A stretch of 64,000 nucleotides of DNA, taken from the NCBI GenBank assembly GCA_944323155.1, contig CALURL010000001.1, positions 1-64,000 of the forward strand. The letters are read 5' to 3'. Source of the stretch: Candidatus Gastranaerophilales bacterium (lineage in GTDB: Bacteria; Cyanobacteriota; Vampirovibrionia; Gastranaerophilales; Gastranaerophilaceae). A program made the translations under genes and the position numbers. The notes below the pieces were generated by a model. That model was not told the origin of the DNA. It made no database searches and saw only the letters and a program-made list of their open reading frames with translations. Position 1 is the first letter of the stretch. Every line of letters begins with the position of its first letter. Below are positions 1 through 64,000 of this stretch, piece after piece.

Positions 1-111
1 TGTAACCACGTTTATTATGGAATAATTCAGCCTTTCTTGACTGCTTTGCCTTTGGGAAAAACAGAAGCTGAAATTATAGAAATCTTTGAAACCTATACTC
101 CTGCAGTTTAA
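1..111 (+). CDS. C-terminal fragment of an unknown phage-region protein (cut by window edge)
   Basis: Frame 1 is open from the first base to a TAA at 109-111 and gives 36 residues that end in the sequence YTPAV. The start lies outside the window. I do not recognise a family. Its place just upstream of small genes and a lysis module in the same orientation suggests a phage structural or accessory protein, but this rests only on context. Confidence 0.5.
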   Translation, partial: CNHVYYGIIQPFLTALPLGKTEAEIIEIFETYTPAV

Positions 112-118
112 TAAGTTT

Positions 119-134
119 GGTTGGGTTGGTTGGG
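119..134 (+). other. G-rich stretch, possible two-tier G-quadruplex
   Basis: The 16 bases GGTTGGGTTGGTTGGG lie in the short gap between the cut gene and the next start. Four G-runs of at least two with TT loops fit a two-layer quadruplex. This is a sequence observation only, and two-tier quadruplexes are weak. Confidence 0.3.
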
Positions 135-173
135 TAATTGGGCTGCGGATATTTTATTTAAAAAGGATATGAT

Positions 174-422
174 ATGGCTAGAATTGTACATTTTAAAAGT
201 AAAAAACAAAAAGCCGGAGAATGGCTGCAAGATTTATTTTCTCAAAAAATCGAGAAGGCAAAATCAATAGCGGTAATTATGGATATGGAAGATGAAGTTG
301 TAACCGCATATTTGAATGCTGATTTAATGCAGAAATTAAACTTAAAGCAGCATTTTGAGTTTGATATTTTAGATCAGTTCATGACTAAAAATATGGATAG
401 ATATTTGGAATACGTTGAATAA
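174..422 (+). CDS. Small unknown phage-region protein, 82 aa
   Basis: ATG at 174 sits 7 nt after an AAGGA ribosome-binding site. The product is charged and has no signal peptide or membrane segment. Residues about 1-50 could form a small alpha/beta fold; the C-terminus is acidic. I recognise no motif. It lies 17 nt before the next gene on the same strand, and the block leads into DUF1353, a holin-like gene and an endolysin, so it is probably a late phage gene. No function can be given. Confidence 0.6.
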   Translation: MARIVHFKSKKQKAGEWLQDLFSQKIEKAKSIAVIMDMEDEVVTAYLNADLMQKLNLKQHFEFDILDQFMTKNMDRYLEYVE

Positions 423-439
423 AGCAAAGGAGATATATT

Positions 440-691
440 ATGAAGAAATTAGTAATTTTATTGGCATTCTTATTTTTTTGCACTGAAAGTGTTTTTGCTG
501 CTGATGCTGATAAGGCTATACCTAAACAGGACGTGGAAAACAATCAGTCATATTTTACGGCAAATATTCAAAAGCAGCCACAAGAAAAAGGAAGCAAACA
601 AGGCATAAAAAACCATTTCACCTTTTTTACAATCAATATCAATGTCAACGGTAAAGTTCTTAATTATGCCGTACCAGATGAACAGCAGTAG
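440..691 (+). CDS. Small secreted protein of unknown function, 83 aa
   Basis: The ATG follows a good AAAGGAG site. The N-terminus is a clear Sec signal peptide: KK, a hydrophobic run about residues 4-16, then a cleavage-like VFAA near residue 21. The mature part is about 60 residues, rich in Gln, Lys and Asn, with a short beta-prone segment near the end (FTININVNGK). It sits between two genes of the phage block on the same strand. Such small secreted proteins in lysis regions may be spanin-like or moron products, but nothing here proves it. Confidence 0.6.
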   Translation: MKKLVILLAFLFFCTESVFAADADKAIPKQDVENNQSYFTANIQKQPQEKGSKQGIKNHFTFFTININVNGKVLNYAVPDEQQ

Positions 692-737
692 GGGAATAGC
701 ATTTTACATAAATATTAAATTGTAGAGGAGATTTATA

Positions 738-1262
738 ATGTGCATTGAGTGTTTTGATGCTCTGCCACGCTTTCATTACAAAGGTAAAGAATACATAGCT
801 TGGCAGGATGATAGTATTTGTCGTGTTGGTTTTTCATCAGTTCCTGATATTGGTAACAAAGAAATCAACAACAAAGTTATGTCTAAAGCAGAAATTAAAG
901 CTGCAAAGAAAAAACCGCTATTTTTAAAGAATACTGTTGATGTCTGCTTAATAGATAAGATAAAAAATAAAACGTACACTTTTACTATCAATGCCGGATA
1001 TGACTATGACGGAGCAAGTATTGCAAGAATTTTCTGGCGGCTTATTGGCTCTAAAGAGAATATTGAATTTAAAGTTGCTGCTTTAGTTCATGATGTTCTA
1101 TGCGAAAACCATCATTATGTTGATAATGATAGATATTTTGCAGATAAAGTTTTTGAACGTTTGCTTGAGGTTGGTGATGTTGGAGCATTCCGCAGATGGG
1201 TTATGTTTCATTCTGTCGATAATTTTCAGAAGTTTTGTGGTTGGGGGAAAGAGGAGTGTTAG
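738..1262 (+). CDS. DUF1353 family phage protein
   Basis: 174 aa with a GAGGAG ribosome-binding site upstream. The central part has the DUF1353 pattern: YDYDGASIARIFWRLIG at about residues 90-106, then ALVHDVLCENHH. DUF1353 proteins are common near the lysis genes of tailed phages and gene-transfer-like elements; the conserved Asp/His residues hint at a hydrolase but the activity is not established. Its last codons overlap the start of the holin-like gene, which is typical of tightly packed phage lysis modules. Confidence 0.8.
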   Translation: MCIECFDALPRFHYKGKEYIAWQDDSICRVGFSSVPDIGNKEINNKVMSKAEIKAAKKKPLFLKNTVDVCLIDKIKNKTYTFTINAGYDYDGASIARIFWRLIGSKENIEFKVAALVHDVLCENHHYVDNDRYFADKVFERLLEVGDVGAFRRWVMFHSVDNFQKFCGWGKEEC

Positions 1263-1570
1263 CAACTTTAGTAGCAGTTATTTCTATTGTAGTGGCTGTT
1301 GTTGGATTTGTAATCAATCTTATTGCAATAGGTATTTACATTGGAAAGTTAGAGGGATTTAAGGATTTAGTAAATTATAAGTTTGACGAACAGGATAAAA
1401 AGCTCGAAAAACATAACAATTTTATAACTAGAGTTTATAAATTAGAAAAAAGTGAAGCTGTTCTTGAGGAACAAATGAATGTTGCTAATCATAGGATAAA
1501 AGATTTAGAAAGGGAAGAACATGAAAAAGGTTGTAATTCATTGGACTGCCGGCACAAATCAGCCCAATAA
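1256..1570 (+). CDS. Holin-like small membrane protein with coiled coil
   Basis: One strong transmembrane helix lies at about residues 3-27 (VAVISIVVAVVGFVINLIAI), followed by a long charged, heptad-like region to the end that should form a coiled coil. The frame is open from a TTG at 1235. I prefer GTG at 1256 because it overlaps the stop of the DUF1353 gene and puts the membrane segment at the N-terminus. One helix plus cytoplasmic coiled coil, directly before an endolysin, fits a holin or holin-associated protein of the haemolysin XhlA kind. The last 50 nt overlap the amidase gene. Confidence 0.6.
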   Translation: MLATLVAVISIVVAVVGFVINLIAIGIYIGKLEGFKDLVNYKFDEQDKKLEKHNNFITRVYKLEKSEAVLEEQMNVANHRIKDLEREEHEKGCNSLDCRHKSAQ

Positions 1571-2009
1571 TACAGATTATGAACATTATCATTATTTAGT
1601 CAATAAAGATGGCATTGTAATTGCAGGAAAATATACTCCTGAAGATAACGAAAATTGCAATGATGGAAAATATGCTCAACATTGTGGGGGCGGTAATACT
1701 GGTACAATTGGTGTATCAATGTGCGGCATGTATGGGTTCAAAGATAAAAACAATGTTGGCGAATATCCTTTAACAAAAAAACAGTGTGAAGCCACTTTCA
1801 AGTTAGTTGCAGAACTTTGTAAAAAATATAATATTGCAATTACAAACAAAACAGTATTAACCCATTATGAATTTGGACAATCGCATCGGAATACATCAAG
1901 TTATGGGAAAATTGATATTGTTTACATGCCGCCATATCCGGAAATTGAAAAAAATAAGGTCGGTAATTTTATCAGAAATAAGGTAAGATGGTATTTTGAA
2001 AGATTATAA
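1521..2009 (+). CDS. N-acetylmuramoyl-L-alanine amidase (phage endolysin, Amidase_2/PGRP fold)
   Basis: 162 aa. It cuts the lactyl-amide bond between N-acetylmuramic acid and the stem peptide. Zinc-ligand candidates are visible: His7 in VIHWTAG at the start, a HYHY cluster around residues 23-26, and a late THYEF...GKIDIVY region with the typical His and catalytic Lys/Asp context. There is no signal peptide, so export would need the holin-like protein encoded just upstream and overlapping. The start follows an AGGGAAG site. The domain fills the whole protein, with no cell-wall-binding domain. Confidence 0.85.
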   Translation: MKKVVIHWTAGTNQPNNTDYEHYHYLVNKDGIVIAGKYTPEDNENCNDGKYAQHCGGGNTGTIGVSMCGMYGFKDKNNVGEYPLTKKQCEATFKLVAELCKKYNIAITNKTVLTHYEFGQSHRNTSSYGKIDIVYMPPYPEIEKNKVGNFIRNKVRWYFERL

Positions 2010-2047
2010 ATAAGTTCTTCTTTTACTCCTTTTTGTTGTCAGGTTTA

Positions 2048-2074
2048 AGCTCTCGTGTTTACGAGGGCTTTTTT
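2048..2074 (+). terminator. Rho-independent terminator after the lysis module
   Basis: A 9-bp stem AGCTCTCGT / ACGAGGGCT with one T-G pair and loop GTTT is followed by a run of T. It lies 39 nt after the endolysin stop and ends the phage operon. Confidence 0.85.
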
Positions 2075-2159
2075 ATTGTTTCAAATTATGTGGCAATTAA
2101 TCTTTGTATCTTTTGTATCAAAACTTGACTTATTTCCTTGTCTATGCTAATAATTATAT

Positions 2160-2205
2160 TTGTAAAGTGGGGTTCGGAAATCAACCCATTTACCGCCCCA
2201 TTTTT
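2160..2205 (+). repeat. tRNA-3'-half-like segment, copy A (possible attachment-site remnant)
   Basis: The segment runs TTGTAAAGT, then a GTTCGG core, then CCGCCCCATTTTT. The same three blocks recur in the same order at 2915-2968. TTGTAA resembles a tRNA anticodon loop, GTTCG a T-loop, and the end an acceptor with CCA, but neither copy folds into a full tRNA. Remnants like this are often left by tRNA-targeting integrases. The reading is inference. Confidence 0.4.
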
Positions 2206-2211
2206 GAGAAT

Positions 2212-2232
2212 AGACCCAGATGGGTCTTTTTT
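2212..2232 (+). terminator. Terminator-like hairpin
   Basis: A 6-bp stem AGACCC / GGGTCT with loop AGAT is followed by a T run. It comes right after the tRNA-like segment and would stop any transcript from the left. Confidence 0.7.
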
Positions 2233-2251
2233 GTTGCAAATATTGAATTTC

Positions 2252-2305
2252 AGAGTTCGAGCATTTTTGAAAAAATGTAGTAACCTCTAATGGGATTCGA
2301 ACTCT
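2252..2305. repeat. Nested inverted repeat AGAGTTCGA...TCGAACTCT
   Basis: The outer arms are AGAGTTCGA at 2252-2260 and TCGAACTCT at 2297-2305. Inside is a second stem CATTTTT (2262-2268) / AAAAATG (2271-2277). A further direct copy of AGAGTTCGA is at 2932-2940. On the minus strand the right part reads like a tRNA T-arm (GAGTTCGAATCCC). It could be a recombination site, or a terminator for the minus-strand gene that ends at 2306. Confidence 0.5.
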
Positions 2306-2536
2306 TTAAAGTTGTTGTTTATATCCCAGATAATTATTGATTAGTTCTAATAATTCTTTATAACTTTTTATATCTTCATTTGGAGCATTATTTTTCACTA
2401 AATTATCAATGTGACCTTCAACTAAAAATTTCAATAAATTCATTAAAGCTAAACTTTGTTCTTCCTTAGTTGATTCACTGTCCTCTATTTCTATATCAAC
2501 AGTAATTCCATCGATTTCACATCTTTTTATTAACAT
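2306..2536 (-). CDS. Small unknown acidic protein, 76 aa
   Basis: An open frame on the minus strand gives a Glu/Asp-rich helical protein. Residues about 25-45 form an amphipathic helix, and the C-terminus is another helix. There is no signal peptide and no clear ribosome-binding site, but the codon pattern looks coding. I recognise no family. It lies alone inside the mobile-DNA scar, divergent from the structured RNA at 2590-2818, and both sit between the two tRNA-like segments. Confidence 0.45.
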   Translation of the reverse strand: MLIKRCEIDGITVDIEIEDSESTKEEQSLALMNLLKFLVEGHIDNLVKNNAPNEDIKSYKELLELINNYLGYKQQL

Positions 2537-2589
2537 ATTTATTGTATAATGATTTTTAGAAATAAATCAATTTGAACATTGAATAATTC

Positions 2590-2818
2590 AACACAGGGTA
2601 AAAGATGCCTTTTCTATGGAAACTGACTGACATTTTTAATTAGACTTTCGGGTTAGTTCCCGACTAGAAAGGTGGTCAATATGGATAATTTCAATTTAGC
2701 ATTATTTTTAATCTTTTTGATTTTATGCGTATTAAAAAGCGGCTCTCATCTTAATAGATAAGAACCGTTAGACTTTCTACAAGGCATCTGGTAGCTTGAG
2801 AAACTACCACCCTGTGTT
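2590..2818 (+). ncRNA. Closed structured RNA with internal micro-ORF (type I toxin-like, undescribed)
   Basis: The ends pair over 10 bp (2590-2599 with 2809-2818) and again over 9 bp (2603-2611 with 2781-2789), both perfect. A 3' hairpin GGTAG/CTACC lies at 2790-2808. Inside are a hairpin CGGG/CCCG at 2649-2662 and a stem at 2740-2767 built of CGG/CCG, TCT/AGA and ATCT/AGAT separated by C.A mismatches. Two identical copies of TTAGACTTTC (2640-2649 and 2768-2777) can each pair with the Shine-Dalgarno region of the micro-ORF at 2681. A TATAAT box lies upstream at 2545-2550. This matches no RNA family I know by sight. Confidence 0.6.
2681..2761 (+). CDS. 26-residue hydrophobic peptide inside the structured RNA
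   Basis: ATG at 2681 follows the site AAAGGTGG at 5 nt spacing and the frame closes with TAA after 26 codons. The peptide has a polar start, a single hydrophobic segment of about 15 residues (LALFLIFLILCVL) and a short basic, polar tail. That layout fits small membrane peptides of type I toxin systems. The ribosome-binding site can be masked by upstream or downstream anti-SD copies in the surrounding RNA. There is no evidence of toxicity, and a leader-peptide role is also possible. Confidence 0.5.
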   Translation: MDNFNLALFLIFLILCVLKSGSHLNR

Positions 2819-3295
2819 TCTATTATAAATTATCTATTTTTATTTTTCAACCCCGTTAATATAATTTTCTATTTCCGAATAAAGGATAATTATTTGTGGA
2901 GATGATAAAACGGGTTGTAAAGTTTTGTTAAAGAGTTCGAACAAAGTCCTATCATCCGCCCCATTTTTAACATTTTTTCAGTATTTCATCTTATAGGATA
3001 CTGGAAATAATTTAGAGGTTCGTTATTTTAGATTAAGGGGGGGGGTATCTCTCTTTTTAACTTTGGGAATCAAGTCTGATGGCAAAACGATTATATCCAC
3101 AGTATTAAGTATTTTTTTATTCTTTATTTCTATTTATGAAATGTCGTAAAGCACTAGTTCCACAGAAACAACTAAAATATATATACCATATATATCAAGG
3201 CAGTTAAATCATAATGGTTAGTATTTACTAACTTGAGCCTGTAATAATTTTGGTATAAACATGTTTATGATAATATGTCTATAAAAGGAGTGGAT
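2819..3295. other. Non-coding scar with tRNA-like copy B and a G9 tract
   Basis: I see no credible gene here. It holds the second tRNA-3'-half-like segment (2915-2968: TTGTAAAGT, AGAGTTCGA, CCGCCCCATTTTT). A partly complementary 5' flank (GATGAT near 2901 against ATCATC at 2951-2956) looks like a degenerate acceptor stem. Nine G lie at 3037-3045. The rest is AT-rich leader for the secreted protein at 3296. Confidence 0.5.
3037..3045 (+). repeat. G9 homopolymer in non-coding DNA
   Basis: Nine consecutive G in very AT-rich sequence. It resembles the G tracts inside the three prepilin-like genes of this window, but no prepilin motif follows in any frame. Confidence 0.7.
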
Positions 3296-3778
3296 ATGAA
3301 GAAGTTTATTATCTTATTATTGATTATATTAAATATTACAGTTGCATCTTGTTTTGGTGCTTCATGGGTACAAGTAGATGATAATAATTTTATAGACAAA
3401 GATAGTATAAAAATATATGTTGATAATCAGGGATATATGAATTACAACAAACGTGTTTTCTGGACTAAATATGAGGGTAATGGCATATATAAAGACTTGG
3501 AAAAAGCGACTAATAGTAAGATTGAATACGGTTTATCTCAATATATTGTAGATTATTCAAATAATACAATAGCAACTAAAGCTGGAATGACTTACGATAA
3601 AGAGGGTAAACCTGTTTCAAGTTACTCATATCAAGATTATGAAATAGAATATCAGGCAATAGCTCCAAATAGTAATGCCGAGTTATGGGTTGAACTGGTA
3701 AAGAAACCAAGATTATTAAAGAAATTGTACAAATTGCAACAAACTTCTCCTCAACAGAATACAGATACAAATGAGTAA
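3296..3778 (+). CDS. Secreted protein, possibly surface-adhesin-E-like, 160 aa
   Basis: I place the start at ATG 3296, 5 nt after AAAGGAG, rather than the in-frame ATG at 3275 that has no site. A signal peptide covers about residues 1-22 (KKFIILLLIILNITVASC, then FGAS). The mature part begins WVQVDDNNFIDKDSIKIY and continues with an alternating beta pattern. This resembles small periplasmic surface-adhesin E-type domains, where a Trp, an Asp-rich turn and a following strand are conserved. The assignment is tentative. The tail is Gln/Thr-rich. The gene stands alone at the edge of the mobile scar. Confidence 0.7.
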   Translation: MKKFIILLLIILNITVASCFGASWVQVDDNNFIDKDSIKIYVDNQGYMNYNKRVFWTKYEGNGIYKDLEKATNSKIEYGLSQYIVDYSNNTIATKAGMTYDKEGKPVSSYSYQDYEIEYQAIAPNSNAELWVELVKKPRLLKKLYKLQQTSPQQNTDTNE

Positions 3779-3941
3779 AATTCATGTACATATTATATCC
3801 ATTTGATGTACTAATTATAATATCAGTATTTAATCCAACAAGGCTTAAAGTATTAATTTTTCATCCCGCAGAATCCTTTTAACATAGCTTTTTTAGTATT
3901 ATTCTGATGCTGTCTTGGCGTATTTTAATATTCTTATTCAT

Positions 3942-4136
3942 ATGCCTCTAATTCAAACTTTTGAGGTTTGCTTAGAGTTGGTGCGGAAAGCACTTTTTTA
4001 GATTGCTGCAGAACTTGATGAATTGCCAACACCATATAAATTCGACGTTGTTGACTATAAAATTCTTGCTAATGATAGTTTAAAATCTAGTATTGATAAA
4101 GATGGAATACTATTTTATAAAAAAAGTGAATTATGA
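3942..4136 (+). pseudogene. Remnant of an HI0074-like / minimal nucleotidyltransferase pair
   Basis: One frame reads LIQTFEVCLELVRKALF, stops at a TAG (3999-4001), then continues with about 44 residues containing ELDELPTPYKFDVVDY and ending in KSEL. The first part matches the LIQxFEfxxELxwKxL helix of HI0074/HepT-type substrate-binding partners. The second part matches the C-terminus of MntA-type minimal nucleotidyltransferases (SSIDKDGILFY). These occur as two-gene toxin-antitoxin-like pairs; here only fragments remain and the middle is deleted. Its end overlaps the end of the DedA gene on the other strand. Confidence 0.6.
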
Positions 4137-4757
4137 CTCTTTTAAGTGCTTTATGTGTTTGTAGATATATATTATTCCAAGAATTCCAAATACTAAAACG
4201 ATAGCAATATCAAATTTATGCCAAATATGTTTGAATGCTTCTAGGTTTTGTCCCATTTTTAATCCTACATATACAAGAGCATAACTCCATACTAAGGAGC
4301 CGAGGAATGTCAATGTGAAAAATACTCTTTTTCTTGCTTTTAAAATTCCTGCAGGAAGTGAGATAAAAGTTCTTACAACAGGAAGCATTCTGCATAAGAA
4401 AAATGCCCAGTCGCCATACTTTTCTACCCATTTGTCGGCCTCTTCTAGATCTTTATGTGAGATGAGAAAATATTTCCCATATTTTTCAACAAACTTTCTG
4501 CCGCCGAAGTAACCAAGATAATAAGAAGGTATTGAGCCTAGTACACAACCAAATGCTCCTGCAAGTGCTGCTATATGAAAATTCATTTCGCCCTTGCTTA
4601 CAATATAGCCTGCAAAAGGCAATACCGCTTCGCTTGGTAATGGAATATTGCAGGATTCTATTGCCATTAATAGGCTTATTCCCCACGGACCCATTGTTGT
4701 AATCACATGTTCTATAAATTTGATTAGTAATCCTAGTATTGAATTGATTAATTCCAT
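4131..4757 (-). CDS. DedA family membrane protein
   Basis: 208 aa from the ATG at 4757, which follows GGAGGAG; a longer form from 4778 lacks a good site. The order is typical of DedA/SNARE-associated proteins: re-entrant segment with GPWG...ESCNIPLPSEAVLPFAG, the GxxLGSIPSYYLGYFGG region, then FLCRMLPVVRTFISLPAG with the conserved R residues, and two C-terminal helices. Family members help move or flip undecaprenyl phosphate and phospholipids and maintain membrane potential. It is convergent with the nucleotidyltransferase remnant and has no operon partner. Confidence 0.9.
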   Translation of the reverse strand: MELINSILGLLIKFIEHVITTMGPWGISLLMAIESCNIPLPSEAVLPFAGYIVSKGEMNFHIAALAGAFGCVLGSIPSYYLGYFGGRKFVEKYGKYFLISHKDLEEADKWVEKYGDWAFFLCRMLPVVRTFISLPAGILKARKRVFFTLTFLGSLVWSYALVYVGLKMGQNLEAFKHIWHKFDIAIVLVFGILGIIYIYKHIKHLKES

Positions 4758-4798
4758 GCTCTCCTCCTCATTAACCAATTTATTATATCAAAAGCATA

Positions 4799-5287
4799 TT
4801 AATTATTTGGAGTTTGTAAAGATTTATTTGAGTATTCTAAGTCTAAAAGTTGTTTTTTTATCCCTAAACCTCCAGCATAGCCGGTTAAATCTCCGTTTTT
4901 ACCTATTACTCTATGGCAGGGAACTATTATTGCAATTGGATTTTTGTTATTTGCCATTCCAACAGCTCTGCAGGCTTGTTCATTACCGATTGATTTTGCA
5001 ATATCTTTGTATGTCACTGTGTTTCCATATGGGATTTTGATTAATTCCTTCCATACTTTTTTTTGAAAAGCTGTTCCTGATGGGTTTATATTTATTGTAA
5101 ATGTTTTTCTTCTGGCATTTAAATATTCATGAATTTCGTTATAACATTTTTTGATGTTTTGTGTTTCCAGCTCTTTATATTCTTTTGGAATTTTAGTTTT
5201 ATCGAATGTTACAAAATTTATTTCGTTTCCGTTTTCTGCTATATATATTTTACCTATTTCTGTTTGATAGTGATATTTATAATTCAT
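4799..5287 (-). CDS. ogt: Methylated-DNA--protein-cysteine S-methyltransferase
   Basis: It repairs O6-methylguanine by irreversible transfer of the methyl group to its own cysteine. The active-site motif IVPCHRVIG is present, preceded by the helix-turn-helix with YKDIAKSIG and the arginine finger AVGMANNKNP. I start at ATG 5287, giving 162 aa and the usual family length; the open frame extends upstream without a site. It is divergent from yqhD, and both share the 60-nt gap for promoters. Confidence 0.92.
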   Translation of the reverse strand: MNYKYHYQTEIGKIYIAENGNEINFVTFDKTKIPKEYKELETQNIKKCYNEIHEYLNARRKTFTININPSGTAFQKKVWKELIKIPYGNTVTYKDIAKSIGNEQACRAVGMANNKNPIAIIVPCHRVIGKNGDLTGYAGGLGIKKQLLDLEYSNKSLQTPNN

Positions 5288-5355
5288 ATTTTGACCTTTA
5301 CAATTTTGAAATAAAAATGTATTATTAATATACACGAAATAAGAAGGAGATGCAT

Positions 5356-6516
5356 ATGAATAATTTTGAATTTTATTGTCCCACACGTGTGATTTTTGGG
5401 AAAGGAACTATAGCTGAGCTTTCTAAACATATTGATAAATCAAAAAAGATTTTAATGACTTATGGAGGCGGCTCAATAAAGAAAAATGGAGTATATGAGC
5501 AGGTTAAAAAAGCTCTTGAAGGTTATGATGTTTTAGAATTTGGCGGAATTGAACCTAATCCAAAGTATGAAACTTTGATGAAAGCTGTAGAAATAGTAAA
5601 AAAAGAAAATGTAGATTTTCTCTTGGCCGTTGGCGGCGGCTCAACTCTTGACGGTACTAAATTTATTGCCGCTGCTTCAAAGTATTTTGGCGAAAAAGAT
5701 GCATATGAATATTTTATGGTAGAAGGCAATGTTGCAGTCGATGCTGTTCCTCTTGCTGATGTAATAACACTTCCTGCAACCGGTTCTGAAATGAATAATG
5801 GCGGTGTTATATCAAGATTATCCACAAATGAAAAGCTTCCATTTCACGCTGATTGTGTTTATCCGCAGTTTTCAATTATTGATCCGCAGGTAACATTTTC
5901 ACTTCCTACAAAGCAAACTATAAATGGTATTGTAGATACTTTTGTTCATGTAATGGAGCAGTACTGTACTTATGAAGTTAATTCTCCATTGCAAGATTAC
6001 TGGGCTTTAGGAATTTTGAAAACTTTGGTTGAAGAGGCGCCAAAAGTTATTGCCAATCCTCAGGATTATGAAGCCAGGGCAAATATTTTCTGGTGTGCAA
6101 CCTGCGGATTGAACTACTGGATATCGCTTGGTGTTCCGCAGGATTGGGCGACACATATGATAGGTCATGAATTAACTGCATTTTATGGTGTAGACCATGG
6201 TCAAAGCTTAGCTATTATTCATCCGAGACTTTTGAAAAATCAAAAGATTTCTAAATCTAAAAAGCTTGCTAAACTTGCAAGAGAGGTGTTTGGAATAAAT
6301 GAGCCGGTTGATTTGAAAGCTGCTGATATTGCAATATCAGAAATAGAAAAATTCTTTAATTCTATAGGTATGAGAACAAAGCTTTCTGATTATGATATAA
6401 ATGCGCAAGAGGCTGCTGAAAAAATTCGTGATAGATTTAAGACACGCAATGTTGCGTTTGGCGAAAAAGGCAATATTACAGCAGATGTTGCATATGACAT
6501 TGTAAGAGAGTCATAG
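5356..6516 (+). CDS. yqhD: NADPH-dependent aldehyde reductase / iron-containing alcohol dehydrogenase
   Basis: 386 aa from ATG 5356, 6 nt after AAGGAG; the ATG at 5350 is too close to the site. It is strikingly similar to E. coli YqhD along its whole length: FGKG near residue 14, the GGGS nucleotide loops at about 38-40 and 93-96, and metal ligands at D194 and H198 (GIVDTFVH), followed by the HMIGHELTAFYG and DHGQSLAIIHP histidines. YqhD reduces short and lipid-derived aldehydes with NADPH. In a fermenter it may also dispose of reducing power as alcohols. It is single-gene, with a hairpin terminator 10 nt downstream. Confidence 0.93.
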   Translation: MNNFEFYCPTRVIFGKGTIAELSKHIDKSKKILMTYGGGSIKKNGVYEQVKKALEGYDVLEFGGIEPNPKYETLMKAVEIVKKENVDFLLAVGGGSTLDGTKFIAAASKYFGEKDAYEYFMVEGNVAVDAVPLADVITLPATGSEMNNGGVISRLSTNEKLPFHADCVYPQFSIIDPQVTFSLPTKQTINGIVDTFVHVMEQYCTYEVNSPLQDYWALGILKTLVEEAPKVIANPQDYEARANIFWCATCGLNYWISLGVPQDWATHMIGHELTAFYGVDHGQSLAIIHPRLLKNQKISKSKKLAKLAREVFGINEPVDLKAADIAISEIEKFFNSIGMRTKLSDYDINAQEAAEKIRDRFKTRNVAFGEKGNITADVAYDIVRES

Positions 6517-6526
6517 GCCTTTAATG

Positions 6527-6555
6527 CAAAGAGGCGGTGTTAAATCGCCTCTTTG
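6527..6555 (+). terminator. Hairpin terminator after yqhD
   Basis: A perfect 10-bp stem CAAAGAGGCG / CGCCTCTTTG with a 9-nt loop lies right after the yqhD stop. The T run after it is short, so termination may be partial. Confidence 0.7.
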
Positions 6556-6603
6556 AGTTAAATTTTACAAAATTATAAAATGTAGATAAATAAAGGAGAG
6601 AGC

Positions 6604-7422
6604 ATGAAAGAATTAATTAGAGTATTTTACGGGGGGGGGGGCACAGGCGTAAAGTCTATCGTTGCCTATTGTCAAAATAAAAACATCTGCTATAATAGTG
6701 ATGTAGTACATCTCTATTATGGGAGGCAAAATTTGATTAAATCAAAAGCTTTTACTCTAGCAGAAGTTTTAATAACTTTGGGTATTATTGGTGTCGTTGC
6801 AGCTGTAACTCTTCCGACATTAATTGCAAAATATCAAGAAATAGTCTGGTTAAATCAGTTTAAACAAACTTATTCTATATTGTCGCAAGCTTATGTTCGC
6901 GCTTCTGATGATATGGGTGGATATAGCAAAGATTGGGGACTTCCAACAACATCAAGCAAGGAGGCTTCAAAACAAATATATAATATATTTTCAAAATATT
7001 TAAAGTTTACAGGAGTAGTTAACCAGTACAAAACAATTAAAAATCTTAATGGCGAGGATAATCATAGTGCTATATTACATCCTAGTAAAGGAGATGTCTA
7101 CTCATTGAGTAACGGCACATTAATTCAGTTTGGTATTGTTGAACCAGACGCTACAGACTCATTTAATATTGGTATAAATGTTGATATTAATGGACAAAAA
7201 GGACCAAATATGCTTGGAAAAGATGTATTTATGTTATTTCCGCGTGCAGATAGGCCTATGATAACAGGCTATGATTTGTGGTGGGTTAGTGAAGGTAATT
7301 GTTCTATTCAAAATCCCGCTTCTAACTGGACTTCTGGTGGTGCTTGCGCTATTTGGGTAATTAAACATGGCAATATGGATTATCTGCATAGAGAAATATC
7401 TCATGAAGAATGGATTAAATAA
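6604..7422 (+). CDS. Prepilin-like protein with phase-variable G11 leader tract (copy 1, reads ON)
   Basis: 272 aa. The ATG follows AAAGGAG at 5 nt. After 9 codons comes G11 (6631-6641), read as Gly-Gly-Gly-Gly, then a leader of about 35 residues and the type IV prepilin motif KA|FTLAEVLITLGIIGVV, with Ala at -1 and Glu at +5. The globular part contains INGQKGPNMLGKDVF, shared with the two paralogs in this window. With 10 or 12 G the frame stops within about 25 codons. A second possible start is TTG 6733, 6 nt after GGGAGG and downstream of a promoter-like TTGTCA-N16-TATAAT, so a shorter form independent of the tract may exist. It probably forms a pseudopilin or surface fibre subunit. Confidence 0.85.
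   Translation: MKELIRVFYGGGGTGVKSIVAYCQNKNICYNSDVVHLYYGRQNLIKSKAFTLAEVLITLGIIGVVAAVTLPTLIAKYQEIVWLNQFKQTYSILSQAYVRASDDMGGYSKDWGLPTTSSKEASKQIYNIFSKYLKFTGVVNQYKTIKNLNGEDNHSAILHPSKGDVYSLSNGTLIQFGIVEPDATDSFNIGINVDINGQKGPNMLGKDVFMLFPRADRPMITGYDLWWVSEGNCSIQNPASNWTSGGACAIWVIKHGNMDYLHREISHEEWIK
6631..6641 (+). repeat. G11 homopolymer, candidate contingency tract
   Basis: Eleven G between start codon and prepilin motif. 11 is the in-frame length; 10 leads to a TAA six codons after the tract begins (GCA CAG GCG TAA), and 12 reaches a stop at TAA about 14 codons on. Confidence 0.8.
6669..6696 (+). promoter_or_regulatory. Promoter-like TTGTCA-N16-TATAAT inside the pilin leader
   Basis: -35 TTGTCA at 6669-6674 and -10 TATAAT at 6691-6696 lie upstream of a GGGAGG site and TTG 6733. 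If used, it would make a tract-independent transcript of the pilin core. Its presence inside an open frame could be chance in AT-rich DNA. Confidence 0.5.
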
Positions 7423-7431
7423 ATAAAAAAA

Positions 7432-7454
7432 AGAGGTTGAATTTTTCAACCTCT
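7432..7454. terminator. Bidirectional terminator between copy-1 pilin and the next gene
   Basis: A 10-bp stem AGAGGTTGAA / TTCAACCTCT with a 3-nt loop. An A run before it becomes the T run for the minus-strand gene ending at 7486. Confidence 0.85.
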
Positions 7455-7485
7455 ACACACACATTTGTCACACACTATTTATAAT

Positions 7486-8307
7486 TTAATGAGTTTTAGA
7501 GTCTTTGTTTGTATTGTTGCTGGTGAATGCCATTATACTTGCTGCTATACCGCCTATTGCTGCTAATACCGGTACTCTGAAAATCGCTTTTGCGATTGGT
7601 CCTTTGTTTTTCCAGATGCAGTTTGCTGTAATTGCGCTACCTACACCTATTAATGCACCACCTGTTGCATTACCTGCAATTTTCTTTGCTTGTTCCCATC
7701 TGCTAACTGGTTCGCCGGTTAATTCTGAAATGTTTTCTTCTGCTGTTTTATTATCTGCCAAACCAAATGTTAATGTTTGGAACAAACCTTGTGTGTACGA
7801 ATCTTTGCCGTGTTTTCTGATATCATCTGTCACTGACGTGTGATATAAATCGTGATATGTTTTCATCGCACGGTTTTTTATTTCTTCATAAGTTGCACCT
7901 TCGCCGTATAACTCTTTTACACTTTTTAAGTATGATTTGAACGCCGGTAATATTTGCTGCTGTTCATCCTGAGCAATTTTTTCTCTGAGAACTGTTGCAT
8001 GTTTTTCAAGACCTTCCTGTGGAGAATTTAATCTCAAATCAGCATCACGCATTCTCTGTCGTTGACGAACCTGACTGTCTATCATGAATTGGTTATACTG
8101 ATCGTAATTTTTGTAATAGTTTTGATAATTTCCACCAAAAGGCATCATATAACCCATTCCAGGGAAAATACTTCCGTTCATACCCATCATCATATTGCCA
8201 ATTGGTGAATAGAAGTCTAAGCCGCTTAAATCATTTAATGCGACCTGGTTATTATATATGTTTGGAAACATTCCGTACATACCTGCTGCCATATTGTAGC
8301 CTGACAT
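7486..8307 (-). CDS. Unknown lineage-specific protein with Met/Asn/Tyr/Gly-rich N-terminus, 273 aa
   Basis: Good GGAGG site before the ATG. Residues 1-75 are unusually rich in Met, Gly, Asn and Tyr (GNMMMGMNG, NYYKNYDQYNQF) and look disordered. Residues about 78-180 are helical and charged. Then two hydrophobic segments follow (ATGGALIGVGSAITA and VPVLAAIGGIAASIMAF) with a short polar tail, resembling a glycine-zipper pair. There is no signal peptide. I recognise no family. It has its own promoter region, shared divergently with the TPR gene at 8480. Confidence 0.7.
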   Translation of the reverse strand: MSGYNMAAGMYGMFPNIYNNQVALNDLSGLDFYSPIGNMMMGMNGSIFPGMGYMMPFGGNYQNYYKNYDQYNQFMIDSQVRQRQRMRDADLRLNSPQEGLEKHATVLREKIAQDEQQQILPAFKSYLKSVKELYGEGATYEEIKNRAMKTYHDLYHTSVTDDIRKHGKDSYTQGLFQTLTFGLADNKTAEENISELTGEPVSRWEQAKKIAGNATGGALIGVGSAITANCIWKNKGPIAKAIFRVPVLAAIGGIAASIMAFTSNNTNKDSKTH

Positions 8308-8479
8308 AACCTAACCTCCAATTTAATTTATCTAACCTTACCTTATTTATATAAACAATTTCAGTTTTTATTAATTGCTTGTTTTATAATATAATGTTAA
8401 GAGTTTGTAACATTTATCATCTAAAAAATGGTTGCATTACTTTGAAAATCAGTATATTATAAGGCTATGAGGTAAGCAA

Positions 8480-9616
8480 TTGAAAAAGTTTTTTTCAGGT
8501 TTATTTACACTTTTAATACTTGCTGCAATCGGCGGAAGCGTATATTTGTTTCCGGAATTTTATCATACTCAGTTTGATAAAATTCGTGGAATGTATTATG
8601 TGCACAAAGGCGATAAAGCATATAAAAAATGGAAATTGCAGAAAGCTATTGATTATTACCTTCGCGCTGTAAAATTATATCCTGGCCACTATACTGCATG
8701 GTATAATCTTGGAAATATTTACGTTGCTTATGAAGATTATTACTCTGCTGTTGATGCTTATGAACAGGCAATCAGGTTTAATCCTAAATTTATGGTTGCA
8801 AGAATGAATTACGGTATAATTTCAACAGAAAAACTCGGTGATTTTGACGGGGCTATTGATCAATATAATGCAATTATTAATGTGAAAAGAAGATTGCTAT
8901 CCATTCCTTTTATATTTAATAATAGAAGGAGTACAAAAACTAATCGAGGCCTTGCGTATTATAATATGGGAGTTGCTTATAAGCAAAAATCAGTTTATAG
9001 CGGTGATGAGTGGGACATCAAAAGAATTTATCTTTTAAAAGCCCTTGATGCGTATGAAAATGCTGTTAAAATTCTCAAAAAAGATTATGATGCGAGATAT
9101 AATCTTGCGCTGACTTATCATTTGCTAGGGAATTATCATGAAGCAGGGATGAATTACTGTAAGGCAATTGAACTTTCTCCTATGCAATATGAAGCACACT
9201 ATAATTTAGCAATTCTTTTAAGACATTTGAAATACTATAAAGAATCTCTTGATGAACTTGAAAAAGCAACCAGTTTAATTACTAACAGCGACGGTGCTAC
9301 TAATCGTCAAATGTATGTTTTTGATGTTATGAATGATGTCACAAGAACAATTCTTGCCGGTACTGATTCCAAAACGCTCGTTGAGGAGTTGAATGAAATT
9401 ACTCCTAAAGATGAATCAGGCAGTGTAACATATGTCCATGGCAAACTCGTTGCAACTGAAGAATTAGACAATGCAATTATAAAAAATTTCAGTACATGCG
9501 CTTCTGCAAAAATATTTGAAGAAGATATTGAAGAAGGAATTACAGATGTCAGTGATTTTGAACGTGACACCGTACGTATTCCGCCTGTTGATGAGTTTAG
9601 TGAAGTTACCCCTTAA
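8480..9616 (+). CDS. Membrane-anchored TPR-repeat protein, 378 aa
   Basis: TTG start 6 nt after GAGGT; no nearby ATG gives the full signal-anchor. Residues 1-22 form a membrane segment (FFSGLFTLLILAAIGG). Tetratricopeptide repeats follow from about 40 to 260, with typical A-W-Y-N-L-G-N-I and A-I-D-Y-Y-L-R-A patterns (AWYNLGNIYVAYEDYYSAV, ARYNLALTYHLLGNYHEAG). The last 100 residues are acidic and non-repeat. It probably scaffolds a protein complex at the membrane face; partners are unknown. Its end overlaps the convergent ABC permease gene by 11 nt. Confidence 0.85.
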   Translation: MKKFFSGLFTLLILAAIGGSVYLFPEFYHTQFDKIRGMYYVHKGDKAYKKWKLQKAIDYYLRAVKLYPGHYTAWYNLGNIYVAYEDYYSAVDAYEQAIRFNPKFMVARMNYGIISTEKLGDFDGAIDQYNAIINVKRRLLSIPFIFNNRRSTKTNRGLAYYNMGVAYKQKSVYSGDEWDIKRIYLLKALDAYENAVKILKKDYDARYNLALTYHLLGNYHEAGMNYCKAIELSPMQYEAHYNLAILLRHLKYYKESLDELEKATSLITNSDGATNRQMYVFDVMNDVTRTILAGTDSKTLVEELNEITPKDESGSVTYVHGKLVATEELDNAIIKNFSTCASAKIFEEDIEEGITDVSDFERDTVRIPPVDEFSEVTP

Positions 9617-10451
9617 CAGCTCCTTCGTTTTCTCCCGATATAAAGTACCTTTGCATTGCAAGGAAAAATATTAAGATTGGAATTGTTGAAAGAATTGAAC
9701 CTGCAGCAATAAATCTCCAGTTAGAACTGAACATTCCCTGTAAGTTATTAACACCTACAGGAAGCGTGTACATTGTTTCTTTGGTAAGTACAATGCTCGG
9801 CCATAAGAATTCTCCCCATGAACCAATGAAAGTAAAAATCGCAAGTACTGCTAAAGACGGTTTTACCATAGGGATTAAGACTTTTGTAAATACCTGAAAA
9901 ACATTGCACCCGTCAACAATTGCAGCCTCTTCCATTTCTTTAGGAATTCCCAAAAACGCCTGACGCATAAGAAATATTCCAAAAGCGCTTACTGCAAATG
10001 GCATTATAAGCCCGATAAAGCCAGCAATATCATTTACGCTGTCAACAAGGTGTAATTTTAAAGTTATAAGATACACAGGTAACATAATTGCCTGAAACGG
10101 AATCATTATTGTTGCAAGTATTGCAAAAAATGTGATTTTTTTACCCTTAAACTCCATTCTCGCAAGCGGATATCCAGCCATTGCAGATAGAACAAGGTTT
10201 AATAAAACAGTTCCACCCGCAACAACCATGCTGTTTACAAAATATCTGATAAAGTCAACTTTATCCCAAACTCCTGAATAATTTGCCCAGGTAAAATCTG
10301 CGGGTATAATTTGCGGCGGATAGGCAAAAATATTTTCACTATTTCCCTTGAGTGATGTAGAAATTAGCCAGATAAAAGGAAATATTGACAGCAGTGAAAC
10401 AAATATCAATATTGCATGTGTTGTAAATTTTTCTATAAATTTCCTTATCAT
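9606..10451 (-). CDS. Carbohydrate ABC transporter permease, MalG/UgpE type
   Basis: 281 aa with six predicted transmembrane helices. The EAA loop that docks the ATPase is clear (EEAAIVDGCNVFQVFTKVLIP, about residues 175-195), and TSLKG at about residue 33 is typical of the MalG branch. It works with the MalF-type permease encoded just upstream; the two genes overlap by 4 nt (ATGA). No solute-binding protein or ATPase is adjacent, so the substrate, a sugar or glycerol-phosphate-like compound, cannot be read from context. Confidence 0.9.
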   Translation of the reverse strand: MIRKFIEKFTTHAILIFVSLLSIFPFIWLISTSLKGNSENIFAYPPQIIPADFTWANYSGVWDKVDFIRYFVNSMVVAGGTVLLNLVLSAMAGYPLARMEFKGKKITFFAILATIMIPFQAIMLPVYLITLKLHLVDSVNDIAGFIGLIMPFAVSAFGIFLMRQAFLGIPKEMEEAAIVDGCNVFQVFTKVLIPMVKPSLAVLAIFTFIGSWGEFLWPSIVLTKETMYTLPVGVNNLQGMFSSNWRFIAAGSILSTIPILIFFLAMQRYFISGENEGAVKG

Positions 10452-11320
10452 ATCTGGTACTTGTTCCTTTCAAATCCAAAAATGTTAACAAGTGAAAATA
10501 ACATTACTATTATCAAAAGCACAACCGCCATTGCTGATGCAAATCCTAAATCAAGATTCTCAAATGCTCTTTCATAAATGTAATAAACTATGGTTTTGCT
10601 GGAATTCAGTGGCCCGCCTTTTGTCATAACATAAATTTCTGCAAAAACTTTCATTGCAGATATTGCGCTAATTGTGGTAACAAGTGCAATAGTAGGCATT
10701 ATATGCGGTACGGTTACTGTTAGGTGTTTTGTTAGAAAATTTGCACCGTCAATATCGCAGGCTTCGTATAGTTCTTTTGGAACACTCATTAACGCCGCAA
10801 GATAGATTATCATGTAATAACCAATCCCTTTCCAGATTGTTACAATAATTACCGAATACAAAGCGTATTTAGGATCTGTAAGCCAGCCTATGGGCTTAAA
10901 ACCTAAACTTGTTACTATGTAATTTAAGATTCCCTGATCAGCATAAAGCCATTTGAACGCTATAGCAGCAACTACTATCGAAACAATTACAGGTAAATAA
11001 ATTAGAATTTTGTATAAAGTAACGCCTCTGATTTTCTGATTAATAAGTATTGCAAGAAACAGTGGAAATATCGCAAGTATAGGAACTGCAACAAAAAGAT
11101 ATATGAATGTATTCCATAGAACTTTATAAAAAATTGCACTATGGAAGAGTTTTGTATAATTTTGCCACCCTATAAATTGCGGGTTGTAAATGCTTGATGA
11201 GTAGTCAAAAAAGCTTAGGCCGAATGTTTGAAAAAATGGGATAAAAAAGAATATCAGCAGAACAACTCCCGCCGGAAGTAAAAATAAGTATGGTGCATAT
11301 TTGCCATAATACTTAAACAT
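10448..11320 (-). CDS. Carbohydrate ABC transporter permease, MalF/UgpA type
   Basis: 290 aa, six transmembrane helices, typical LFLLPAGVVLLIFFFIPF first helix and the EAA loop YEACDIDGANFLTKHLTVTVP at about residues 195-215. It is the first gene of a two-permease unit and overlaps the MalG-type gene by 4 nt. A multi-sugar ATPase of the MsmX/UgpC kind encoded elsewhere probably energises the pair. The start at 11320 is 39 nt from the Usp gene on the same strand, so the three genes could be co-transcribed. Confidence 0.9.
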   Translation of the reverse strand: MFKYYGKYAPYLFLLPAGVVLLIFFFIPFFQTFGLSFFDYSSSIYNPQFIGWQNYTKLFHSAIFYKVLWNTFIYLFVAVPILAIFPLFLAILINQKIRGVTLYKILIYLPVIVSIVVAAIAFKWLYADQGILNYIVTSLGFKPIGWLTDPKYALYSVIIVTIWKGIGYYMIIYLAALMSVPKELYEACDIDGANFLTKHLTVTVPHIMPTIALVTTISAISAMKVFAEIYVMTKGGPLNSSKTIVYYIYERAFENLDLGFASAMAVVLLIIVMLFSLVNIFGFERNKYQI

Positions 11321-11359
11321 ATAGTGATTATTACATTTAATTCTTACGCAGTCAATTTT

Positions 11360-12220
11360 TTAACTTTCCTTGATAATTAAAACATCACTTTTCGCGTTTT
11401 CAAGAATTCGTCGGCTGATTGAACCGCTTAGGAATTTATCCATTTTACTCTTTTTTCGTTCTCCTATAACAACCAAATCTATTTCTCTTGCTTTTATAAA
11501 ATCGAGAATTTTTTGAGTAGGATTTCCTGAGAGTATTGCATTTTCCAAACTTTTTAAACCGTTTTCTTCAAGAATTGATTCTATTGTTTTTAAGGCTTTT
11601 GCCGCAAATATATTTTGCTGTTTTTCTATCTCAAGAAGCCAGTTAGTATCAAGTGTTCCTTCTAAAAATAACAAATCAGGATCTTCATTTACGGTGCAGG
11701 TATATATTTCCTTGTCTTCTATGCATAGATGATTTATTGCTTGTCTAATCACCTCATAAGAATACGCTGAACCATCTGTTGTTAATAAAATTTTTCTTTT
11801 AGCATTTTCTTCTTTGGTGACATAAGCATTATTTTTGCTGCTGTTTACAACTTCCTGTGATACTGAACCGAGCCATTTTTGTATTCCTTTTTTCCCGTGT
11901 GAACCCATAAGTACAACGTCATAATATTCGGATTTTAGCTGCTCTATGATACTATCCATTGCAGAACCGCAGTGTTTTATTTTTCTTCCTAAATTCATAT
12001 TTAATGATTTAATTTCTTTTTCTGCATAATCGAGAATGCTGTCAGCAACATTTGCGCAGGAATTTGCAAATCCATCCTCTTCAATGCTCACTTCATCAGG
12101 TAAAAATGTCCAGTCGATTATACAAATTACATCAATTATTGCTTCTTTCTGCCACCCTGAAAAATTTTTTAGTGCTTTAAAACTTATTTTAGAACCATCC
12201 GTACAAAATAACGCTTTCAT
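11360..12220 (-). CDS. Tandem universal stress protein (two UspA domains)
   Basis: 286 aa made of two UspA folds, residues 1-140 and 150-286. Each begins with a beta strand and an acidic TDGS loop (ALFCTDGSK, ILLTTDGSA). Each ends with a nucleotide-binding glycine motif: MGSHGKKGIQKWLGSVS in the first and IGERKKSKMDKFLSGSIS in the second, both near the ATP-binding G-2x-G-9x-G(S/T) pattern. UspA proteins bind ATP and help survival under starvation or redox stress. It lies upstream of the two sugar permeases. Confidence 0.9.
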   Translation of the reverse strand: MKALFCTDGSKISFKALKNFSGWQKEAIIDVICIIDWTFLPDEVSIEEDGFANSCANVADSILDYAEKEIKSLNMNLGRKIKHCGSAMDSIIEQLKSEYYDVVLMGSHGKKGIQKWLGSVSQEVVNSSKNNAYVTKEENAKRKILLTTDGSAYSYEVIRQAINHLCIEDKEIYTCTVNEDPDLLFLEGTLDTNWLLEIEKQQNIFAAKALKTIESILEENGLKSLENAILSGNPTQKILDFIKAREIDLVVIGERKKSKMDKFLSGSISRRILENAKSDVLIIKES

Positions 12221-12358
12221 ATTCTCTCCTTTTCTTGTTTTTACAAAGAATAAAATATGTTAAGGAAAATTACATTAGCTGGTATTCTATATTTTTTTTT
12301 GTTATTATGTTGATGTGGGAAATGTTTTTATATTGAATAGGATAAAAGTGTTATAGTT

Positions 12359-12979
12359 ATGCCGGCAAAAGATAATGTTCAACAAAAAGTTAATTTAAGG
12401 GATTACAAAGAATTAATTGAAACTATTGCAAAAGTAGAGTATCAAAAATTTTCCACTTCTCACCTGATAGAATTACCTGAATTGGTTAATATCGGGAATC
12501 ACACACTTTATATTCTGTTTAAAAATAATTCTCCGGAAAATTTTAATAACACATATCTTTCGACTGCAATCAAATGGGCTATAAGAAATGAAGTTAGACG
12601 CCGTTATAAGTGGTATACTTTGAAAAACAGACGTCAGCAGACTTCTGATGAAGAGAACAATGACTTGAGGGTAGAAGTTTACAAAACAATTCTTTCAATA
12701 GATGAAATGCAAGAGGCTGAAGTTCCTACTCAGATTAAGGCAGAAGATAGAACTCCGGAAGAATGCATTGAACTGTCTGAACTCAAGGCAGAAATTCTTG
12801 AATCTATGAAAAAGCTTCCGCCACGTGAAAGAGAACTTATTGAATATAAGTTTTTTAAGGAGAAAAAGCTGCGTGAAATTTCAGAAGAATTCAATATTTC
12901 ACAATCAAGAATTTCGCGCATAATTCAATCAGGTTTGGACAAAATTAAAAGAGACTTAAAAAAGCAGGGGATAATTTAG
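12359..12979 (+). CDS. RNA polymerase sigma factor, sigma-70 family (SigF/FliA-like)
   Basis: 206 aa. Region 2 is recognisable at about residues 62-82 (NNTYLSTAIKWAIRNEVRRR, a -10 recognition helix like that of FliA/SigF). Region 4 is clear at the end (LPPRERELIEYKFF...REISEEFNISQSRISRIIQ), a helix-turn-helix that reads the -35 box. Region 1.1 is absent. It is an alternative sigma factor of moderate size. No anti-sigma gene is beside it; gcvPB starts 6 nt after its stop, so the two are probably co-transcribed by proximity. There is no strong ribosome-binding site. Confidence 0.85.
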   Translation: MPAKDNVQQKVNLRDYKELIETIAKVEYQKFSTSHLIELPELVNIGNHTLYILFKNNSPENFNNTYLSTAIKWAIRNEVRRRYKWYTLKNRRQQTSDEENNDLRVEVYKTILSIDEMQEAEVPTQIKAEDRTPEECIELSELKAEILESMKKLPPRERELIEYKFFKEKKLREISEEFNISQSRISRIIQSGLDKIKRDLKKQGII

Positions 12980-12985
12980 ATAAAT

Positions 12986-14410
12986 ATGAAAACTATTTTT
13001 GAAAAAAGCAACGGCGTTTCAGGGATAAATTTGTCTGATGAGACTGAAAATTTGTCTTTTTTTGACGAAAAATTTTTGAGAAAATCTCCTGTTAATCTTC
13101 CTCAGTTAAGTGAGTTAGAAGTTTTGAGACATTATAAAGAACTTTCAGATAAAAATTTCTGCATTGAAAAAGGTTTTTATCCTTTAGGTTCCTGCACTAT
13201 GAAATATAACCCAAAAGTTAATGAACTTCTGGGCAATCTGGAAGGTTTTACGTGCCTTCATCCTCTGGCTGACGATGAAGATTGTCAGGGCGCACTGGAG
13301 TTAATGTATAAATTGCAGGAAGCATTAAAAGAAGTTACCGGCATGGATGCTGTAACTTTACAGCCTGCTGCAGGTGCTCATGGCGAACTTACCGGCATGA
13401 TGATTATCAAAAAGTATTTTGAGGTTAAAGGTGAAAAACGAACTAAGGTTATAATTCCAGATTCTGCGCATGGTACAAATCCAGCAAGTGCTCATGCGTG
13501 CGGCTTTGATATAGTTCATGTTGCTTCCAATGAAAAAGGGCAGGTTGATGTTGAGGCTTTAAAATCTTTATTGAATGACGATGTTGCTGCAATTATGATG
13601 ACTAACCCGAATACACTTGGTATTTTTGAGGAAAATGTTCTTGAAATTTCTGATTTAATGCATAAAAACGGCTCATTACTTTATTATGATGGTGCGAATT
13701 TCAATGCTGTTATGGGATATACTAATCCAAAATTAATGGGATTTGATGTTGTTCATTTAAACCTGCACAAAACATTTGCAACTCCTCATGGAGGCGGCGG
13801 CCCGGGAGCTGGTCCTGTTGCGGTTGTTGAAGCCTTAAAAGAGTTTTTACCTGTGCCTGTAGTAGATTTTAACGGTAAAAAATATTTCAGAAAATATAAT
13901 CTTTCTCATTCTATCGGTAATGTCAAAGGTTTTTATGGAAATTTTTCCGTACTTGTGAAGGCTTATGCGTATATTCTTATGATGGGTAAAAATCTTAAGC
14001 GTGCAAGCGAAGATGCTGTGCTTAATGCTAATTATCTCAAGGAAAAATTAAAAGAGGCATATTTATTGCCATATGATGAACCTTGTATGCATGAATTTGT
14101 GCTTTCAGGCGACAAGCAAAAAGAAAACGGGGTTTCAACATTAAATATTGCTAAAAGTCTTATGGATGAAAATACTCATCCTCCAACAGTTTATTTCCCA
14201 TTAATCGTGCATGAAGCAATCATGATTGAACCTACCGAGTCTGAAAATAAAGAAAGATTAGACGATTTTGTAAACGTGATGTTAAAAATTGCGCAGGATG
14301 CAAAAACAAACCCTGAAAAATTGATTTCAGCTCCTCATACTACACCGGTTAAACGTGTTGATGAGACTAATGCTGCGCGTCATCCGGATTTAAAATTTAT
14401 TCAACAGTAA
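12986..14410 (+). CDS. gcvPB: Glycine dehydrogenase (decarboxylating) subunit 2
   Basis: 474 aa, the C-terminal half of the P protein, which uses PLP to decarboxylate glycine and pass the aminomethyl group to the lipoyl H protein. The PLP lysine is in NLHKTFATPHGGGGPGAGP at about residue 255. The N-terminal part has the usual GFYPLGSCTMKYNP. Split gcvPA/gcvPB genes are usual in Firmicutes and several other phyla. No gcvPA, gcvH or gcvT is in the window, so the system is dispersed. It starts 6 nt after the sigma gene. Confidence 0.95.
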   Translation: MKTIFEKSNGVSGINLSDETENLSFFDEKFLRKSPVNLPQLSELEVLRHYKELSDKNFCIEKGFYPLGSCTMKYNPKVNELLGNLEGFTCLHPLADDEDCQGALELMYKLQEALKEVTGMDAVTLQPAAGAHGELTGMMIIKKYFEVKGEKRTKVIIPDSAHGTNPASAHACGFDIVHVASNEKGQVDVEALKSLLNDDVAAIMMTNPNTLGIFEENVLEISDLMHKNGSLLYYDGANFNAVMGYTNPKLMGFDVVHLNLHKTFATPHGGGGPGAGPVAVVEALKEFLPVPVVDFNGKKYFRKYNLSHSIGNVKGFYGNFSVLVKAYAYILMMGKNLKRASEDAVLNANYLKEKLKEAYLLPYDEPCMHEFVLSGDKQKENGVSTLNIAKSLMDENTHPPTVYFPLIVHEAIMIEPTESENKERLDDFVNVMLKIAQDAKTNPEKLISAPHTTPVKRVDETNAARHPDLKFIQQ

Positions 14411-14451
14411 AAGTAAAAAGTACAATCAAGTAAAAAAAAAGAGAAACTGAC

Positions 14452-15603
14452 ATGTCAAAAGAAAAGAAAAAAATAAAAGTAGCTTTCCCGCATATGGGAA
14501 CAATATATGTAGCCTGGTCTGCAGCTTTGAAAAAAGTTGGTGTAGAACCTTTTATTCCCCCTTATACCAGCAAAAAAACATTATCCTTGGGCACAAAACA
14601 TTCCCCTGAGGCAATTTGTCTTCCGTATAAGCTTATTCTTGGAAACTTTATTGAAGCAATTGAAGGCGGAACCGATTATGTTGCAATGATTTCGTCTCCT
14701 GGGTGCTGTCGTTTGGGTGAATACGGAAATTGTATTCATAACGCGCTGATTGATTTAGGTTACGATACTAAATATATTGAACTTACCCTGTATGATGGTA
14801 TTAAAGGTATGTATGACTTTTTAAAACGTATTAGCGGCAAAAATGATCCGATTCTGTTTCTTCGCTGCATTATTTTTGCAATTAAAAAGGTTTTTGTTCT
14901 GGATGATTTGGTTAATAAATTGTCATATTATAGAGCAAGAGAAATTCACCATGGCGAGGCTGAAAAACATTATATGAAAGCACTTGAAATGATTAAAGAT
15001 GCGGATAATTCAAGGCAGCTTAAAAAAGCTAAAAAAGAAGCGTTTGCAGAAATAGAAAAAACTGAAATTGATCCTAAAAGAGAGGTGCTGCATGTTGATT
15101 TAACAGGAGAAATTTACCTTGTATGTGATACTTTTTCAAATCAGGATATAGAAAAAGAATTAGGCAGAATGGGTGTTCAGACAAGAAGAAGCCTGACAAT
15201 CAGCAGCTTTTTAAAAGATGCAATAATTCCAAAAATTTTCAGAAAGGGTGAGACTCATCTTCAAAGAGCTTTTAGAATGGCAAAACCTTATTTAATGCGT
15301 GATATCGGCGGCGATTCTCTTGAATGTGTTTCTGACGTTGCTTATGCTGATGAACGCGGTATAGATGGAATTATTCATATTAGCCCATTTACATGTATGC
15401 CTGAGATTATGTCACAAAATATTTTTCCTGCGATGCGAGAAAATTGTGATATTCCTATTCTTCCTCTGATTATGGATGAGCAGACCGGTAAGGCTGGTTA
15501 TATTACCCGTCTTGAGGCTTTTGTTGATTTGATGAGAAGACGTAAAAGAAAAATTGCTCTTGATGCAAATAAAAAATTAGATGAACCGGTTAGTGTTAAA
15601 TAG
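14452..15603 (+). CDS. Acyl-CoA dehydratase activase-related protein (DUF2229), 383 aa
   Basis: It belongs to the DUF2229 group, relatives of the 2-hydroxyacyl-CoA dehydratase/activase proteins that bind an iron-sulfur cluster. Cysteines sit in family positions: ICLPYK at about 63, PGCCRLGEYGNC at about 84-95, and VCDTF and FTCMP near 225 and 323. The C-terminus DEQTGKAGYITRLEAFVD is also found in the second relative at 37808-38890. Its physiological partner is not known. It follows gcvPB by 42 nt and has its own weak site. Confidence 0.8.
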   Translation: MSKEKKKIKVAFPHMGTIYVAWSAALKKVGVEPFIPPYTSKKTLSLGTKHSPEAICLPYKLILGNFIEAIEGGTDYVAMISSPGCCRLGEYGNCIHNALIDLGYDTKYIELTLYDGIKGMYDFLKRISGKNDPILFLRCIIFAIKKVFVLDDLVNKLSYYRAREIHHGEAEKHYMKALEMIKDADNSRQLKKAKKEAFAEIEKTEIDPKREVLHVDLTGEIYLVCDTFSNQDIEKELGRMGVQTRRSLTISSFLKDAIIPKIFRKGETHLQRAFRMAKPYLMRDIGGDSLECVSDVAYADERGIDGIIHISPFTCMPEIMSQNIFPAMRENCDIPILPLIMDEQTGKAGYITRLEAFVDLMRRRKRKIALDANKKLDEPVSVK

Positions 15604-15648
15604 TATTTACTCTATTTAATATTTTAATTATTGAGGTAATGTACATAT

Positions 15649-16566
15649 ATGTTTAGTTTGATTAAAAAAGCAATAAAAATAACTAATGATAATATAATTC
15701 TTGCGATTCCTCTTATATTATTTATGTGGATAATTAATTTTTATTCATTGTTTTCTAAATATACAGTTGATACGCTTCCGGAGTTCATACTGGCGTCGGT
15801 GACGGTTTTGTGTATGGTAGGTGCTTTTTGTGCCGGCTGGTTTTATATGATTAAAGAAGCTGTTAATCTTTCAAAAAAAGTTTTTGTTCTTGATGAAGAC
15901 AGAGCAAAGGCTACATTAAATTTAATAAAACTTGTTCCTGCCGGTATTGGAAAATATTTTCTATCTTTTGTCGGGATGTATATTATTTTATTTTTTATTC
16001 AAATAGCTGTTGCAATTATTGTGTATCTGGTTGGCGTTAATACAATTGGAGTTCTGGATGCTGCTTCTGTTCAAAGCTTACAGTCTATTGCTGCAGATCA
16101 AACTACAGATCAGGCTATGATGGCTTTTGTTGATTCACTGACTCCTGAACAAATTATGTTTTTCGGAAAATGGAGCATGTTATTTATGTTAATTTCGTCT
16201 GCTGCATTTTTCCTGATTATGTTGTGGTTTCCTGAAATTGTTTATAATACCCCAAATTCTATTGTTGCGCTGTGGCGGGCTGTTAAAAAATTATTTAAAA
16301 CATTTTTTAAATCACTATCGCTTTTTGTTACTATGTGGATGTTGGGTTTTGTGCTATTGTTTATTAATACTTTTGCACTCATTAACCCGTTCACATATCT
16401 TGTTATGAGTATAATTCTTTTTTATTATTCAGTATTTTTAATGGTTTTGTTATTTCTTTACTATGATGAAAATTTTAACAAGCCAGTTGAAAATATTGAG
16501 GGAATAAAAGAAGCGCGGGATGAAACAGTATTCGCGGATGAAGGCGATGGCAGTGACGAGCAGTAA
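15649..16566 (+). CDS. Multi-pass membrane protein of unknown function, 305 aa
   Basis: About six transmembrane segments: near 17-35, 45-70, 105-135, 175-195, 220-240 and 250-270. A cytoplasmic-type loop with charged residues lies at 70-95. The tail is acidic. It resembles the general layout of bacterial DUF4013/YciC-like glycerophosphoryl-transport-type membrane proteins, but I cannot name a family with confidence. Its last 20 codons overlap the start of miaA, so it is co-transcribed with it. Confidence 0.75.
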   Translation: MFSLIKKAIKITNDNIILAIPLILFMWIINFYSLFSKYTVDTLPEFILASVTVLCMVGAFCAGWFYMIKEAVNLSKKVFVLDEDRAKATLNLIKLVPAGIGKYFLSFVGMYIILFFIQIAVAIIVYLVGVNTIGVLDAASVQSLQSIAADQTTDQAMMAFVDSLTPEQIMFFGKWSMLFMLISSAAFFLIMLWFPEIVYNTPNSIVALWRAVKKLFKTFFKSLSLFVTMWMLGFVLLFINTFALINPFTYLVMSIILFYYSVFLMVLLFLYYDENFNKPVENIEGIKEARDETVFADEGDGSDEQ

Positions 16567-17431
16567 TAAAAAAATTATAGCTGTTGTCGGCCCTACTGCA
16601 AGCGGAAAAACAGCTTATGCAGTTGAGCTTGCGCATAAAATTAACGGTGAAATAATTTCTGCAGATTCAAGACTTGTGTATAAAGGATTTGATATAGGGA
16701 CAGCAAAGCCTACTGTTGAAGAAATGCATGGAATTCCGCATTATATGATTGATATAGTTGAACCTGAGTTTGATTATACGGCAGGACTTTATGTCACAGA
16801 AGCCCGCAGAATTATTGAAGATATAATTAAACGTGGGAAAACTCCAATTATTGCAGGCGGTACAGGTTTATATTTCAGGCTTTTGCTAGAAAATTATGTT
16901 ATGCCTGAAGTTGAACCGAATTACGATTTGCGAAAAGAGCTTCAAGAGTATTCATCAGAAGATTTGCATAATATATTAAAAAAATTGGATCGTGATGCTG
17001 CTGATAAAATTTATGCAAATGATAAGAAAAAGCTTATCAGAACGATTGAAATTATAAAAATTTCAGGTAAGCCGATTTCTGAGTCAAGAAGTATTGCAGA
17101 AGGTTCACAATACGATGTTGACTGGCTTGGATTAAATTTCCCGAGAGAAATTCTTTATGACAGGATAAACAAGCGTGTTGATATAATGATAGAAAATGGA
17201 TTAGTTGAAGAAACAAAAAATCTGCTGGCAAAGCACGGACACATTTATAATATTGTGAATACAATCGGTTATCAGGAAATTACAAAGTTTCTTGACGGCG
17301 AATTTTCTTTTGAAGAGGCGGTTGACAAGCTCAAACAAAATTCAAGAAATTATGCAAAACGCCAGCTTACATGGTTTAGAAAAAACACAAAGATAAAATG
17401 GAACGTTTATCCTGAAAAACTTAAAAAATAA
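16547..17431 (+). CDS. miaA: tRNA dimethylallyltransferase
   Basis: It adds dimethylallyl from DMAPP to A37 of tRNAs that read UNN codons. The P-loop GPTASGKT is at about residues 15-22, followed by the ISADSRLVYKGFDIGTAKP substrate motif and the AGGTGLYF and QLTWFRK motifs. I choose ATG 16547 by a GAAGG site and because it leaves the standard short N-terminus. In-frame ATGs at 16520 and 16538 would add 9 or 3 residues. It overlaps the membrane-protein gene upstream. Length is normal for the family, slightly short at the C-terminus. Confidence 0.94.
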   Translation: MAVTSSNKKIIAVVGPTASGKTAYAVELAHKINGEIISADSRLVYKGFDIGTAKPTVEEMHGIPHYMIDIVEPEFDYTAGLYVTEARRIIEDIIKRGKTPIIAGGTGLYFRLLLENYVMPEVEPNYDLRKELQEYSSEDLHNILKKLDRDAADKIYANDKKKLIRTIEIIKISGKPISESRSIAEGSQYDVDWLGLNFPREILYDRINKRVDIMIENGLVEETKNLLAKHGHIYNIVNTIGYQEITKFLDGEFSFEEAVDKLKQNSRNYAKRQLTWFRKNTKIKWNVYPEKLKK

Positions 17432-17435
17432 GGTT

Positions 17436-18401
17436 TTATAAAATGCAGGCAAGCACCATAAGTATTAATGTCCCTATTTGAACTGCGGTCATCGCGTTTT
17501 GTGAAAACTTGTTTGAATCGTATTTGCTTGCTGATTTTGCAGCTCTGTATGCGCTTGAAATTCTATTCATTCTAGTTTCTGGTGAATCTTTTGTGAAGGT
17601 TGTTCCAAACATGGTTGATTCGAGTCTTGTAAGTCTGTTGTTAATATCATCATGAGGGTATGCCTGATTAAATATTGATTTTTCTACAGACGCAATATTA
17701 ACCTTTTTGGCTGGTTTTTCTGGCTTGTAATATTGTGGAGAATGTTGTGCGTTATATTCATCGTAATCGAATTTATTTGGTGATTCATATTGCGCTAAAT
17801 CATAGTTTCTTTCAAGCTCAATCGGTTCGTCATCGTAAAAATCATTTGAGCTTTGTGCAATAGCATTATCTATTAAGCTTTTAGGCTTTAATTCTGCGCG
17901 GAGTCTGTCTACACGTGTACTAAAATCTTCATTTGAGAAAGTTTTTCCAAAGGCTTTTTTTTCAAGGTTAGCAAGACGTGTATTCAAGTCTTGTTTTTTG
18001 AATTCTTTTTTGAAAACCTGCATTTCAAGTTCATTTATTGCAGGATAATCAACTCCAGGGCCAGTTGATGGTGCCTGAACAATTGTATCTTCTTTTATGC
18101 TGTCAGATTCCTCTGCGAATGTATCTTCTTTGGGTTCGATTTCCTGCCCAAAAAGATCTGCTGACAAATCCTGCTTTAAGTTTGCCATTTTTTGAGCATT
18201 TGTTTTGCTGGTGTTCTGACCGTAAACTGTTTTTTCTATACGGTTGACTCTTGTTGTGTCATCGTCATTTGTATACTGAAATCCGTATAGAGCATTTTCA
18301 ATTTTTCCGAGTACAGCAGAATAATTGCTTTGCGCTCCTGCTGTTGATACACAAAAATTTAGCGATATTATTATTCCTGATATTATAACAAGTTTTTTCA
18401 T
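17436..18401 (-). CDS. Secreted repeat protein with 'LE..xFGxxF...R' repeats and C-terminal membrane anchor
   Basis: 321 aa. Residues 1-23 form a signal peptide. Three or more repeats of a helix-turn motif follow, such as NLEKKAFGKTFSNEDFSTRV, SVEKSIFNQAYPHDDINNRL and RLESTMFGTTFTKDSPETRM, separated by acidic linkers rich in Asp, Glu and Tyr. The last 19 residues are a hydrophobic segment, so the protein may be anchored at both ends. I have no family name. Similar repeats seem widespread in cyanobacterial relatives, but that is recollection, not a search. Its role may be in envelope structure. Confidence 0.7.
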   Translation of the reverse strand: MKKLVIISGIIISLNFCVSTAGAQSNYSAVLGKIENALYGFQYTNDDDTTRVNRIEKTVYGQNTSKTNAQKMANLKQDLSADLFGQEIEPKEDTFAEESDSIKEDTIVQAPSTGPGVDYPAINELEMQVFKKEFKKQDLNTRLANLEKKAFGKTFSNEDFSTRVDRLRAELKPKSLIDNAIAQSSNDFYDDEPIELERNYDLAQYESPNKFDYDEYNAQHSPQYYKPEKPAKKVNIASVEKSIFNQAYPHDDINNRLTRLESTMFGTTFTKDSPETRMNRISSAYRAAKSASKYDSNKFSQNAMTAVQIGTLILMVLACIL

Positions 18402-18469
18402 AACAACTCCTTAGACACAGGATAAAGTTGAACATAATGAAAAACTATTCTACGGAATTGTTATTTAAA

Positions 18470-18504
18470 AAAGACCTAAAATTCTTAAAAAATCTTAGGT
18501 CTTT
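18470..18504 (-). terminator. Terminator of the nifU-nifS operon
   Basis: A 10-bp stem AAAGACCTAA / TTAGGTCTTT with a 15-nt loop. On the minus strand the T run follows, at the correct side for the operon that ends at 18543. Confidence 0.8.
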
Positions 18505-18542
18505 AGTGTATAGTCTAAATTTTTATTGCCTGAAAGTCTTAA

Positions 18543-19742
18543 TTAAGATTTTAATTTTTTCAGTGCAGTAAGTTCATCCTGATAAGGTGAAATATTCGTG
18601 AGTTTTTCTATAATACCGGGGAATACTGATGAGACGTAATCAATTTCATCTTCTGTCGTATATTTGCTAAGTGATAGTCTTATGCTTCCGTGAATTGCAG
18701 TGAATGGAACATTCATAGCACGCAGAACATGGCTTGGTTCTAATGAGCCTGATGTGCAGGCACTGCCAGAGCTTGCGCATATTCCTAAATCACTTAAGTG
18801 AAGTAGAATTAACTCGCCTTCAATATATTCAAAACCTATATTGGTTGTGTTTGGAACACGGTTTGCAATACCTGTATTTAATCTTGCATTAAAGACGTTT
18901 TTCAATATATTTGCTTCGAGTTTGTCTCTCAAACGTTTAACTTCAGTTGCTTCATATTTCAAATGATCTGCTGCTATTTCAGCGGCTTTTCCAAGACCGA
19001 CTATATAAGGAACATTTTCTGTTCCTGCACGTTTTCCTCGTTCTTGATGGCCGCCGATAATAAGCGGAGTTATTACAGTTTTTGAATTAACATAAAGTGC
19101 TCCAACACCCTTTGGTGCATGAAATTTATGGCCTGAAATTCCAAGCAAATCAATATTTGCAGCCTGAACATCTATTGGAATTTTGCCTGCAACTTGAACT
19201 GCATCTACAAATAATTTTGTTTCTTTATTCTTGGATTTAACTATTTCAGAAATTTTTTCTATCGGGAAGATAACACCGGTTTCGTTATTTGCATACATAA
19301 TAGAAACAAGTGCAGTGTCGTAGTTAACAGCTTCCTCAAGTTGTGCCAGATCAAGTTCTCCATTTGCGTTAACGCCGATATAATCAACGGAATACCCTTC
19401 TTTTTCTAATGTTTGGTATAGATTTAATACGCATGGGTGCTCAACTTTTGTTGTAATAATATGGCGTTTGTTTTTATTCATATTCAAAACGCCTCTTATT
19501 GCAGTATTAGCGCTTTCTGAACCGCAGGAGGTAAAAATAATTTCTTTCTCATTTGCCGCATTTAGAAAATCTTTAAGTTTTCCACGCGCTTCTTTTACTG
19601 CATGGTTTGCATTCTTTGCGAATGAATAAATGCTTGAAGGGTTTGCATATTCTGTAGTTAGATAAGGCAGCATTGCTTCAAGTACTTTATCATCAACGCG
19701 TGTTGTTGCATTGTTATCAAGATATATTAATTTTTTATCCAT
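18543..19742 (-). CDS. nifS: Cysteine desulfurase
   Basis: 399 aa. It is a PLP enzyme that takes sulfur from cysteine for Fe-S clusters. The PLP lysine is in SGHKFHAPKGVG at about residue 205, and the mobile active-site cysteine is in CASSGSACTSGSL at about 325-337. The N-terminus YLDNNATTRVD is typical of the NifS/IscS class. It directly follows nifU with a one-base TAATG overlap, so sulfur donor and scaffold are made together. Confidence 0.95.
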   Translation of the reverse strand: MDKKLIYLDNNATTRVDDKVLEAMLPYLTTEYANPSSIYSFAKNANHAVKEARGKLKDFLNAANEKEIIFTSCGSESANTAIRGVLNMNKNKRHIITTKVEHPCVLNLYQTLEKEGYSVDYIGVNANGELDLAQLEEAVNYDTALVSIMYANNETGVIFPIEKISEIVKSKNKETKLFVDAVQVAGKIPIDVQAANIDLLGISGHKFHAPKGVGALYVNSKTVITPLIIGGHQERGKRAGTENVPYIVGLGKAAEIAADHLKYEATEVKRLRDKLEANILKNVFNARLNTGIANRVPNTTNIGFEYIEGELILLHLSDLGICASSGSACTSGSLEPSHVLRAMNVPFTAIHGSIRLSLSKYTTEDEIDYVSSVFPGIIEKLTNISPYQDELTALKKLKS

Positions 19743-20593
19743 TATTCTACCTCTATTACTTCAATGTGCGGGTCTACAGCATCTTTTAGTGTTGTTTCAA
19801 CAAATGCTTTAAGAGTTAGGTGTGAATTTTTACATCCTGAACATTTACCGCGAAGTTTTACTATAACTCGGTTTCCATCAATATCAATTAGAGTAATATC
19901 TCCACCATCTTTTCTAAGTTCAGGAGAAATCTGATTTTCTATGATACTATTAATTTTCAGGATTTTTTGAGCCGGGCTTAGAGTTGAAGATTTTTCTTCC
20001 TCTTTTTTCTCTTTGTGATAATAAGTATCAATTATATCCTGAATTATTCCTTTGCATTTTCCGCAGGCGCCGCCGGCTTTTGTGTAATTAGTAATATCTT
20101 CTACTGTTTTTAAGCCGTTTTGTTTGATAGCATCCCAAATCATGTTTTCTGTTACATTGAAGCAGGTGCAAACCAATTTTTCTGCTTTTTCAGGTTCTCG
20201 CAAATCATCCAGATCCTGATAATCCTGCATATCTCCGTAATTTCTTAAAGCATCTTCGAGAGCCTCATAGCCCATAACCGAACAGTGCATTTTTTCAGGA
20301 GGCAGCCCGCCAAGCTGATCTGCTATATCTTTATTTGTTATTTTTCTTACTTTATCAATGGATTTGCCGATAATCATTTCAGTTAGAATGCTGGAACTTG
20401 CAACAGCAGAGCCGCATCCGAAAGTTTGAAATTTTGCATCAGTAACAATTCCATCTTTAATTTTTAAGTATATTTTCAAAGAATCACCGCAGGCAAGCGA
20501 ACCGGCTTGGCCTATTGCGTCTGCATTATCAATTTTGCCGACATTTCTTGGATTTCTGTAGTGATCTATAACCTTTTCTGAATAATCCCACAT
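19742..20593 (-). CDS. nifU: Fe-S cluster scaffold NifU (three-domain form)
   Basis: 283 aa in the full NifU arrangement. An IscU-like domain holds the Cys ligands (SLACGDSLK, FGCGSA, MHCSVMG) at about residues 1-130. A BFD-type [2Fe-2S] domain carries CTCFNVTE and GGACGKCKG at about 143-182. A C-terminal Nfu domain carries the CSGCKNSH cluster site near 250. Full-length NifU with NifS replaces Isc or Suf in many anaerobes and is usual in this lineage. It is the first gene of the two-gene unit. Confidence 0.95.
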   Translation of the reverse strand: MWDYSEKVIDHYRNPRNVGKIDNADAIGQAGSLACGDSLKIYLKIKDGIVTDAKFQTFGCGSAVASSSILTEMIIGKSIDKVRKITNKDIADQLGGLPPEKMHCSVMGYEALEDALRNYGDMQDYQDLDDLREPEKAEKLVCTCFNVTENMIWDAIKQNGLKTVEDITNYTKAGGACGKCKGIIQDIIDTYYHKEKKEEEKSSTLSPAQKILKINSIIENQISPELRKDGGDITLIDIDGNRVIVKLRGKCSGCKNSHLTLKAFVETTLKDAVDPHIEVIEVE

Positions 20594-20679
20594 AGTCTTT
20601 TCCTTTTCTATCTACTACCTTTTTTATATTTTAACCCAAAAATATGTGCGGGAATATTTTATTAATTTTAATTTAATAT

Positions 20680-21567
20680 TTATAGAAAAGTTAATTTTTC
20701 ATTTTCTAAAATAGTTTCTGCGCCATAAGGTATTGTAATTTTTCGGCTTAAATGGGTTATTCCGTTTTTCTTTACAACAGGGATTTTTAATTTGTCACCT
20801 ATTTCATCAATTAAATCTTCAAACCAGTTATCATTATCTAATCCAATAAAATCACCAAGTACAAGGGCTTGAATATTTTTTGAAAATTTTTCAATGTTAA
20901 TGAGTTGTTGAAACATTTTGTCAATTTTGTAAACAGGTTCATTGAGATCCTCTGTAAAAAATATAAATTTTTCATCCGGAATAAAGTCTTGACCGCATAA
21001 GGAAACCAATGTTGATAGATTGCCACCCCAAAATATCCCTTTTGCATCACCTTTTCTATAGATTTTGTCAATTCTATAGCTTAAGCTATCACTGGTTAAA
21101 GCACTGAAGAATTCTTGTGATGTATAAACATTACATGTTTCTTTTGCAAAATCACTAAGTATCATAGGACCTGAAAAAGTTATTAAACCTGCTCTTTTTA
21201 AAAACATTGCGTTCAACGCTGTAACATCAGAGTAGCCGCAAAAGATTTTGGGATTATTACGTATTATTGTATAGTCAATTTTATTTATAAGACGTATTGC
21301 ACCATAACCTCCCCTGAGACAAATTATTGCTTTTATATGGTCATTGGTAAAGAATTTATGCAATTCTTCAACTCTTTTTTCATCATTTCCGGCAAGATAT
21401 CTGTCTTTGCAAAATATATTTTCACTTAGAACTATATTGTATCCGCGTTTTTCAAAATAGTTTACTGCCTGTAAAATGCTGTCTTTGTTTCCCGTATATG
21501 CTCCGGATGTAGCTAAAACCCCTATTGTATCTCCAACCTTTAATCTTTCGGGTTTAATTAAATTCAT
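20680..21567 (-). CDS. ldcA: LD-carboxypeptidase (peptidase S66 family)
   Basis: 295 aa. It removes the terminal D-Ala from murein tetrapeptides in the cytoplasm during peptidoglycan recycling; the MccF branch instead inactivates microcin C. The nucleophile serine is in GYSDVTALN at about residue 112, after CLRGGYGAIRL. The catalytic Glu and His are expected near EDLNEPVYKID and ITHLSRKITIPYGA, both present. No signal peptide. It is divergent from dnaX. Confidence 0.9.
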   Translation of the reverse strand: MNLIKPERLKVGDTIGVLATSGAYTGNKDSILQAVNYFEKRGYNIVLSENIFCKDRYLAGNDEKRVEELHKFFTNDHIKAIICLRGGYGAIRLINKIDYTIIRNNPKIFCGYSDVTALNAMFLKRAGLITFSGPMILSDFAKETCNVYTSQEFFSALTSDSLSYRIDKIYRKGDAKGIFWGGNLSTLVSLCGQDFIPDEKFIFFTEDLNEPVYKIDKMFQQLINIEKFSKNIQALVLGDFIGLDNDNWFEDLIDEIGDKLKIPVVKKNGITHLSRKITIPYGAETILENEKLTFL

Positions 21568-21570
21568 GAA

Positions 21571-21599
21571 TTGTCCTTTTTTTTTAATTTTGTTATAAT
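21571..21599 (+). promoter_or_regulatory. Promoter of dnaX, close to a leaderless start
   Basis: TTGTCC (21571-21576), 17 nt, TATAAT (21594-21599). The ATG is at 21609, so transcription would start 2-4 nt before the start codon, and no Shine-Dalgarno sequence is present. Confidence 0.75.
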
Positions 21600-21608
21600 A
21601 ATTTTATC

Positions 21609-23537
21609 ATGAATGAAAAATATGTACCATTATATAGAAAATACAGACCTCAAAGGCTTGAAGAAATTGTCGGTCAAGAGCATATTAAAAAGGCTTTGAC
21701 CAATGCAATAGAACTTAACAAAATTTCTCATGCATATTTATTTACCGGCCCGAGAGGAACAGGTAAAACTTCTACTGCGCGTATTTTTGCAAAATCTTTA
21801 AACTGTAAAGAAGGCCCTACGATTTCACCATGCGGAGTTTGCGAAAACTGTATTGATATTACAAATTCTACTCCTATGGATGTTATTGAAATTGATGCCG
21901 CAAGTAACAGAAAAGTAGAGGATGCTCAAAATATTCTTGAAAAAGTTATGTATGCACCTGTCAACAGCAGGTATAAAATCTATATAATTGATGAAGTCCA
22001 TATGCTTTCTTCTACGGCCTTTAATGCATTGTTAAAAACTCTTGAAGAACCGCCGAAAAATGTTATATTTATTCTTGCAACAACTGAAGTTCATAAGGTT
22101 TTAGATACAATAAAAAGCCGCTGCCAGCGCTTTGATTTTAAACGTATTACAACGGAAGATATTGTAAAACACTTAAGATATATCGCTGATAACGAAAAGA
22201 TTAATATAACTGATGACGCTTTATTTACAATTGCTAAAAATTCTGCAGGCGGTATGCGTGACAGTATTGCATTATTGGATCAGCTAAGCGTTCTTGACGG
22301 TGCAGACGCGATTACAACAGATGACATCAACAATCTTTTAGGACGTTTGTCTTTTGATGTTTTAGCAGCACTTACTGATAAGATTATTAGTTCTCAGCCT
22401 CAAAATGCTATCGAAGATTTAGAAAATATTTATAACTCAGGGAATGAACCTGTTCAGATTTTGACAAATCTTATGGATTACCTGAAAAATGTTCTTGTTG
22501 TGAAAAATTGCCGTCCGGAAATCGCTTTTGAACTTACTCAGGCTAATGATGTTCAACTAAAGACTTTGAACGAACAAGCCGCGAAACTTGAAACTCATCA
22601 GATTGTTTTTTTGATAGAAAAGTGTGCTGATTATATTAAAGAACTAAAACTTACAAATAATCCTCGTCTGTGGCTTGAGGTTTCAATAATTGACCTTGCA
22701 AATTTAGCTGAAAATACAAAGCTTATTGAACTTCAAGACAGGCTTACACGTCTTGAAGGCGGGAATATTCAAACGGCACAAATTCAGTATAATGCACCGC
22801 AGATTTCTAAGCCTGAACATAGTGAACTTTCAAAGCAGGCGCCTGTTGAACATGCAAAACCTGATATTGTAAAAGAAGCTTATTCTAATCCTCAGCCGCA
22901 AACTATCAAAAGTATGCCTGAGGTTAAAGATGCTGTGCCAGAAAAAACAGAAAAGGTCGTTGAAGAGTTTTCTCCAATGCCTAAATCAAAGCATTCTGCT
23001 ACATCGGATTTGGCATCTTTATGGGGACAGTTATTAGAAAATGTTCACAGCGTTCCTGCAAGAACTCTTCTTAAGCAGTGGGCTACTCCGCTTGTTATTT
23101 CGCCTGAAAGTGTTATTCTCACTATGAAAAATGAAGTTCTTTTGAAGCAATTTGTTGAAGGGAACAAAAGACAAATGCTTCAAAGTGCTGTCGATAATAT
23201 GTTTTCTCAAAAGGATTCAAAAATTGTTGTGAGACTTCCTATGGCAGGAGATGAGAAAATTGTTCAGGAAAATGTTTATGTTTCTGAAACTCCTGTAAAA
23301 GATAATGTTTCTGAAAAAAAAACAGTGAAAACTCCTGAAAAATCTGATTTTTCTTTGGAACCGGAAACTGCACCAGAACCTGAACCTGATGATGATGAGG
23401 TTGCTGAATTAAAACAAGAGGCTGAAAAGGACGAAGATGTTGTTAAAAATTCCTCACTTAATAGAGCTTTATCTAATATGCACAGTGATAATGTTAATAT
23501 GGTGCTTGATATTTTTGAAGGCAAAGTTATTGAGTAA
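21609..23537 (+). CDS. dnaX: DNA polymerase III subunits gamma and tau
   Basis: 642 aa. It is the clamp-loader ATPase that loads the sliding clamp at the replication fork. The P-loop GPRGTGKTS (about 44-52), the zinc-finger cysteines NCKEG...CGVCENC (63-80), DEVHMLSS (Walker B) and the sensor motif with SRCQRFDFKR are in order. The second half is low complexity and acidic, then a C-terminal domain. An A9 run at 23314-23322 (codons about 569-572) could let polymerase or ribosome slip. Either an extra or a missing A gives an early stop and would yield a gamma-like short form. The gene overlaps the convergent next gene by 11 nt. Confidence 0.95.
   Translation: MNEKYVPLYRKYRPQRLEEIVGQEHIKKALTNAIELNKISHAYLFTGPRGTGKTSTARIFAKSLNCKEGPTISPCGVCENCIDITNSTPMDVIEIDAASNRKVEDAQNILEKVMYAPVNSRYKIYIIDEVHMLSSTAFNALLKTLEEPPKNVIFILATTEVHKVLDTIKSRCQRFDFKRITTEDIVKHLRYIADNEKINITDDALFTIAKNSAGGMRDSIALLDQLSVLDGADAITTDDINNLLGRLSFDVLAALTDKIISSQPQNAIEDLENIYNSGNEPVQILTNLMDYLKNVLVVKNCRPEIAFELTQANDVQLKTLNEQAAKLETHQIVFLIEKCADYIKELKLTNNPRLWLEVSIIDLANLAENTKLIELQDRLTRLEGGNIQTAQIQYNAPQISKPEHSELSKQAPVEHAKPDIVKEAYSNPQPQTIKSMPEVKDAVPEKTEKVVEEFSPMPKSKHSATSDLASLWGQLLENVHSVPARTLLKQWATPLVISPESVILTMKNEVLLKQFVEGNKRQMLQSAVDNMFSQKDSKIVVRLPMAGDEKIVQENVYVSETPVKDNVSEKKTVKTPEKSDFSLEPETAPEPEPDDDEVAELKQEAEKDEDVVKNSSLNRALSNMHSDNVNMVLDIFEGKVIE
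23314..23322 (+). other. A9 slippery run in dnaX
   Basis: Nine A in frame GAA AAA AAA ACA. Eight A lead to a stop at TGA two codons later; ten A lead to TGA within six codons. Thermus dnaX uses an A9 run for a gamma form, so a parallel is possible; A runs of this length are also common in this genome. Confidence 0.4.
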
Positions 23538-24861
23538 TTTTTACCGCTTTGAATTTAAATACTTCAATAGTATTTGAAAAATAGTTTCTATCTAAACCGG
23601 CTTTGAGTTTCAGGTGATTCAAAAATTCTTGTTTGTCAGGAAGTTCTTCCCAGACAACAGGTAAAAATACTCCCTGTTTGGCTCCTTCGCGTATTATTAA
23701 TCCGTCTTCATAAGGTTTGATTTGCCAAAGCAGGTCTGCTTCATTTTCAAAACTCATCTTTTGAGGTTTTGTGAGGAGAGAAACACTTATTTTTATATTT
23801 TGGAATTCATCTTGTGTCAGCGGGAAAAATCTTGGATCTGCGAATGCTGCAGAATGTGCATTTTTTATTAAATCCTGAATCAAGGGACGATGGGCTATTA
23901 TTGAGCCTATGCAGCCGCGTAAATCTCCGTTAAGTTCAATAGTTATAAATGAGGCTCCGTATTCTTCAAGCACACATGGGTAATTCTCAGGTGAATATTT
24001 TTTATTCTCTAATCCTGCATTTATACTTTCTTTACAGATGTTTATAACTAAATCTGTATAGAACTGTTTAATATATTCGTTTTTCTCACCTTCAAATAGA
24101 AACCAGCTTCCGTATCCGACAACTCTTGAGGTATCCCCTGTAGATTTTGAGGAGTCTGTTAAGCCAACTCTTATTAAAGAATAATTTTTCGATTTCGCAA
24201 AGTCTAAAAGAGCACAAATACCGACTGCTCCACAGGCTTGTTCCATATCAAAGTCCCGCGTTATAAGCTCTTCAATCATTTTTGCGGTGTACAGGTCAAT
24301 TTTGGAACTTTCTCTTTGTGGGAAAAAATGACTTAAATCGCTGGAAATTACAAAAGCATTTTCTTTGTTATCATAAAATTTTGATATTGTTTCAGCAAGG
24401 TTCGTAAAATTTTCGCATCCGTATAGAACAGGAATTATCTGCGCATCAGGAAACAGGTATTTTATTATTGGCAATTGAACTTCAATACTGTGTTCGCGTT
24501 CATACGCATGATTATTTATCTGGCATTCGCAATGAACTGTTATTTCTTTTGAAAGTTCTTTGTTAACTTTTATATTTCCAAATGGAGTTTCAAATTCGTC
24601 AAAATCACAGGTGACACAGCCGTAAATTCTTTCGTAGTGTGCAGGAGCAAAGATAAATATATTTTTTGTATTTCTGTCTAAAAATTTGTACCCTTTAAAT
24701 GCGAGTTCTCCTGAATATATATAACCTGCATGCGGCACAATAACTGCTTTTGATGAATAATTTGCCTCACATTCTTCAAAGCTTTCAAACATCGTTGAAA
24801 GTTCATCTTTAGTTTTCGGATAAAATGTTCCTGCTGCGCATGCTTTTTTTACGTTTACCAT
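23527..24861 (-). CDS. MEMO1-like / AMMECR1 fusion protein (AmmeMemoRadiSam system B-A)
   Basis: 444 aa. Residues 1-265 are a MEMO1/AmmB domain: VPHAGYIYSGELA near residue 43, EHSIEVQLP near 120, SDLSHFFP near 155, then an AMMECR1/AmmA domain from about 275 to 444 (SFITIELNGDLRGCIGSI near 305, FADPRFFPLTQDEF near 340). In many prokaryotes these are separate genes with a radical SAM protein; here both are one polypeptide. The pathway is unproven. MEMO folds relate to metal-dependent dioxygenases. No radical SAM partner is in the window. RibD follows on the upstream side 20 nt away. Confidence 0.9.
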   Translation of the reverse strand: MVNVKKACAAGTFYPKTKDELSTMFESFEECEANYSSKAVIVPHAGYIYSGELAFKGYKFLDRNTKNIFIFAPAHYERIYGCVTCDFDEFETPFGNIKVNKELSKEITVHCECQINNHAYEREHSIEVQLPIIKYLFPDAQIIPVLYGCENFTNLAETISKFYDNKENAFVISSDLSHFFPQRESSKIDLYTAKMIEELITRDFDMEQACGAVGICALLDFAKSKNYSLIRVGLTDSSKSTGDTSRVVGYGSWFLFEGEKNEYIKQFYTDLVINICKESINAGLENKKYSPENYPCVLEEYGASFITIELNGDLRGCIGSIIAHRPLIQDLIKNAHSAAFADPRFFPLTQDEFQNIKISVSLLTKPQKMSFENEADLLWQIKPYEDGLIIREGAKQGVFLPVVWEELPDKQEFLNHLKLKAGLDRNYFSNTIEVFKFKAVKITQ

Positions 24862-24881
24862 AAAATTATTATATATTATTT

Positions 24882-25937
24882 TTAATTATTTGCCATAGGA
24901 TAATAAGTTAATAGAATATCAGGCGGGTAGCTGTCTATACGGTCAATTTTAAAATCATATGAGCTGTTAATATCATTTATTTGACGGGAATTAAAACATG
25001 ACAGGCAGCTATTGTCAGCAGTGATTTTGGGCGCTATAAAGTGATAAATTTTATCAACATATTTTAATGCATTTCCATTTAAAACTCCGCCGCTTTCGAT
25101 TAAAACACTCATAATATTTAGTTCATATAGTTTTGAAAATATAAATTCTAAATTAAGTTTATTATCCTCTACCGGTGCCGGTATGAATTTTATATTTTTT
25201 GCTGTTTGAGATGGCACTTTGTCTTGAGAATGAAAGACTATTATTTCTCCGGATTGGTAGATTTTTGACTTTAAATCAGTTTTTAGTTCTCTGTCAAGAA
25301 TAATTTTTGTTCTGTGCAGCATTACAGGGTTATCGGCAATTACTGTTGATGATGAAGTCATTATGGCGTCATACCTCTTTCTGATAACTTTCACTTCTTC
25401 ACGTGCTTCTTCTGATGTAATCCATTTTGATGAACCGTTTGAGGTAGCGATTTTACCATCAAGTGTGGCTGCTGTTTTTAATGCTATGAAGGTTTTGTGC
25501 TTTGTCATATTTTTTATGAAAACTTCATTTAATTTTAAGCATTCGTTGTTTAATACGTTTTCAACAACCTCTATTCCGGCATCTTTCAGTTTTTTAATCC
25601 CGTTTCCGGCAACAATTGGATTGACATCGCGCATTCCAATTACAACTTTTTTTATTCCCCTTTCTATAATTAAATCAGCACAAGGCGGAGTTTTTCCATA
25701 ATGAGAACACGGTTCAAGGTTTACTATTAAAGTTCCTCCGTGCTCTTCGCCGTTTTTTAATTTTAGTAATGCGTCTCTTTCTGCATGGTTTTGTCCGTAT
25801 TTTGCATGAAAACCGGTTGAGATGAGATTTTCGTTTTTATCCAGAACAACGCATCCTACAAGCGGGTTTGGTGATGTATTGCCTTCGCCCTGTTTTGCAA
25901 GTTCAATGCATTTTTTCATTAATTCTTCATACTGCAT
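24882..25937 (-). CDS. ribD: Bifunctional riboflavin deaminase/reductase
   Basis: 351 aa. The N-terminal deaminase (about 1-145) has the zinc site HAERDAL and EPCSHYGKTPPC; the C-terminal reductase (about 146-351) reduces the ribosylamino-uracil with NADPH and carries the KTAATLDGKIAT start. It does the second and third steps of riboflavin synthesis. No ribB, ribE or ribH is nearby, so the pathway is dispersed. The upstream gap shows a TAAAAT box close to the ATG. It is probably co-transcribed with the MEMO/AMMECR1 gene. Confidence 0.95.
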   Translation of the reverse strand: MQYEELMKKCIELAKQGEGNTSPNPLVGCVVLDKNENLISTGFHAKYGQNHAERDALLKLKNGEEHGGTLIVNLEPCSHYGKTPPCADLIIERGIKKVVIGMRDVNPIVAGNGIKKLKDAGIEVVENVLNNECLKLNEVFIKNMTKHKTFIALKTAATLDGKIATSNGSSKWITSEEAREEVKVIRKRYDAIMTSSSTVIADNPVMLHRTKIILDRELKTDLKSKIYQSGEIIVFHSQDKVPSQTAKNIKFIPAPVEDNKLNLEFIFSKLYELNIMSVLIESGGVLNGNALKYVDKIYHFIAPKITADNSCLSCFNSRQINDINSSYDFKIDRIDSYPPDILLTYYPMANN

Positions 25938-26003
25938 AGTTGTATTTTACATAAAAATTTGATATATTAAAAGTCGTAGTAAAGTATTTTTAGGAGAGTT
26001 ATT

Positions 26004-26663
26004 ATGGATTTAAAATATATCGGTCACAGTGCATTTGAAATTAAGACAAAAGACAAATCAATTTTAGTTGATCCTTACGTTTCGATTAACCCGAAATATG
26101 ATTGGCATAAATCTAATATTACCGATATATTTGTAACCCATGCTCACGGTGATCATCTTGGTGATGCAATTGAAATTTCGAAAGAAAAACAGGCTGAAAT
26201 TACTGCGGTTGTTGAACTTGCTTCATACTGCGAAAAGCAGGGATGCAAGACTAAAGGGATAAATTTTGGCGGCTGGATTAATTATGATTGGGGAAGAGTT
26301 GTATTTTTGCCGGCTTTTCATACTAGTTCACTTCCTGATGGAAGCTATGGCGGTGAGCCTGCAAGTATTCTTTTTGATATTGAAGGTGTTAGAATTTTCC
26401 ATGCCGGTGACACTTGTTTGACTTCAGAGATGAAGACTATTAAAGAATTGTATAACCCGAATATCGCTTTGCTTCCTATTGGCGGTTATTATACAATGGA
26501 TGTTGAACATGCTGCTGTTGCTGCAAAATGGCTTGGTGCACAAACTGTTATTCCTATGCATTATAACACATTCCCTAATATTAAGGCTGATATTGAAAAA
26601 TTTACAAGGCTTGTGCAGTCAGGTAATGCTAATGTCGCAATTCTTAATCCTGAACAAATTTAG
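26004..26663 (+). CDS. Metallo-beta-lactamase-fold hydrolase, UPF0173 family
   Basis: 219 aa with an AGGAGAG site. The metal-binding motif THAHGDHLGD is at about residues 51-60, further ligands are in FHAGDTCLTSEM (about 133) and the final PMHYNTFP (about 188), the usual pattern of the UPF0173 metal-dependent hydrolases. Substrate unknown; the family contains YtkL and homologs with unassigned roles. It is followed 73 nt later by the gshB-like gene, probably with its own promoter between. Confidence 0.9.
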   Translation: MDLKYIGHSAFEIKTKDKSILVDPYVSINPKYDWHKSNITDIFVTHAHGDHLGDAIEISKEKQAEITAVVELASYCEKQGCKTKGINFGGWINYDWGRVVFLPAFHTSSLPDGSYGGEPASILFDIEGVRIFHAGDTCLTSEMKTIKELYNPNIALLPIGGYYTMDVEHAAVAAKWLGAQTVIPMHYNTFPNIKADIEKFTRLVQSGNANVAILNPEQI

Positions 26664-26736
26664 CAGAATTAGCCAAAATTTCTATTGCCCTTAACTTTCT
26701 ATGATGATATAATTAGTACGATAGAAATGAGGCATT

Positions 26737-27702
26737 ATGGATATTTTATTTGTTATTGACAGAATTGAACTTAAGTATTTTGAATTTAATAATCTTGTCA
26801 CAAACTTCTGGATGATAAGAGAGTTTTTGTATGAGAATGAAAATGTTTTTATAACTACAATAGACAAACTCAATTTGAATTCTGGAGTTGCTTTTGCTTA
26901 TTGTTATGAAGCATATGAAAAAAACGGGAATATTTTTTATGACAAAAACGATATTTTGAAAAAAATAGAAGATTTTCAACTCGTTATGTTTAGGCCTGAT
27001 CCGCCTGTGGATTTGGATTATATTAATGCTACTTACATATTCGATTTTGTTGACAGAAATAAGACTTTAATTCTTAATGACCCTGCGGCTATAAGAAATT
27101 TCAATGAAAAAATGCATACTGTGAAATTTTTAGACTTAATGCCTGAAAATATTGTTACCTGTTCAAAATCTGATATTATGTCTTTTTTGAACGAGAACGA
27201 AGAAATTGTATTAAAACCTTTAAACGGCTGTTTTGGTTCTGGTGTTATGACTTTGAAAAAAGGCGATAAAAATACAGCAGTTATTATCAACTCAATGACT
27301 AATAATCAGACTAAAATGGTTATGGTTCAAAAATACATTCCAAAAGCAAGATTTGGTGATAAGAGAGTCCTTTTCTTAGGGGATGAAGTTCTTGATGTTT
27401 GTGTTCAAAAACTCCCGTCAAATGATGATTTTAAATTTAATGAACACTGTGACAGCAATATTGTTAAAGCTGAATTGACTGAATCTGAGAAAGAAAAATT
27501 CCTGCCTGTCGCAAAAGAATTAAACTCAATGGGGCTGCCTCTTGTAGGTTTAGACGTTATTGATGAAAAAGTTATTGAGATAAATGTGACAAGTCCGTGT
27601 TATTTTATAAAAGAAATTAACAAACACCATAACGTTGAACTTGAAAAGAAGATTACAAAATTCATTCTTTCAAGAGTTTATTCAAAACTTTTAGTTGCGT
27701 GA
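26737..27702 (+). CDS. gshB: Glutathione synthetase-like ATP-grasp ligase
   Basis: 321 aa. The N-terminal half has RPDPPVDLDYINATYI, the prokaryotic GshB signature. The ATP-grasp part has KPLNGCFGSGVM (about 165) and VGLDVIDEKVIEINVTSPCYF (about 265-285), where Glu and Asn bind the metals. GshB ligates gamma-glutamylcysteine with glycine. No gshA lies in the window. Related enzymes of other ligation specificity exist, so the substrate remains an inference. It ends by overlapping the convergent next gene by 25 nt. Confidence 0.85.
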   Translation: MDILFVIDRIELKYFEFNNLVTNFWMIREFLYENENVFITTIDKLNLNSGVAFAYCYEAYEKNGNIFYDKNDILKKIEDFQLVMFRPDPPVDLDYINATYIFDFVDRNKTLILNDPAAIRNFNEKMHTVKFLDLMPENIVTCSKSDIMSFLNENEEIVLKPLNGCFGSGVMTLKKGDKNTAVIINSMTNNQTKMVMVQKYIPKARFGDKRVLFLGDEVLDVCVQKLPSNDDFKFNEHCDSNIVKAELTESEKEKFLPVAKELNSMGLPLVGLDVIDEKVIEINVTSPCYFIKEINKHHNVELEKKITKFILSRVYSKLLVA

Positions 27703-28604
27703 TTGTAGGTAATAAATTTTTCTTGATCTAATAAATTTTGCGGAGCCTTGTCAATTCTGCCAATATCAATTAATTTTGTTATGAGATTCCCTTTTTTGTC
27801 TCTTGTAATTAAAATATTTTCATCGTGAAAATCATAGTGTTTGAAGCCATACTTTGCAAGGATTTTTCTTATATCTGTGAAATCATTTGTTAATTTCATT
27901 AGTTTTTTGAAAAATTTTTCTTTACCATCAAAAGATTCTGCCAGTGAAAGCGCTCCGGGAATTTTAACTCTTTTCGGCTGTGATTCATAGATACTTGCAG
28001 TGTAACCTGCATTAATATCGCCCCATAGAAATTTTAAAATATGTCTGTCACAAATTCGTTTGTTTAAATGAAGGCCTAATGCTGTTTCTGCGGCTGCGCC
28101 TTCTGTGTTTAGCCGGCGTTTTGAAATCCCTTCACGATACTTTTTTATCAAAACTTTTTCTAAAGTTGGATTTTTTCCTTTTTCATGAATCGTGTATATC
28201 CCGCTTACTGTACTTCCTGAAACCTTTCTTTTATTTATAATGACAATATTCCCGTCAGGAATTATTCCGGCCTTTCTTAGTGTTTGTGTAAGCATTATTG
28301 AATAATTCTTTAATTCAGTTTTACTTGGTTTTTCAGTTATACAAGTTCCAAATATTTTGCGCATTGTAGAATAAACACTCTTTATTGCTTTATCACGCTC
28401 AGGTTTAGGATTATGCTGAATTGATTTTATCCAGCTATAAGGCAGGCTGCCGGCTATGTTATCGGCTTTCTGATGTTTTGTGAATACATCTTGAATTTCA
28501 GGAAGTGTTGCAAAGTAATTTCTCGAAAGCGTTCTTGTTAATCCGGCAAAATGTATATTTTGATTTTTTATGTCATTGTTTATCTGCATAATGTCATAAA
28601 ACAT
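27678..28604 (-). CDS. Kinase-fold protein with N-terminal FxG motif, 308 aa
   Basis: No name is known to me. Residues about 12-30 contain IHFAGLTRTL, the short F-x-G motif found in other proteins of this window. The C-terminal half has KHYDFHDENILITRD, a catalytic loop of the protein-kinase-like or aminoglycoside-phosphotransferase superfamily (HxDxHxxN), followed by TKLIDIGRID in the place of the DFG metal-binding motif. A glycine-rich loop may lie near SGSTVSG at about 120. It is likely an active ATP-dependent phosphotransferase. It lies downstream of tsaD on the same strand, 18 nt apart, so it may be co-transcribed with it. Confidence 0.7.
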   Translation of the reverse strand: MFYDIMQINNDIKNQNIHFAGLTRTLSRNYFATLPEIQDVFTKHQKADNIAGSLPYSWIKSIQHNPKPERDKAIKSVYSTMRKIFGTCITEKPSKTELKNYSIMLTQTLRKAGIIPDGNIVIINKRKVSGSTVSGIYTIHEKGKNPTLEKVLIKKYREGISKRRLNTEGAAAETALGLHLNKRICDRHILKFLWGDINAGYTASIYESQPKRVKIPGALSLAESFDGKEKFFKKLMKLTNDFTDIRKILAKYGFKHYDFHDENILITRDKKGNLITKLIDIGRIDKAPQNLLDQEKFITYNHATKSFE

Positions 28605-28622
28605 GTGAATATAAAAAATTGC

Positions 28623-29678
28623 CTATTTTACTCTGGAGAAAACTTCAACATTCACATCATCAAAAGTGTTAGTGTTGAAATACGCACATGACGCGACCAT
28701 TGCAGCGTTATCCGTACAGTACTTCATTGGAGGTGCAAAAACTTCATAGCCTTCATCTTTGAGGGCAAATATTTTCTTTCTAATTTCAGAATTAGCGGCA
28801 ACTCCGCCTGCTATTACAACCTGTTTGTAGCCGCTTTCAGCAAGTGCATTTTTTAGTTTGTGCAAAAGGGTTGAAGAAACAGTTTCCTGAAAACTTGCAC
28901 AAATGTCATTTACAGGTAATTCTTTCCCATCAAAAGATTTTACTAGTCTAAGCACTGCTGTCTTAAGCCCGCTAAAGCTGAAATTATATCCATCAACTTT
29001 TGCTTCCGGAAGTTTAAATGCAAAAGGATTTCCTTCCTGCGCAAGTTTGTCAAGTCTTGGCCCTCCAGGGTATGGCAAGCCTATTAGTCTTGCAACTTTA
29101 TCATAAGCTTCTCCGACAGCATCGTCTATTGTTTCACCTATAATTTCCTGTTCAGAATAGGATTTTACATCAATTATCTGTGTGTGACCGCCGCTTACAA
29201 GTAAAGCCATAAATGGCGGTTTTAATTCTGTATCTATGTAGTTTCCGCAAAGATGTGCATTAAGATGGTTTACTCCTATAAAAGGCTTGTCATAAGTTAA
29301 TGCGAGAGTTTTAGCTGCATTTAACCCTACAAGCAGGCATCCGACAAGTCCGGGGCCTACTGTTCCTGCAAAGGCTGTTATGTCTTGAGGAGTAAGATTT
29401 GCGTTTTCTTTGGCCTGTTTAAAAGCTTCTTCTATAACTATATTTATGGAATCTAAGTGTTCTCTAGCAGCAATTTCAGGGATTACTCCGCCAAATTGTG
29501 CGTGAGTTTTAATTTGAGATGCTACAACATTTGCAATAACTTCACGTCCGTTTTTAACGATTGCACAGGCTGTCTCATCGCAGCTTGATTCTATTGCCAT
29601 TATATAATTGTCATATCCGCTTTCAACGCCTATTTCAACAGGCTCTTTTGAGAACAATTTATTTTTTATATTTTTCAT
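28623..29678 (-). CDS. tsaD: tRNA N6-threonylcarbamoyladenosine transferase TsaD
   Basis: 351 aa. With TsaB and TsaE it transfers the threonylcarbamoyl group to A37 of tRNAs reading ANN codons. The ASKHA fold starts at MAIESSCDETA; the metal site HLNAHLCG near residue 135 is present, with VSGGHTQI and GGVAANSEIR motifs. I start at ATG 29678. The open frame begins at a TTG six codons up, but those bases form a TATAAT -10 box, so the transcript would be almost leaderless. An N-terminal extension of about 28 residues precedes the usual start. It is divergent from obgE. Confidence 0.95.
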   Translation of the reverse strand: MKNIKNKLFSKEPVEIGVESGYDNYIMAIESSCDETACAIVKNGREVIANVVASQIKTHAQFGGVIPEIAAREHLDSINIVIEEAFKQAKENANLTPQDITAFAGTVGPGLVGCLLVGLNAAKTLALTYDKPFIGVNHLNAHLCGNYIDTELKPPFMALLVSGGHTQIIDVKSYSEQEIIGETIDDAVGEAYDKVARLIGLPYPGGPRLDKLAQEGNPFAFKLPEAKVDGYNFSFSGLKTAVLRLVKSFDGKELPVNDICASFQETVSSTLLHKLKNALAESGYKQVVIAGGVAANSEIRKKIFALKDEGYEVFAPPMKYCTDNAAMVASCAYFNTNTFDDVNVEVFSRVK

Positions 29679-29719
29679 AGTATTATTATAATACAAATAG
29701 AAAATTAGGGATTATAAAA

Positions 29720-31003
29720 ATGAAGTTTATAGATAAATCAAAAATAAGAGTAGTATCAGGCCGTGGCGGCAATGGTATGGTTGCCTGGCGCCGAGAAAAA
29801 TATGTTGATAAAGGCGGCCCTGCAGGGGGTGACGGCGGCCGAGGCGGTGATATTTATCTTATTGCTGATGAAAATATGTCAACTTTGATGGATTTTAAGC
29901 ATAAATCTGTTTTCAAGGCTGAAAGCGGCGAAAATGGCGGTATTAAAAATATGCACGGTGCCTGCGCAAAAGATTTATACATAAAAGTTCCGCTCGGAAC
30001 CGTTGTAAGGGATGTAAAATCAGGAAATATTATTGCAGATTTAACAAGCCACGAGCAGAAAGCTCTTGTCGCCAAAGGCGGCCGTGGAGGCAGAGGTAAT
30101 GCAAGATTTGCAACTGCGCAAAAACGTGCGCCTCAATTTTGCGAGCCGGGAGAGCCTGGAATTGAAAGAGAATTGTTTTTAGAATTGAAACTTATAGCTG
30201 ATGTGGGTTTGCTCGGGATGCCGAATGCTGGAAAATCAACCTTGATAAGCCGCATAAGTTCTGCAAAGCCTAAAATTGCAGACTATCCATTTACTACAAT
30301 TATTCCTAATTTAGGTGTTGTTAAAAAACGTTCAGGTGATGGTTATGTTGTAGCAGATATTCCTGGGTTGATTGAAGGCGCTTCAGAAGGTGTCGGTTTA
30401 GGGCATGATTTTCTTCGTCATGTCGAACGCTGCCGCTTTCTTGTTCATCTGGTTGATTCTACTGAAAAAAATCCTTTTGAAAACTACAAGATTATTAATA
30501 AAGAACTTGAAAAGCATTCCGAGCATCTGGCTAATCTTTATCAAATTGTTGTTTTGAATAAAATTGATTCAGTCGATGAAAAAAGGCGTCAGGAGCTCTA
30601 TGAACTCTTTAAAAAGGAAACATCGGATGTGTTTCTAATTTCTGCTGTCACAGGTGAAAATCTTGATAAACTTTTAGATTTCATGGGACAAAAAGTTGAT
30701 GAAATTCCAAAGGTTGAATCTCAAATTGTTGTTGAAGAGGACTTGGATGCTTATAATAATGATGACAGCAGTTTCGAAGTTTATAAGGTTGCAAAAGACA
30801 CCTTCATTGTTCAAGGCGGCAAAATTGGCAGACTTGCAAGTGTTACTGATGAAAGAAATTCTGAGCAGGTTATAAGGCTTCAAAACATTCTAAAAAGCAT
30901 GGGTGTTTTTGATGTCTTGACTAAGAAAGGAATTAAAGACGGTGATACGATTATTATCGGGCAACTAGAATTCGTATTTTATTCAGATGAAATATATGGA
31001 TAA
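29720..31003 (+). CDS. obgE: GTPase Obg
   Basis: 427 aa with the full Obg arrangement. The glycine-rich Obg fold (about 1-158) contains GRGGNGMVAWRREKYVDKGG. The G domain (about 160-330) has GMPNAGKST (P-loop), DYPFTTI (switch I), DIPGLIEGA and NKID. A C-terminal OCT domain follows. Obg helps assemble the 50S subunit and links ribosome state to stringent response and division. It is divergent from tsaD and has a weak AGGG site. Confidence 0.95.
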   Translation: MKFIDKSKIRVVSGRGGNGMVAWRREKYVDKGGPAGGDGGRGGDIYLIADENMSTLMDFKHKSVFKAESGENGGIKNMHGACAKDLYIKVPLGTVVRDVKSGNIIADLTSHEQKALVAKGGRGGRGNARFATAQKRAPQFCEPGEPGIERELFLELKLIADVGLLGMPNAGKSTLISRISSAKPKIADYPFTTIIPNLGVVKKRSGDGYVVADIPGLIEGASEGVGLGHDFLRHVERCRFLVHLVDSTEKNPFENYKIINKELEKHSEHLANLYQIVVLNKIDSVDEKRRQELYELFKKETSDVFLISAVTGENLDKLLDFMGQKVDEIPKVESQIVVEEDLDAYNNDDSSFEVYKVAKDTFIVQGGKIGRLASVTDERNSEQVIRLQNILKSMGVFDVLTKKGIKDGDTIIIGQLEFVFYSDEIYG

Positions 31004-31005
31004 AG

Positions 31006-31034
31006 TTGCAAATTCATAAAAAATTTTATATAAT
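31006..31034 (+). promoter_or_regulatory. Promoter of the copy-2 pilin gene
   Basis: TTGCAA (31006-31011), 17 nt, TATAAT (31029-31034). It is close to consensus; the AAGGAG site and ATG follow within 40 nt. It starts inside the obgE tail. Confidence 0.75.
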
Positions 31035-31069
31035 TAGAAATGTAATATTTATTGAAGGAGATTTATGTT

Positions 31070-31857
31070 ATGAAAAAAGCATTTAGAGTAGCTCACGGGG
31101 GGGGGGCAAGCGCGTAGAGCGCGTTTTTGCCCTTTATAATAAATTTGCCTTTACCCTTGCGGAAGTTTTGGTTACTTTAGGAATTATTGGTGTAGTTTCG
31201 GCCATGACTATTCCAACTCTGATGAATCAGACAAATGGTAAAGAATTGCAAGCCGGATTTAAAGAAGCTTATTCAATTTTGAGTCAGGCAGTAGTTTCTG
31301 TCCAAAATGAATCTATGCCTGGTATGAGAAAGTTCTATGCTACTCAAACTAGTTCTGGTGATTATCCTAATGCAAATGAGATATTACAAAAAATTTATTC
31401 AAAATTAAAAATTGTAGGTAAGTGCGAATATAAATCACCTGTTAGAACCTACAATAAAAAAATTGAAAATCCAATGATAGATCGTGGTAAAGCTGAACCA
31501 GATAAAGCTCTAGCAAATGGTATGTGTTTTAATGCATACGTTAATGCCTTACAGATTAATTTGTCCATAGATGTAAACGGGACAAAGGGCCCGAATGTTT
31601 TAGGCCATGATATTTTCTTTTTTGAGATTGATGACAATGATACCCTCCAACCTAAGCACTCTGAAGATGTCTGGACTGATGAAGAAATAGAAGATATGTA
31701 CGGTGATGATCCTGATAATGCTTACGGTGCTCAAGCAGGTGACCCATGCAGCGTAAAATCTAATCAAAAAGGAAACGGTTTAGGCTGCGCTTACTGGGCA
31801 ATGATTGATAAAAATCCTGATGATAATTCTAAAGGATATTGGGAATCTTTGCCATAG
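31070..31857 (+). CDS. Prepilin-like protein with phase-variable G tract (copy 2, reads OFF)
   Basis: ATG 31070 follows AAGGAG. The frame runs 8 codons into a tract of 10 G (31097-31106) and stops at a TAG 15 codons after the start. One extra G restores a full 262-residue frame: leader, then A|FTLAEVLVTLGIIGVVSAM and a globular domain with VNGTKGPNVLGHDIF, matching the other two copies. With 12 G the frame stops soon too. No start codon lies between the tract and the pilin motif other than a TTG inside it at 31168. It is therefore a silent phase variant, or a homopolymer miscall in the assembly. A good promoter precedes it. Confidence 0.8.
31097..31106 (+). repeat. G10 homopolymer, candidate contingency tract
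   Basis: Ten G are followed by CAAGCGCG. Ten leads to a stop; eleven restores the pilin frame. Confidence 0.8.
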
Positions 31858-31878
31858 TTGCTTGATTTTAAGTTTATT

Positions 31879-31909
31879 AAGCGTGAAGTCTGATTTAGAT
31901 TTCACGCTT
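31879..31909 (+). terminator. Hairpin terminator after copy-2 pilin
   Basis: A 9-bp stem AAGCGTGAA / TTCACGCTT with a further short stem inside. The T run is short. Confidence 0.6.
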
Positions 31910-32009
31910 GTTATTTGCATTTTTATGCTGTTATAAAGCCCTCTTGTATTTGATTTATGTTCTTGATAAAATTTAGCCATTGTAATAACACTATAGAGGG
32001 GATATAAAT

Positions 32010-33536
32010 ATGACAAAAAGAGTACTTTTATGTATTATGGACGGCTGGGGCATTAGTAAAGCTCATCCGGAATATGATGCGACAAAATTAGCAAATCCTG
32101 TTCATGTAAATAAGTTAGAGCAGGAAGAAAAATTTATAAAAATTCACGCTGATGGTGAATATGTTGGACTTCCTGCAGGCCAAATGGGGAACAGTGAAGT
32201 CGGCCATTTAAACCTTGGAGCTGGAAGAGTTGTTTATCAAGAACTTTCTAAGATAAATAATTCTATTAAAACAGGTGATTTCTTTAAAAGAAAAGCTTTT
32301 TTAGATGCAATTGAACATGTAAAAAAATGCGATAGCGCGCTTCATATTTATGGTTTGGCTTCAGACGGCGGTGTTCACTCTGCTTTAGGGCATATTCTTG
32401 CTTTAATTAAGCTTGCCGCAGATAATGGTTTGAAAAAAGTTTATGTACATGCTTTTCTTGATGGACGCGACACTCCGCCGCAAAGCGCTATGACTTTTTT
32501 ACAGCCAATTGAAGATGAATTAAAAAAATACGGGCTTCCTCCGATTGCAACTATTTCTGGAAGATATTATGCAATGGATAGAGACAATCGCTGGGATAGA
32601 ATTGAAAAAGCTTATGATGCATTACTGCTAGGTGAAGGAGAACATGCTTCTTCTGCTAAGGAAGGCGTTGAAAAGTCATATGCAAAAGGCGACAACGATG
32701 AATTTGTTCTCCCAACTGTTATTGGCGGTGAAGAATCAAGAATTCATGACAATGATGCGATTATTTTCTGGAACTTCCGTCCGGATAGAGCTCGTGAGTT
32801 AACTAAGGCTATTAATTTTGAAAAATTTGACGGTTTTGAAAGAAAAGTAATAAGAAAAAATATTTTTTACGTTTGCATGACTGAATATGATGAAACTTTC
32901 ACTTTTCCTGTAGCATTCGGAAAAGAAAGAATGGTTAATATTCTAGGTGATGTTCTGGAAGCTAACGGTATTAAACAATTCCGTACTGCAGAAACTGAAA
33001 AATATGCCCATGTAACCTTCTTCTTTAACGGAGGAGTTGAAGAACCGCAGCCTCATGAAACACGTGTTCTTGTTCCTTCTCCAAAAGTCGCAACCTATGA
33101 TTTGCAGCCTGAAATGAGTGCTAAAGAAGTTTGTGAAAAAGTTCTTGGTGCAATTGAAAATCCTGAATACGGATTTATTCTTGTTAACTTTGCGAACCCT
33201 GATATGGTTGGACATACTGGTGTTCTTGAAGCAGCAGTTAAGGCTGACAAAGTCGTTGATGAGTGTGTTGGTAAAATTGCCGATGCCTGCAAGGAGCATG
33301 GTATTGTTATGTTGTTGACCGCTGACCATGGTAATTCTGAAGTTATGGTTAATTACGAAACAGGCAAGCCAATGACTGCTCACACAACAAATGAAGTTCC
33401 ATTTGTACTTATCAATGCTCCAAAAGGTGTTGAACTAAAAGAGACTGGTGCTTTATGTAATATTGCACCGACAATTCTTCAACTGCTCGGTATTCCAAAA
33501 CCGGCTGAGATGGATTGCGATTCTTTGATTAAATAA
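32010..33536 (+). CDS. gpmI: 2,3-bisphosphoglycerate-independent phosphoglycerate mutase
   Basis: 508 aa. It interconverts 3- and 2-phosphoglycerate in glycolysis with two Mn ions. The alkaline-phosphatase-like metal and Ser sites are clear: IMDGWG near residue 9, GNSEVGH with the phosphorylated Ser near 61, FLDGRDTPP near 150, RPDRAREL near 262 and the TADHGNSE and MTAHTTNEVPF region near 440-460. A GAGGGG site lies 9 nt before the ATG. It is single-gene, with its own start and a palindrome after it. Confidence 0.96.
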   Translation: MTKRVLLCIMDGWGISKAHPEYDATKLANPVHVNKLEQEEKFIKIHADGEYVGLPAGQMGNSEVGHLNLGAGRVVYQELSKINNSIKTGDFFKRKAFLDAIEHVKKCDSALHIYGLASDGGVHSALGHILALIKLAADNGLKKVYVHAFLDGRDTPPQSAMTFLQPIEDELKKYGLPPIATISGRYYAMDRDNRWDRIEKAYDALLLGEGEHASSAKEGVEKSYAKGDNDEFVLPTVIGGEESRIHDNDAIIFWNFRPDRARELTKAINFEKFDGFERKVIRKNIFYVCMTEYDETFTFPVAFGKERMVNILGDVLEANGIKQFRTAETEKYAHVTFFFNGGVEEPQPHETRVLVPSPKVATYDLQPEMSAKEVCEKVLGAIENPEYGFILVNFANPDMVGHTGVLEAAVKADKVVDECVGKIADACKEHGIVMLLTADHGNSEVMVNYETGKPMTAHTTNEVPFVLINAPKGVELKETGALCNIAPTILQLLGIPKPAEMDCDSLIK

Positions 33537-33542
33537 GGTTTG

Positions 33543-33583
33543 GTCATTCCAGGGGACGGAGCAATCCTAATCCTTGGAATGAC
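33543..33583. repeat. Palindromic repeat element after gpmI
   Basis: A 9-bp inverted repeat GTCATTCCA / TGGAATGAC encloses 23 nt. No long T run follows, so it may be an intergenic dispersed repeat and not a plain terminator. Confidence 0.55.
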
Positions 33584-33631
33584 TTCTTTTAAAAACTTAT
33601 AGTTGTTTTTAGATTAAGTAGGATAATTATT

Positions 33632-36601
33632 ATGGTTGATAATAAACTTTTTGATATAGATTTTTCTTTCAAAAAAAATAATGTAGATGAATTATTTTTT
33701 AACCTTTCTGAAAATCCAGAAGGATTTAAAAATAAAGATTTTCGCTATACATTGAGTTTAATATATCAGACTGTTGAGGATGAGTTTGCTGGTGTTTTCT
33801 TAAGCCCGCATACTCCTGCAAGAAATACAAACTTTTTTCTTGTTAATAATAATGACAAATTATCTTTTTTTGTTACTCCTACTAATAATTTTGAGTATTA
33901 CTTAAAGTCAAAAGGTTCGCTTTTTAGATTTAAATCTCAAGTTCTCGGCAATGAAGTCGGTTATGCTATGAGTCTTGACCTTGTTATGGATTATTTTGGC
34001 GGGTTTGGAAACATTATTGATATAGAGGCTCTGACCCCGACTTTTATATATATGAACAAGCTTACATATTTTGTTATGAAGCTTATTGAAAAACTTTATT
34101 TTATTCCTACTGTTAAGAAAAAAAATCAGATGTTCAAAATTGTTTATGAACCGATTATTAATTCACAACAGTTGGCTCGAATTATCAATCAGTTTGAAGA
34201 AAATATGCCAGAAAATCTTTTTATACAAGGCGATATACCTAAAAATTTTGTCACGGATTTTATTTACAACTATTTGAACTATGTTATATATAAATTTTTA
34301 GGAATTAAGGCTTATAAGTTCAAGGATGTGAAATCTGGCACTTATATGATAAAAGATTTGGAACAGCGTTCTGTAATGCGCGGAGTAGATATTGCAGAGA
34401 ACTTTTCACAGTGGTTTGACGAACTGTATCTTGGTAAATACGATGTTATTCCGTTCTTTAAAATTGACAGAATTGAGGATGAATTATTTAGACTTAAGGT
34501 TCATATCAAAAATAGAAAAACCGGTGAAGATGTTCTAATTGATAAGCTTTATACCGATGAAGAAGTTTTTGGCGCAAGTTCTTCTGATATTGCGCGAATT
34601 GTTGAAAAACAATTGAATTATGCAACGCGTTATATGCCGGAACTTGAGGAACTTTTTGAAGATGAAGATAAGCTTGCTCTTGATTTGAACTTGAATGAAA
34701 TTTATAAGATAATTACTCAAACTGCCTATTATCTTCAAAAAGCACAGATTGATGTTGTTCTGCCGCCTGAACTTGTTAATATTGTTGTTCCCCGTGCTTC
34801 AATTAATGCAAAAGTCAAAGCGTCCAGATCTAAAGAATTAACTGATATTTTCAATAATACATCAGCTTCTAAAATTTCACTTGATGATATTATGGATTTC
34901 TCTTATGAAATTGCTATTGGAAATGATAAATTATCAATTGAAGAATTCAATAAACTTGTTGAAGGGCATAACGGGCTTATCAAGTATAAAAATAAATATG
35001 TTCTTATTGATCAGGACGACACTAAAAAATTGTTCGAACAAATTGCTAAAGCAAACTTTAAATCTATGTCACGTATGGAATTAATTCATGCAGCGATGTC
35101 AGGTCAAATTGACCAGTATGATTTTGACTATGATGATGCTTTTGCAAAAATTATTCAGGATTTCAATAAGCCTGTGGAAGTTACTCCGCCTGCCCAATTA
35201 AAAGGAGAGTTAAGACCATATCAAATGACTGGTCTCAAATGGCTTTGGACGAATATTTCAAAAGGTTTTGGCGCTTGTATGGCTGATGATATGGGATTAG
35301 GTAAAACAATTCAGGTTATTAGTCTTATCTTAAAAATGAAAGAGGAAGGAAAACTTGATAAACCTGTTCTTGTAATTTGCCCGACAACGCTTATGGGGAA
35401 CTGGATGAAGGAATTACAAATGTTTGCGCCTTCTTTAGATGCTGTTATCTACCATGGCGCAGAAAGAAAGCTTGATATTAAACATGATGTAATCCTTACT
35501 ACTTATGCAATTATGAGGATTGATGTTGAAGAGTTGAAAAAGCACGTATGGGGAATGATTATTGTTGATGAAGCTCAGAATATAAAAAATCCTGATACAG
35601 CCCAGACTCTTGCAATTAAAATGTTAAAATCTGATACAAAAATTGCAATGACAGGTACGCCTGTGGAAAATAGATTAACTGAATTGTGGAGTATATTTGA
35701 TTTTATTAACCACGGTTACCTTGGAACCCTTAAAGAATTTCAAAAAAGCTATGCAATTCCAATAGAAAGATTTAAAGAAAACTCTCGAGCAGCAAAATTG
35801 AAAATGTCTGTTTCTCCATTTGTTTTAAGACGTTTGAAAACAGATAAGCATGTAATTTCAGATCTTCCTGAAAAAATGGTAATTAATGATTACTGTTATC
35901 TATCTAAACCTCAAGCTGTTCTATATGAAAAAACATTAAATGAAATGATGGATAAAATTTCGGGATTCACTGGTATAAATAGACGCGGTAATATTTTCAA
36001 ACTTATTACAGCGCTTAAGCAGATTTGTAACCATCCTTATCAGTTCTTAAAGGGCGGTGAGATGAGTAAAGAGCTTTCCGGCAAAATGGACAAATGTATT
36101 TCTACTGTGCAAAGTATTCTTGACAATGGTGAAAAAACGCTTATATTTACCCAGTATAAAGAAATGGGTGATATATTATGCAAAGTTCTTGCAGATGAGT
36201 GTAATACGGAACCTTTGTTCTTCCATGGCTCATTAACTGTTCCGCAGCGTGAAGATTTGATTAATAAATTCCAGAACGAAGATGATTATAAAGTTATGAT
36301 ACTTTCACTGAAAGCAGGCGGTACAGGTTTGAACTTAACGAGTGCAACAAACGTAATTCATTATGATTTGTGGTGGAACCCTGCTGTTGAGGATCAAGCA
36401 ACTGATAGAACTTACCGTATAGGACAGGATAAGAATGTAATGGTTCATAGAATGATTACGCTTGGTACATTTGAAGAAAAAATTGACGAAATGTTAAAAG
36501 CCAAAAAAGAACTTGCTGACTTGGCTGTTTACGAAGGTGAAAAGATTATTACAGAGCTTTCTGACGAAGAAATTTATCAAATCTTTACTCTGTCAGCCTA
36601 A
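33632..36601 (+). CDS. SNF2-family DNA-dependent ATPase (DEAD/DEAH-type), 989 aa
   Basis: A long bacterial Swi2/Snf2 ATPase. The first about 520 residues have no recognised motif and probably hold a large helical/beta accessory domain. The ATPase core follows: MADDMGLGKTIQ (motif I, near 550), VDEAQNIKN (motif II DEAQ, near 645), MTGTPVENR (motif III), then the helicase C-domain with LIFTQYKEM, SLKAGGTGLNLTSA and QATDRTYRIGQ. It moves along double-stranded DNA without unwinding. The role in bacteria is generally unclear (RapA-like recycling or chromosome or defence roles). No methylase or restriction genes lie nearby. ATG with an AGGA site. Confidence 0.93.
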   Translation: MVDNKLFDIDFSFKKNNVDELFFNLSENPEGFKNKDFRYTLSLIYQTVEDEFAGVFLSPHTPARNTNFFLVNNNDKLSFFVTPTNNFEYYLKSKGSLFRFKSQVLGNEVGYAMSLDLVMDYFGGFGNIIDIEALTPTFIYMNKLTYFVMKLIEKLYFIPTVKKKNQMFKIVYEPIINSQQLARIINQFEENMPENLFIQGDIPKNFVTDFIYNYLNYVIYKFLGIKAYKFKDVKSGTYMIKDLEQRSVMRGVDIAENFSQWFDELYLGKYDVIPFFKIDRIEDELFRLKVHIKNRKTGEDVLIDKLYTDEEVFGASSSDIARIVEKQLNYATRYMPELEELFEDEDKLALDLNLNEIYKIITQTAYYLQKAQIDVVLPPELVNIVVPRASINAKVKASRSKELTDIFNNTSASKISLDDIMDFSYEIAIGNDKLSIEEFNKLVEGHNGLIKYKNKYVLIDQDDTKKLFEQIAKANFKSMSRMELIHAAMSGQIDQYDFDYDDAFAKIIQDFNKPVEVTPPAQLKGELRPYQMTGLKWLWTNISKGFGACMADDMGLGKTIQVISLILKMKEEGKLDKPVLVICPTTLMGNWMKELQMFAPSLDAVIYHGAERKLDIKHDVILTTYAIMRIDVEELKKHVWGMIIVDEAQNIKNPDTAQTLAIKMLKSDTKIAMTGTPVENRLTELWSIFDFINHGYLGTLKEFQKSYAIPIERFKENSRAAKLKMSVSPFVLRRLKTDKHVISDLPEKMVINDYCYLSKPQAVLYEKTLNEMMDKISGFTGINRRGNIFKLITALKQICNHPYQFLKGGEMSKELSGKMDKCISTVQSILDNGEKTLIFTQYKEMGDILCKVLADECNTEPLFFHGSLTVPQREDLINKFQNEDDYKVMILSLKAGGTGLNLTSATNVIHYDLWWNPAVEDQATDRTYRIGQDKNVMVHRMITLGTFEEKIDEMLKAKKELADLAVYEGEKIITELSDEEIYQIFTLSA

Positions 36602-36608
36602 ATCTGAA

Positions 36609-37406
36609 TTATTCAAATTTCCCTATTGTGTAATTTTCTGTTTCTATAAGTTTGTCATGTGATAATACATATTCTAAATTTCCTGTCTCATCAGAATTTG
36701 ACCAGGGCTTTTGGGCTGTGTATCCTATCGTAAAATAATCATGTCCTATCTGATTTGGGCCTTTTTTTCCATTTGTATCTATACCTATATAGCCGCATGT
36801 TATTCCTGTCTCGTATTTACCTTTGTAACCTGTTGGGCTGGAGTCATCTTTAATATAATTTCCATTTGAATCTACTTCAGGTTGAAAAAATGTGTATGTG
36901 CAGCTTCCGTTTTGTACTTGAGAAACTATTGATATAAAACTTCCATCTGCAAGGACTGCTCTATTCCAATTTTGCATTTCAACTATATCGGTATTGCCAT
37001 GTCCGTCATTTTTTTTCTTAGCCTTTTTGACCTGGTATGTTCCACCGCAATTATTGAAATTTTTATATGTACAAACATCTGTTGCATTTAAAACAGTTGC
37101 TAATTCTTTTAGTAGGTCATCAGCATTGTCATGATATGTCCAAAAATATTCATAATTACCTACTATTCCATTTTGGGAATTCCACATATAGACTGCATTT
37201 GTAACTGTACTATAACTTTTTTTAGCCGCAGTAATCAGAACTTTTTCTCTATAATTTGCAATAAGCGTTGGCAATGTTAACGCCGCAACAACTCCTATAA
37301 TCCCTAGTGTAATTAAAACTTCAGCAAGTGTAAAAGCCCTTAACCCCCTGTAATTTAAGCAACTTGCGGGGGGGGGGGCAAGCCGCGCATTTTTATTTTT
37401 AAGCAT
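36609..37406 (-). CDS. Prepilin-like protein with phase-variable C tract (copy 3, reads ON)
   Basis: 265 aa. ATG 37406 follows AGGAGG at 5 nt. Ten codons on comes C11 in the coding strand (37368-37378 on the plus strand read G11), encoding Ala-Pro-Pro-Pro, then RA|FTLAEVLITLGIIGVVAAL and a globular part with TNGKKGPNQIGHDYF. Removing one C leads to TAA within about 12 nt; adding one leads to TGA after about 16 codons. The tract and the flank CAAGCCGCG match those at copy 2 but in reverse relative to the gene. A Cys pair lies in the globular part. It has a promoter TTGACA-N17-AATAAT. Confidence 0.87.
   Translation of the reverse strand: MLKNKNARLAPPPASCLNYRGLRAFTLAEVLITLGIIGVVAALTLPTLIANYREKVLITAAKKSYSTVTNAVYMWNSQNGIVGNYEYFWTYHDNADDLLKELATVLNATDVCTYKNFNNCGGTYQVKKAKKKNDGHGNTDIVEMQNWNRAVLADGSFISIVSQVQNGSCTYTFFQPEVDSNGNYIKDDSSPTGYKGKYETGITCGYIGIDTNGKKGPNQIGHDYFTIGYTAQKPWSNSDETGNLEYVLSHDKLIETENYTIGKFE
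37368..37378 (-). repeat. C11 (G11 on plus strand) homopolymer, candidate contingency tract
   Basis: Flanked on the plus strand by CTTGC and CAAG, a small inverted pair. Eleven is in frame; 10 and 12 stop. Confidence 0.8.
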
Positions 37407-37425
37407 TTTTGCCTCCTTTTCTATT

Positions 37426-37454
37426 ATTATTTAGTATTTTTGCTTATTTGTCAA
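37426..37454 (-). promoter_or_regulatory. Promoter of copy-3 pilin
   Basis: On the minus strand TTGACA (37449-37454), 17 nt, AATAAT (37426-37431), then AGGAGG and ATG at 37406. Confidence 0.75.
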
Positions 37455-37468
37455 GACTTAGGCAGGGC

Positions 37469-37496
37469 TTGAAATTTTTTTTATTTAGGTTATAAT
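37469..37496 (+). promoter_or_regulatory. Promoter of rpsU
   Basis: TTGAAA (37469-37474), 16 nt, TATAAT (37491-37496). It is divergent from the pilin promoter; the rpsU ATG lies 48 nt on. Confidence 0.75.
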
Positions 37497-37543
37497 AACT
37501 TATATAATGTACACAATTGCTAATAAAGGTGGTGAAAATATAA

Positions 37544-37717
37544 ATGGCAGAAGTTAAAGTTGGCGAAAACGAATCAATTGAAAGCGCTTTGCGTCGTTTC
37601 AAGAAAAAAATTCAAAAAGCCGGTATTCTTTCTGAAGTTAAAAAACGTGAAAGATACGAAAAACCAAGTGTTAAAAGAAAACGTAAATCTGAAGCTGCTC
37701 GTAAAAGAAAAGTCTAA
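37544..37717 (+). CDS. rpsU: 30S ribosomal protein S21
   Basis: 57 aa, highly basic. The N-terminus runs [18 protein letters not shown], typical of S21, with a lysine/arginine-rich C-terminal tail ([15 protein letters not shown]). S21 lies next to the anti-Shine-Dalgarno end of 16S rRNA and helps start translation. It has its own promoter, an AGGTGG site, and a terminator 16 nt after the stop, so it is a single-gene unit. Confidence 0.93.
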
Positions 37718-37732
37718 GATTTAAAATATATT

Positions 37733-37759
37733 AAAAAATCCGTTAATAGCGGATTTTTT
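37733..37759 (+). terminator. Terminator of rpsU
   Basis: A 10-bp stem AAAAAATCCG / CGGATTTTTT with a 7-nt loop. Confidence 0.9.
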
Positions 37760-37780
37760 GTTATGTATACTTATTAAGTA

Positions 37781-37805
37781 AAAAGGCTCTTTATTAGAGC
37801 CTTTT
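37781..37805. terminator. Terminator of the DUF2229 gene (bidirectional)
   Basis: A 10-bp stem AAAAGGCTCT / AGAGCCTTTT with loop TTATT, between the convergent rpsU and 37808 genes. Confidence 0.85.
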
Positions 37806-37807
37806 TA

Positions 37808-38890
37808 TTATTGTTTAGTTTCAATATAATTTGTATTTGGTATATATGAGCTTTCACTATTTATTTCGATTTTATTAATAATTTTTGCGCGTTTTTTGCG
37901 GAACAACATATCAACAAATGCTTCCAAACGTGTTATAAATCCAGCTTCGCCTGTTTGTTCGTCAATTGTAAGATTAAGAAGCGGTTTGTTAAAACGTTTA
38001 GCCCTTCTTGTAATTCTTTCTATCATAAGTGAATCAGGACCGCAGCCAAAGGCAGTAACAGTAATTAAACCGTCGATTTTATTGTCTTTTAGATAATGCC
38101 CTGCAGCACCAGTCATTTCATGTTCATTTGCCCAGTATTTGTCCTGACCTAGAGCTTTTATACCATCATCCATCTGCTCATCTGATAGTTGAAGTGCTGA
38201 ATAGACCTTTACATCCATTGCTTCAAGCTTATCAAATATTTTCATAGAAGTTCTTTCATCAAAAATGTTATAACCATGAGAGATTAAAGCTATAGATATT
38301 GGATATTCTTTAGTTTGGCTTTCAATGAATACCTTTCCCTGAAGAGCGTAATTCATAGCTTTTTTATAGTTCATTCCGGATTTTGACATTATATGAAAGT
38401 TGTTATAAGTTCTCCAGCCGGCTTTAGAAGCTTTTTTTATTTTTTCCATATCAGTAATTCCAAACGGAGCGACTGCTTCTGCTAAAAATTCATACAAACC
38501 TTGATTTTTTTCTGATTTATCCAGAGTTGCCTCGATGATTGTAAAATCTTTTTTTACAACATTTCTAACTAAATCCGGAAGTCCTCTTATTTTTGAGCAG
38601 TTATAAATTTTAGGAGCAATAGATTGTATTGATGGAACGAAAATTTTATCAATACCTTTATCAATAAGATTAAGAACATGGCCTATAAAAACTTTTATGG
38701 GCAGACAAGTCTCAGTAACTACTAAAGAGGCACCTTTTGACATTGTTTGTTTTGTTGTAATGTCTGATAAAACAATCTTAATTCCTAAATCAGTAAAAAA
38801 TCCGTAATAAAACGGATAGTTATGATAAAACGACATTGCGCGTGGAATGCCGATTACCATATCATTATTTTTTGTATTTGTATTTTCCAC
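37808..38890 (-). CDS. Acyl-CoA dehydratase activase-related protein (DUF2229), 360 aa
   Basis: Second member of the family in this window. It has VIGIPRAMSFYHNYPFYYGF at the start, a CLPIK cysteine near residue 62, NCSK near 93, and the C-terminal DEQTGEAGFITRLEAFVDM also present in the relative at 14452. It lacks the second CCxxxExxxC cluster, having only single cysteines, so cluster binding may differ. These proteins relate to the 2-hydroxyglutaryl-CoA dehydratase component families; partners unknown. It is a single-gene unit. Confidence 0.8.
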   Translation of the reverse strand: MENTNTKNNDMVIGIPRAMSFYHNYPFYYGFFTDLGIKIVLSDITTKQTMSKGASLVVTETCLPIKVFIGHVLNLIDKGIDKIFVPSIQSIAPKIYNCSKIRGLPDLVRNVVKKDFTIIEATLDKSEKNQGLYEFLAEAVAPFGITDMEKIKKASKAGWRTYNNFHIMSKSGMNYKKAMNYALQGKVFIESQTKEYPISIALISHGYNIFDERTSMKIFDKLEAMDVKVYSALQLSDEQMDDGIKALGQDKYWANEHEMTGAAGHYLKDNKIDGLITVTAFGCGPDSLMIERITRRAKRFNKPLLNLTIDEQTGEAGFITRLEAFVDMLFRKKRAKIINKIEINSESSYIPNTNYIETKQ

Positions 38891-39036
38891 TTTATCCCCT
38901 TTGTTCCGTTATGGGTAACTGTTTTTATTACTACCGTTATAATAATTCAAAATTAAAATTTTTTCTACTTTTTAATATAAATTTTAATAAATATTTATGA
39001 TTTTGTTGTAAAATATTTCTAAAAGAGGGTTAGAAA

Positions 39037-39783
39037 TTGCCGCATTTTTTTATAAGTTCAAAAGATATAAATAATGACAAAATTGTGATATCTGACAAAG
39101 ATAATTATCAGCATATTGCAAAATCTTTGCGTATAAAAAAAGGTGAAAATCTTTTATTAATTGACGAAAATCAAATTCAATATGAAACTGTTGTTATAGA
39201 AGTTACAAGTAAAGAGGTGACAGTTAATATTGAAAATTCTTATAAATCTAATAGAAATCTTGATTTTGGATTATATCTTGCGCAAAGCCCGCTCAGGAGT
39301 GACGCTCAGTCAATTGTCATTGAAAAAGCTACTGAACTCGGTGCCAAAGGCGTATATCCCGTTATTACTGATAATTGTGCTCTTAATAAAAGTGTTGTTG
39401 AAAAGAAAATCCCTAAATGGCAGAGAATTATGTATGAAGCATCTAAACAGTGTGAAAGAGCGATTGTTCCTACCTGTTTTGAAATCTCTTCATTAAAGGA
39501 TTTATGCCGCACAAATAAGTTTGATAAAATAATTGCATTTTGTGAACGTAAGACGGACTTGACATTAAAGCAGTTTGTGGCTTATAATCCTATATTACCG
39601 GGTGAAAATGTTTTAGTAATTATTGGTCCGGAGGGCGGATTTTCTGACGAAGAATTTAAATTTTTTGAAAATAATAAAATTCCTATGTTAACTTTAGGAA
39701 ATTTAATATTGAAGGCTGAAACTGCTGTTATTGTCGCTTTAGGAAATATTATTTATGAGTTCAACAATTATAGAAAAAATTAA
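39037..39783 (+). CDS. rsmE: 16S rRNA m3U1498 methyltransferase
   Basis: 248 aa. It methylates U1498 of 16S rRNA using SAM, with a SPOUT trefoil-knot fold. The C-terminal knot shows VIIGPEGGFSDEEF and LTLGNLILKAETA, where SAM is bound, and an N-terminal PUA-like domain begins with HFFIS. The start is TTG 39037, as no ATG is near and GAGGG lies upstream. It overlaps the next gene by 29 nt, so both are in one transcript. Confidence 0.92.
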   Translation: MPHFFISSKDINNDKIVISDKDNYQHIAKSLRIKKGENLLLIDENQIQYETVVIEVTSKEVTVNIENSYKSNRNLDFGLYLAQSPLRSDAQSIVIEKATELGAKGVYPVITDNCALNKSVVEKKIPKWQRIMYEASKQCERAIVPTCFEISSLKDLCRTNKFDKIIAFCERKTDLTLKQFVAYNPILPGENVLVIIGPEGGFSDEEFKFFENNKIPMLTLGNLILKAETAVIVALGNIIYEFNNYRKN

Positions 39784-41173
39784 AAACGATACAATATTAA
39801 AGAAAATTACCAAAAATTTTGATAATGATATTTATCTTGTTGGCGGAACTGTTCGCGATTTCTTTATGGATAATGAAAGTACAGATCGTGATATAATTGT
39901 TATGGATGAAGACGCACGTCAGTTTGCCTTGAAACTTTCAGATTTTTTTGATGCGGCTTTTGTTCCGCTTGATGAAGAAAACAAAATTTATCGACTTGTT
40001 CTTCCTGATAAAATCAATTATATCGACATTACTAATCCTATTGAGAACTCTCTTGAAAAAGACCTTATGCGAAGGGATTTAACTATAAATGCAATTGCAG
40101 TGAATATTAGAACAGGCGACATTGTTGATATTTCCGGCGGAATTACTGATATTAAAAATAAACTTATTAATTATGTCAGCGAGTTGAATTTTGTTGATGA
40201 TCCCTTAAGATTGTTGAGAGTTTATCGCTTTCAGGCATTGCTTGGATTTGAACTAGCTCCTGAAACTATTAATGCAGTTTGTAAATATGCTGATTTAATC
40301 AAGAAACCTGCTGTTGAAAGGATTAACTATGAATTGATTAGACTCTTTAATGGTGAATATGCAGATAAAGCTCTTGAAAATATGAATAAAACCTGGATTT
40401 TAGAGGAAATTTTTCCGTTTGTTAACGAGTTGAAGCAAGTTCCTGCTAATTCTCATCATCATTTAGATTTGTTCCATCATTCTATTGAAACCGTAAGGCA
40501 AATTACTAATTTGTACGATTGTGCGGATGATGCTGTTAAAGAACACCTTGACAGAGTTGATTTTGGCGGTCTGCCAAGAATTGCACATTTGAAACTTGCA
40601 GGCTTTATGCATGATATAGGTAAATTCTCAACCTGGACTATTGAGGAAGCTACAGGCAGACACAGGTTTATAAAACATGATGATGTTGGCGCAAAGCTGG
40701 CTGTAAAATTTTTAAAGAAATTAGCTTTTTCGAATAAACAAATTGATTATATTTCTTCGATGATAAAAAATCATATCTATCCCTCTAGTGTAATGCAATC
40801 TCCTCAAATTACAGAAAAAGTTATGATGCGATATGTAAGAAAAATGGATGATAATTCTATTGATGCAATAATTTTGGCCAAAGCTGACAGGCTTTCTGCA
40901 AGAGGCCCTGAAATTACTGAAGCCATTGTTGAAAAGAATTTGAGTGCACTTGATATGCTCTTAAAATTTTATCTTGAGGTGCGTGATACTCTTGAACCTT
41001 TGCCAAAGCTTCTTGATGGAAATGAAGTTATGAAACTATTAAATATAAAACCTTCAAAAAAACTTGGTTGTATCATGAATTTGTTGCATGAGGCTCAAAT
41101 TTCTGGTGACGTAAACACAAAAGAACAAGCTGTTGAATTTGTCAAAGAGCATGCTGATGATATAAAAAATTAG
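39755..41173 (+). CDS. cca: CCA tRNA nucleotidyltransferase with HD domain
   Basis: 472 aa. The N-terminal polymerase-beta-type head has LVGGTVRDFFMD, DRDIIVMD and RRDLTINAIA; the middle neck/body has the LRLLRVYRFQALLGF motif. A C-terminal HD domain has HHSIETVRQI and GFMHDIGK. It adds CCA ends to tRNA; some relatives of this class add poly(A) or split CC- and A-adding roles, which sequence alone does not settle. It starts inside rsmE. Confidence 0.9.
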   Translation: MSSTIIEKIKNDTILKKITKNFDNDIYLVGGTVRDFFMDNESTDRDIIVMDEDARQFALKLSDFFDAAFVPLDEENKIYRLVLPDKINYIDITNPIENSLEKDLMRRDLTINAIAVNIRTGDIVDISGGITDIKNKLINYVSELNFVDDPLRLLRVYRFQALLGFELAPETINAVCKYADLIKKPAVERINYELIRLFNGEYADKALENMNKTWILEEIFPFVNELKQVPANSHHHLDLFHHSIETVRQITNLYDCADDAVKEHLDRVDFGGLPRIAHLKLAGFMHDIGKFSTWTIEEATGRHRFIKHDDVGAKLAVKFLKKLAFSNKQIDYISSMIKNHIYPSSVMQSPQITEKVMMRYVRKMDDNSIDAIILAKADRLSARGPEITEAIVEKNLSALDMLLKFYLEVRDTLEPLPKLLDGNEVMKLLNIKPSKKLGCIMNLLHEAQISGDVNTKEQAVEFVKEHADDIKN

Positions 41174-41492
41174 ATTTAGTTTATATATTATTTAAGTTTT
41201 GCTACATTATTAAGCGTATTTGTTACAATTATTTACAAAAATTTTAAGTTGCTTTTTGTATTTTTAAGTGATTTTCTGCCTAAATAGCGTTGTTTTTTTG
41301 TATATAAACTAAAAATTTCTTTAATATTTTTCTATTTTTAAAAAATAATTCAAAATTTATCCTTAATATATCCTTAACATTTGCATATTTAATGGCAATT
41401 TTTTTTATTCACGACTTTTAAAACAATTGTGTGATTGATATAATAGTTCGTGTAGTTTAAAAACCAGACTTTGTAAAAGAAAATCTTATTTT
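41174..41492 (+). other. AT-rich intergenic region with promoter-like box
   Basis: 319 nt without a gene. A TATAAT box lies at 41439-41444 with a poor -35. I see no terminator hairpin and no RNA gene. It probably carries the promoter of the tandem FxG pair that follows. Confidence 0.5.
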
Positions 41493-43145
41493 ATGATAGA
41501 TAAAATTAAATTAAGTAGTGTAAAAAATTCATATACCCCTGAAGAACAAAAAGGATCTCAGAGATTAAAACAACAACCGTCATTTGGTGCGGGAATTGTT
41601 GACGGTCTAATTGCCGGTGTTCAAATGTGTGAAAAACACCCGATGGTAAATGTTTCTGTTTTAGATTTGTCTACTGCAATTGTACCGCGTACTATTATCG
41701 AAACCTGTGCCGGCTCAGAAAAAAAAGATGAAAACGGTAATAAAAAACGTCAATTTAATTTTTATGCAGGTTTTGAAGCTTTCAGAAGAGAAGGTTCTGG
41801 CTTAATTATCAATTGTTTAATTCCGAGCTTTATTGTAATGGGTGCGGCTAAATTACTTCAAAGACCTATTATGGGAAGCTTTAAAAACTCAAAACTCACG
41901 AACGTTTGGGCAAATAATGACACTATAGATAAAATCAAAGAGTTTTATGGCAAGGCCGAAGGTTCGAATAAAGAACAAAAAGTATATGATACATTAAAAC
42001 GTATGATTTCTTCTATTGAAGGCGTTGATGGCAATGCTGAAAAAGACGGAATGAAAAAGTTTAATGATATTTATTCTACTCTTGATCCGTCTATCCGTAA
42101 GTTAGCAAAAATAATTTGCGCCGATAAGTTTGATGCTAAAGCTGCTAATCAGGCTTATCAGGAAATTGTAAGCAAAACTCATATATCTGAAAATATAAGA
42201 TTTGTTGGTGAAGAGAAATATTTTGCTAATTCACTGGAATCATTAACAGTTGACGGAAGTAAACTTTTGCATAACCTGGTAAAAGAAAATATTACTGATA
42301 CCGTAAAGCTTGATAAATATTTTGCAAAAGCCAAAAAACTAGTTACTGCAAAGAGTTTAGCAGGGCTTGGAATTATTATTCCATTAGCGATATCCGCCCA
42401 ACCTATTAATCGTTGGATTACAAGAAAAATGTCAGGTAGAAAAGGTGCGCCTATCTATTCTGATTTTCAGGACAGAAAAGAAGATCAAGAATTAACCCCA
42501 AAACAAAAGGCACAGTTATTGAGTCAAAAATTTATTTCAGTCGGTTCAATGATTGGTGTTGCAGCATTGTCTATGATTATGGATAGACCTAGCAAAAATC
42601 TTTTGCAGTTTAAAGGTTTATTCCCAAGTATGGATCAGGCACGTATTATTTCTACTGCAACCTTTGCAAGCCGTATGGCTGCTGCTGAAGACAGAAATGA
42701 GCTTAGGGAGGCTACTATTCGTGATATAGCAACTTTCTCTAGTTTCTACTTCTTGGGTGATTATGCAGCCAAAGGAATTGCAACATTTATTGAAAAACGT
42801 GATCCTAGTGCCCGTCTGTTAAACAGAATGAAAGAAATGCCAAAAGAGGCAAATCTTATTCAAAAATTCTGGAATTGGGCTAAGCATACTTCAATTAAGT
42901 CTACTGATGAACTTGCAACAATTAAAGATAAAAAATTAAGAACAATTTGTCAGTTGGGCAACCTTGCATTCTCACTGCTTGCTTTAGGTGTATTTATTCC
43001 ATTGTATACAAGAACTCAAACTAATAAAAAGCGTCAGCAGGAACTTGCGATGATAAAAGAAAATAAATCCTCACAACAAAATTTATCTGTGTTAACACAA
43101 GCAAAACCTGTTTTCACAAATTTTATAAGCTCTAAGGAGAAATAA
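41493..43145 (+). CDS. Lineage-specific membrane protein with FxG motif (tandem paralog A), 550 aa
   Basis: N-terminus polar, with QQPSFGAGIVDGLIAG at about residues 28-43. The middle is charged. Hydrophobic segments lie near 108-125, 285-305 (IIIPLAISAQPINRW), 345-362 and 395-445. The best shared stretch with the next gene is TFASRMAAAEDRNELREATI. A last segment near 490-510 has LGNLAFSLLALGVFIPL. There is no signal peptide. The function is unknown. The two genes are 3 nt apart and are one operon. Confidence 0.75.
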   Translation: MIDKIKLSSVKNSYTPEEQKGSQRLKQQPSFGAGIVDGLIAGVQMCEKHPMVNVSVLDLSTAIVPRTIIETCAGSEKKDENGNKKRQFNFYAGFEAFRREGSGLIINCLIPSFIVMGAAKLLQRPIMGSFKNSKLTNVWANNDTIDKIKEFYGKAEGSNKEQKVYDTLKRMISSIEGVDGNAEKDGMKKFNDIYSTLDPSIRKLAKIICADKFDAKAANQAYQEIVSKTHISENIRFVGEEKYFANSLESLTVDGSKLLHNLVKENITDTVKLDKYFAKAKKLVTAKSLAGLGIIIPLAISAQPINRWITRKMSGRKGAPIYSDFQDRKEDQELTPKQKAQLLSQKFISVGSMIGVAALSMIMDRPSKNLLQFKGLFPSMDQARIISTATFASRMAAAEDRNELREATIRDIATFSSFYFLGDYAAKGIATFIEKRDPSARLLNRMKEMPKEANLIQKFWNWAKHTSIKSTDELATIKDKKLRTICQLGNLAFSLLALGVFIPLYTRTQTNKKRQQELAMIKENKSSQQNLSVLTQAKPVFTNFISSKEK

Positions 43146-43148
43146 GAT

Positions 43149-44819
43149 ATGAAAATTCAGCCGAACATATTACCTCAAAAACAGTTTAATCAAGAACAAA
43201 ACAATTCATCTCCTCAATTCACAGGTGCATTTGAGGCATTTAGTTCTGGTTTAAGATTTTTGGATACAAATCAGGCCTGGGGTGCAAATGCGGTTGATGT
43301 TTGTTCAATGGTTTTGCCTAGAACTTATACTGACTTTAAAGACAGAGGCCCACAGGCTGGTGCTGAAACTGCTTTTAGAGAATCTTGCGGTACTATGAAC
43401 CATGCTTTGGTGGGTGTTTACGGTACTGCTGCTGGATTGGCTCTTGCTGCCATGTTTAATCATAAATATGGACTAAAGGCTGATAAATTATTTGCTGACA
43501 ACAATACTATTGATATTCTTGCTAAATATTGGCATGAAGCACGCCAAGCAAGCGATGATAAAGCAACTTATGTTAGAAAATTTACAGACAAAATTGCAGG
43601 AAATATAAAATTCTTCAATACTGATTTAAATAAGGAATCAGGAATGGTTACGATGTCAGAAGATGCTCAGAAGAAGTTTTCTCAAGCTCTTGCTGACAAA
43701 TTATTGAATAGTGATAAGAAAACTATTGAAAAAGATTTCCAAAAATATTTGCAGTTCTTGATTACATCTGATACAGGTGCTGAATCAAAAGTTGTTCTTG
43801 AAGGATTTAATAGAACTGCTGATAACACTTCAAAAACCTTGATTTCAAATATTTATAATGTTTCAAAAACATTTATGGAAGAAAAAGTTGATAAAATCTT
43901 CAAAGCTTCTAAAATGGTTGATTCAAATGATTTTGTTAATGGTTTGAAAAAACTAAACTTAAAGCGTTCTGCATTAGGTTTAGGAATTGCTGCTGCTGTA
44001 GGTATGTCTATTCAGCCATTGAATATGTATATGACTAAGAAACGTACAGGAAGCGACGGTTTTGTTGGTGTTGCAGGCAGGGAAAAAGATAATTCTAAAG
44101 AATTTAAGATAATGAAAACTATTACTGCTCTCGTGTTTGCAACAGGTTGTCTTTCTATGATTACAACTAACCCTAAAAAATTCTTGAGCAAAATTCAGTT
44201 CCAAGGTATGTCTCCAACTATAAATCAATTGAAATTCGTTTATGGTATGACAATTGCCTCTCGTTTGATGGCGGCTCGTGATAAGGATGAATTACGCGAA
44301 TCTGCAGTAAAAGATTCTTTGGGATTTTTAAATCTTTTGATACTTGGTGCTCTTGTTACCAAGGGTACTGCAAGAATGCTTGATAAATCATTGATTAATG
44401 TAACTAAAGATAAGTCTAAAAACTTCTTCTCATGGTTAACAGGCTCAAGTTTGAAAACACGCGATGAAGTTTTATTCAAGGCTTTAAAAGACAAAGGTGT
44501 TGATACGGTAAAAGATGGAAAAGCTATTCCATTTAAAGATTTAGTAAAACTTGCAGATGCTGATACTAAAAAGAAATTAAGAACATTAAATATCGCTCAA
44601 ATTGTTGGATATCTGTATTCAGCAATCGTTCTAGGACGTGGTATTCCTCTTCTTAATATTTATATGACAAACAAGTCAGAAGCTAAAAGACAGGCAAAGC
44701 TTGCTGAACAAAAAGCTAATAGTATTGAAAATAAATATTATTCAAATTCTTCTAATATTGCAAAGATGAACGATATGTATAAGCCTGAAAATTTAGAATT
44801 TTTAAGCAAACATATGTAG
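43149..44819 (+). CDS. Lineage-specific membrane protein with FxG motif (tandem paralog B), 556 aa
   Basis: AAGGAG site. N-terminal SSPQFTGAFEAF at about residues 20-30, then VDVCSMVLPRTYTDF matching VLDLSTAIVPRTIIET of the first gene. Hydrophobic segments lie near 90-110, 280-300 (GIAAAVGMSIQPLNMYM), 325-340 and 385-405; MTIASRLMAARDKDELRES is the clearest match to paralog A. It is a diverged tandem duplicate, perhaps forming a hetero-complex in the membrane. The C-terminus is polar. Confidence 0.75.
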   Translation: MKIQPNILPQKQFNQEQNNSSPQFTGAFEAFSSGLRFLDTNQAWGANAVDVCSMVLPRTYTDFKDRGPQAGAETAFRESCGTMNHALVGVYGTAAGLALAAMFNHKYGLKADKLFADNNTIDILAKYWHEARQASDDKATYVRKFTDKIAGNIKFFNTDLNKESGMVTMSEDAQKKFSQALADKLLNSDKKTIEKDFQKYLQFLITSDTGAESKVVLEGFNRTADNTSKTLISNIYNVSKTFMEEKVDKIFKASKMVDSNDFVNGLKKLNLKRSALGLGIAAAVGMSIQPLNMYMTKKRTGSDGFVGVAGREKDNSKEFKIMKTITALVFATGCLSMITTNPKKFLSKIQFQGMSPTINQLKFVYGMTIASRLMAARDKDELRESAVKDSLGFLNLLILGALVTKGTARMLDKSLINVTKDKSKNFFSWLTGSSLKTRDEVLFKALKDKGVDTVKDGKAIPFKDLVKLADADTKKKLRTLNIAQIVGYLYSAIVLGRGIPLLNIYMTNKSEAKRQAKLAEQKANSIENKYYSNSSNIAKMNDMYKPENLEFLSKHM

Positions 44820-44827
44820 ATAAATAA

Positions 44828-44857
44828 AAAGCACTTATTTAAATTGATAAGTGCTTT
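44828..44857. terminator. Bidirectional terminator between FxG pair and atp operon
   Basis: An 11-bp stem AAAGCACTTAT / ATAAGTGCTTT with an 8-nt loop; both strands carry short A/T runs. It ends the atp operon after the gamma gene. Confidence 0.85.
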
Positions 44858-44884
44858 CTATTATATATTTATGAAGAAGTTTAA

Positions 44885-45817
44885 TTAACCTAGTTGAGCA
44901 TTAGCGCCTGATGCAACTTCAATGATTTCCTGAGTAATTGCTGCCTGGCGGGATTTGTTGTAATCAATTGTTAATGTTTTAATCATTTTTTCAGCGTTTG
45001 TTGTTGCTGCAGACATTGCTGTCATACGAGAGGCAAGTTCACTTGCTTGAGCTTCAAGCAATGCTTGATAAACTATATTTGTTATATACATTGGAACAAC
45101 TTTTTGTAAAATGTTATGCATATCAGGTTCAAATTCCATTAGCGGTTCCAAAATATTATCATGTCTGCGTTCATAATCATCATTAATATCTTTTAAAGGT
45201 AAAACGTCCCAACTTTCAGTAAAATAGCTCATCATGTTTTTAAAACGAGTTGTAATGATTTCAATTTTATCAATTTTGTGTGAAACAAAATATTCTGCGA
45301 TATCATCGATAATCATTTTTGCACCTTCTCCAGAAGGATTGTTTGCAACACCAACATATGTTTTTTCTATATCACAGCCATATTCTTTACATCTGCGTTT
45401 CAAGGCTGTAATACCCTTTTGACCGACCACAAACAAAATAGTTTTTATTCCCTGAGCATTATAATCTGCCATAGTCTTAATTGTTTTTCTTACAATATTT
45501 GCATTGTAAGCGCCTGCAAGTCCCTTATTTGAAGTTATTACAAGCAGACCAACTGTCTTAATTTTCCTTACCTGTAAAAGTTCAGGATAATTATCAACTG
45601 CTGATTTTATTTTCAGAGTTGTTGAACTATAAGTGCCAACACTTGCTAAAAGCTTTTTAAACATAGAAGTTAATTCATATGTAAAAGGACGTGAAGCTTT
45701 TACAGTATTTTCAGCCCTTTTAACCTTTGCAGCGGCAACCATTTTCATTGCTCTGGTAATTTTTTGTGTGCTTTTTACACTTTGTATTCGGTTTTTTATA
45801 TCTTTTAAGTTTGTCAT
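44885..45817 (-). CDS. atpG: ATP synthase gamma subunit
   Basis: 310 aa. The rotating shaft of F1. Both ends are typical coiled coils: the start has IKNRIQSVKSTQKITRAMKMVAAAK and the end RMTAMSAATTNAEKMI...NKSRQAAITQEIIEVASGA. It is the last gene of the operon and no atpD or atpC follows; a terminator does. The central insert seems a little longer than in E. coli. Confidence 0.95.
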   Translation of the reverse strand: MTNLKDIKNRIQSVKSTQKITRAMKMVAAAKVKRAENTVKASRPFTYELTSMFKKLLASVGTYSSTTLKIKSAVDNYPELLQVRKIKTVGLLVITSNKGLAGAYNANIVRKTIKTMADYNAQGIKTILFVVGQKGITALKRRCKEYGCDIEKTYVGVANNPSGEGAKMIIDDIAEYFVSHKIDKIEIITTRFKNMMSYFTESWDVLPLKDINDDYERRHDNILEPLMEFEPDMHNILQKVVPMYITNIVYQALLEAQASELASRMTAMSAATTNAEKMIKTLTIDYNKSRQAAITQEIIEVASGANAQLG

Positions 45818-45832
45818 AATTATTCCGTAAAA

Positions 45833-46042
45833 TTAGTCTATTATTAGCATAATTACACCGGCAAGCAAAATTAACAGCAAAACAATCTGCCATATTTTTA
45901 CCTGCTGAACTTTACTTCTGCAAGCATTGCTTTTACATGTAATAATGCCTTTTTCATTGTTCATGCATTCAAGGCATAAGCCTTTGCCACATACTTTACA
46001 AATTCCAAATGCATCACGTTCGTGGTGGTTAAAACATTTCAT
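45833..46042 (-). CDS. Small B-box-type zinc-finger membrane protein inside the atp operon, 69 aa
   Basis: It starts 8 nt after AAAGGAG. CFNHHERDAFGICKVCGKGL and CLECMNNEKG form Cys/His pairs spaced like a B-box zinc finger (C..H....C..C....C..C), followed by a hydrophobic helix WQIVLLLILLAGVIMLII at the C-terminus. Similar small proteins are membrane-tethered zinc domains of unknown function. Here the gene sits between atpA and atpG, where ATP synthase operons normally carry nothing, so an assembly or regulatory role is conceivable. Confidence 0.8.
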   Translation of the reverse strand: MKCFNHHERDAFGICKVCGKGLCLECMNNEKGIITCKSNACRSKVQQVKIWQIVLLLILLAGVIMLIID

Positions 46043-46059
46043 AAAAATTTCTCCTTTAA

Positions 46060-48143
<2,084 letters not shown>

Positions 48144-48144
48144 T

Positions 48145-48654
48145 TTATATTTTTATCCTGTCTATTTCTTCAATACTTTCGTTAATGAATTTTTCGTGAA
48201 GCTTAGGATTCGTTTTCAAAAGATTGATAATGTGGTTTTTAGAAAGTTCAACAGATGCTTTGACAGTTTTGGATGTCAATTTTGAAGAAATTGTTTTTTC
48301 TTCTGCTTCAACAACTCGTTCAATATTATTTTCTATCTGTTTAACTTTTTTATCTGTTTCTGTAAGAATTTGTTTTGCGAGATTTTTACCCTGTTCTTCT
48401 GCTTGTGTAATTCTTGCATTTATCTCACTATCAAGATTTTTTACAGCATCCTTTGCTTCATTCAAAGTTTTTGAAGCTGATTCTTTCTCCTGCTTGGATT
48501 TTTCAATACTGTCAATAATGTTATTTTTCATAACTTCTAAAGCATTTTTGATATTAAATTTTTTAACAATCCAGACAAGAAGCAAAACCATAACTATAAA
48601 GTTAAAAGTGTTGCTGTGTACTATAAAATTCCAAATGTCTAAAAGTTCTTTCAT
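48145..48654 (-). CDS. atpF: ATP synthase b subunit
   Basis: 169 aa with one N-terminal membrane helix (NFIVMVLLLVWIVKKFN at about 17-33), then a long charged coiled coil that forms the peripheral stalk. Spacing to b' is one base. With b' it should form a heterodimer, as in cyanobacteria and plant chloroplasts. Confidence 0.88.
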   Translation of the reverse strand: MKELLDIWNFIVHSNTFNFIVMVLLLVWIVKKFNIKNALEVMKNNIIDSIEKSKQEKESASKTLNEAKDAVKNLDSEINARITQAEEQGKNLAKQILTETDKKVKQIENNIERVVEAEEKTISSKLTSKTVKASVELSKNHIINLLKTNPKLHEKFINESIEEIDRIKI

Positions 48655-48655
48655 T

Positions 48656-49126
48656 TTATTTTAATACCTTATTAACAATATCATAATCCACGTTGGCTAT
48701 GTGAAAATTTTCTCCTAATATTTTAGATGAAATATTTTCTGCAATATCTTTTACATTAGACTTAAGTGCTTCAGTAGTTTGATTTTCTTCTTCAGAAAGA
48801 TGTTTTTTAGCCTCATCAATTTTATTTTTAGATGTCTGCTTAGCCTGATTTGTTAGAGATTGAGACTTCTCGTTAGCTTCATTAATTTTGTCAGAGACAA
48901 TTTTTCTTGATTCAATTAATGTTTTATTTAAACGTTCATCTTTCTCTTGAAGTAAAGAATCAGCTTTATTTTTAGAATTTTGCGCATCATTATAATTGTC
49001 ATCAATGAATTTTTGTCTTTCTTCAATGATGCCGAGTATAGGTTTGTAGAATATCCAGTTCATAATGAAAATGAATATTACAAAACTAATCATTGCTATT
49101 ATAAATGTTGCGTTAAATTCTAACAT
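48656..49126 (-). CDS. atpF2: ATP synthase b' subunit
   Basis: 156 aa from ATG 49126, chosen because GAGGA precedes it and an upstream ATG in the same frame starts within atpE. The N-terminal membrane helix FIIAMISFVIFIFIMNWIFYKP with RQKFID is typical of the b' form of cyanobacteria. It is followed by coiled coil. Two different b genes are a mark of cyanobacterial/proteobacterial photosynthetic lineages. The gene order c-b'-b-delta supports the cyanobacterial type. Confidence 0.88.
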   Translation of the reverse strand: MLEFNATFIIAMISFVIFIFIMNWIFYKPILGIIEERQKFIDDNYNDAQNSKNKADSLLQEKDERLNKTLIESRKIVSDKINEANEKSQSLTNQAKQTSKNKIDEAKKHLSEEENQTTEALKSNVKDIAENISSKILGENFHIANVDYDIVNKVLK

Positions 49127-49145
49127 AATTTCCTCTACTGTTTCC

Positions 49146-49388
49146 TTATGCAAAGATTAATAACATAGCTACAAGCAATGCATAAATAGCTGTTGCTTCT
49201 GCAAGACCTGCACCGATGATAAAGTTTTTAAAAGCTTCGTCTTTAATTTCAGGTTGTCTTGCAATAGCTTCTAAAACACCTTTTGTTGCAATACCCAAGC
49301 CTAAACCTCCGCCGATTGCACCGAAACCGATTGCAATACCTGCGCCTAATTTAGCTAAATCCAATCCTGCTAATTGTTCAATTGCCAT
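49146..49388 (-). CDS. atpE: ATP synthase c subunit
   Basis: 80 aa, two helices. The ion-binding Glu is in GLAEATAIY. The first helix lacks the Gln and the second the Ser expected for Na+-coupled rings (Leu and Ala instead), so a proton ring is likely. The loop ARQPE is standard. Position after the a subunit is normal. Confidence 0.95.
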   Translation of the reverse strand: MAIEQLAGLDLAKLGAGIAIGFGAIGGGLGLGIATKGVLEAIARQPEIKDEAFKNFIIGAGLAEATAIYALLVAMLLIFA

Positions 49389-49414
49389 AATTTTTCTCCT
49401 TTAATTATACTGAT

Positions 49415-50104
49415 TTATTCTTCTTTAATTGCCATTGAAATGTATGTTGTTGAAAGTAATGTAAACACTAAAGCTTGAATTAGTGCTACAAACAATTCAA
49501 ACAACATAAACGGTAATGGTGCAAAATATGCAAACATTCCAACTATTGTGAATACTAAAACTTCACCTGCAAAGATATTTGCAAAAAGTCGAAGTGCCAG
49601 TGAAAAAGGTCTTACAAATAATTCCAGTGTATCAACAAGAGTAATGATTATTCCATCTATACTGAAACCGTGTACAAAGAAATGAAATCCCTTTTTCTTC
49701 ACACCATAATAAATATAATAAATTGACACAACAATTGCCATTGCTGCTGTCAGGTTAATATCGTTTGTCGGAGCAGCTAACTCTCCTGTTTTAAGATGAA
49801 TTAAATGCCATGGAAGTTGTCCTGCAAGATTTGCTGTCAAAATAAACATAAACAAAGTTAATACAAGTGGCAAATGTTTTCTTGATTCATCTTCACCCAT
49901 GCTTGCTTTTGTAATTCCTGCAAAGTAATTAATTATTCCCTCTGCAGCAGCTTGCATTTTAGAGGGAACAATAGATGTCTTTCTTGTTGTTATAAATGCA
50001 ACAATTATAAGCAGTGCCATTGTAAACCACATTGTAATAAGTGTATCCATGTTTACCTTTATAGCATGCCCTGCTAAATTTAATGTATAAACCCAATGTT
50101 CCAT
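49415..50104 (-). CDS. atpB: ATP synthase a subunit
   Basis: 229 aa, about five or six transmembrane helices. It includes the essential arginine in the FVRPFSLALRLFANIFAGE helix and the C-terminal ALVFTLLSTTYISMAIKEE. It forms the ion half-channels next to the c ring. It is the first structural gene of the operon. No atpI gene precedes it. It is divergent from birA, which starts 101 nt away. Confidence 0.95.
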   Translation of the reverse strand: MEHWVYTLNLAGHAIKVNMDTLITMWFTMALLIIVAFITTRKTSIVPSKMQAAAEGIINYFAGITKASMGEDESRKHLPLVLTLFMFILTANLAGQLPWHLIHLKTGELAAPTNDINLTAAMAIVVSIYYIYYGVKKKGFHFFVHGFSIDGIIITLVDTLELFVRPFSLALRLFANIFAGEVLVFTIVGMFAYFAPLPFMLFELFVALIQALVFTLLSTTYISMAIKEE

Positions 50105-50204
50105 TTATAAACTCTCCCTTGTGTCTTTATTGTAACTCGTAAAAAAAAAATCGCAAATTTTTTTTATTTGCTTTAAAATATCTGAATAAGCAAGAGGTTT
50201 TTTA

Positions 50205-50921
50205 ATGGATATTATTCGTCTAGAAGAGGTAGATTCGACAAATACATTTGCGAAAAATAATATTGATAATTTCGCTGACATGACTATAATAATTTCAAGA
50301 CGCCAGAATGCCGGCCGTGGAAGATTTTTGCGCAAGTGGATTGACTTAGGCGATGAAAATCTTTTTTGTTCAATTATTCTAAAAACGTCTGATAACTTTT
50401 ATCCTATATATTCAAATCTTACACAATATTTATCTGCTGTTTTGTGTACAGTGCTTGAAAAGTACGACGTGGTTCCTAAAATTAAATGGCCGAATGATGT
50501 ACTTGTCAGCGATAAAAAGATCGCCGGTATTCTTTGCGAAACTGTTATGCGCGGTAATAATTTTAAGGGTTTAGTGCTGGGTGTGGGAGTAAATCTTAAT
50601 TCTAATATCGAAAATCTTTCTCTCATTGATAAATCTGCAACAGCTTTGAATTTAGAAATTGGACGAGATGTTAATATATCGGATTTTTTAGATGAATTAT
50701 TGGAAGAGTTTTTTAAAAATTATGAAACTTTTTTGGAAAAAGGTTTTGCTTATATTAGAGAATATTATCTAGAAAAAGCTAATTTTATCGGAAATGAAAT
50801 TACAGTAGTTACAAAACACGAAAAATTTACATGCTTGGCATGCGATGTTAATGATTCAGGTGAACTAGTTGTTTTAAAAAATGGAGTGAAAAAATTTATA
50901 TCTGCCGGGGATATATTGTAA
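50205..50921 (+). CDS. birA: Biotin--[acetyl-CoA carboxylase] ligase, single-domain
   Basis: 238 aa. It joins biotin to carrier proteins via biotinyl-AMP. Motifs: DSTNTFAK near 10, NAGRGRFLRKW (the GRGR loop) near 43, KWPNDVLVSDKKIAGIL near 92, and GVGVNLN near 127. The N-terminal DNA-binding domain of the bifunctional E. coli repressor form is absent, so it does not act as a repressor. It is divergent from the atp operon. Confidence 0.93.
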   Translation: MDIIRLEEVDSTNTFAKNNIDNFADMTIIISRRQNAGRGRFLRKWIDLGDENLFCSIILKTSDNFYPIYSNLTQYLSAVLCTVLEKYDVVPKIKWPNDVLVSDKKIAGILCETVMRGNNFKGLVLGVGVNLNSNIENLSLIDKSATALNLEIGRDVNISDFLDELLEEFFKNYETFLEKGFAYIREYYLEKANFIGNEITVVTKHEKFTCLACDVNDSGELVVLKNGVKKFISAGDIL

Positions 50922-50925
50922 TTAC

Positions 50926-51273
50926 TTAAACTTCAATATCAATAGTTTCTCCATGTTTTATGATATATGGTTTTATGTATTTTGACAAATCTTGTTTGGA
51001 AATTTTAGGATTATCATTAATGTAATTTTGTATCTGTTCAATGTCATGTGCAAGTTCCGGTTTTTGCTGATACACCATTTCTTTTACAAGTTTTGCATAA
51101 TATCTGTATCCTTTAGAACCAATAGCTTTTGTTTGCGGATATAGGTCTTTAACTATAACTTTTGCCGCATTTGTTCCTTCACTTTTAAAATTTTTCATTA
51201 GAACAGTTTCAATTAATTCTGCTGTTTTTGTTCTATTGCCAAATGATATATAATTTGTTGTATTAATTTTCAT
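50926..51273 (-). CDS. Small unknown protein with N-terminal FxG-like motif, 115 aa
   Basis: MKINTTNYISFGNRTKTAEL at the start carries SFGN, similar to SFGA, HFAG and QFTG in other lineage proteins of this window. The rest is mostly helix with charged faces. No membrane segment or signal peptide is evident. No family is recognised. It is convergent with birA at a distance of 4 nt. Confidence 0.65.
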   Translation of the reverse strand: MKINTTNYISFGNRTKTAELIETVLMKNFKSEGTNAAKVIVKDLYPQTKAIGSKGYRYYAKLVKEMVYQQKPELAHDIEQIQNYINDNPKISKQDLSKYIKPYIIKHGETIDIEV

Positions 51274-51357
51274 ATTAATCAGTAAATCATAAACAAAGAT
51301 TTTTTTGCTAATTTGTATTAAAATAGTTTGTGAAATTTAAATATGGGGGATTGTTTT

Positions 51358-51960
51358 ATGAAAAAAGTTGCAATTTTAGGTTCTCAAGATGGAAATAATC
51401 TGGAAGCAATTATTAAATATTTTACTTCTAAAGATGTTGTTTTTACTGCTTTGTCTAATGTAGAGAATTCTGATTTTTTGAAAAAGGCTGAAGAATTGAA
51501 TATTGATTTAAAATATTTGCCTTATGAGAAAAATTTTGAATATTTTTCTTCTCATGATTTTGACTTAATAGCTTTATCAGATTATAGGCGCCAGCTTCAG
51601 AGCGATGTTATAGAGCTAGGAAAATTTATACACATTCATCCATCTTTACTGCCTGCATTTAAAGGTCCTGATGCAATAAGCAGAGCTTTTTCTGCCGGTG
51701 TAAAAGTTTCAGGTGTTACTGTTCACTGGATTAATCAGGAGCTTGATGCAGGAAAGATTATTGCACAGTATCCTGTATTGATTGGAAATCTTACGCATTT
51801 TGATGAGTTTGAAAAAGATATGCATGCCTTAGAAAATCTTTTATACCCAATTGTAATTGATAAAGTTTTGAATGATGAAGTGTTTGATTTCCCTGATTTA
51901 ATTGCCTCAAATAATTGCGCTAAATCCGGTGAATGCGGCGGGTGCGGAAAATGTAATTAA
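51358..51960 (+). CDS. purN: PurN-like formyltransferase with altered active site and Cys-rich tail
   Basis: 200 aa from ATG 51358, after a GGGGG-type site. The fold matches phosphoribosylglycinamide formyltransferase: AILGSQDGNNLEAI, IHIHPSLLPAFKGPDA, and ELDAGKIIAQ. In the E. coli enzyme the active triad is Asn106, His108, Asp144; here the Asn position is His (IHIHPS), while the His and the Asp remain. The last 14 residues are CAKSGECGGCGKCN, four cysteines not usual in PurN and possibly metal- or cluster-binding. It may be an active but altered enzyme or a relative with another substrate. Confidence 0.8.
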   Translation: MKKVAILGSQDGNNLEAIIKYFTSKDVVFTALSNVENSDFLKKAEELNIDLKYLPYEKNFEYFSSHDFDLIALSDYRRQLQSDVIELGKFIHIHPSLLPAFKGPDAISRAFSAGVKVSGVTVHWINQELDAGKIIAQYPVLIGNLTHFDEFEKDMHALENLLYPIVIDKVLNDEVFDFPDLIASNNCAKSGECGGCGKCN

Positions 51961-52057
51961 ATTTCCTGCCTTATGTTAAATAATATTTTATATTTGAATT
52001 ATTATATAAAATTGATTTATAATTTAGTCAGATATAAATTAAAGAAAAGGGGATATT

Positions 52058-53293
52058 ATGTCTATTGATAACGCATTAGTTATGATTTTGGCTGGAGGAG
52101 AAGGCAAAAGACTTTTGCCTTTGACTAAAGAAAGAGCAAAGCCTGCTGTTCCATTTGGCGGCAGATATAGAATTATTGATTTTGTATTAAATAATTTTAT
52201 AAATTCAGGGTTTTATAAAATAAAAGTATTAACGCAATATAAATCAGATTCACTAAATAAGCATATTACACGCGGCTGGGCATTATCTCCATTTTTAAAT
52301 CAGTATGTTGACCTTGCACCGGCGCAAATGAGAACGGGGCAGGATTGGTATAGAGGAACTGCTGATGCAATTTATCAGAATGTTTTTCATATAAACGATG
52401 AAGATCCTGATTATGTTTGTATTTTTGGCGGTGATCATATTTATAAAATGGATGTGTCACAAATGCTTGATTTTCACAAGGAAAAAGAAGCTGATTTGTC
52501 AATTTCAGCTATTCCAATTCCGATAGAACAAGCTCATGAGTTTGGAATTATTGAAGTTGATGAAAATTGGCGCTTAATCAATTTTATTGAAAAACCAAAG
52601 GATAAACCGAAATCAATACCTGGTAATCCTAATATGTGTCTAGCTTCCATGGGAAATTATATTTTTAATAAATCTGCTTTGCTTGATGCATTGGATAGAG
52701 ATGAACAGATTAAAGAATCTAGCCATGACTTTGGTAAAAATGTTATTCCAATGTTGTTGAACGATGGCAAAAGAATTTTTATTTATAATTTTGCAAATAA
52801 TACTTTCCCTGGTATGACAGATACTGAAAGGGGCTATTGGCGTGATGTAGGAAGTATTGACGCTTACTGGCAGGCAAATATGGATTTGTTGAACTATAAC
52901 CCGGAATTAAATCTATATTCAAAAGAATGGCCGCTTAGAACTTATAACCACAACTATCCACCAGCAAAATTTGTATGGGAGGAAGATGACAGGGTTGGTA
53001 TGGCTACTAACTCTATGGTGTCAGAAGGATGTATTGTTTCTGGAGGAGGTTTATCTAGATGTGTCCTATCTCCAAAAGTTCGAATTAACAGCTACTCACA
53101 GGTTACTGAAAGTATTATAATGGAAAATGTTGATGTTGGACGTTATTCCCAAATCAGAAAAGCTATTATAGATAAAAATGTTACAATTCCTCCAAATACT
53201 AGAATTGGATTTGATAGAGAAGAGGATTTAAGACGCGGTTTTCATGTGTCAGAAGGAGGGGTTACTGTTGTACCCAAGGGGGCTATATTATAG
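52058..53293 (+). CDS. glgC: Glucose-1-phosphate adenylyltransferase
   Basis: 411 aa. It makes ADP-glucose for glycogen. The N-terminal nucleotidyltransferase has [25 protein letters not shown]; the allosteric and catalytic site shows GTADAIYQN and [10 protein letters not shown], and the C-terminal left-handed helix ends the protein ([10 protein letters not shown]). A GGGGAT site lies upstream. Presence of glgC implies glycogen storage. Confidence 0.95.
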
Positions 53294-53299
53294 CAGCTC

Positions 53300-53328
53300 T
53301 TTACAAAAAACTATACCTGTAGTATAAT
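53300..53328 (+). promoter_or_regulatory. Strong promoter before the 53424 gene
   Basis: TTTACA (53300-53305), 17 nt, TATAAT (53323-53328), inside the glgC tail region; near consensus. Confidence 0.75.
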
Positions 53329-53366
53329 ATCAAAGCTTGTAGGGATTGTAAATATTTATTAAATTA

Positions 53367-53388
53367 CCCCGCTATTCGGGCAATTTTT
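53367..53388 (+). other. Short GC hairpin plus T run in the 5' leader (possible attenuator)
   Basis: A stem CCCG (53368-53371) / CGGG (53377-53380), followed by a T5 run, lies about 30 nt downstream of the expected start of transcription and 36 nt before the gene. It could end some transcripts early or terminate glgC read-through. Confidence 0.4.
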
Positions 53389-53423
53389 AAGCTTTATAGT
53401 CTTTATTGCTATGGGTGGAAAAA

Positions 53424-53987
53424 ATGGCAGGTTTAAACTTCTTAAATCCAATAAGAAACTCCGTCAAGTCGATGTATAACCGATTGCCTTCTATGGAATT
53501 AAAAAAAGATAAGGTTATTGATTCGGTTGCATATATTGGCAGAAAATGGACTTCGCCTCAACAGAGAGTCGTTATGGGCGTAACCGCTATTGCGATGCAA
53601 CCGGTTATTGATGCCCATAACAAAAGTGTTGATGAAAAAACACGGAAAGTTTCTGTTGCAAGAACTATTGCAAAAATTGTTGCCGGTACTGCCACAGGTT
53701 ATGCAATAAGGTATGCTTGTATTAAAGGTATTGCCGCAACATCAAAAACTCTGGCTGATATCCCTAAAAATGCTTCACCTATGAAGAAAAAATTTATGCA
53801 ATTGTTTACACCCAAAAATCTTGATCCTGCAAATAAAGATGCTTTTGCGCAATATAGGAATGCAATGGGAACTATTGTATCTTTGTTTGTTATGATGTTC
53901 ACAAACTTTGCTATTGACGCCCCTCTTACAAAATTTCTGACAAACAAAATAATAAAATACCAACAAGAGAAAGGAGAAATTAAATAA
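53424..53987 (+). CDS. Lineage-specific small membrane protein, 187 aa
   Basis: ATG 53424 is chosen over an upstream TTG at 53406. Hydrophobic segments are moderate: VVMGVTAIAMQPVID near 52-66, a TIAKIVAGTATGYAIRYACI helix near 82-100, and GTIVSLFVMMFTNFAI near 149-164. The AMQPVID stretch echoes SAQPIN and SIQPLN of the tandem paralogs at 41493-44819. No family name. It overlaps the next gene by one base (TAATG), so the pair is one unit. Confidence 0.65.
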   Translation: MAGLNFLNPIRNSVKSMYNRLPSMELKKDKVIDSVAYIGRKWTSPQQRVVMGVTAIAMQPVIDAHNKSVDEKTRKVSVARTIAKIVAGTATGYAIRYACIKGIAATSKTLADIPKNASPMKKKFMQLFTPKNLDPANKDAFAQYRNAMGTIVSLFVMMFTNFAIDAPLTKFLTNKIIKYQQEKGEIK

Positions 53988-54664
53988 TGTTTTCTCCTTG
54001 TAAACTCTGGAATAATTGTAAAAATTATATATATAAAAATTATGGTGAAAATCCTGGAACTATGCTTGTACATACAGGTGTAATCGGATGGATTTTGTCC
54101 TCTGCTGCTCAGGTTGCAGCTGTTGTTTTCAATGATAAGATATCACCCGAACAGAAAGTATTTCTTATTCCGCAGGAGTGTGCTGATGCTGCTGTGAATA
54201 TTCTGTCATTTTATACTTTTACAAATGGTGTTAAATATATTGGTTCAAAATTGACAAAGACAGCTAAACTTCGTACTGAAAAATTAACAGAATTATTAAA
54301 ACAAAGCGGTCATGTCTTGGAAAAAGGCCAAAAAAGGGTTGATAGCAAAGTTTATGCTGGTGATTGGAATTTTGATATTACAAAATTACCCAATTACAAA
54401 TCAGATATTGCAGATACATTTAAGCCATTCAGAAATGGAGCAGAAGTTATTACCGGCCTCATCGGCTCTGTTATTTCAAGTAACCTTATTACACCGCTTG
54501 CAAGAAATAAGTACGCCGCAATAAAACAAAAAGAAGCATTAGGAACAGTTGACAAACCAGAAGATAATAATAAAAATTTTCCACTCCAAAAATCAATGTC
54601 TATATTGGATTATCAAAAAATTGCTTCTTTAAAATATCATTCTAATTCTTCTTTAAAAATATAG
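53987..54664 (+). CDS. Lineage-specific membrane protein, 225 aa, operon partner of the previous gene
   Basis: Hydrophobic segments lie at about residues 30-48 (GVIGWILSSAAQVAAVVF), 70-85 (LSFYTFTNGV) and 150-165 (GLIGSVISSNLITPL). The N-terminus is Cys-rich (SPCKLWNNCKN). The domain pattern with PLARNKY near 166-172 is like the ends of the tandem paralogs at 41493. It is translationally coupled to the previous gene. Its end overlaps the convergent anti-sigma gene by 12 nt. Function unknown. Confidence 0.65.
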   Translation: MFSPCKLWNNCKNYIYKNYGENPGTMLVHTGVIGWILSSAAQVAAVVFNDKISPEQKVFLIPQECADAAVNILSFYTFTNGVKYIGSKLTKTAKLRTEKLTELLKQSGHVLEKGQKRVDSKVYAGDWNFDITKLPNYKSDIADTFKPFRNGAEVITGLIGSVISSNLITPLARNKYAAIKQKEALGTVDKPEDNNKNFPLQKSMSILDYQKIASLKYHSNSSLKI

Positions 54665-55207
54665 TAGAGTAATCACTCCTGCTACTATTAAAGTAATTGT
54701 TATACAAAAAATTGCAGTTATTTTAAATAAAGGATCTTTGTCCTTATTTTGGTTTTCTGTTTGAATTTTGCTCATTACATATTTAGAAAAATCTTCTTTT
54801 GTATCATTTCTGGTTTTTTCGAAAGATGTGTGCAATAATTTTTTAAAGCTGTACATATCTTCTAAATCCTGCCTTGCAAGCGGATTTGAGATAGTGATTT
54901 TTTTTATTTTTATATTTTCATCATCGTCAAGCTCGTTATCTATGTATGCTGAAAGATTTGCTTTGAATTCTTCATATTGCTTTGTTATGAAAGGAGTAGG
55001 ATTTTCTTTTTTATTCTGTCCTTTCAAATTTTTTTGAATTACAGCATATTTTTGCATAATTTTTTTCATTGTTTCATATTTTTCTCTGCAAGATGGACAT
55101 AGCTGCAAATGTTCTTCCACATATTTCGCGAGTTTATCGCTAAGTTTATCTTCTATGTAGAATGCCATTAGTGCGCCGACTTGCTCACAAGATAGTTGAT
55201 ATTGCAT
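54653..55207 (-). CDS. Anti-sigma factor with zinc-finger (ZAS-like) domain
   Basis: 184 aa. The N-terminal zinc-finger is visible as HLQLCPSC, with an earlier Cys near residue 7 and the KLSDKLAKYVEEHL helix of the zf-HC2 type. A cytoplasmic linker and then one transmembrane helix at about 161-180 (FKITAIFCITITLIVAGVI) follow. It lies right after the ECF sigma gene and would hold that sigma factor at the membrane until a signal frees it. Confidence 0.85.
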   Translation of the reverse strand: MQYQLSCEQVGALMAFYIEDKLSDKLAKYVEEHLQLCPSCREKYETMKKIMQKYAVIQKNLKGQNKKENPTPFITKQYEEFKANLSAYIDNELDDDENIKIKKITISNPLARQDLEDMYSFKKLLHTSFEKTRNDTKEDFSKYVMSKIQTENQNKDKDPLFKITAIFCITITLIVAGVITLLYF

Positions 55208-55220
55208 TAATATTCTCCTT

Positions 55221-55817
55221 TTAAATGTATGATTTTAAGCCTTCTTGAAGTTTGCATCTTGCCCGTGCAATGCGTGATTTTACAGTGCCGACACTTGCAT
55301 GAGTCGCTTCTGCTATTTCTTCATAAGAAAGTCCCTGAAGTTCACGTAATATAATAACTATTCTGAACTGTTCAGGAAGTTCTAATATTGCATTTTTTAT
55401 GATTTTACCAAGCTCCTGAGACATGCATTTTTCATGCGGTTTGCATTTTTTGTCAAGAAGCTGGAACTTTATCTGACATCCGGAATTTTCTTCGTTTTCA
55501 TCGTCAATTGAAATTGTGTCAGGGCGCTTCTGCGTTTTTCTTAGTTCATCATAAAAAAGGTTTGTAATAATTTGGTTTAGCCAGCCTTTAAACATTTTTG
55601 GATTTTTCAGTGTATGAATACTCTTAGCAACGCGAAGCAAGGCCTCTTGAGTTAAGTCTGAAACGCATTCATCTTTTTGGCACAGGTATGAAAATGCTGC
55701 AAAAATATTTTTTTGCTCTCGCTTTATCAGTTCTTCTAAGGCTTTAAAGTCATCCTGCTGAGAAAGCACTACAAGTTCCTCCAGAGGCATTTTTTTGTAT
55801 TGCATTTTGCCTGACAT
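55221..55817 (-). CDS. ECF-type RNA polymerase sigma factor
   Basis: 198 aa. Region 2 has FAAFSYLCQKDECVSDLTQEALLRVAKSI, region 4 has LPEQFRIVIILRELQGLSYEEIAEATHASVGTVKSRIARAR, typical of the SigW/RpoE group. It is co-transcribed with its putative anti-sigma (13 nt apart), giving a paired envelope-stress-like module. Target genes are not visible in the window. Confidence 0.92.
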   Translation of the reverse strand: MSGKMQYKKMPLEELVVLSQQDDFKALEELIKREQKNIFAAFSYLCQKDECVSDLTQEALLRVAKSIHTLKNPKMFKGWLNQIITNLFYDELRKTQKRPDTISIDDENEENSGCQIKFQLLDKKCKPHEKCMSQELGKIIKNAILELPEQFRIVIILRELQGLSYEEIAEATHASVGTVKSRIARARCKLQEGLKSYI

Positions 55818-55914
55818 AATTTCTCCTTACAGCTATAATAAGAAATTTTCAGACACAATTACTCATACATTAATATATATCCAGTGGAGTATATTTTTTT
55901 ATTTAGAATGTGAA

Positions 55915-57156
55915 TTAGGAAGCGCTTATATAACCGTTAATTGCAGTGTACGCTGCAACGTATGGTGATGCTAGATAAATAAATCCTTTTGTATTTCCCA
56001 TTCTGCCCTGGAAGTTTCTGTTTTGAGTAGCAAGACAAACTTCTCCATCCGCAAGTGTGCCGGCATGAACTCCAACGCAAGGCCCGCAGCCCGGAGGTAA
56101 AATTGTTGCATTAGCTTCTACAAATGTTGTAATTAATCCTTCTTGAAGCGCTTCTATATAAACATCTTTTGATGCCGGACATATTAGCATTCTTACATCA
56201 GGATTAACTTTTTTGCCTTTTAAGATTTCTGCAACTATTCTTAAATCTTCAATTCTTCCATTAGTACATGTTCCTACAAAAACCTGATTAACTTTAATAT
56301 CTTTAAGCTCATCAACTGTTTTTGTATTATCAACAGTGTGAGGACAAGAAACTGTGTGCTGAATTTCGTTTGCATTAATTTTGATAACTCTTTCGTAAAC
56401 AGCGTCTTTATCAGGTTTGATTTCTCTAAATTTGTCTTCACGGCCGCGTGATTTCAAGAATGCTTTAGTCTTTTCATCAGAAATAAATAAACCAGCTTTT
56501 GCACCGGCTTCTACAGCCATGTTGGCAAGTGTAAATCTTTCTGACATTTCCATATTATCAATTGTGTCTCCGCAAAATTCAAGAGCTTTGTATGTCGCGC
56601 CGTCAGCGCCGATAAGCCCTATCAAATGGAGCATTAAATCTTTAGAGTATATTCCTTTTTTGAATTCGCCTGTTACTTCAATTTTGTATGTAGCCGGCAC
56701 TTTTAACCATGTTTTGCCTAATCCCATTGCAACTGCAATGTCAGTTGACCCCATGCCTGTTGCAAATGCCCCAAGAGCCCCAGATGTGCATGTGTGTGAA
56801 TCTGCTCCAACAAGTATTTCGCCAGGGTTTACAAATGTTTCTACTAGTCTTTGATGGCACACTCCTGCACCAACATCAGAGAGAACTGCCCCGTATTCTT
56901 TTGAAAATTCTCTAAGGACTGTGTGTGTGTTTGAAAGTTCTTTTCTCGGGCTTGGGGAAGCATGGTCTATGAAAAGAATTGTTCTTTCAGGATTTTTCAA
57001 CTTTGGCAGGCCTAACTTTTTAAATTCCTGAACAGTAAGCGGCCCTGTTCCGTCTTGTACTGCCGTTACATCTACATTTGCAATAACTAATTCACCAGCT
57101 TTAACGTTTTTTCCTGTATGTTCTGAAATAATTTTTTCTGCCAAAGTTTGTCCCAT
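55915..57156 (-). CDS. leuC: 3-isopropylmalate dehydratase large subunit (LeuC/HacA family)
   Basis: 413 aa. The [4Fe-4S] site is seen in FVGTCTNGR (near 293) and LPPGCGPC (near 353). HTCTSGALGAFATGMGSTD is the substrate region. The enzyme isomerises 2- to 3-isopropylmalate or the homologous homocitrate. A homocitrate-synthase-like enzyme is encoded two genes away, so either leucine, citramalate or homocitrate steps are possible. No leuD is beside it. Confidence 0.88.
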   Translation of the reverse strand: MGQTLAEKIISEHTGKNVKAGELVIANVDVTAVQDGTGPLTVQEFKKLGLPKLKNPERTILFIDHASPSPRKELSNTHTVLREFSKEYGAVLSDVGAGVCHQRLVETFVNPGEILVGADSHTCTSGALGAFATGMGSTDIAVAMGLGKTWLKVPATYKIEVTGEFKKGIYSKDLMLHLIGLIGADGATYKALEFCGDTIDNMEMSERFTLANMAVEAGAKAGLFISDEKTKAFLKSRGREDKFREIKPDKDAVYERVIKINANEIQHTVSCPHTVDNTKTVDELKDIKVNQVFVGTCTNGRIEDLRIVAEILKGKKVNPDVRMLICPASKDVYIEALQEGLITTFVEANATILPPGCGPCVGVHAGTLADGEVCLATQNRNFQGRMGNTKGFIYLASPYVAAYTAINGYISAS

Positions 57157-57207
57157 AAAAACAATCTCCTTATTAAGTTATTTATAATTTTATCATAAAT
57201 AGAGTTT

Positions 57208-57681
57208 TTAAACTGTTTCTTTACATACATCAATCCAGTTTTCTGCCTGTGAGATATTATAAAGTTCTTCCAAGGTCAGTTTTATTGCAGAATTGCTGCT
57301 TCCACAGGCTGGATATACAATGTCAAATCGTTTTAAAGACATGTCTAAAAATATTTTTACATTTGGTTTGGCTATTGCAAACGGACAAACCCCGCCGATT
57401 TTATGACCTGTATATTCAATAACTTCTTCCGGGGTTAGCATTTTAGCCTTTAAGCCAAAAGTATTTTTGAATTTTTTATTATCAATTCTTGCATCGCCTG
57501 CTGTAACAATCAGTATTGCACCTGTGTCTGTTTTAAAAGAAAGAGTTTTTGCTATTCTTTCAGGTTCCACACCCAGCGCCTTTGCGGCAAGTTCAACAGT
57601 TGCGCTTGATTCGTTCAACTCAATTATGCTATTTTCTTTTCCATATTGTTTTAGGAATTCTTTTACTAATTCTATTGACAT
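57208..57681 (-). CDS. YbaK/EbsC-type aminoacyl-tRNA deacylase
   Basis: 157 aa. The fold is recognisable by AKTLSFKTDTGAILIVTAGDARIDNKKF, where the lysine is in the catalytic position, then GHKIGGVCPFAIA and CGSSNSAIKLTLEEL. Such enzymes hydrolyse mischarged tRNAs such as Cys-tRNA-Pro. It starts one base after the next gene and is probably co-transcribed with it. It is an odd partner between two amino-acid-biosynthesis genes, and may be a hitch-hiker. Confidence 0.85.
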   Translation of the reverse strand: MSIELVKEFLKQYGKENSIIELNESSATVELAAKALGVEPERIAKTLSFKTDTGAILIVTAGDARIDNKKFKNTFGLKAKMLTPEEVIEYTGHKIGGVCPFAIAKPNVKIFLDMSLKRFDIVYPACGSSNSAIKLTLEELYNISQAENWIDVCKETV

Positions 57682-57682
57682 T

Positions 57683-58993
57683 TTAAATTATCCTGTGCGG
57701 TTTTGTTAATAAATGTGCGTCAACGCGTTCTTTTATTGCGCCCTGCGGTTCATAGTAAGGTGAAACCGTCATTATTTTTGCTGCTACATCAGGATAGTAA
57801 TAAATAAACCTTAATTCACTTGATGTTAGAGGTTTTTGAGTATGAACATTGGCGTATCTTGCAAGTTCAAGAATGTTCCTTGCTTCGTGTTCGTCCTTAA
57901 ATTCTATTTCAAGGTTGTCGTATACATTTCTAAAACCTTTAATTCCGCCATATTCACCTGTTGTAATCATTCTTCCAGTTTCAATAATTTCAGGTTCGCC
58001 GCGGCCAAGCTCTTCAAAGTCGTAAAGCTCGTAATTTCTTCTGTCTTTTAAAGCACCGTCTGCGTGAATACCTGATTCATGCGCAAATGCGTTATCCCCA
58101 ACAGCAGGCTGGTTTATTGGAATGGGTACTCCAAAAGCATAGGATGTGTATTTTGCAAGCTTCCATGCTTTTGACAAATCAATATTTGGGTCTATCTGGT
58201 ACTTATTGCTGAAACCTGCTGATTTTAGTATTGCAAGCAGGCAGGATACCAAATCAGCATTTCCTGCTCTTTCTCCCATTCCGTTTATGGCTGTATTAAT
58301 ATATGCGTCAACTCCTGCATCAATAGCCGCTTTAGCCCCCATAACAGAACATGCTACAGCCATGCCTAAATCATTATGAAAATGAAGTTCTATTGGCATT
58401 TGTATTTCTCGAGCTATTTTATAAATCCTGTCATATGTTGTTTTGGGATCTTCGTAACCTAACGTATCACAGTATCTGAAGCGCATTGCACCGCATTTTT
58501 TTGCTTCCTTGCCGTATTTAATCAAAAAGTTAATATCACTTCTTGAGGCGTCTTCAGCATTAATTCCAATAATTTCTGCACCTTTTGAGGCTGCACATTC
58601 AACTGCCTCGCATGTCATTTTTATTATGTCACTTGGCGTTTTCTTTCCTAAATATTTTCCATTAATCATCTGCTCTGAAGTTGATTGTGAAAGGTTAACA
58701 TTTTTAAGTGCCGGAACATTTTTAAATGAAAGTTCAACATCTTCTGCTATACCTCTCATCCAGCCGGAAAGTTTCGTTCTTGAAATAACTCCGCGTTTTA
58801 CAAGTTCAAGGTTTCCATTAAGATAATTTATTTCGTGTTTTGTAGTTGGAAAACCAAATTCTGATTGAGTTATTCCCATATCATCAAGCATTAAATTAAT
58901 TATAGTTTTTTGTAATTTTGCTAATCCTAGACGTGATGTTTGCACTCCATCTCTATTTGTTACGTCGACAAAGTAAATTTTATTTTGCTGCAT
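57683..58993 (-). CDS. Homocitrate synthase / 2-isopropylmalate synthase family enzyme
   Basis: 436 aa. The TIM barrel starts DVTNRDGVQTSRLGLAKLQK; the metal ligands are in HFHNDLGMAVACS (HxH) and NTAINGMGERAGN; the HESGIHADG loop is present. The sequence is closest in feel to homocitrate synthases (NifV/Lys20), not the longer LeuA with a regulatory C-terminus. It condenses acetyl-CoA with a 2-oxo acid. The precise substrate is not certain from sequence. It is the first gene of a possible unit with YbaK. Confidence 0.82.
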   Translation of the reverse strand: MQQNKIYFVDVTNRDGVQTSRLGLAKLQKTIINLMLDDMGITQSEFGFPTTKHEINYLNGNLELVKRGVISRTKLSGWMRGIAEDVELSFKNVPALKNVNLSQSTSEQMINGKYLGKKTPSDIIKMTCEAVECAASKGAEIIGINAEDASRSDINFLIKYGKEAKKCGAMRFRYCDTLGYEDPKTTYDRIYKIAREIQMPIELHFHNDLGMAVACSVMGAKAAIDAGVDAYINTAINGMGERAGNADLVSCLLAILKSAGFSNKYQIDPNIDLSKAWKLAKYTSYAFGVPIPINQPAVGDNAFAHESGIHADGALKDRRNYELYDFEELGRGEPEIIETGRMITTGEYGGIKGFRNVYDNLEIEFKDEHEARNILELARYANVHTQKPLTSSELRFIYYYPDVAAKIMTVSPYYEPQGAIKERVDAHLLTKPHRII

Positions 58994-59151
58994 TTTTACC
59001 CCTTGAACTTTTTATTATAAATTCTAATATACTACACATATATGTTTTTTTGTATGTTTTTGTTTAACAACTTGCATTTTAAAATTATATTATTTACAAT
59101 GTTAGTATGGAACTTTTTGGTGGTTCTGTCAAGAACTTAAAATAATTAATT

Positions 59152-60744
59152 ATGACACTAACAAAACAACTGGAAAAAAAGATTAATAAAGAGTATAAAA
59201 CTGGTAATGTAAAAAATGCCATAGAACTTTGTCAGATAGGTTTGCAGGATGATCCGACAAATGCTGATTTGCATGTTCGTCTCGGTGATTTATACCTTGC
59301 CTGGCATTTAGATATTTATAATTCCTGTCAGTATATTGATGAAGCTATTACTGAGTATCAGAGAGCTTTGGAATCTTATATTGATTCTGCTGAGATTTAT
59401 TTTAAAATAGGACAGGCACACTTTTTTAAGGGTGATTTAGATAAGGCCATTAATTATTTAGATATGGCTGTTTCTAAAAACGAAAAACTTGCTAAAGCGT
59501 ATTATCTTCTTGCAGAAACTTATGCTAAGCGCGCGAGGTTTTTAGAAGCTTCATTTAATGCCAAGAAAGCTATTAAATATGCTCCTTTAAGAAATTCTTG
59601 TGCTCATTTTTTGCTTTCTAATTTGTATAACTTATCTTCTGCAAGAAATTTTAAGAATTTTGCATTATCAAAATTTGAATATGTTTTATCAATATTAACA
59701 TTGCCATTTGATACAGTCGCTCTTGCGAATGTCTGGCGATCTATTTCTTATTGGAAATTTTTGCCTACTTTAGTAAAGGGATTTTATTTGGTTCAAACAA
59801 ACAGGCAAAATGAGGCTGCTGAAACATACATTGAAGCTATTGAAAAAGCTCCCGGGTTTATTCCATTGTATTGCCTTTTAGGTGATGTATACAGATCCCT
59901 CGGTCAATTTGATGATGCTATTACTGAATACAAAATGGCTATATGGCTTGATAGCTTAAATATTTCTGCATATAAACATTTGTGCTCCGCTTATGAAGAG
60001 CAAGGCGATTATGATAGTGCAGTTGATGTTTATTTAAAACTTATACAAATTATGCCTAATATGCCTGATGTTCATTCAAATTTGGCAAATATTCTTTATG
60101 TAAAAGGCGATATTCAGGGGGCAATATCTCATTTTCAGACTGCTGTTACATTAAATCCGAGAAAACAATGGACAAGTATTATTAATCAGACGCTCGGTTT
60201 TGTTTATCAAGAAAATAAACAGGATTTAGATGCTGCAATAAGCTCTTACCAGAGTGCATATCTTTTGACTCCTAAAGATATTGATATTTATGTGAATTTA
60301 GGCAGTGCTTTTTACGATAAAGAGGATATTGATAATGCTTTAACTGTTTATAGAAATGCGCTTGATTTGGATCCTAAAAATGCACAAATTCATTGTAATT
60401 TAGGCTTTTTATACTGGGGTAAAGGTGATATTGATGAGGCACTTAAGGAATATCAGCTTGCAATTGAATACAAACCTGATTATGACATTGCCTACAATAA
60501 TATGGGCGTAATTTATCTTGATGATTTAGGAAGGGTAAAGCCTGCAATAGACTTATTTAAAAAATCTGTTGAATGCAATCCAAATTATGCTTTAGCCCAT
60601 TTTAATCTTGCCCGTGCTATTGCAATTACAGGGGATAAGATTGAAGCTGCTAAACTCTATCAGATTGCACAAGATATAAATAAAGTTACTAACGAAATTG
60701 ATCCGCAGGAAATTTTAGATAAAATAAATGCTTTGTTTAGCTAG
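59152..60744 (+). CDS. TPR-repeat protein, 530 aa
   Basis: At least ten tetratricopeptide repeats from about residue 20 to 510, such as ADLHVRLGDLYLAWH, AYYLLAETYAKRARFLEA, VHSNLANILYVKGDIQGA, IYVNLGSAFYDKEDIDNA and IHCNLGFLYWGKGDIDEA. No signal peptide or membrane segment. It should act as a scaffold. It has no clear ribosome-binding site; the ATG follows AATTAATT. It lies alone between the homocitrate synthase gene (divergent) and a histidine kinase (convergent). Confidence 0.85.
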   Translation: MTLTKQLEKKINKEYKTGNVKNAIELCQIGLQDDPTNADLHVRLGDLYLAWHLDIYNSCQYIDEAITEYQRALESYIDSAEIYFKIGQAHFFKGDLDKAINYLDMAVSKNEKLAKAYYLLAETYAKRARFLEASFNAKKAIKYAPLRNSCAHFLLSNLYNLSSARNFKNFALSKFEYVLSILTLPFDTVALANVWRSISYWKFLPTLVKGFYLVQTNRQNEAAETYIEAIEKAPGFIPLYCLLGDVYRSLGQFDDAITEYKMAIWLDSLNISAYKHLCSAYEEQGDYDSAVDVYLKLIQIMPNMPDVHSNLANILYVKGDIQGAISHFQTAVTLNPRKQWTSIINQTLGFVYQENKQDLDAAISSYQSAYLLTPKDIDIYVNLGSAFYDKEDIDNALTVYRNALDLDPKNAQIHCNLGFLYWGKGDIDEALKEYQLAIEYKPDYDIAYNNMGVIYLDDLGRVKPAIDLFKKSVECNPNYALAHFNLARAIAITGDKIEAAKLYQIAQDINKVTNEIDPQEILDKINALFS

Positions 60745-60776
60745 ATTAAATTCAAGAGATTAAATATCAAGGCAGT

Positions 60777-60920
60777 GTGAAGAAATTATATTTGATAATG
60801 CTTTTGGCATTATTATTATCTTGGGCTTTCACAATATTTGTTAATACCTCAACTACTATTTTATGGGACAGTACTAACTTACTAATTCTGTGCTGTCAGC
60901 TGCGCCTATTGGAAGTGTGA
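60777..60920 (+). CDS. Possible 47-residue membrane peptide
   Basis: A GTG at 60777 opens a 47-codon frame: basic KK, then a strong hydrophobic helix (LIMLLALLLSWAFTIF), then a polar stretch. It overlaps the end of the kinase gene on the other strand by 47 nt. There is an AAGG just upstream. Without homologs it may be a spurious signal-peptide-like frame. Confidence 0.3.
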   Translation: MKKLYLIMLLALLLSWAFTIFVNTSTTILWDSTNLLILCCQLRLLEV

Positions 60921-62673
60921 AACCAAAAGTTGAGCCTTTTCCGACTTCTGATTTTACAAATACATGGCCGTTATGGTATTTTTCTATAGTTGTTTTAACC
61001 AGATGAAGCCCCAAACCTGTACCTTTTACTGTGTGCGTGTTATTTTCGACTCTGTAAAAGCGGTCGAATATTTTTTTCTGATGTTCCGGTGCTATACCGC
61101 ATCCTTCATCACTTACAGTAACTTCAACTTCTTCTGTTTCTGCTAAATTAGAGATTTTTACCCGGATTGTTCCGTTTTCCGGTGAGTATTTAATCGCATT
61201 GGACAAAAAGTTAGTAATAGCTCTTTCTATGCCGTCATAATTAAACATTAATTCAGGAATATTTTCATCTTTACTTATAGAAATTGTCAAATTATGTTCT
61301 TTGGTAAGAACCTGAACCTGATTTACACAGTCTTCAACGGCTTTTACAATGTTATTCATTGACTTTTCCATTTGGGCATTGGATTCCATTCTAGAAAAGT
61401 CGAGAATATCATTTACCATTCTGTTTAGTCTTATAATTTCCTGATTTATTGTTCCGATGAATTCTTTTTGGGTTTCATAATCAAATTCGTTACCATAATT
61501 GTATAAAGTATCAATATAACTTCTCAAAACAGTTACCGGTGTCCTTAATTCATGGGAAACATTTGAAATGAATGTTGAACGCATTTTATCCATTTCTGCT
61601 TCCTTTGTCATATCGATAAGCACAATTATATAGCCTACGTAATCCTGATTGCTTGTAAACATTGGTGATATTATTGATTTTAAGACCCTGCTATCTATAT
61701 TGATGTTAAATTCTATTGGCTTCTTTTCAATAATTTCAAGTGGTGTATCTTTAAATTCTTCAATCTTATCTCTAAAGCAAAAATTACCTTCAGAATCTAT
61801 ATACTGTTGAATTTTTGTATCAAGAAGCTGATGTTCTTCTGCCTCAAGCAATTTTTGTGCATGGTTGTTAACCATAACAACATTATCATTGTTATCACAT
61901 ACAACAACACCATTTGCAATGCTCATCAGGACTGCTTCAAGTTTATTTTTTTCTAATGTTAATTGTTCAATATTTTGTTCTTCGTAGATGTGAAGTTTTG
62001 CAGACATGTCATTGAATGCTTGAAATAATTCTTGAACTTCGCTGCTTACATCTTTGCCGGTAATCTTATAGCCGAACTGCCCTGAAGATATTTTTTGTAC
62101 GCCGTCATGAAGAATTCTAAGCTCCCTTGTAATTAAATATGTATTAATTAGTATGACAAACGCAAAAACAATCCAGGCAACGGTGAATACAAATAACAGC
62201 GATGCTCTTGTTGTTGTTGATATTTGATTAATTATGTTTCCTGAAAGGCCGACAGTCACAGAACCAATTGTTTTTTCTTGACCGTTTGTATTTATTATCA
62301 TCGGAGAATTTACACTTATTGTAGGTTTGTTATTAGTTTCATGTGATTGATTGCAGCCTGAATAAATAAGTTTACCATTGCTGTTTCTAAATTCAATTAG
62401 AACAATATCATTATGACTTTTTAAAATTGAGTCCGAGTGATTTTTTAGAATTGAATTTATCTGATTTTGCGGAGCATTCTTAATTATTTCAACACTTTCA
62501 ATTGCAAGTGCTTTTGAAATAACGCGTCCAAAATTTTGGTAGCCTTCATTCAATTTTTTCTGAATATTAAATATTGCAAAGATTGCGATTGCAATAATTA
62601 AAAAAGTGCTTAAAATAAGACCAAAGATTATAAGTCTGTTCTGTGTTGTTAAGCTTAATTGTTTATTCTCCAT
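60874..62673 (-). CDS. Sensor histidine kinase, PhoR/WalK-like
   Basis: 599 aa. Two transmembrane helices (about 13-35 and 157-178) enclose a periplasmic sensor. HAMP (about 179-230), a PAS domain (about 245-350) and HisKA with the phospho-accepting His in VSHELRTPV (near 372) follow, then HATPase with NFLSNAIKYS, DEGCGIAPEHQKKIFDRFYR and GTGLGLHLVK. No response regulator lies next to it, so its partner is elsewhere. It resembles phosphate- or envelope-sensing kinases. Confidence 0.92.
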   Translation of the reverse strand: MENKQLSLTTQNRLIIFGLILSTFLIIAIAIFAIFNIQKKLNEGYQNFGRVISKALAIESVEIIKNAPQNQINSILKNHSDSILKSHNDIVLIEFRNSNGKLIYSGCNQSHETNNKPTISVNSPMIINTNGQEKTIGSVTVGLSGNIINQISTTTRASLLFVFTVAWIVFAFVILINTYLITRELRILHDGVQKISSGQFGYKITGKDVSSEVQELFQAFNDMSAKLHIYEEQNIEQLTLEKNKLEAVLMSIANGVVVCDNNDNVVMVNNHAQKLLEAEEHQLLDTKIQQYIDSEGNFCFRDKIEEFKDTPLEIIEKKPIEFNINIDSRVLKSIISPMFTSNQDYVGYIIVLIDMTKEAEMDKMRSTFISNVSHELRTPVTVLRSYIDTLYNYGNEFDYETQKEFIGTINQEIIRLNRMVNDILDFSRMESNAQMEKSMNNIVKAVEDCVNQVQVLTKEHNLTISISKDENIPELMFNYDGIERAITNFLSNAIKYSPENGTIRVKISNLAETEEVEVTVSDEGCGIAPEHQKKIFDRFYRVENNTHTVKGTGLGLHLVKTTIEKYHNGHVFVKSEVGKGSTFGFTLPIGAADSTELVS

Positions 62674-62734
62674 ACATTAAATTATATCACTTGAAAATCT
62701 TACAAGCAAGTTAAAAATACTTTTAAATATTAAT

Positions 62735-62766
62735 AAAAAAAGAGCCATTTTAGGCTCTTTTTTTTT
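62735..62766 (-). terminator. Terminator after the FAD oxidoreductase gene
   Basis: A 12-bp stem ending AGAGCC / GGCTCT, with A and T runs on both sides; it points to the minus-strand gene at 62765. Confidence 0.85.
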
Positions 62767-64000
62767 AACCTCTTTGACAAATTGTTCTTGCAACATGTAC
62801 GCCCGATGCTGAAGCTTGGATTAAACCTCTTGTAACTCCTGCACCATCGCCTATCGCAAATAAGTTTTTTACTCCCTCTGTTTCAAGTTCATTCGTCAAT
62901 TTCACTCTTGCTGAGTAGAATTTAACTTCAATACCATAAAGAAGTGTGTATCTTGAAGCAGTACCCGGACAAATTTTATCTAGAGCTTTTAACATTTCAA
63001 TAATACTTGTCATTTGTCTGTATGGAATAACAAGGCTTAAATCTCCAGGTGTTGCACAGGTTAATGTTGGTTTAAGAATGCTTGCTTTGATACGATCCGG
63101 AGTAGAGCGGCGGCCGTCAAGTAAATCACCAAAACGCTGAACAAGAATTCCTCCGCCTAACATATTCGCAAGCCTTGCGATATGCTGACCGTATTGAATC
63201 GGTTCTTTAAACGGTTCTGTGAATTTTTCGCTTACTAGAAGAGCAAAGTTTGTATTATTTGTCGTTTTTTCAGCATAACTGTGACCGTTAACAGTAGAAA
63301 TACCGTTGTAATTTTCTTGAACAACTTCGCCGTTCGGGTTCATACAGAATGTTCTAACTTCATCACCGAATGTTGGAGAATGATATATTAATTTTGATTC
63401 ATATAATTTATCTGTTAATGGTTCAAAAACCGGTGCCGGAAGTTCTACTCTTACACCAACATCAACTGCGTTATTAACCATTCCGATTTTATGTTCTGCA
63501 AATTCATGCGTAAGCCAGTCAGCACCTTCTCTTCCCGGGGCTATTATTGTGTATTGCGCACAAATTGTTTCCCCATTATCAAGTACAATCCCTTTAACCT
63601 GCTCGCATTCCACAATTAAAGATTTTGCGGAAACGTTATTGAGTATAGTTATTCTTTCATCCAAATAATCTTGCATGTTTTTCAAAACATCAAGGCTTCT
63701 TTCTGTTCCAAGGTGTCTTACTGGAGAATGAACGAGTTTTAATTCTGCAAGTGATGCCTGTCTTTCGAGTTCTCTGAAGGTTTTCATATCTGTGCCGAAA
63801 ACCTCATCAGTTGCTCCAAAATCAAGATACAGACTGTCAGCGTAAGCAATTAAATCTTCTACTTTTTTTCTGTCCATGTAATCTACAAGGTGTCCGCCAA
63901 CATCAGGCGTTAGCGTAAGTTTTCCGTCTGAAAATGCACCTGCACCGCCCCAGCCGCAAAGAAGTCCGCACTTTTTACAAGTTGGACATTTTTCATAACC
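62765..64000 (-). CDS. FAD-dependent oxidoreductase (FixC/COG2509-like), 5' end cut by window
   Basis: The minus frame is open to the edge of the window. Its visible upstream part, 41 codons before the ATG at 63877, reads CPTCKKCGLLCGWGGAGAFSD, a FAD-dehydrogenase N-terminal feature; the true start is outside. The C-terminal end has LFAIGDGAGVTRGLIQASASG, the FAD-binding loop typical of COG2509-type dehydrogenases. It may oxidise a quinone- or menaquinone-linked substrate; the exact role is unknown. The terminator at 62735 follows it. Confidence 0.85.
   Translation of the reverse strand, partial: GYEKCPTCKKCGLLCGWGGAGAFSDGKLTLTPDVGGHLVDYMDRKKVEDLIAYADSLYLDFGATDEVFGTDMKTFRELERQASLAELKLVHSPVRHLGTERSLDVLKNMQDYLDERITILNNVSAKSLIVECEQVKGIVLDNGETICAQYTIIAPGREGADWLTHEFAEHKIGMVNNAVDVGVRVELPAPVFEPLTDKLYESKLIYHSPTFGDEVRTFCMNPNGEVVQENYNGISTVNGHSYAEKTTNNTNFALLVSEKFTEPFKEPIQYGQHIARLANMLGGGILVQRFGDLLDGRRSTPDRIKASILKPTLTCATPGDLSLVIPYRQMTSIIEMLKALDKICPGTASRYTLLYGIEVKFYSARVKLTNELETEGVKNLFAIGDGAGVTRGLIQASASGVHVARTICQRG

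Follow-up and report, generated by a model that had tools for sequence, protein, structure and literature searches.

The question raised by positions 2590-2818 of the 64,000-nt stretch analyzed here (the window) is whether a short, strongly folded element carries a toxin gene under RNA control and, if so, which RNA exerts that control. The first-pass annotation had proposed a type I toxin-like module with a tiny hydrophobic peptide. Comparison with many covarying homologs in which the reading frame is conserved supports this proposal, and we give a probability of about 0.82 to the reading of the element as a type I toxin-antitoxin locus from a family not described before. The whole evidence base consists of assembled genomes, MAGs for the most part. 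From these, the element appears to be a gene of ~220 bases with a frame for a 26-residue membrane peptide on the plus strand and a predicted small antisense RNA, missed in the first-pass annotation, on the minus strand.

Layout and reading frame of the element

The features of the element are as follows.

2590-2599, plus strand: 5' strand of helix P1, AACACAGGGT, the perfect complement of 2809-2818
near 2593, plus strand: predicted start of the sense mRNA, behind a sense promoter that is weak in the window copy
2603-2611, plus strand: 5' strand of helix P2, AGATGCCTT, forming 9 bp with 2781-2789
2603-2616, plus strand: 5' arm, with 2781-2789 as predicted partner in the full-length mRNA and the Shine-Dalgarno (SD) sequence, via CCUUUUCUA, in the nascent mRNA
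2640-2649, plus strand: direct repeat copy 1, TTAGACTTTC, in an apical loop within the 5' UTR; the antisense RNA is predicted to pair here in trans
2666-2675, plus strand: SD sequence, AGAAAGGTGG; GAAAGG is nearly invariant in the alignment
2681-2761, plus strand: toxin-candidate frame of 26 codons, encoding MDNFNLALFLIFLILCVLKSGSHLNR
2735-2815, minus strand: predicted antisense RNA (antitoxin) of ~80 nt, with promoter, terminator and covarying fold
2740-2767, minus strand: intrinsic terminator hairpin of the antisense RNA, with a U-run at 2738-2734
2768-2777, no strand assigned: direct repeat copy 2, TTAGACTTTC, template for the single-stranded linker of the antisense RNA
2781-2789, plus strand: 3' strand of helix P2, AAGGCATCT
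2790-2808, minus strand: stem-loop 1 of the antisense RNA, with compensatory changes; the mRNA has the complementary hairpin
2809-2818, plus strand: 3' strand of helix P1, ACCCTGTGTT, closing 10 bp; CCCTG is conserved
2822-2850, minus strand: antisense promoter, TTGAAA-17-TATAAT, matching 11/12 consensus positions

The two perfect end-joining helices of 10 and 9 bp, the micro-ORF with its good SD sequence, and the identical 10-nt repeat copies upstream and downstream of it, all described in the first-pass annotation, are present as read there. The plus strand folds to -71 kcal/mol, compared with -44.2 +/- 4.2 kcal/mol for dinucleotide shuffles (z = -6.3; 0/200), and the minus strand folds equally strongly against such shuffles (z = -6.2). 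CAGGG is kept at both ends of the element in nearly all homologs.

Across 35 distinct frames, the toxin-candidate frame had a pN/pS of 0.45, indicating purifying selection, and contained no stop codon (0/35), whereas the other plus-strand frames gave 0.79 and 2.98 and were stopped in all or most sequences. Entropy at codon positions 1, 2, and 3 was 0.73, 0.19, and 0.83, so that the second position is nearly fixed. Residues N5 and L8 of the peptide are invariant and K/R19 is nearly so, no tryptophan appears at any listed residue position of the 35 frames, nearly all of 50 elements have a frame of 26 codons, and the SD sequence and the ATG are conserved among homologs. By these comparative measures, the 26-codon frame is a real coding frame for a hydrophobic peptide. 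The first-pass annotation had named a frame broken in relatives while the fold persists as the sign of a plain non-coding RNA; the opposite was found, with the frame conserved across relatives. Other family peptides named alongside that of the window copy are MDKFNISLLLIFLILYILKNGSYLNR and MENINLTLILLILILFILKNGSYLNR.

The statement that no known family matches also held. Searches of the peptide against Pfam and NCBIfam returned no family match and no toxin match, and Rfam 15 gave no match at the gathering score and nothing relevant at E<=1. Two divergent members, L143 and L144, encode the peptides MSEYTLGLILISIILFIIKTTPKK and MQEINLTLILVLLILFIIRCASNHKD in the same layout, which suggests from sequence comparison that the superfamily may be wider than our covariance models capture.

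Predicted antisense gene, mRNA folding, and direct repeat

The stem at 2740-2767 had been described as an mRNA stem punctuated by symmetric C.A mismatches. These oppositions exist on the plus strand; on the minus strand they are U.G pairs of a terminator hairpin, and the hairpin is more stable there for this reason. Its minus-strand version was the stabler one in 46/46 homologs (mean, -17.0 kcal/mol versus -9.0 kcal/mol for the plus strand), which rules out the stem as a plus-strand mRNA feature. The plus-strand version is thus weaker by 8 kcal/mol, and only on the minus strand does a U-run follow the hairpin. In a generic scan of 2450-3050, minus-strand 2767-2740 was the sole terminator-like site; the scan gave no intrinsic terminator for the sense mRNA. 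The antisense terminator sits inside the last codons of the toxin-candidate frame.

The antisense promoter matched a mean of 10.96 of 12 consensus positions in 46 homologs, compared with 7.21 for shuffled sequence, and in 43 of the 46, exactly 7 nt separate the end of its -10 element from CAGGG. The first-pass annotation had asked for covariation in homologs, and it was found, compensatory changes on the minus strand included: RNAalifold predicted two minus-strand stem-loops with 26 pairs, of which 17 show compensatory changes, at -33.3 kcal/mol, while the plus-strand consensus reached -15.9. Collectively, the predicted promoter, the terminator, and the covarying fold argue for an antisense RNA gene that overlaps the toxin mRNA. 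The sense promoter is weakly defined (8.5/12 versus 7.35 for shuffled sequence), especially in the window copy, and together with the 3' end of the mRNA it is the weakest part of the model.

The closure of the mRNA and the masking of its SD sequence, both claimed in the first-pass annotation, fared differently in their details. Closure stood, through co-variation: the duplex between an element's own 5' and 3' ends averaged -18.7 kcal/mol, compared with -15.4 +/- 0.35 kcal/mol when ends were permuted among elements (0/2000), which supports a modeled end closure of the full mRNA, as in aapA. Masking of the SD sequence was also predicted, with the 5' arm and not the repeat as the probable masker. 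In the nascent RNA, the predicted probability that the SD sequence is unpaired was 0.15, compared with 0.38 when the upstream 5' UTR was shuffled, and the 5' arm was its main partner, accounting for 0.75 of the predicted pairing probability. Repeat copy 1 is predicted to be exposed at this stage (mean unpaired probability, 0.71). With SD pairing early and 3'-end pairing late, the 5' arm would have two successive partners in this folding model.

The repeat itself had been read as the SD mask. Its complementarity to the SD sequence is limited to the repeat type of the window copy and is not conserved; most repeat types, for example CTTAGAACTC and TTCAAACCTC, are not complementary to GAAAGG, which rules out this role. 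Types that lack such complementarity nevertheless keep a match between their two copies. The longest word shared by an element's own copies averaged 8.78 nt, compared with 5.42 +/- 0.21 nt after permutation (0/5000), and with one representative for each of the 28 repeat types, the values were 8.46 and 5.21 +/- 0.24. A direct repeat cannot pair with itself, and the antisense linker is complementary to both copies, so the antisense RNA could also pair, in trans, with copy 1, which precedes the SD sequence. In line with this, the duplex between an element's own linker and 5' UTR reached -14.9 kcal/mol, compared with -8.9 +/- 0.40 kcal/mol for permuted pairs (0/5000). Transition differences between the copies were all of the kind compatible with G.U pairing in the antisense:mRNA duplex (8 versus 0, or about 6 versus 0 without two poorly aligned cases). 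Neighbors within an array carry different words and pair mainly with themselves, as in the L064 array, where self-pairing values along the diagonal were -16.5, -12.6, and -17.6 versus -4.0 to -10.2 for cross pairs. L014 is a clear exception to repeat matching (-5.0 kcal/mol), and a distant pair at L104 likewise lacks a repeat match.

For a held-out test, an antisense-only model was used from which the frame start and the 5' UTR were excluded. A hydrophobic frame lay opposite the antisense RNA in 30 of 32 distinct new matches, with 25-26 codons in 29 of these, and when applied to 29 new elements, the repeat test gave 8.28 versus 5.11 +/- 0.29 nt (0/5000). These comparisons indicate that the pairing potential between antisense RNA and toxin mRNA co-varies, and repression by this pairing is predicted. 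The repeat is best read as a putative antisense-recognition site and not as an SD mask; because ~16 nt separate copy 1 from the SD sequence downstream of it, pairing at copy 1 would leave the SD sequence itself uncovered.

Distribution, decay, and genomic setting

The genome from which the window comes holds a second intact copy (on C20) and a copy missing its 5' half (on C21). A DNA search of 59 relatives found matches in 14 genomes, and scanning 84,980 species genomes for a pattern yielded 36 loci, titled mostly Candidatus Gastranaerophilales, Melainabacteria, or uncultured bacterium; the two records titled Brachyspira and Acinetobacter are probably mislabelled MAGs. A covariance model of the antisense part of the element, R1, detected it in 107 of 288 sampled genomes of the GTDB family, in 26 of its 41 genera and with up to 8 copies per genome. 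An order-wide sample added one positive genome, G046, from another family, and all positive genomes of a phylum-wide sample (57/57) came from the one GTDB family. Some copies form tandem arrays, 2 to 5 in a row, as at G103:C28, G256:C34, and L064. Phage and plasmid collections yielded short chance matches only, and scans of IMG/VR with three patterns yielded none. In the literature, we found no paper joining a type I toxin-antitoxin system or RNA motif with Melainabacteria, and the two that joined such terms with Gastranaerophilales did so incidentally.

Loss within the family is lopsided. In 136 genomes, matches to the antisense model were compared with those to a separate model of the 5' UTR and frame start: 80 antisense matches were paired with a toxin half and 11 stood alone, 5 of the latter above 60 bits, with antitoxin-only units reaching 88 bits. 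Toxin-half matches alone numbered 7, all at or below 31.6 bits. Two of these, L143 and L144, were set aside as toxin-only candidates because they read as divergent full members, and a third, L145, is a fragment of an interrupted element; the remaining four score 21-24 bits, so that no convincing antitoxin-free toxin was found beside the 80 paired loci of these 136 genomes. Four solitary antisense genes, L137-L140 (G121:C26, G150:C7, G065:C65, and G114:C34), keep promoter and terminator and have no toxin gene, and their homology to the toxin-antitoxin family begins at the terminator U-run. Further copies pair a dead toxin with an intact antisense gene, the start codon being lost in L103, the SD sequence deleted in L069, the frame shifted in L088, and the 5' half replaced in the C21 copy, although a search with the antisense model favors copies whose antisense gene is intact, a bias that only the two-model comparison corrects. 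This asymmetry is as predicted for a harmful peptide and a harmless antidote, and argues indirectly for that relationship. At L145 (G124:C23:90600-91300), an insertion of ~110 nt splits the 5' UTR, and part of the SD region is duplicated on both sides. In the C21 copy (L003/L010), the replacing sequence contains the repeated motif GTAGGTTGGGCATACNTGCCCAAC, which may be a miniature mobile or REP-like repeat.

In the window, the element lies close to a prophage, and its surroundings include the following features.

738-2009, strand not given: right end of the prophage, with a DUF1353/tail-chaperone-like gene, a small holin-like gene, and an Amidase_2 endolysin
2172-2205, no strand assigned: att-like repeat derived from the 3' end of tRNA-His, at the junction with the prophage on its left
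2935-2968, no strand assigned: second att-like repeat; homology with relatives ends at CCGCCCCA

The endolysin end of the prophage abuts the first of these repeats. The two repeats are divergent and resemble the 3' end of tRNA-His; the tRNA-His gene itself is absent from the window. Between them, a segment of ~770 bp (2172-2968) holds a conserved 76-aa frame (2306-2536, minus strand) and the toxin-antitoxin element, and the same segment follows an intact tRNA-His gene in L047, L049, and relatives. The "mobile scar" that the first-pass annotation placed beside a phage block can therefore be identified as a small att-bounded segment of ~0.77 kb. Because homology in relatives ends at the right-hand repeat, it may be a minimal integrated cassette. 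The toxin-antitoxin element is not part of the prophage. A perfect 14-nt inverted repeat, TTCGAACTCTTTAA / TTAAAGAGTTCGAA, at 2296-2309 and 2928-2941, flanks the 76-aa frame and the element. Across the family, most genes next to the element are of an ordinary chromosomal kind, among them flhB, uppS/Ham1, and tyrosyl-tRNA synthetase; DUF1353, which is also present in the lysis cassette of the window's prophage, occurs in 5 of 94 neighbor proteins.

Proposed mechanism, rival readings, and known systems

We propose that the plus strand would be transcribed into an mRNA of ~220 nt for a single-helix membrane peptide of 26 residues. As the 5' region emerges, the 5' arm would pair with the SD sequence and keep the nascent mRNA silent, while a recognition sequence of ~10 nt is shown in a loop; once the mRNA is finished, its 5' and 3' ends would pair and close the molecule. 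A strong minus-strand promoter would meanwhile provide a constitutive antisense RNA of ~80 nt, ending at the terminator in the last toxin codons. This RNA would be the full complement of the 3' part of the mRNA, and its linker, transcribed from copy 2 of the recognition sequence, would allow it to pair with copy 1 upstream of the SD sequence as well, leading to a block of translation or to cleavage. If stress or the loss of the locus stopped antisense synthesis, the mRNA would outlast the antisense RNA, perhaps with activation by processing, and the presumed toxic peptide would be made, giving the locus a possible role in addiction.

A peptide this strongly conserved, with N5 and L8 invariant in the 35 distinct frames, might be a non-toxic regulator, such as a membrane-protein binder under antisense control outside any toxin-antitoxin system. 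We consider this unlikely, since the patchy spread, the tandem arrays, the diversifying repeats, and the toxin-less antisense genes fit addiction-like modules better. The scattered, multicopy occurrence of a short element with inverted ends in many intergenic contexts is also what a miniature transposable element would show, the 10- and 9-bp helices being its terminal inverted repeats. However, two convergent predicted transcription starts fall on the outer inverted repeat, with their promoters beyond it, and each copy has its own co-varying pair of inner arms in place of a fixed terminal sequence, which makes this reading very improbable. Slightly less credible again is a structured non-coding RNA, from either strand, with an incidental reading frame. 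Both strands do fold far better than shuffles, and the antisense RNA is well defined as a unit by itself, yet the pN/pS of 0.45 belongs to this frame only, the other plus frames are stopped, and nearly all copies keep the 26-codon length together with the SD sequence and ATG.

A broader version of the type I reading is tentative, and we would give it somewhat less than even odds. Here, the family would be confined, so far, to the order Gastranaerophilales, and the direct repeat would act as a diversifying address code, the same word of ~10 nt standing twice in each copy, in the antisense template as well as at the mRNA site that the antisense RNA would bind. Tandem paralogs would be mutually orthogonal, solitary antisense genes would be possible anti-addiction or immunity units, and Fst-type recognition would have been combined with aapA-type closure by convergence. 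If the toxin-antitoxin reading is true, the family is a widespread one, present in about one-third of the sampled genomes of one GTDB family, and its hosts are uncultured, non-photosynthetic gut relatives of cyanobacteria. Its natural variation (28 repeat types, tandem arrays, and solitary antitoxins) would suit the study of how antisense specificity diversifies and how toxin-antitoxin loci decay, and the co-variation of the repeats makes a direct swap-type test possible.

Type I systems had been described as known from Proteobacteria, Firmicutes, and Tenericutes alone until candidates were reported from Microcystis in 2025 (PMC12390103). That report presented msoT1/msoA1 of Microcystis aeruginosa as the first candidate type I system in the phylum Cyanobacteria, and it is the only one reported there (PMC12390103); by description, it is set apart from the present element by candidate toxins of 39-81 residues versus 26 and by its photosynthetic host. 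Like hok/sok, the element would have a stable mRNA closed between its 5' and 3' ends under antisense control, but its peptide has no Pfam match to Hok and its antisense RNA is positioned differently. We do not claim membership of Fst/Ldr or aapA/IsoA, because there is no Pfam or NCBIfam match, no Fst tryptophan, and no bidirectional terminator.

The likeness to aapA/IsoA of Helicobacter (PMC6733600) lies in an mRNA of ~220 nt with long-distance 5'-3' closure (in the element, predicted and backed by co-variation), metastable 5' hairpins that sequester the SD sequence, an antisense duplex of ~80 bp, and several module-specific copies per chromosome. In contrast to that system, the antisense promoter of the element lies beyond the 3' end, its antisense RNA spans the last part of the frame together with the 3' UTR, and a second site for trans pairing is predicted in the 5' UTR. 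The Pfam and NCBIfam searches linked the element's peptide to no known toxin family. The par locus of pAD1 (fst/RNA II; PMC7472228) differs in having two repeats, DRa and DRb, where the element has one repeat pair, and in placing them over the SD sequence and start codon, whereas the element's repeat is upstream of the SD sequence. The shared bidirectional terminator of par is absent, that of the element acting on the antisense strand only and inside the toxin frame; the antisense RNA of the element is ~80 nt, its host belongs to a different phylum, and its peptide is unrelated and has neither the Fst/Ldr tryptophan nor the charged tail. The two loci resemble each other in their convergent promoters, a small antisense RNA, an mRNA of ~220-230 nt that encodes a tiny hydrophobic peptide, an SD-hiding hairpin and 5'-end helix, and direct repeats that are transcribed in both RNAs and vary between paralogs (PMC7472228).

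Follow-up and report, generated by a model that had tools for sequence, protein, structure and literature searches.

Why should three prepilin-like genes on one stretch of bacterial DNA each carry a long run of G or C between the start codon and the pilin? The window analyzed here, a stretch of 64,000 nt, belongs to a non-photosynthetic gut member of the Cyanobacteriota from the Gastranaerophilales, a group of widespread and largely uncultured gut bacteria. A first-pass annotation had described a common layout for the three genes, and all three are found where it placed them. Gene 1 (6604..7422, + strand) has its ATG at 6604 and a long leader; a G11 tract (6631..6641) lies 27 nt past the ATG and puts it in frame with FTLAEVLITLGIIGVV. 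Gene 2 (31070..31857, + strand; ATG at 31070) carries a G10 tract (31097..31106) that leaves the frame off by one, reading MKKAFRVAHGGGASA up to a zero-frame stop at 31115-31117. Gene 3 (36609..37406, − strand; ATG at 37406) is of a C-type: its tract at 37368..37378 is G11 on the + strand and C11 in the coding strand, and the gene is in frame. The G-run of gene 3 therefore lies on the same (leading) strand as those of genes 1 and 2. For each of the three, the proposal that only a tract length (n) of 8, 11 or 14 joins the ATG to the pilin holds, as does the view that long G-runs are improbable by chance: runs of at least 8 G are expected 0.05 times per window under dinucleotide shuffling, with a maximum of 2 in 100 shuffles, and the window has 13 overlapping matches in four places. 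The fourth place is a G9 at 3037-3045, apparently non-coding and without a link to pilins.

The layout is not confined to the window. The genome from which the window derives (G000; 1.79 Mb in 34 contigs, 99.7% complete) has 93 runs of at least 8 G, and at least 71 of these are located 25-33 nt past an ATG (mostly 27 or 30), directly ahead of a prepilin motif and downstream of a ribosome site that is usually of GGAG type. Searching the whole genome for the prepilin motif after a G/C run of 8 or more thus extends the set from the three genes originally noted to at least 71, which rules out the three as a special trio or a chance occurrence. The length that joins the ATG to the pilin is 2 mod 3 (n = 8, 11, 14) in 69 of the 71 genes. 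By this arithmetic 58 genes are one base short, 10 are in frame and three are one base long, and a change of a single base in the homopolymer toggles the frame. Two types of leader are found, a G-type in 63 genes (ATG...CAC-G10-CA(C/A)..., read in the zero frame as M-KNLFR..HGGGAQA followed by a stop) and a C-type in eight (ATG...-C10-, translating, for example, as MLNREDLRVCPPP...); two more genes are C-type by their flanks. An exact-motif search for FTLAEVL(I/V)TLG returns 74 sites, several of them without a tract. 

The genuine start could instead lie downstream of the tract, as the first-pass annotation had allowed. No in-frame start codon is present there in 51 of the 71 genes, which rules out a downstream start as a general account for these 51. 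An in-frame start with a ribosome-like site occurs between the tract and F+1, the first residue of the mature pilin, in six genes. Gene 1 of the window is one of the six: a candidate alternative start, TTG at 6733..6735 (+ strand), is in frame six codons ahead of F+1 and follows a Shine-Dalgarno-like GGGAGG at 6721-6726. Expression of gene 1 from this TTG may be independent of its tract.

The encoded proteins have the marks of type IV pilins. Across 58 aligned paralogues F1, T2, L3 and E5 of the prepilin cleavage and methylation motif are invariant, and a motif, DxNGxKGPNxxGxDxF, is conserved in the globular domain. In profile searches gene 1 scores above the cut-off for both N_methyl (PF07963) and TIGR02532, gene 3 passes TIGR02532 only, and the truncated form of gene 2 passes neither. 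The fold model of the mature part of gene 2 (F+1 onward, 31150..31854, + strand) predicts a helix at residues 3-54 followed by a beta-rich domain (mean pLDDT 81.7), that is, the long N-terminal helix and globular domain of type IV pilins. The N-terminal helix matches PDB chains of GspG, PilA and geopilin by profile (E 5e-5 to 7e-4); the whole-pilin model, unlike these proteins, finds no significant match among PDB folds (best E 4.5) and has its own globular motif. Candidates for the assembly machinery are also present in G000: a PilB-like assembly ATPase, which scores best with TIGR02538 but under the equivalog cut-off of that model; a PilT retraction ATPase above cut-off; and a weak prepilin peptidase candidate with Peptidase_A24 over cut-off. 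The latter, the sole prepilin-peptidase match of the genome (C6:49789-50187), lies within ~400 bases of a C-type pilin tract (C6:50521).

Near-identical copies of these genes differ in tract length. In the relative G073, the leader of L392, which is in frame with n = 11, is identical to that of L393, which is off with n = 10, and the two genes share 99% identity over the 110 nt past the tract. The congener G001 has an equivalent pair: L356 has n = 11 and is in frame, L357 has n = 10 and is off, and the 110 nt past the tract are identical. Other paralogues of G001 that are more than 90% alike (L134/L142/L146) display n = 9, 10, 11 and 12. Two tracts on contig C5 of G000, at 53880 (n = 12) and 54753 (n = 10), have an identical upstream flank, and two species, G347 and G374, share flanks around a G10 plus an A in one case and a G9 in the other. 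In these comparisons of paralogues, tract length changes faster than the flanks. The switched-off state does not appear to be accompanied by decay: the ORFs past the tract are full length, with a median mature length of 233 aa in off genes and 238 aa in on genes (four off genes are short), and pairs of off genes have a median dN/dS of 0.21 (28 pairs). Judged by their sequences, the off genes stay intact and in this sense alive.

We consider it probable that these genes form a slipped-strand, off-by-default repertoire of phase-variable pilins. Each gene would follow one plan: its own ribosome site and ATG, 8-11 codons, the G-run (a C-run in genes on the lagging strand), the prepilin cleavage motif and the globular domain. 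Slippage in replication would alter the run by one base. At the usual G000 length of 10, reading would hit a stop a few codons past the run and yield no pilin; gain of one base, to 11, would restore the frame, and the type IV pilin then made would have a leader that is unusually long and contains glycine or proline. With a set of ~70, individual cells within a clone would differ in which few pilins they display. We infer that runs slip while cells grow, that the state of a tract governs expression, and that varying the surface is of advantage with respect to host immunity, phage or attachment.

The tract lengths are more uniform than fast switching would predict. Intact mismatch repair should slow slippage, and both mutS1 and mutL are intact in G000, which rules out the loss of mismatch repair as a cause. 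Intact mismatch repair together with very uniform lengths suggests slow switching, or else strong selection or homogenization at one length. Two relatives, G004 and G023, have no full mutL match and a mutS1 match only below the cut-off; mismatch-repair loss inside the family is possible in these two genomes.

Many dispersed intact copies, of which few are in frame, with tract and flank sequence common to the copies, might also constitute a silent archive, in which off genes are recombination donors to a few expressed loci in the manner of Neisseria pilS and the tracts either silence the genes or serve as recombination sites. A guanine-rich DNA element is located upstream of gonococcal pilE, and the poly-G beside the pilin genes recalls it; Neisseria pilE/pilS likewise combines a large reservoir of pilin variants with guanine-rich DNA near pilin genes. 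The pilS copies, however, are silent and partial, lack promoters and starts, and act through gene conversion, whereas those described here are complete genes, each with its own Shine-Dalgarno site and ATG, and no expression locus is seen. Most paralogues share about 22-34% identity with the reference pilin, which would make them poor conversion substrates, and the in-frame genes of G000 are scattered over many subfamilies rather than gathered at one locus. A silent archive appears quite improbable against this evidence.

The layout recurs among relatives. The pattern is present in 35 of the 386 genomes of the phylum that were scanned, all of them from the family of the window genome, and in none of the ~210 genomes outside this family, while a reversed-pattern control gave zero in every genome of the scan. 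With a looser pattern, two further cases turn up in G043, a genome from another family of the order. Congener G001 scores zero at the narrow spacing yet has tracts with longer leaders, so that the distribution counts are lower bounds. The first-pass annotation had allowed that close relatives might lack the tract, but both congeners carry it. When named genomes were scanned for a prepilin motif with a G-run 16-46 nt ahead of it, there were at least 112 matches. Of the matches listed, those that bear a lineage name all come from bins of Candidatus Gastranaerophilales, Melainabacteria, Scatousia or Cyanobacteria, except for Fusobacterium sp. CAG:439, which looks misnamed. Viral contigs, searched as a source of allelic variants, gave no matches.

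The off state predominates in these relatives as well. Over 39 genomes, 34 of 237 scored genes are in frame where one third are expected (p = 4.6e-11, a value that is only a guide, as the scored genes are related), and off is the commonest state in 12 of the 13 genomes with at least four scored genes. Each lineage has its own modal tract length, from which the genes of a genome rarely depart, all sequences being single assembled genomes, mostly metagenome bins, and hence a population consensus. The mode is 8 in G009, 10 in G000, CALUVV and CAG439, and 11 in DVIU, MOYD and G149, while G347/G374 are among several genomes with a mode of 9; runs in the groups with modes of 8 to 10 are one short of the frame, and those in the group with a mode of 11 are one long. 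By our reading, n = 10 accounts for 61 of the 63 matched strings listed for G108.

This uniformity within genomes would agree with programmed recoding, whereby a −1 ribosome shift or RNA polymerase slippage would express all n = 10 genes weakly and steadily, the uniform length being itself the functional one. G-runs and C-runs are both plausible slippery sequences, and the off genes are intact and conserved. The direction of the required shift, however, is not conserved: the default run is one short of frame in G000, CALUVV, CAG439 and G009, and one long in DVIU, MOYD and G149, so that one ribosomal shift direction cannot serve both. In-frame n = 11 alleles beside n = 10 copies of nearly the same sequence also speak against recoding, as does the tract orientation, which tracks replication and not transcription. 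Some non-pilin ORFs of G000 read straight through runs of 10 or 11 within an open frame (for example C2 502, C6 70204, C9 39847 and C24 8252), and n = 10 alone is thus no recoding signal. These runs suggest a genome-wide set-point of length, with the register of each gene presumably fixing its default state. On balance, recoding is an unlikely explanation.

All of the data are assemblies, and contigs of some relatives end at tracts, as might be expected from a homopolymer assembly artefact. Contigs of G009 and G149 often start or end at a tract, which indicates that the repeated leader breaks assemblies; the runs listed for G009 number 37 on the + strand and 3 on the − strand. An artefact would nevertheless have to produce the same layout in assemblies of many laboratories, with lineage-specific lengths, a fixed required frame and a reversed-pattern control of zero, and we regard it as extremely improbable.

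The tracts show a further regularity, which concerns replication. Runs in G000 are strand-coherent along contigs, and in all 71 scored pilin tracts the G's are on the strand where GC skew is positive, taken as the replication-leading strand. This strand bears the 63 G-type genes, and the opposite one bears the eight C-type genes. Skew computed on short pieces left seven apparent exceptions, on contigs of near-zero skew, which were resolved by the sign obtained with the near-full sequence of those four contigs. Random assignment would give 71 of 71 about once in 1e10, a figure that paralogy makes less extreme. Among named relatives, 77 of 79 tracts at clearly skewed loci agree with the rule, in a test that is weaker because the strand of the genes themselves contributes to skew. 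Outside the window, at 124-130 kb of contig 1 (C1), GC skew and G-run strand switch, and this is likely the replication terminus.

Viewed on the leading strand, C-type tracts carry the flanks of G-type genes, with a matrix score of 10.2 versus −17.5 in coding orientation and −21.5 for background. By our own reading of the alignments, C-type genes of G001 and G002 have TTTC-G10-CGATT or CACT, as in the G-type genes of their genus. Extended homology between C-type and inverted G-type leaders was considered and rejected: similarity is clear only over ~6 nt ahead of the run and ~11 nt past it, and farther out is not clearly above shuffles. Since the same flanks occur in both reading directions, beyond what coding would constrain, some cause at the DNA level is required. 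Candidates for it are a tract stability that depends on orientation, the binding of a factor, and conversion between tracts.

The 71 of 71 agreement and the conservation of flanks in either gene orientation could mean that the main role of the G-run is as a polarity motif for replication or segregation (FtsK-orienting or Chi-like) and that it occurs in pilin leaders by happenstance. Such a motif would be expected across intergenic and unrelated coding DNA, whereas at least 71 of the 93 runs occupy one position of one gene family, and this makes it very improbable. A different possibility, tentative and somewhat doubtful, is that the tract with ~10 flanking bases is a DNA element, and that a polarity-restricted process keeps it in one orientation to the fork and at one length in scores of loci, for example gene conversion by single-stranded DNA that anneals to the lagging-strand template. 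It would jointly explain the uniform length within genomes, the leading-strand rule in both orientations and the lineage-specific flanks common to G- and C-type genes, and would make the tract a length-regulated switch element rather than a passively slipping repeat. The strand rule also provides a natural experiment on why long G-runs survive in one fork orientation only.

The slipped-strand switch favored here is of a known kind, though very large and oddly constrained. A close parallel is Neisseria pilC1/pilC2, where a G/C homopolymer within the reading frame, with a range given as 9-20 (PMC5953494), sets a gene of type IV pilus function on or off by frame. PilC, however, is pilus-associated and not a pilin and is encoded by one or two genes, whereas here the pilins themselves carry the tract, in ~70 copies. 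The phasomes of Campylobacter, Helicobacter and Neisseria also consist of poly-G contingency loci of ~8-12 nt, the modal poly-G being 9 in pathogenic Neisseria and 10 in N. lactamica (PMC5953494). They comprise many surface genes that are unrelated to one another, whereas the present set is dominated by a single paralogous family in which nearly all copies have the same required frame and are off by default. The earlier proposal of a candidate phase-variable pilin family is backed by the genome-wide set, its recurrence in the family, the length differences between near-identical copies and the intact off genes; the size of the set, its off-by-default state and the replication-strand rule go beyond that proposal. 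We found no report in the open-access literature of phase variation in the order Gastranaerophilales, nor of phase-variable pilins in Gastranaerophilales, Melainabacteria or Vampirovibrionia. If the reading is correct, the set may rank among the largest known groups of phase-variable surface genes drawn from a single family, and the tracts allow a direct read-level test of surface variation in the gut.

A few long G-runs of G000 lie in other contexts. Three are located within other ORFs, L047 (C3:19079, G14), L038 (C2:502, G10) and L068 (C6:70204, G11), which are candidates for further phase-variable genes; the ORFs at C3:19079 and C6:70204 are glycosyltransferase-like by eye. At L049 (C3:80576) a G8 directly precedes an ORF that resembles a LysR-type regulator by eye, and is possibly a promoter or start-region tract. 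Five loci (L057, L064, L078, L082 and L094) display a second leader family with the same tract, and their long ORFs past the motif (FTLSEV or FTLAEMM, 280-670 codons) probably encode large pilin-like proteins.
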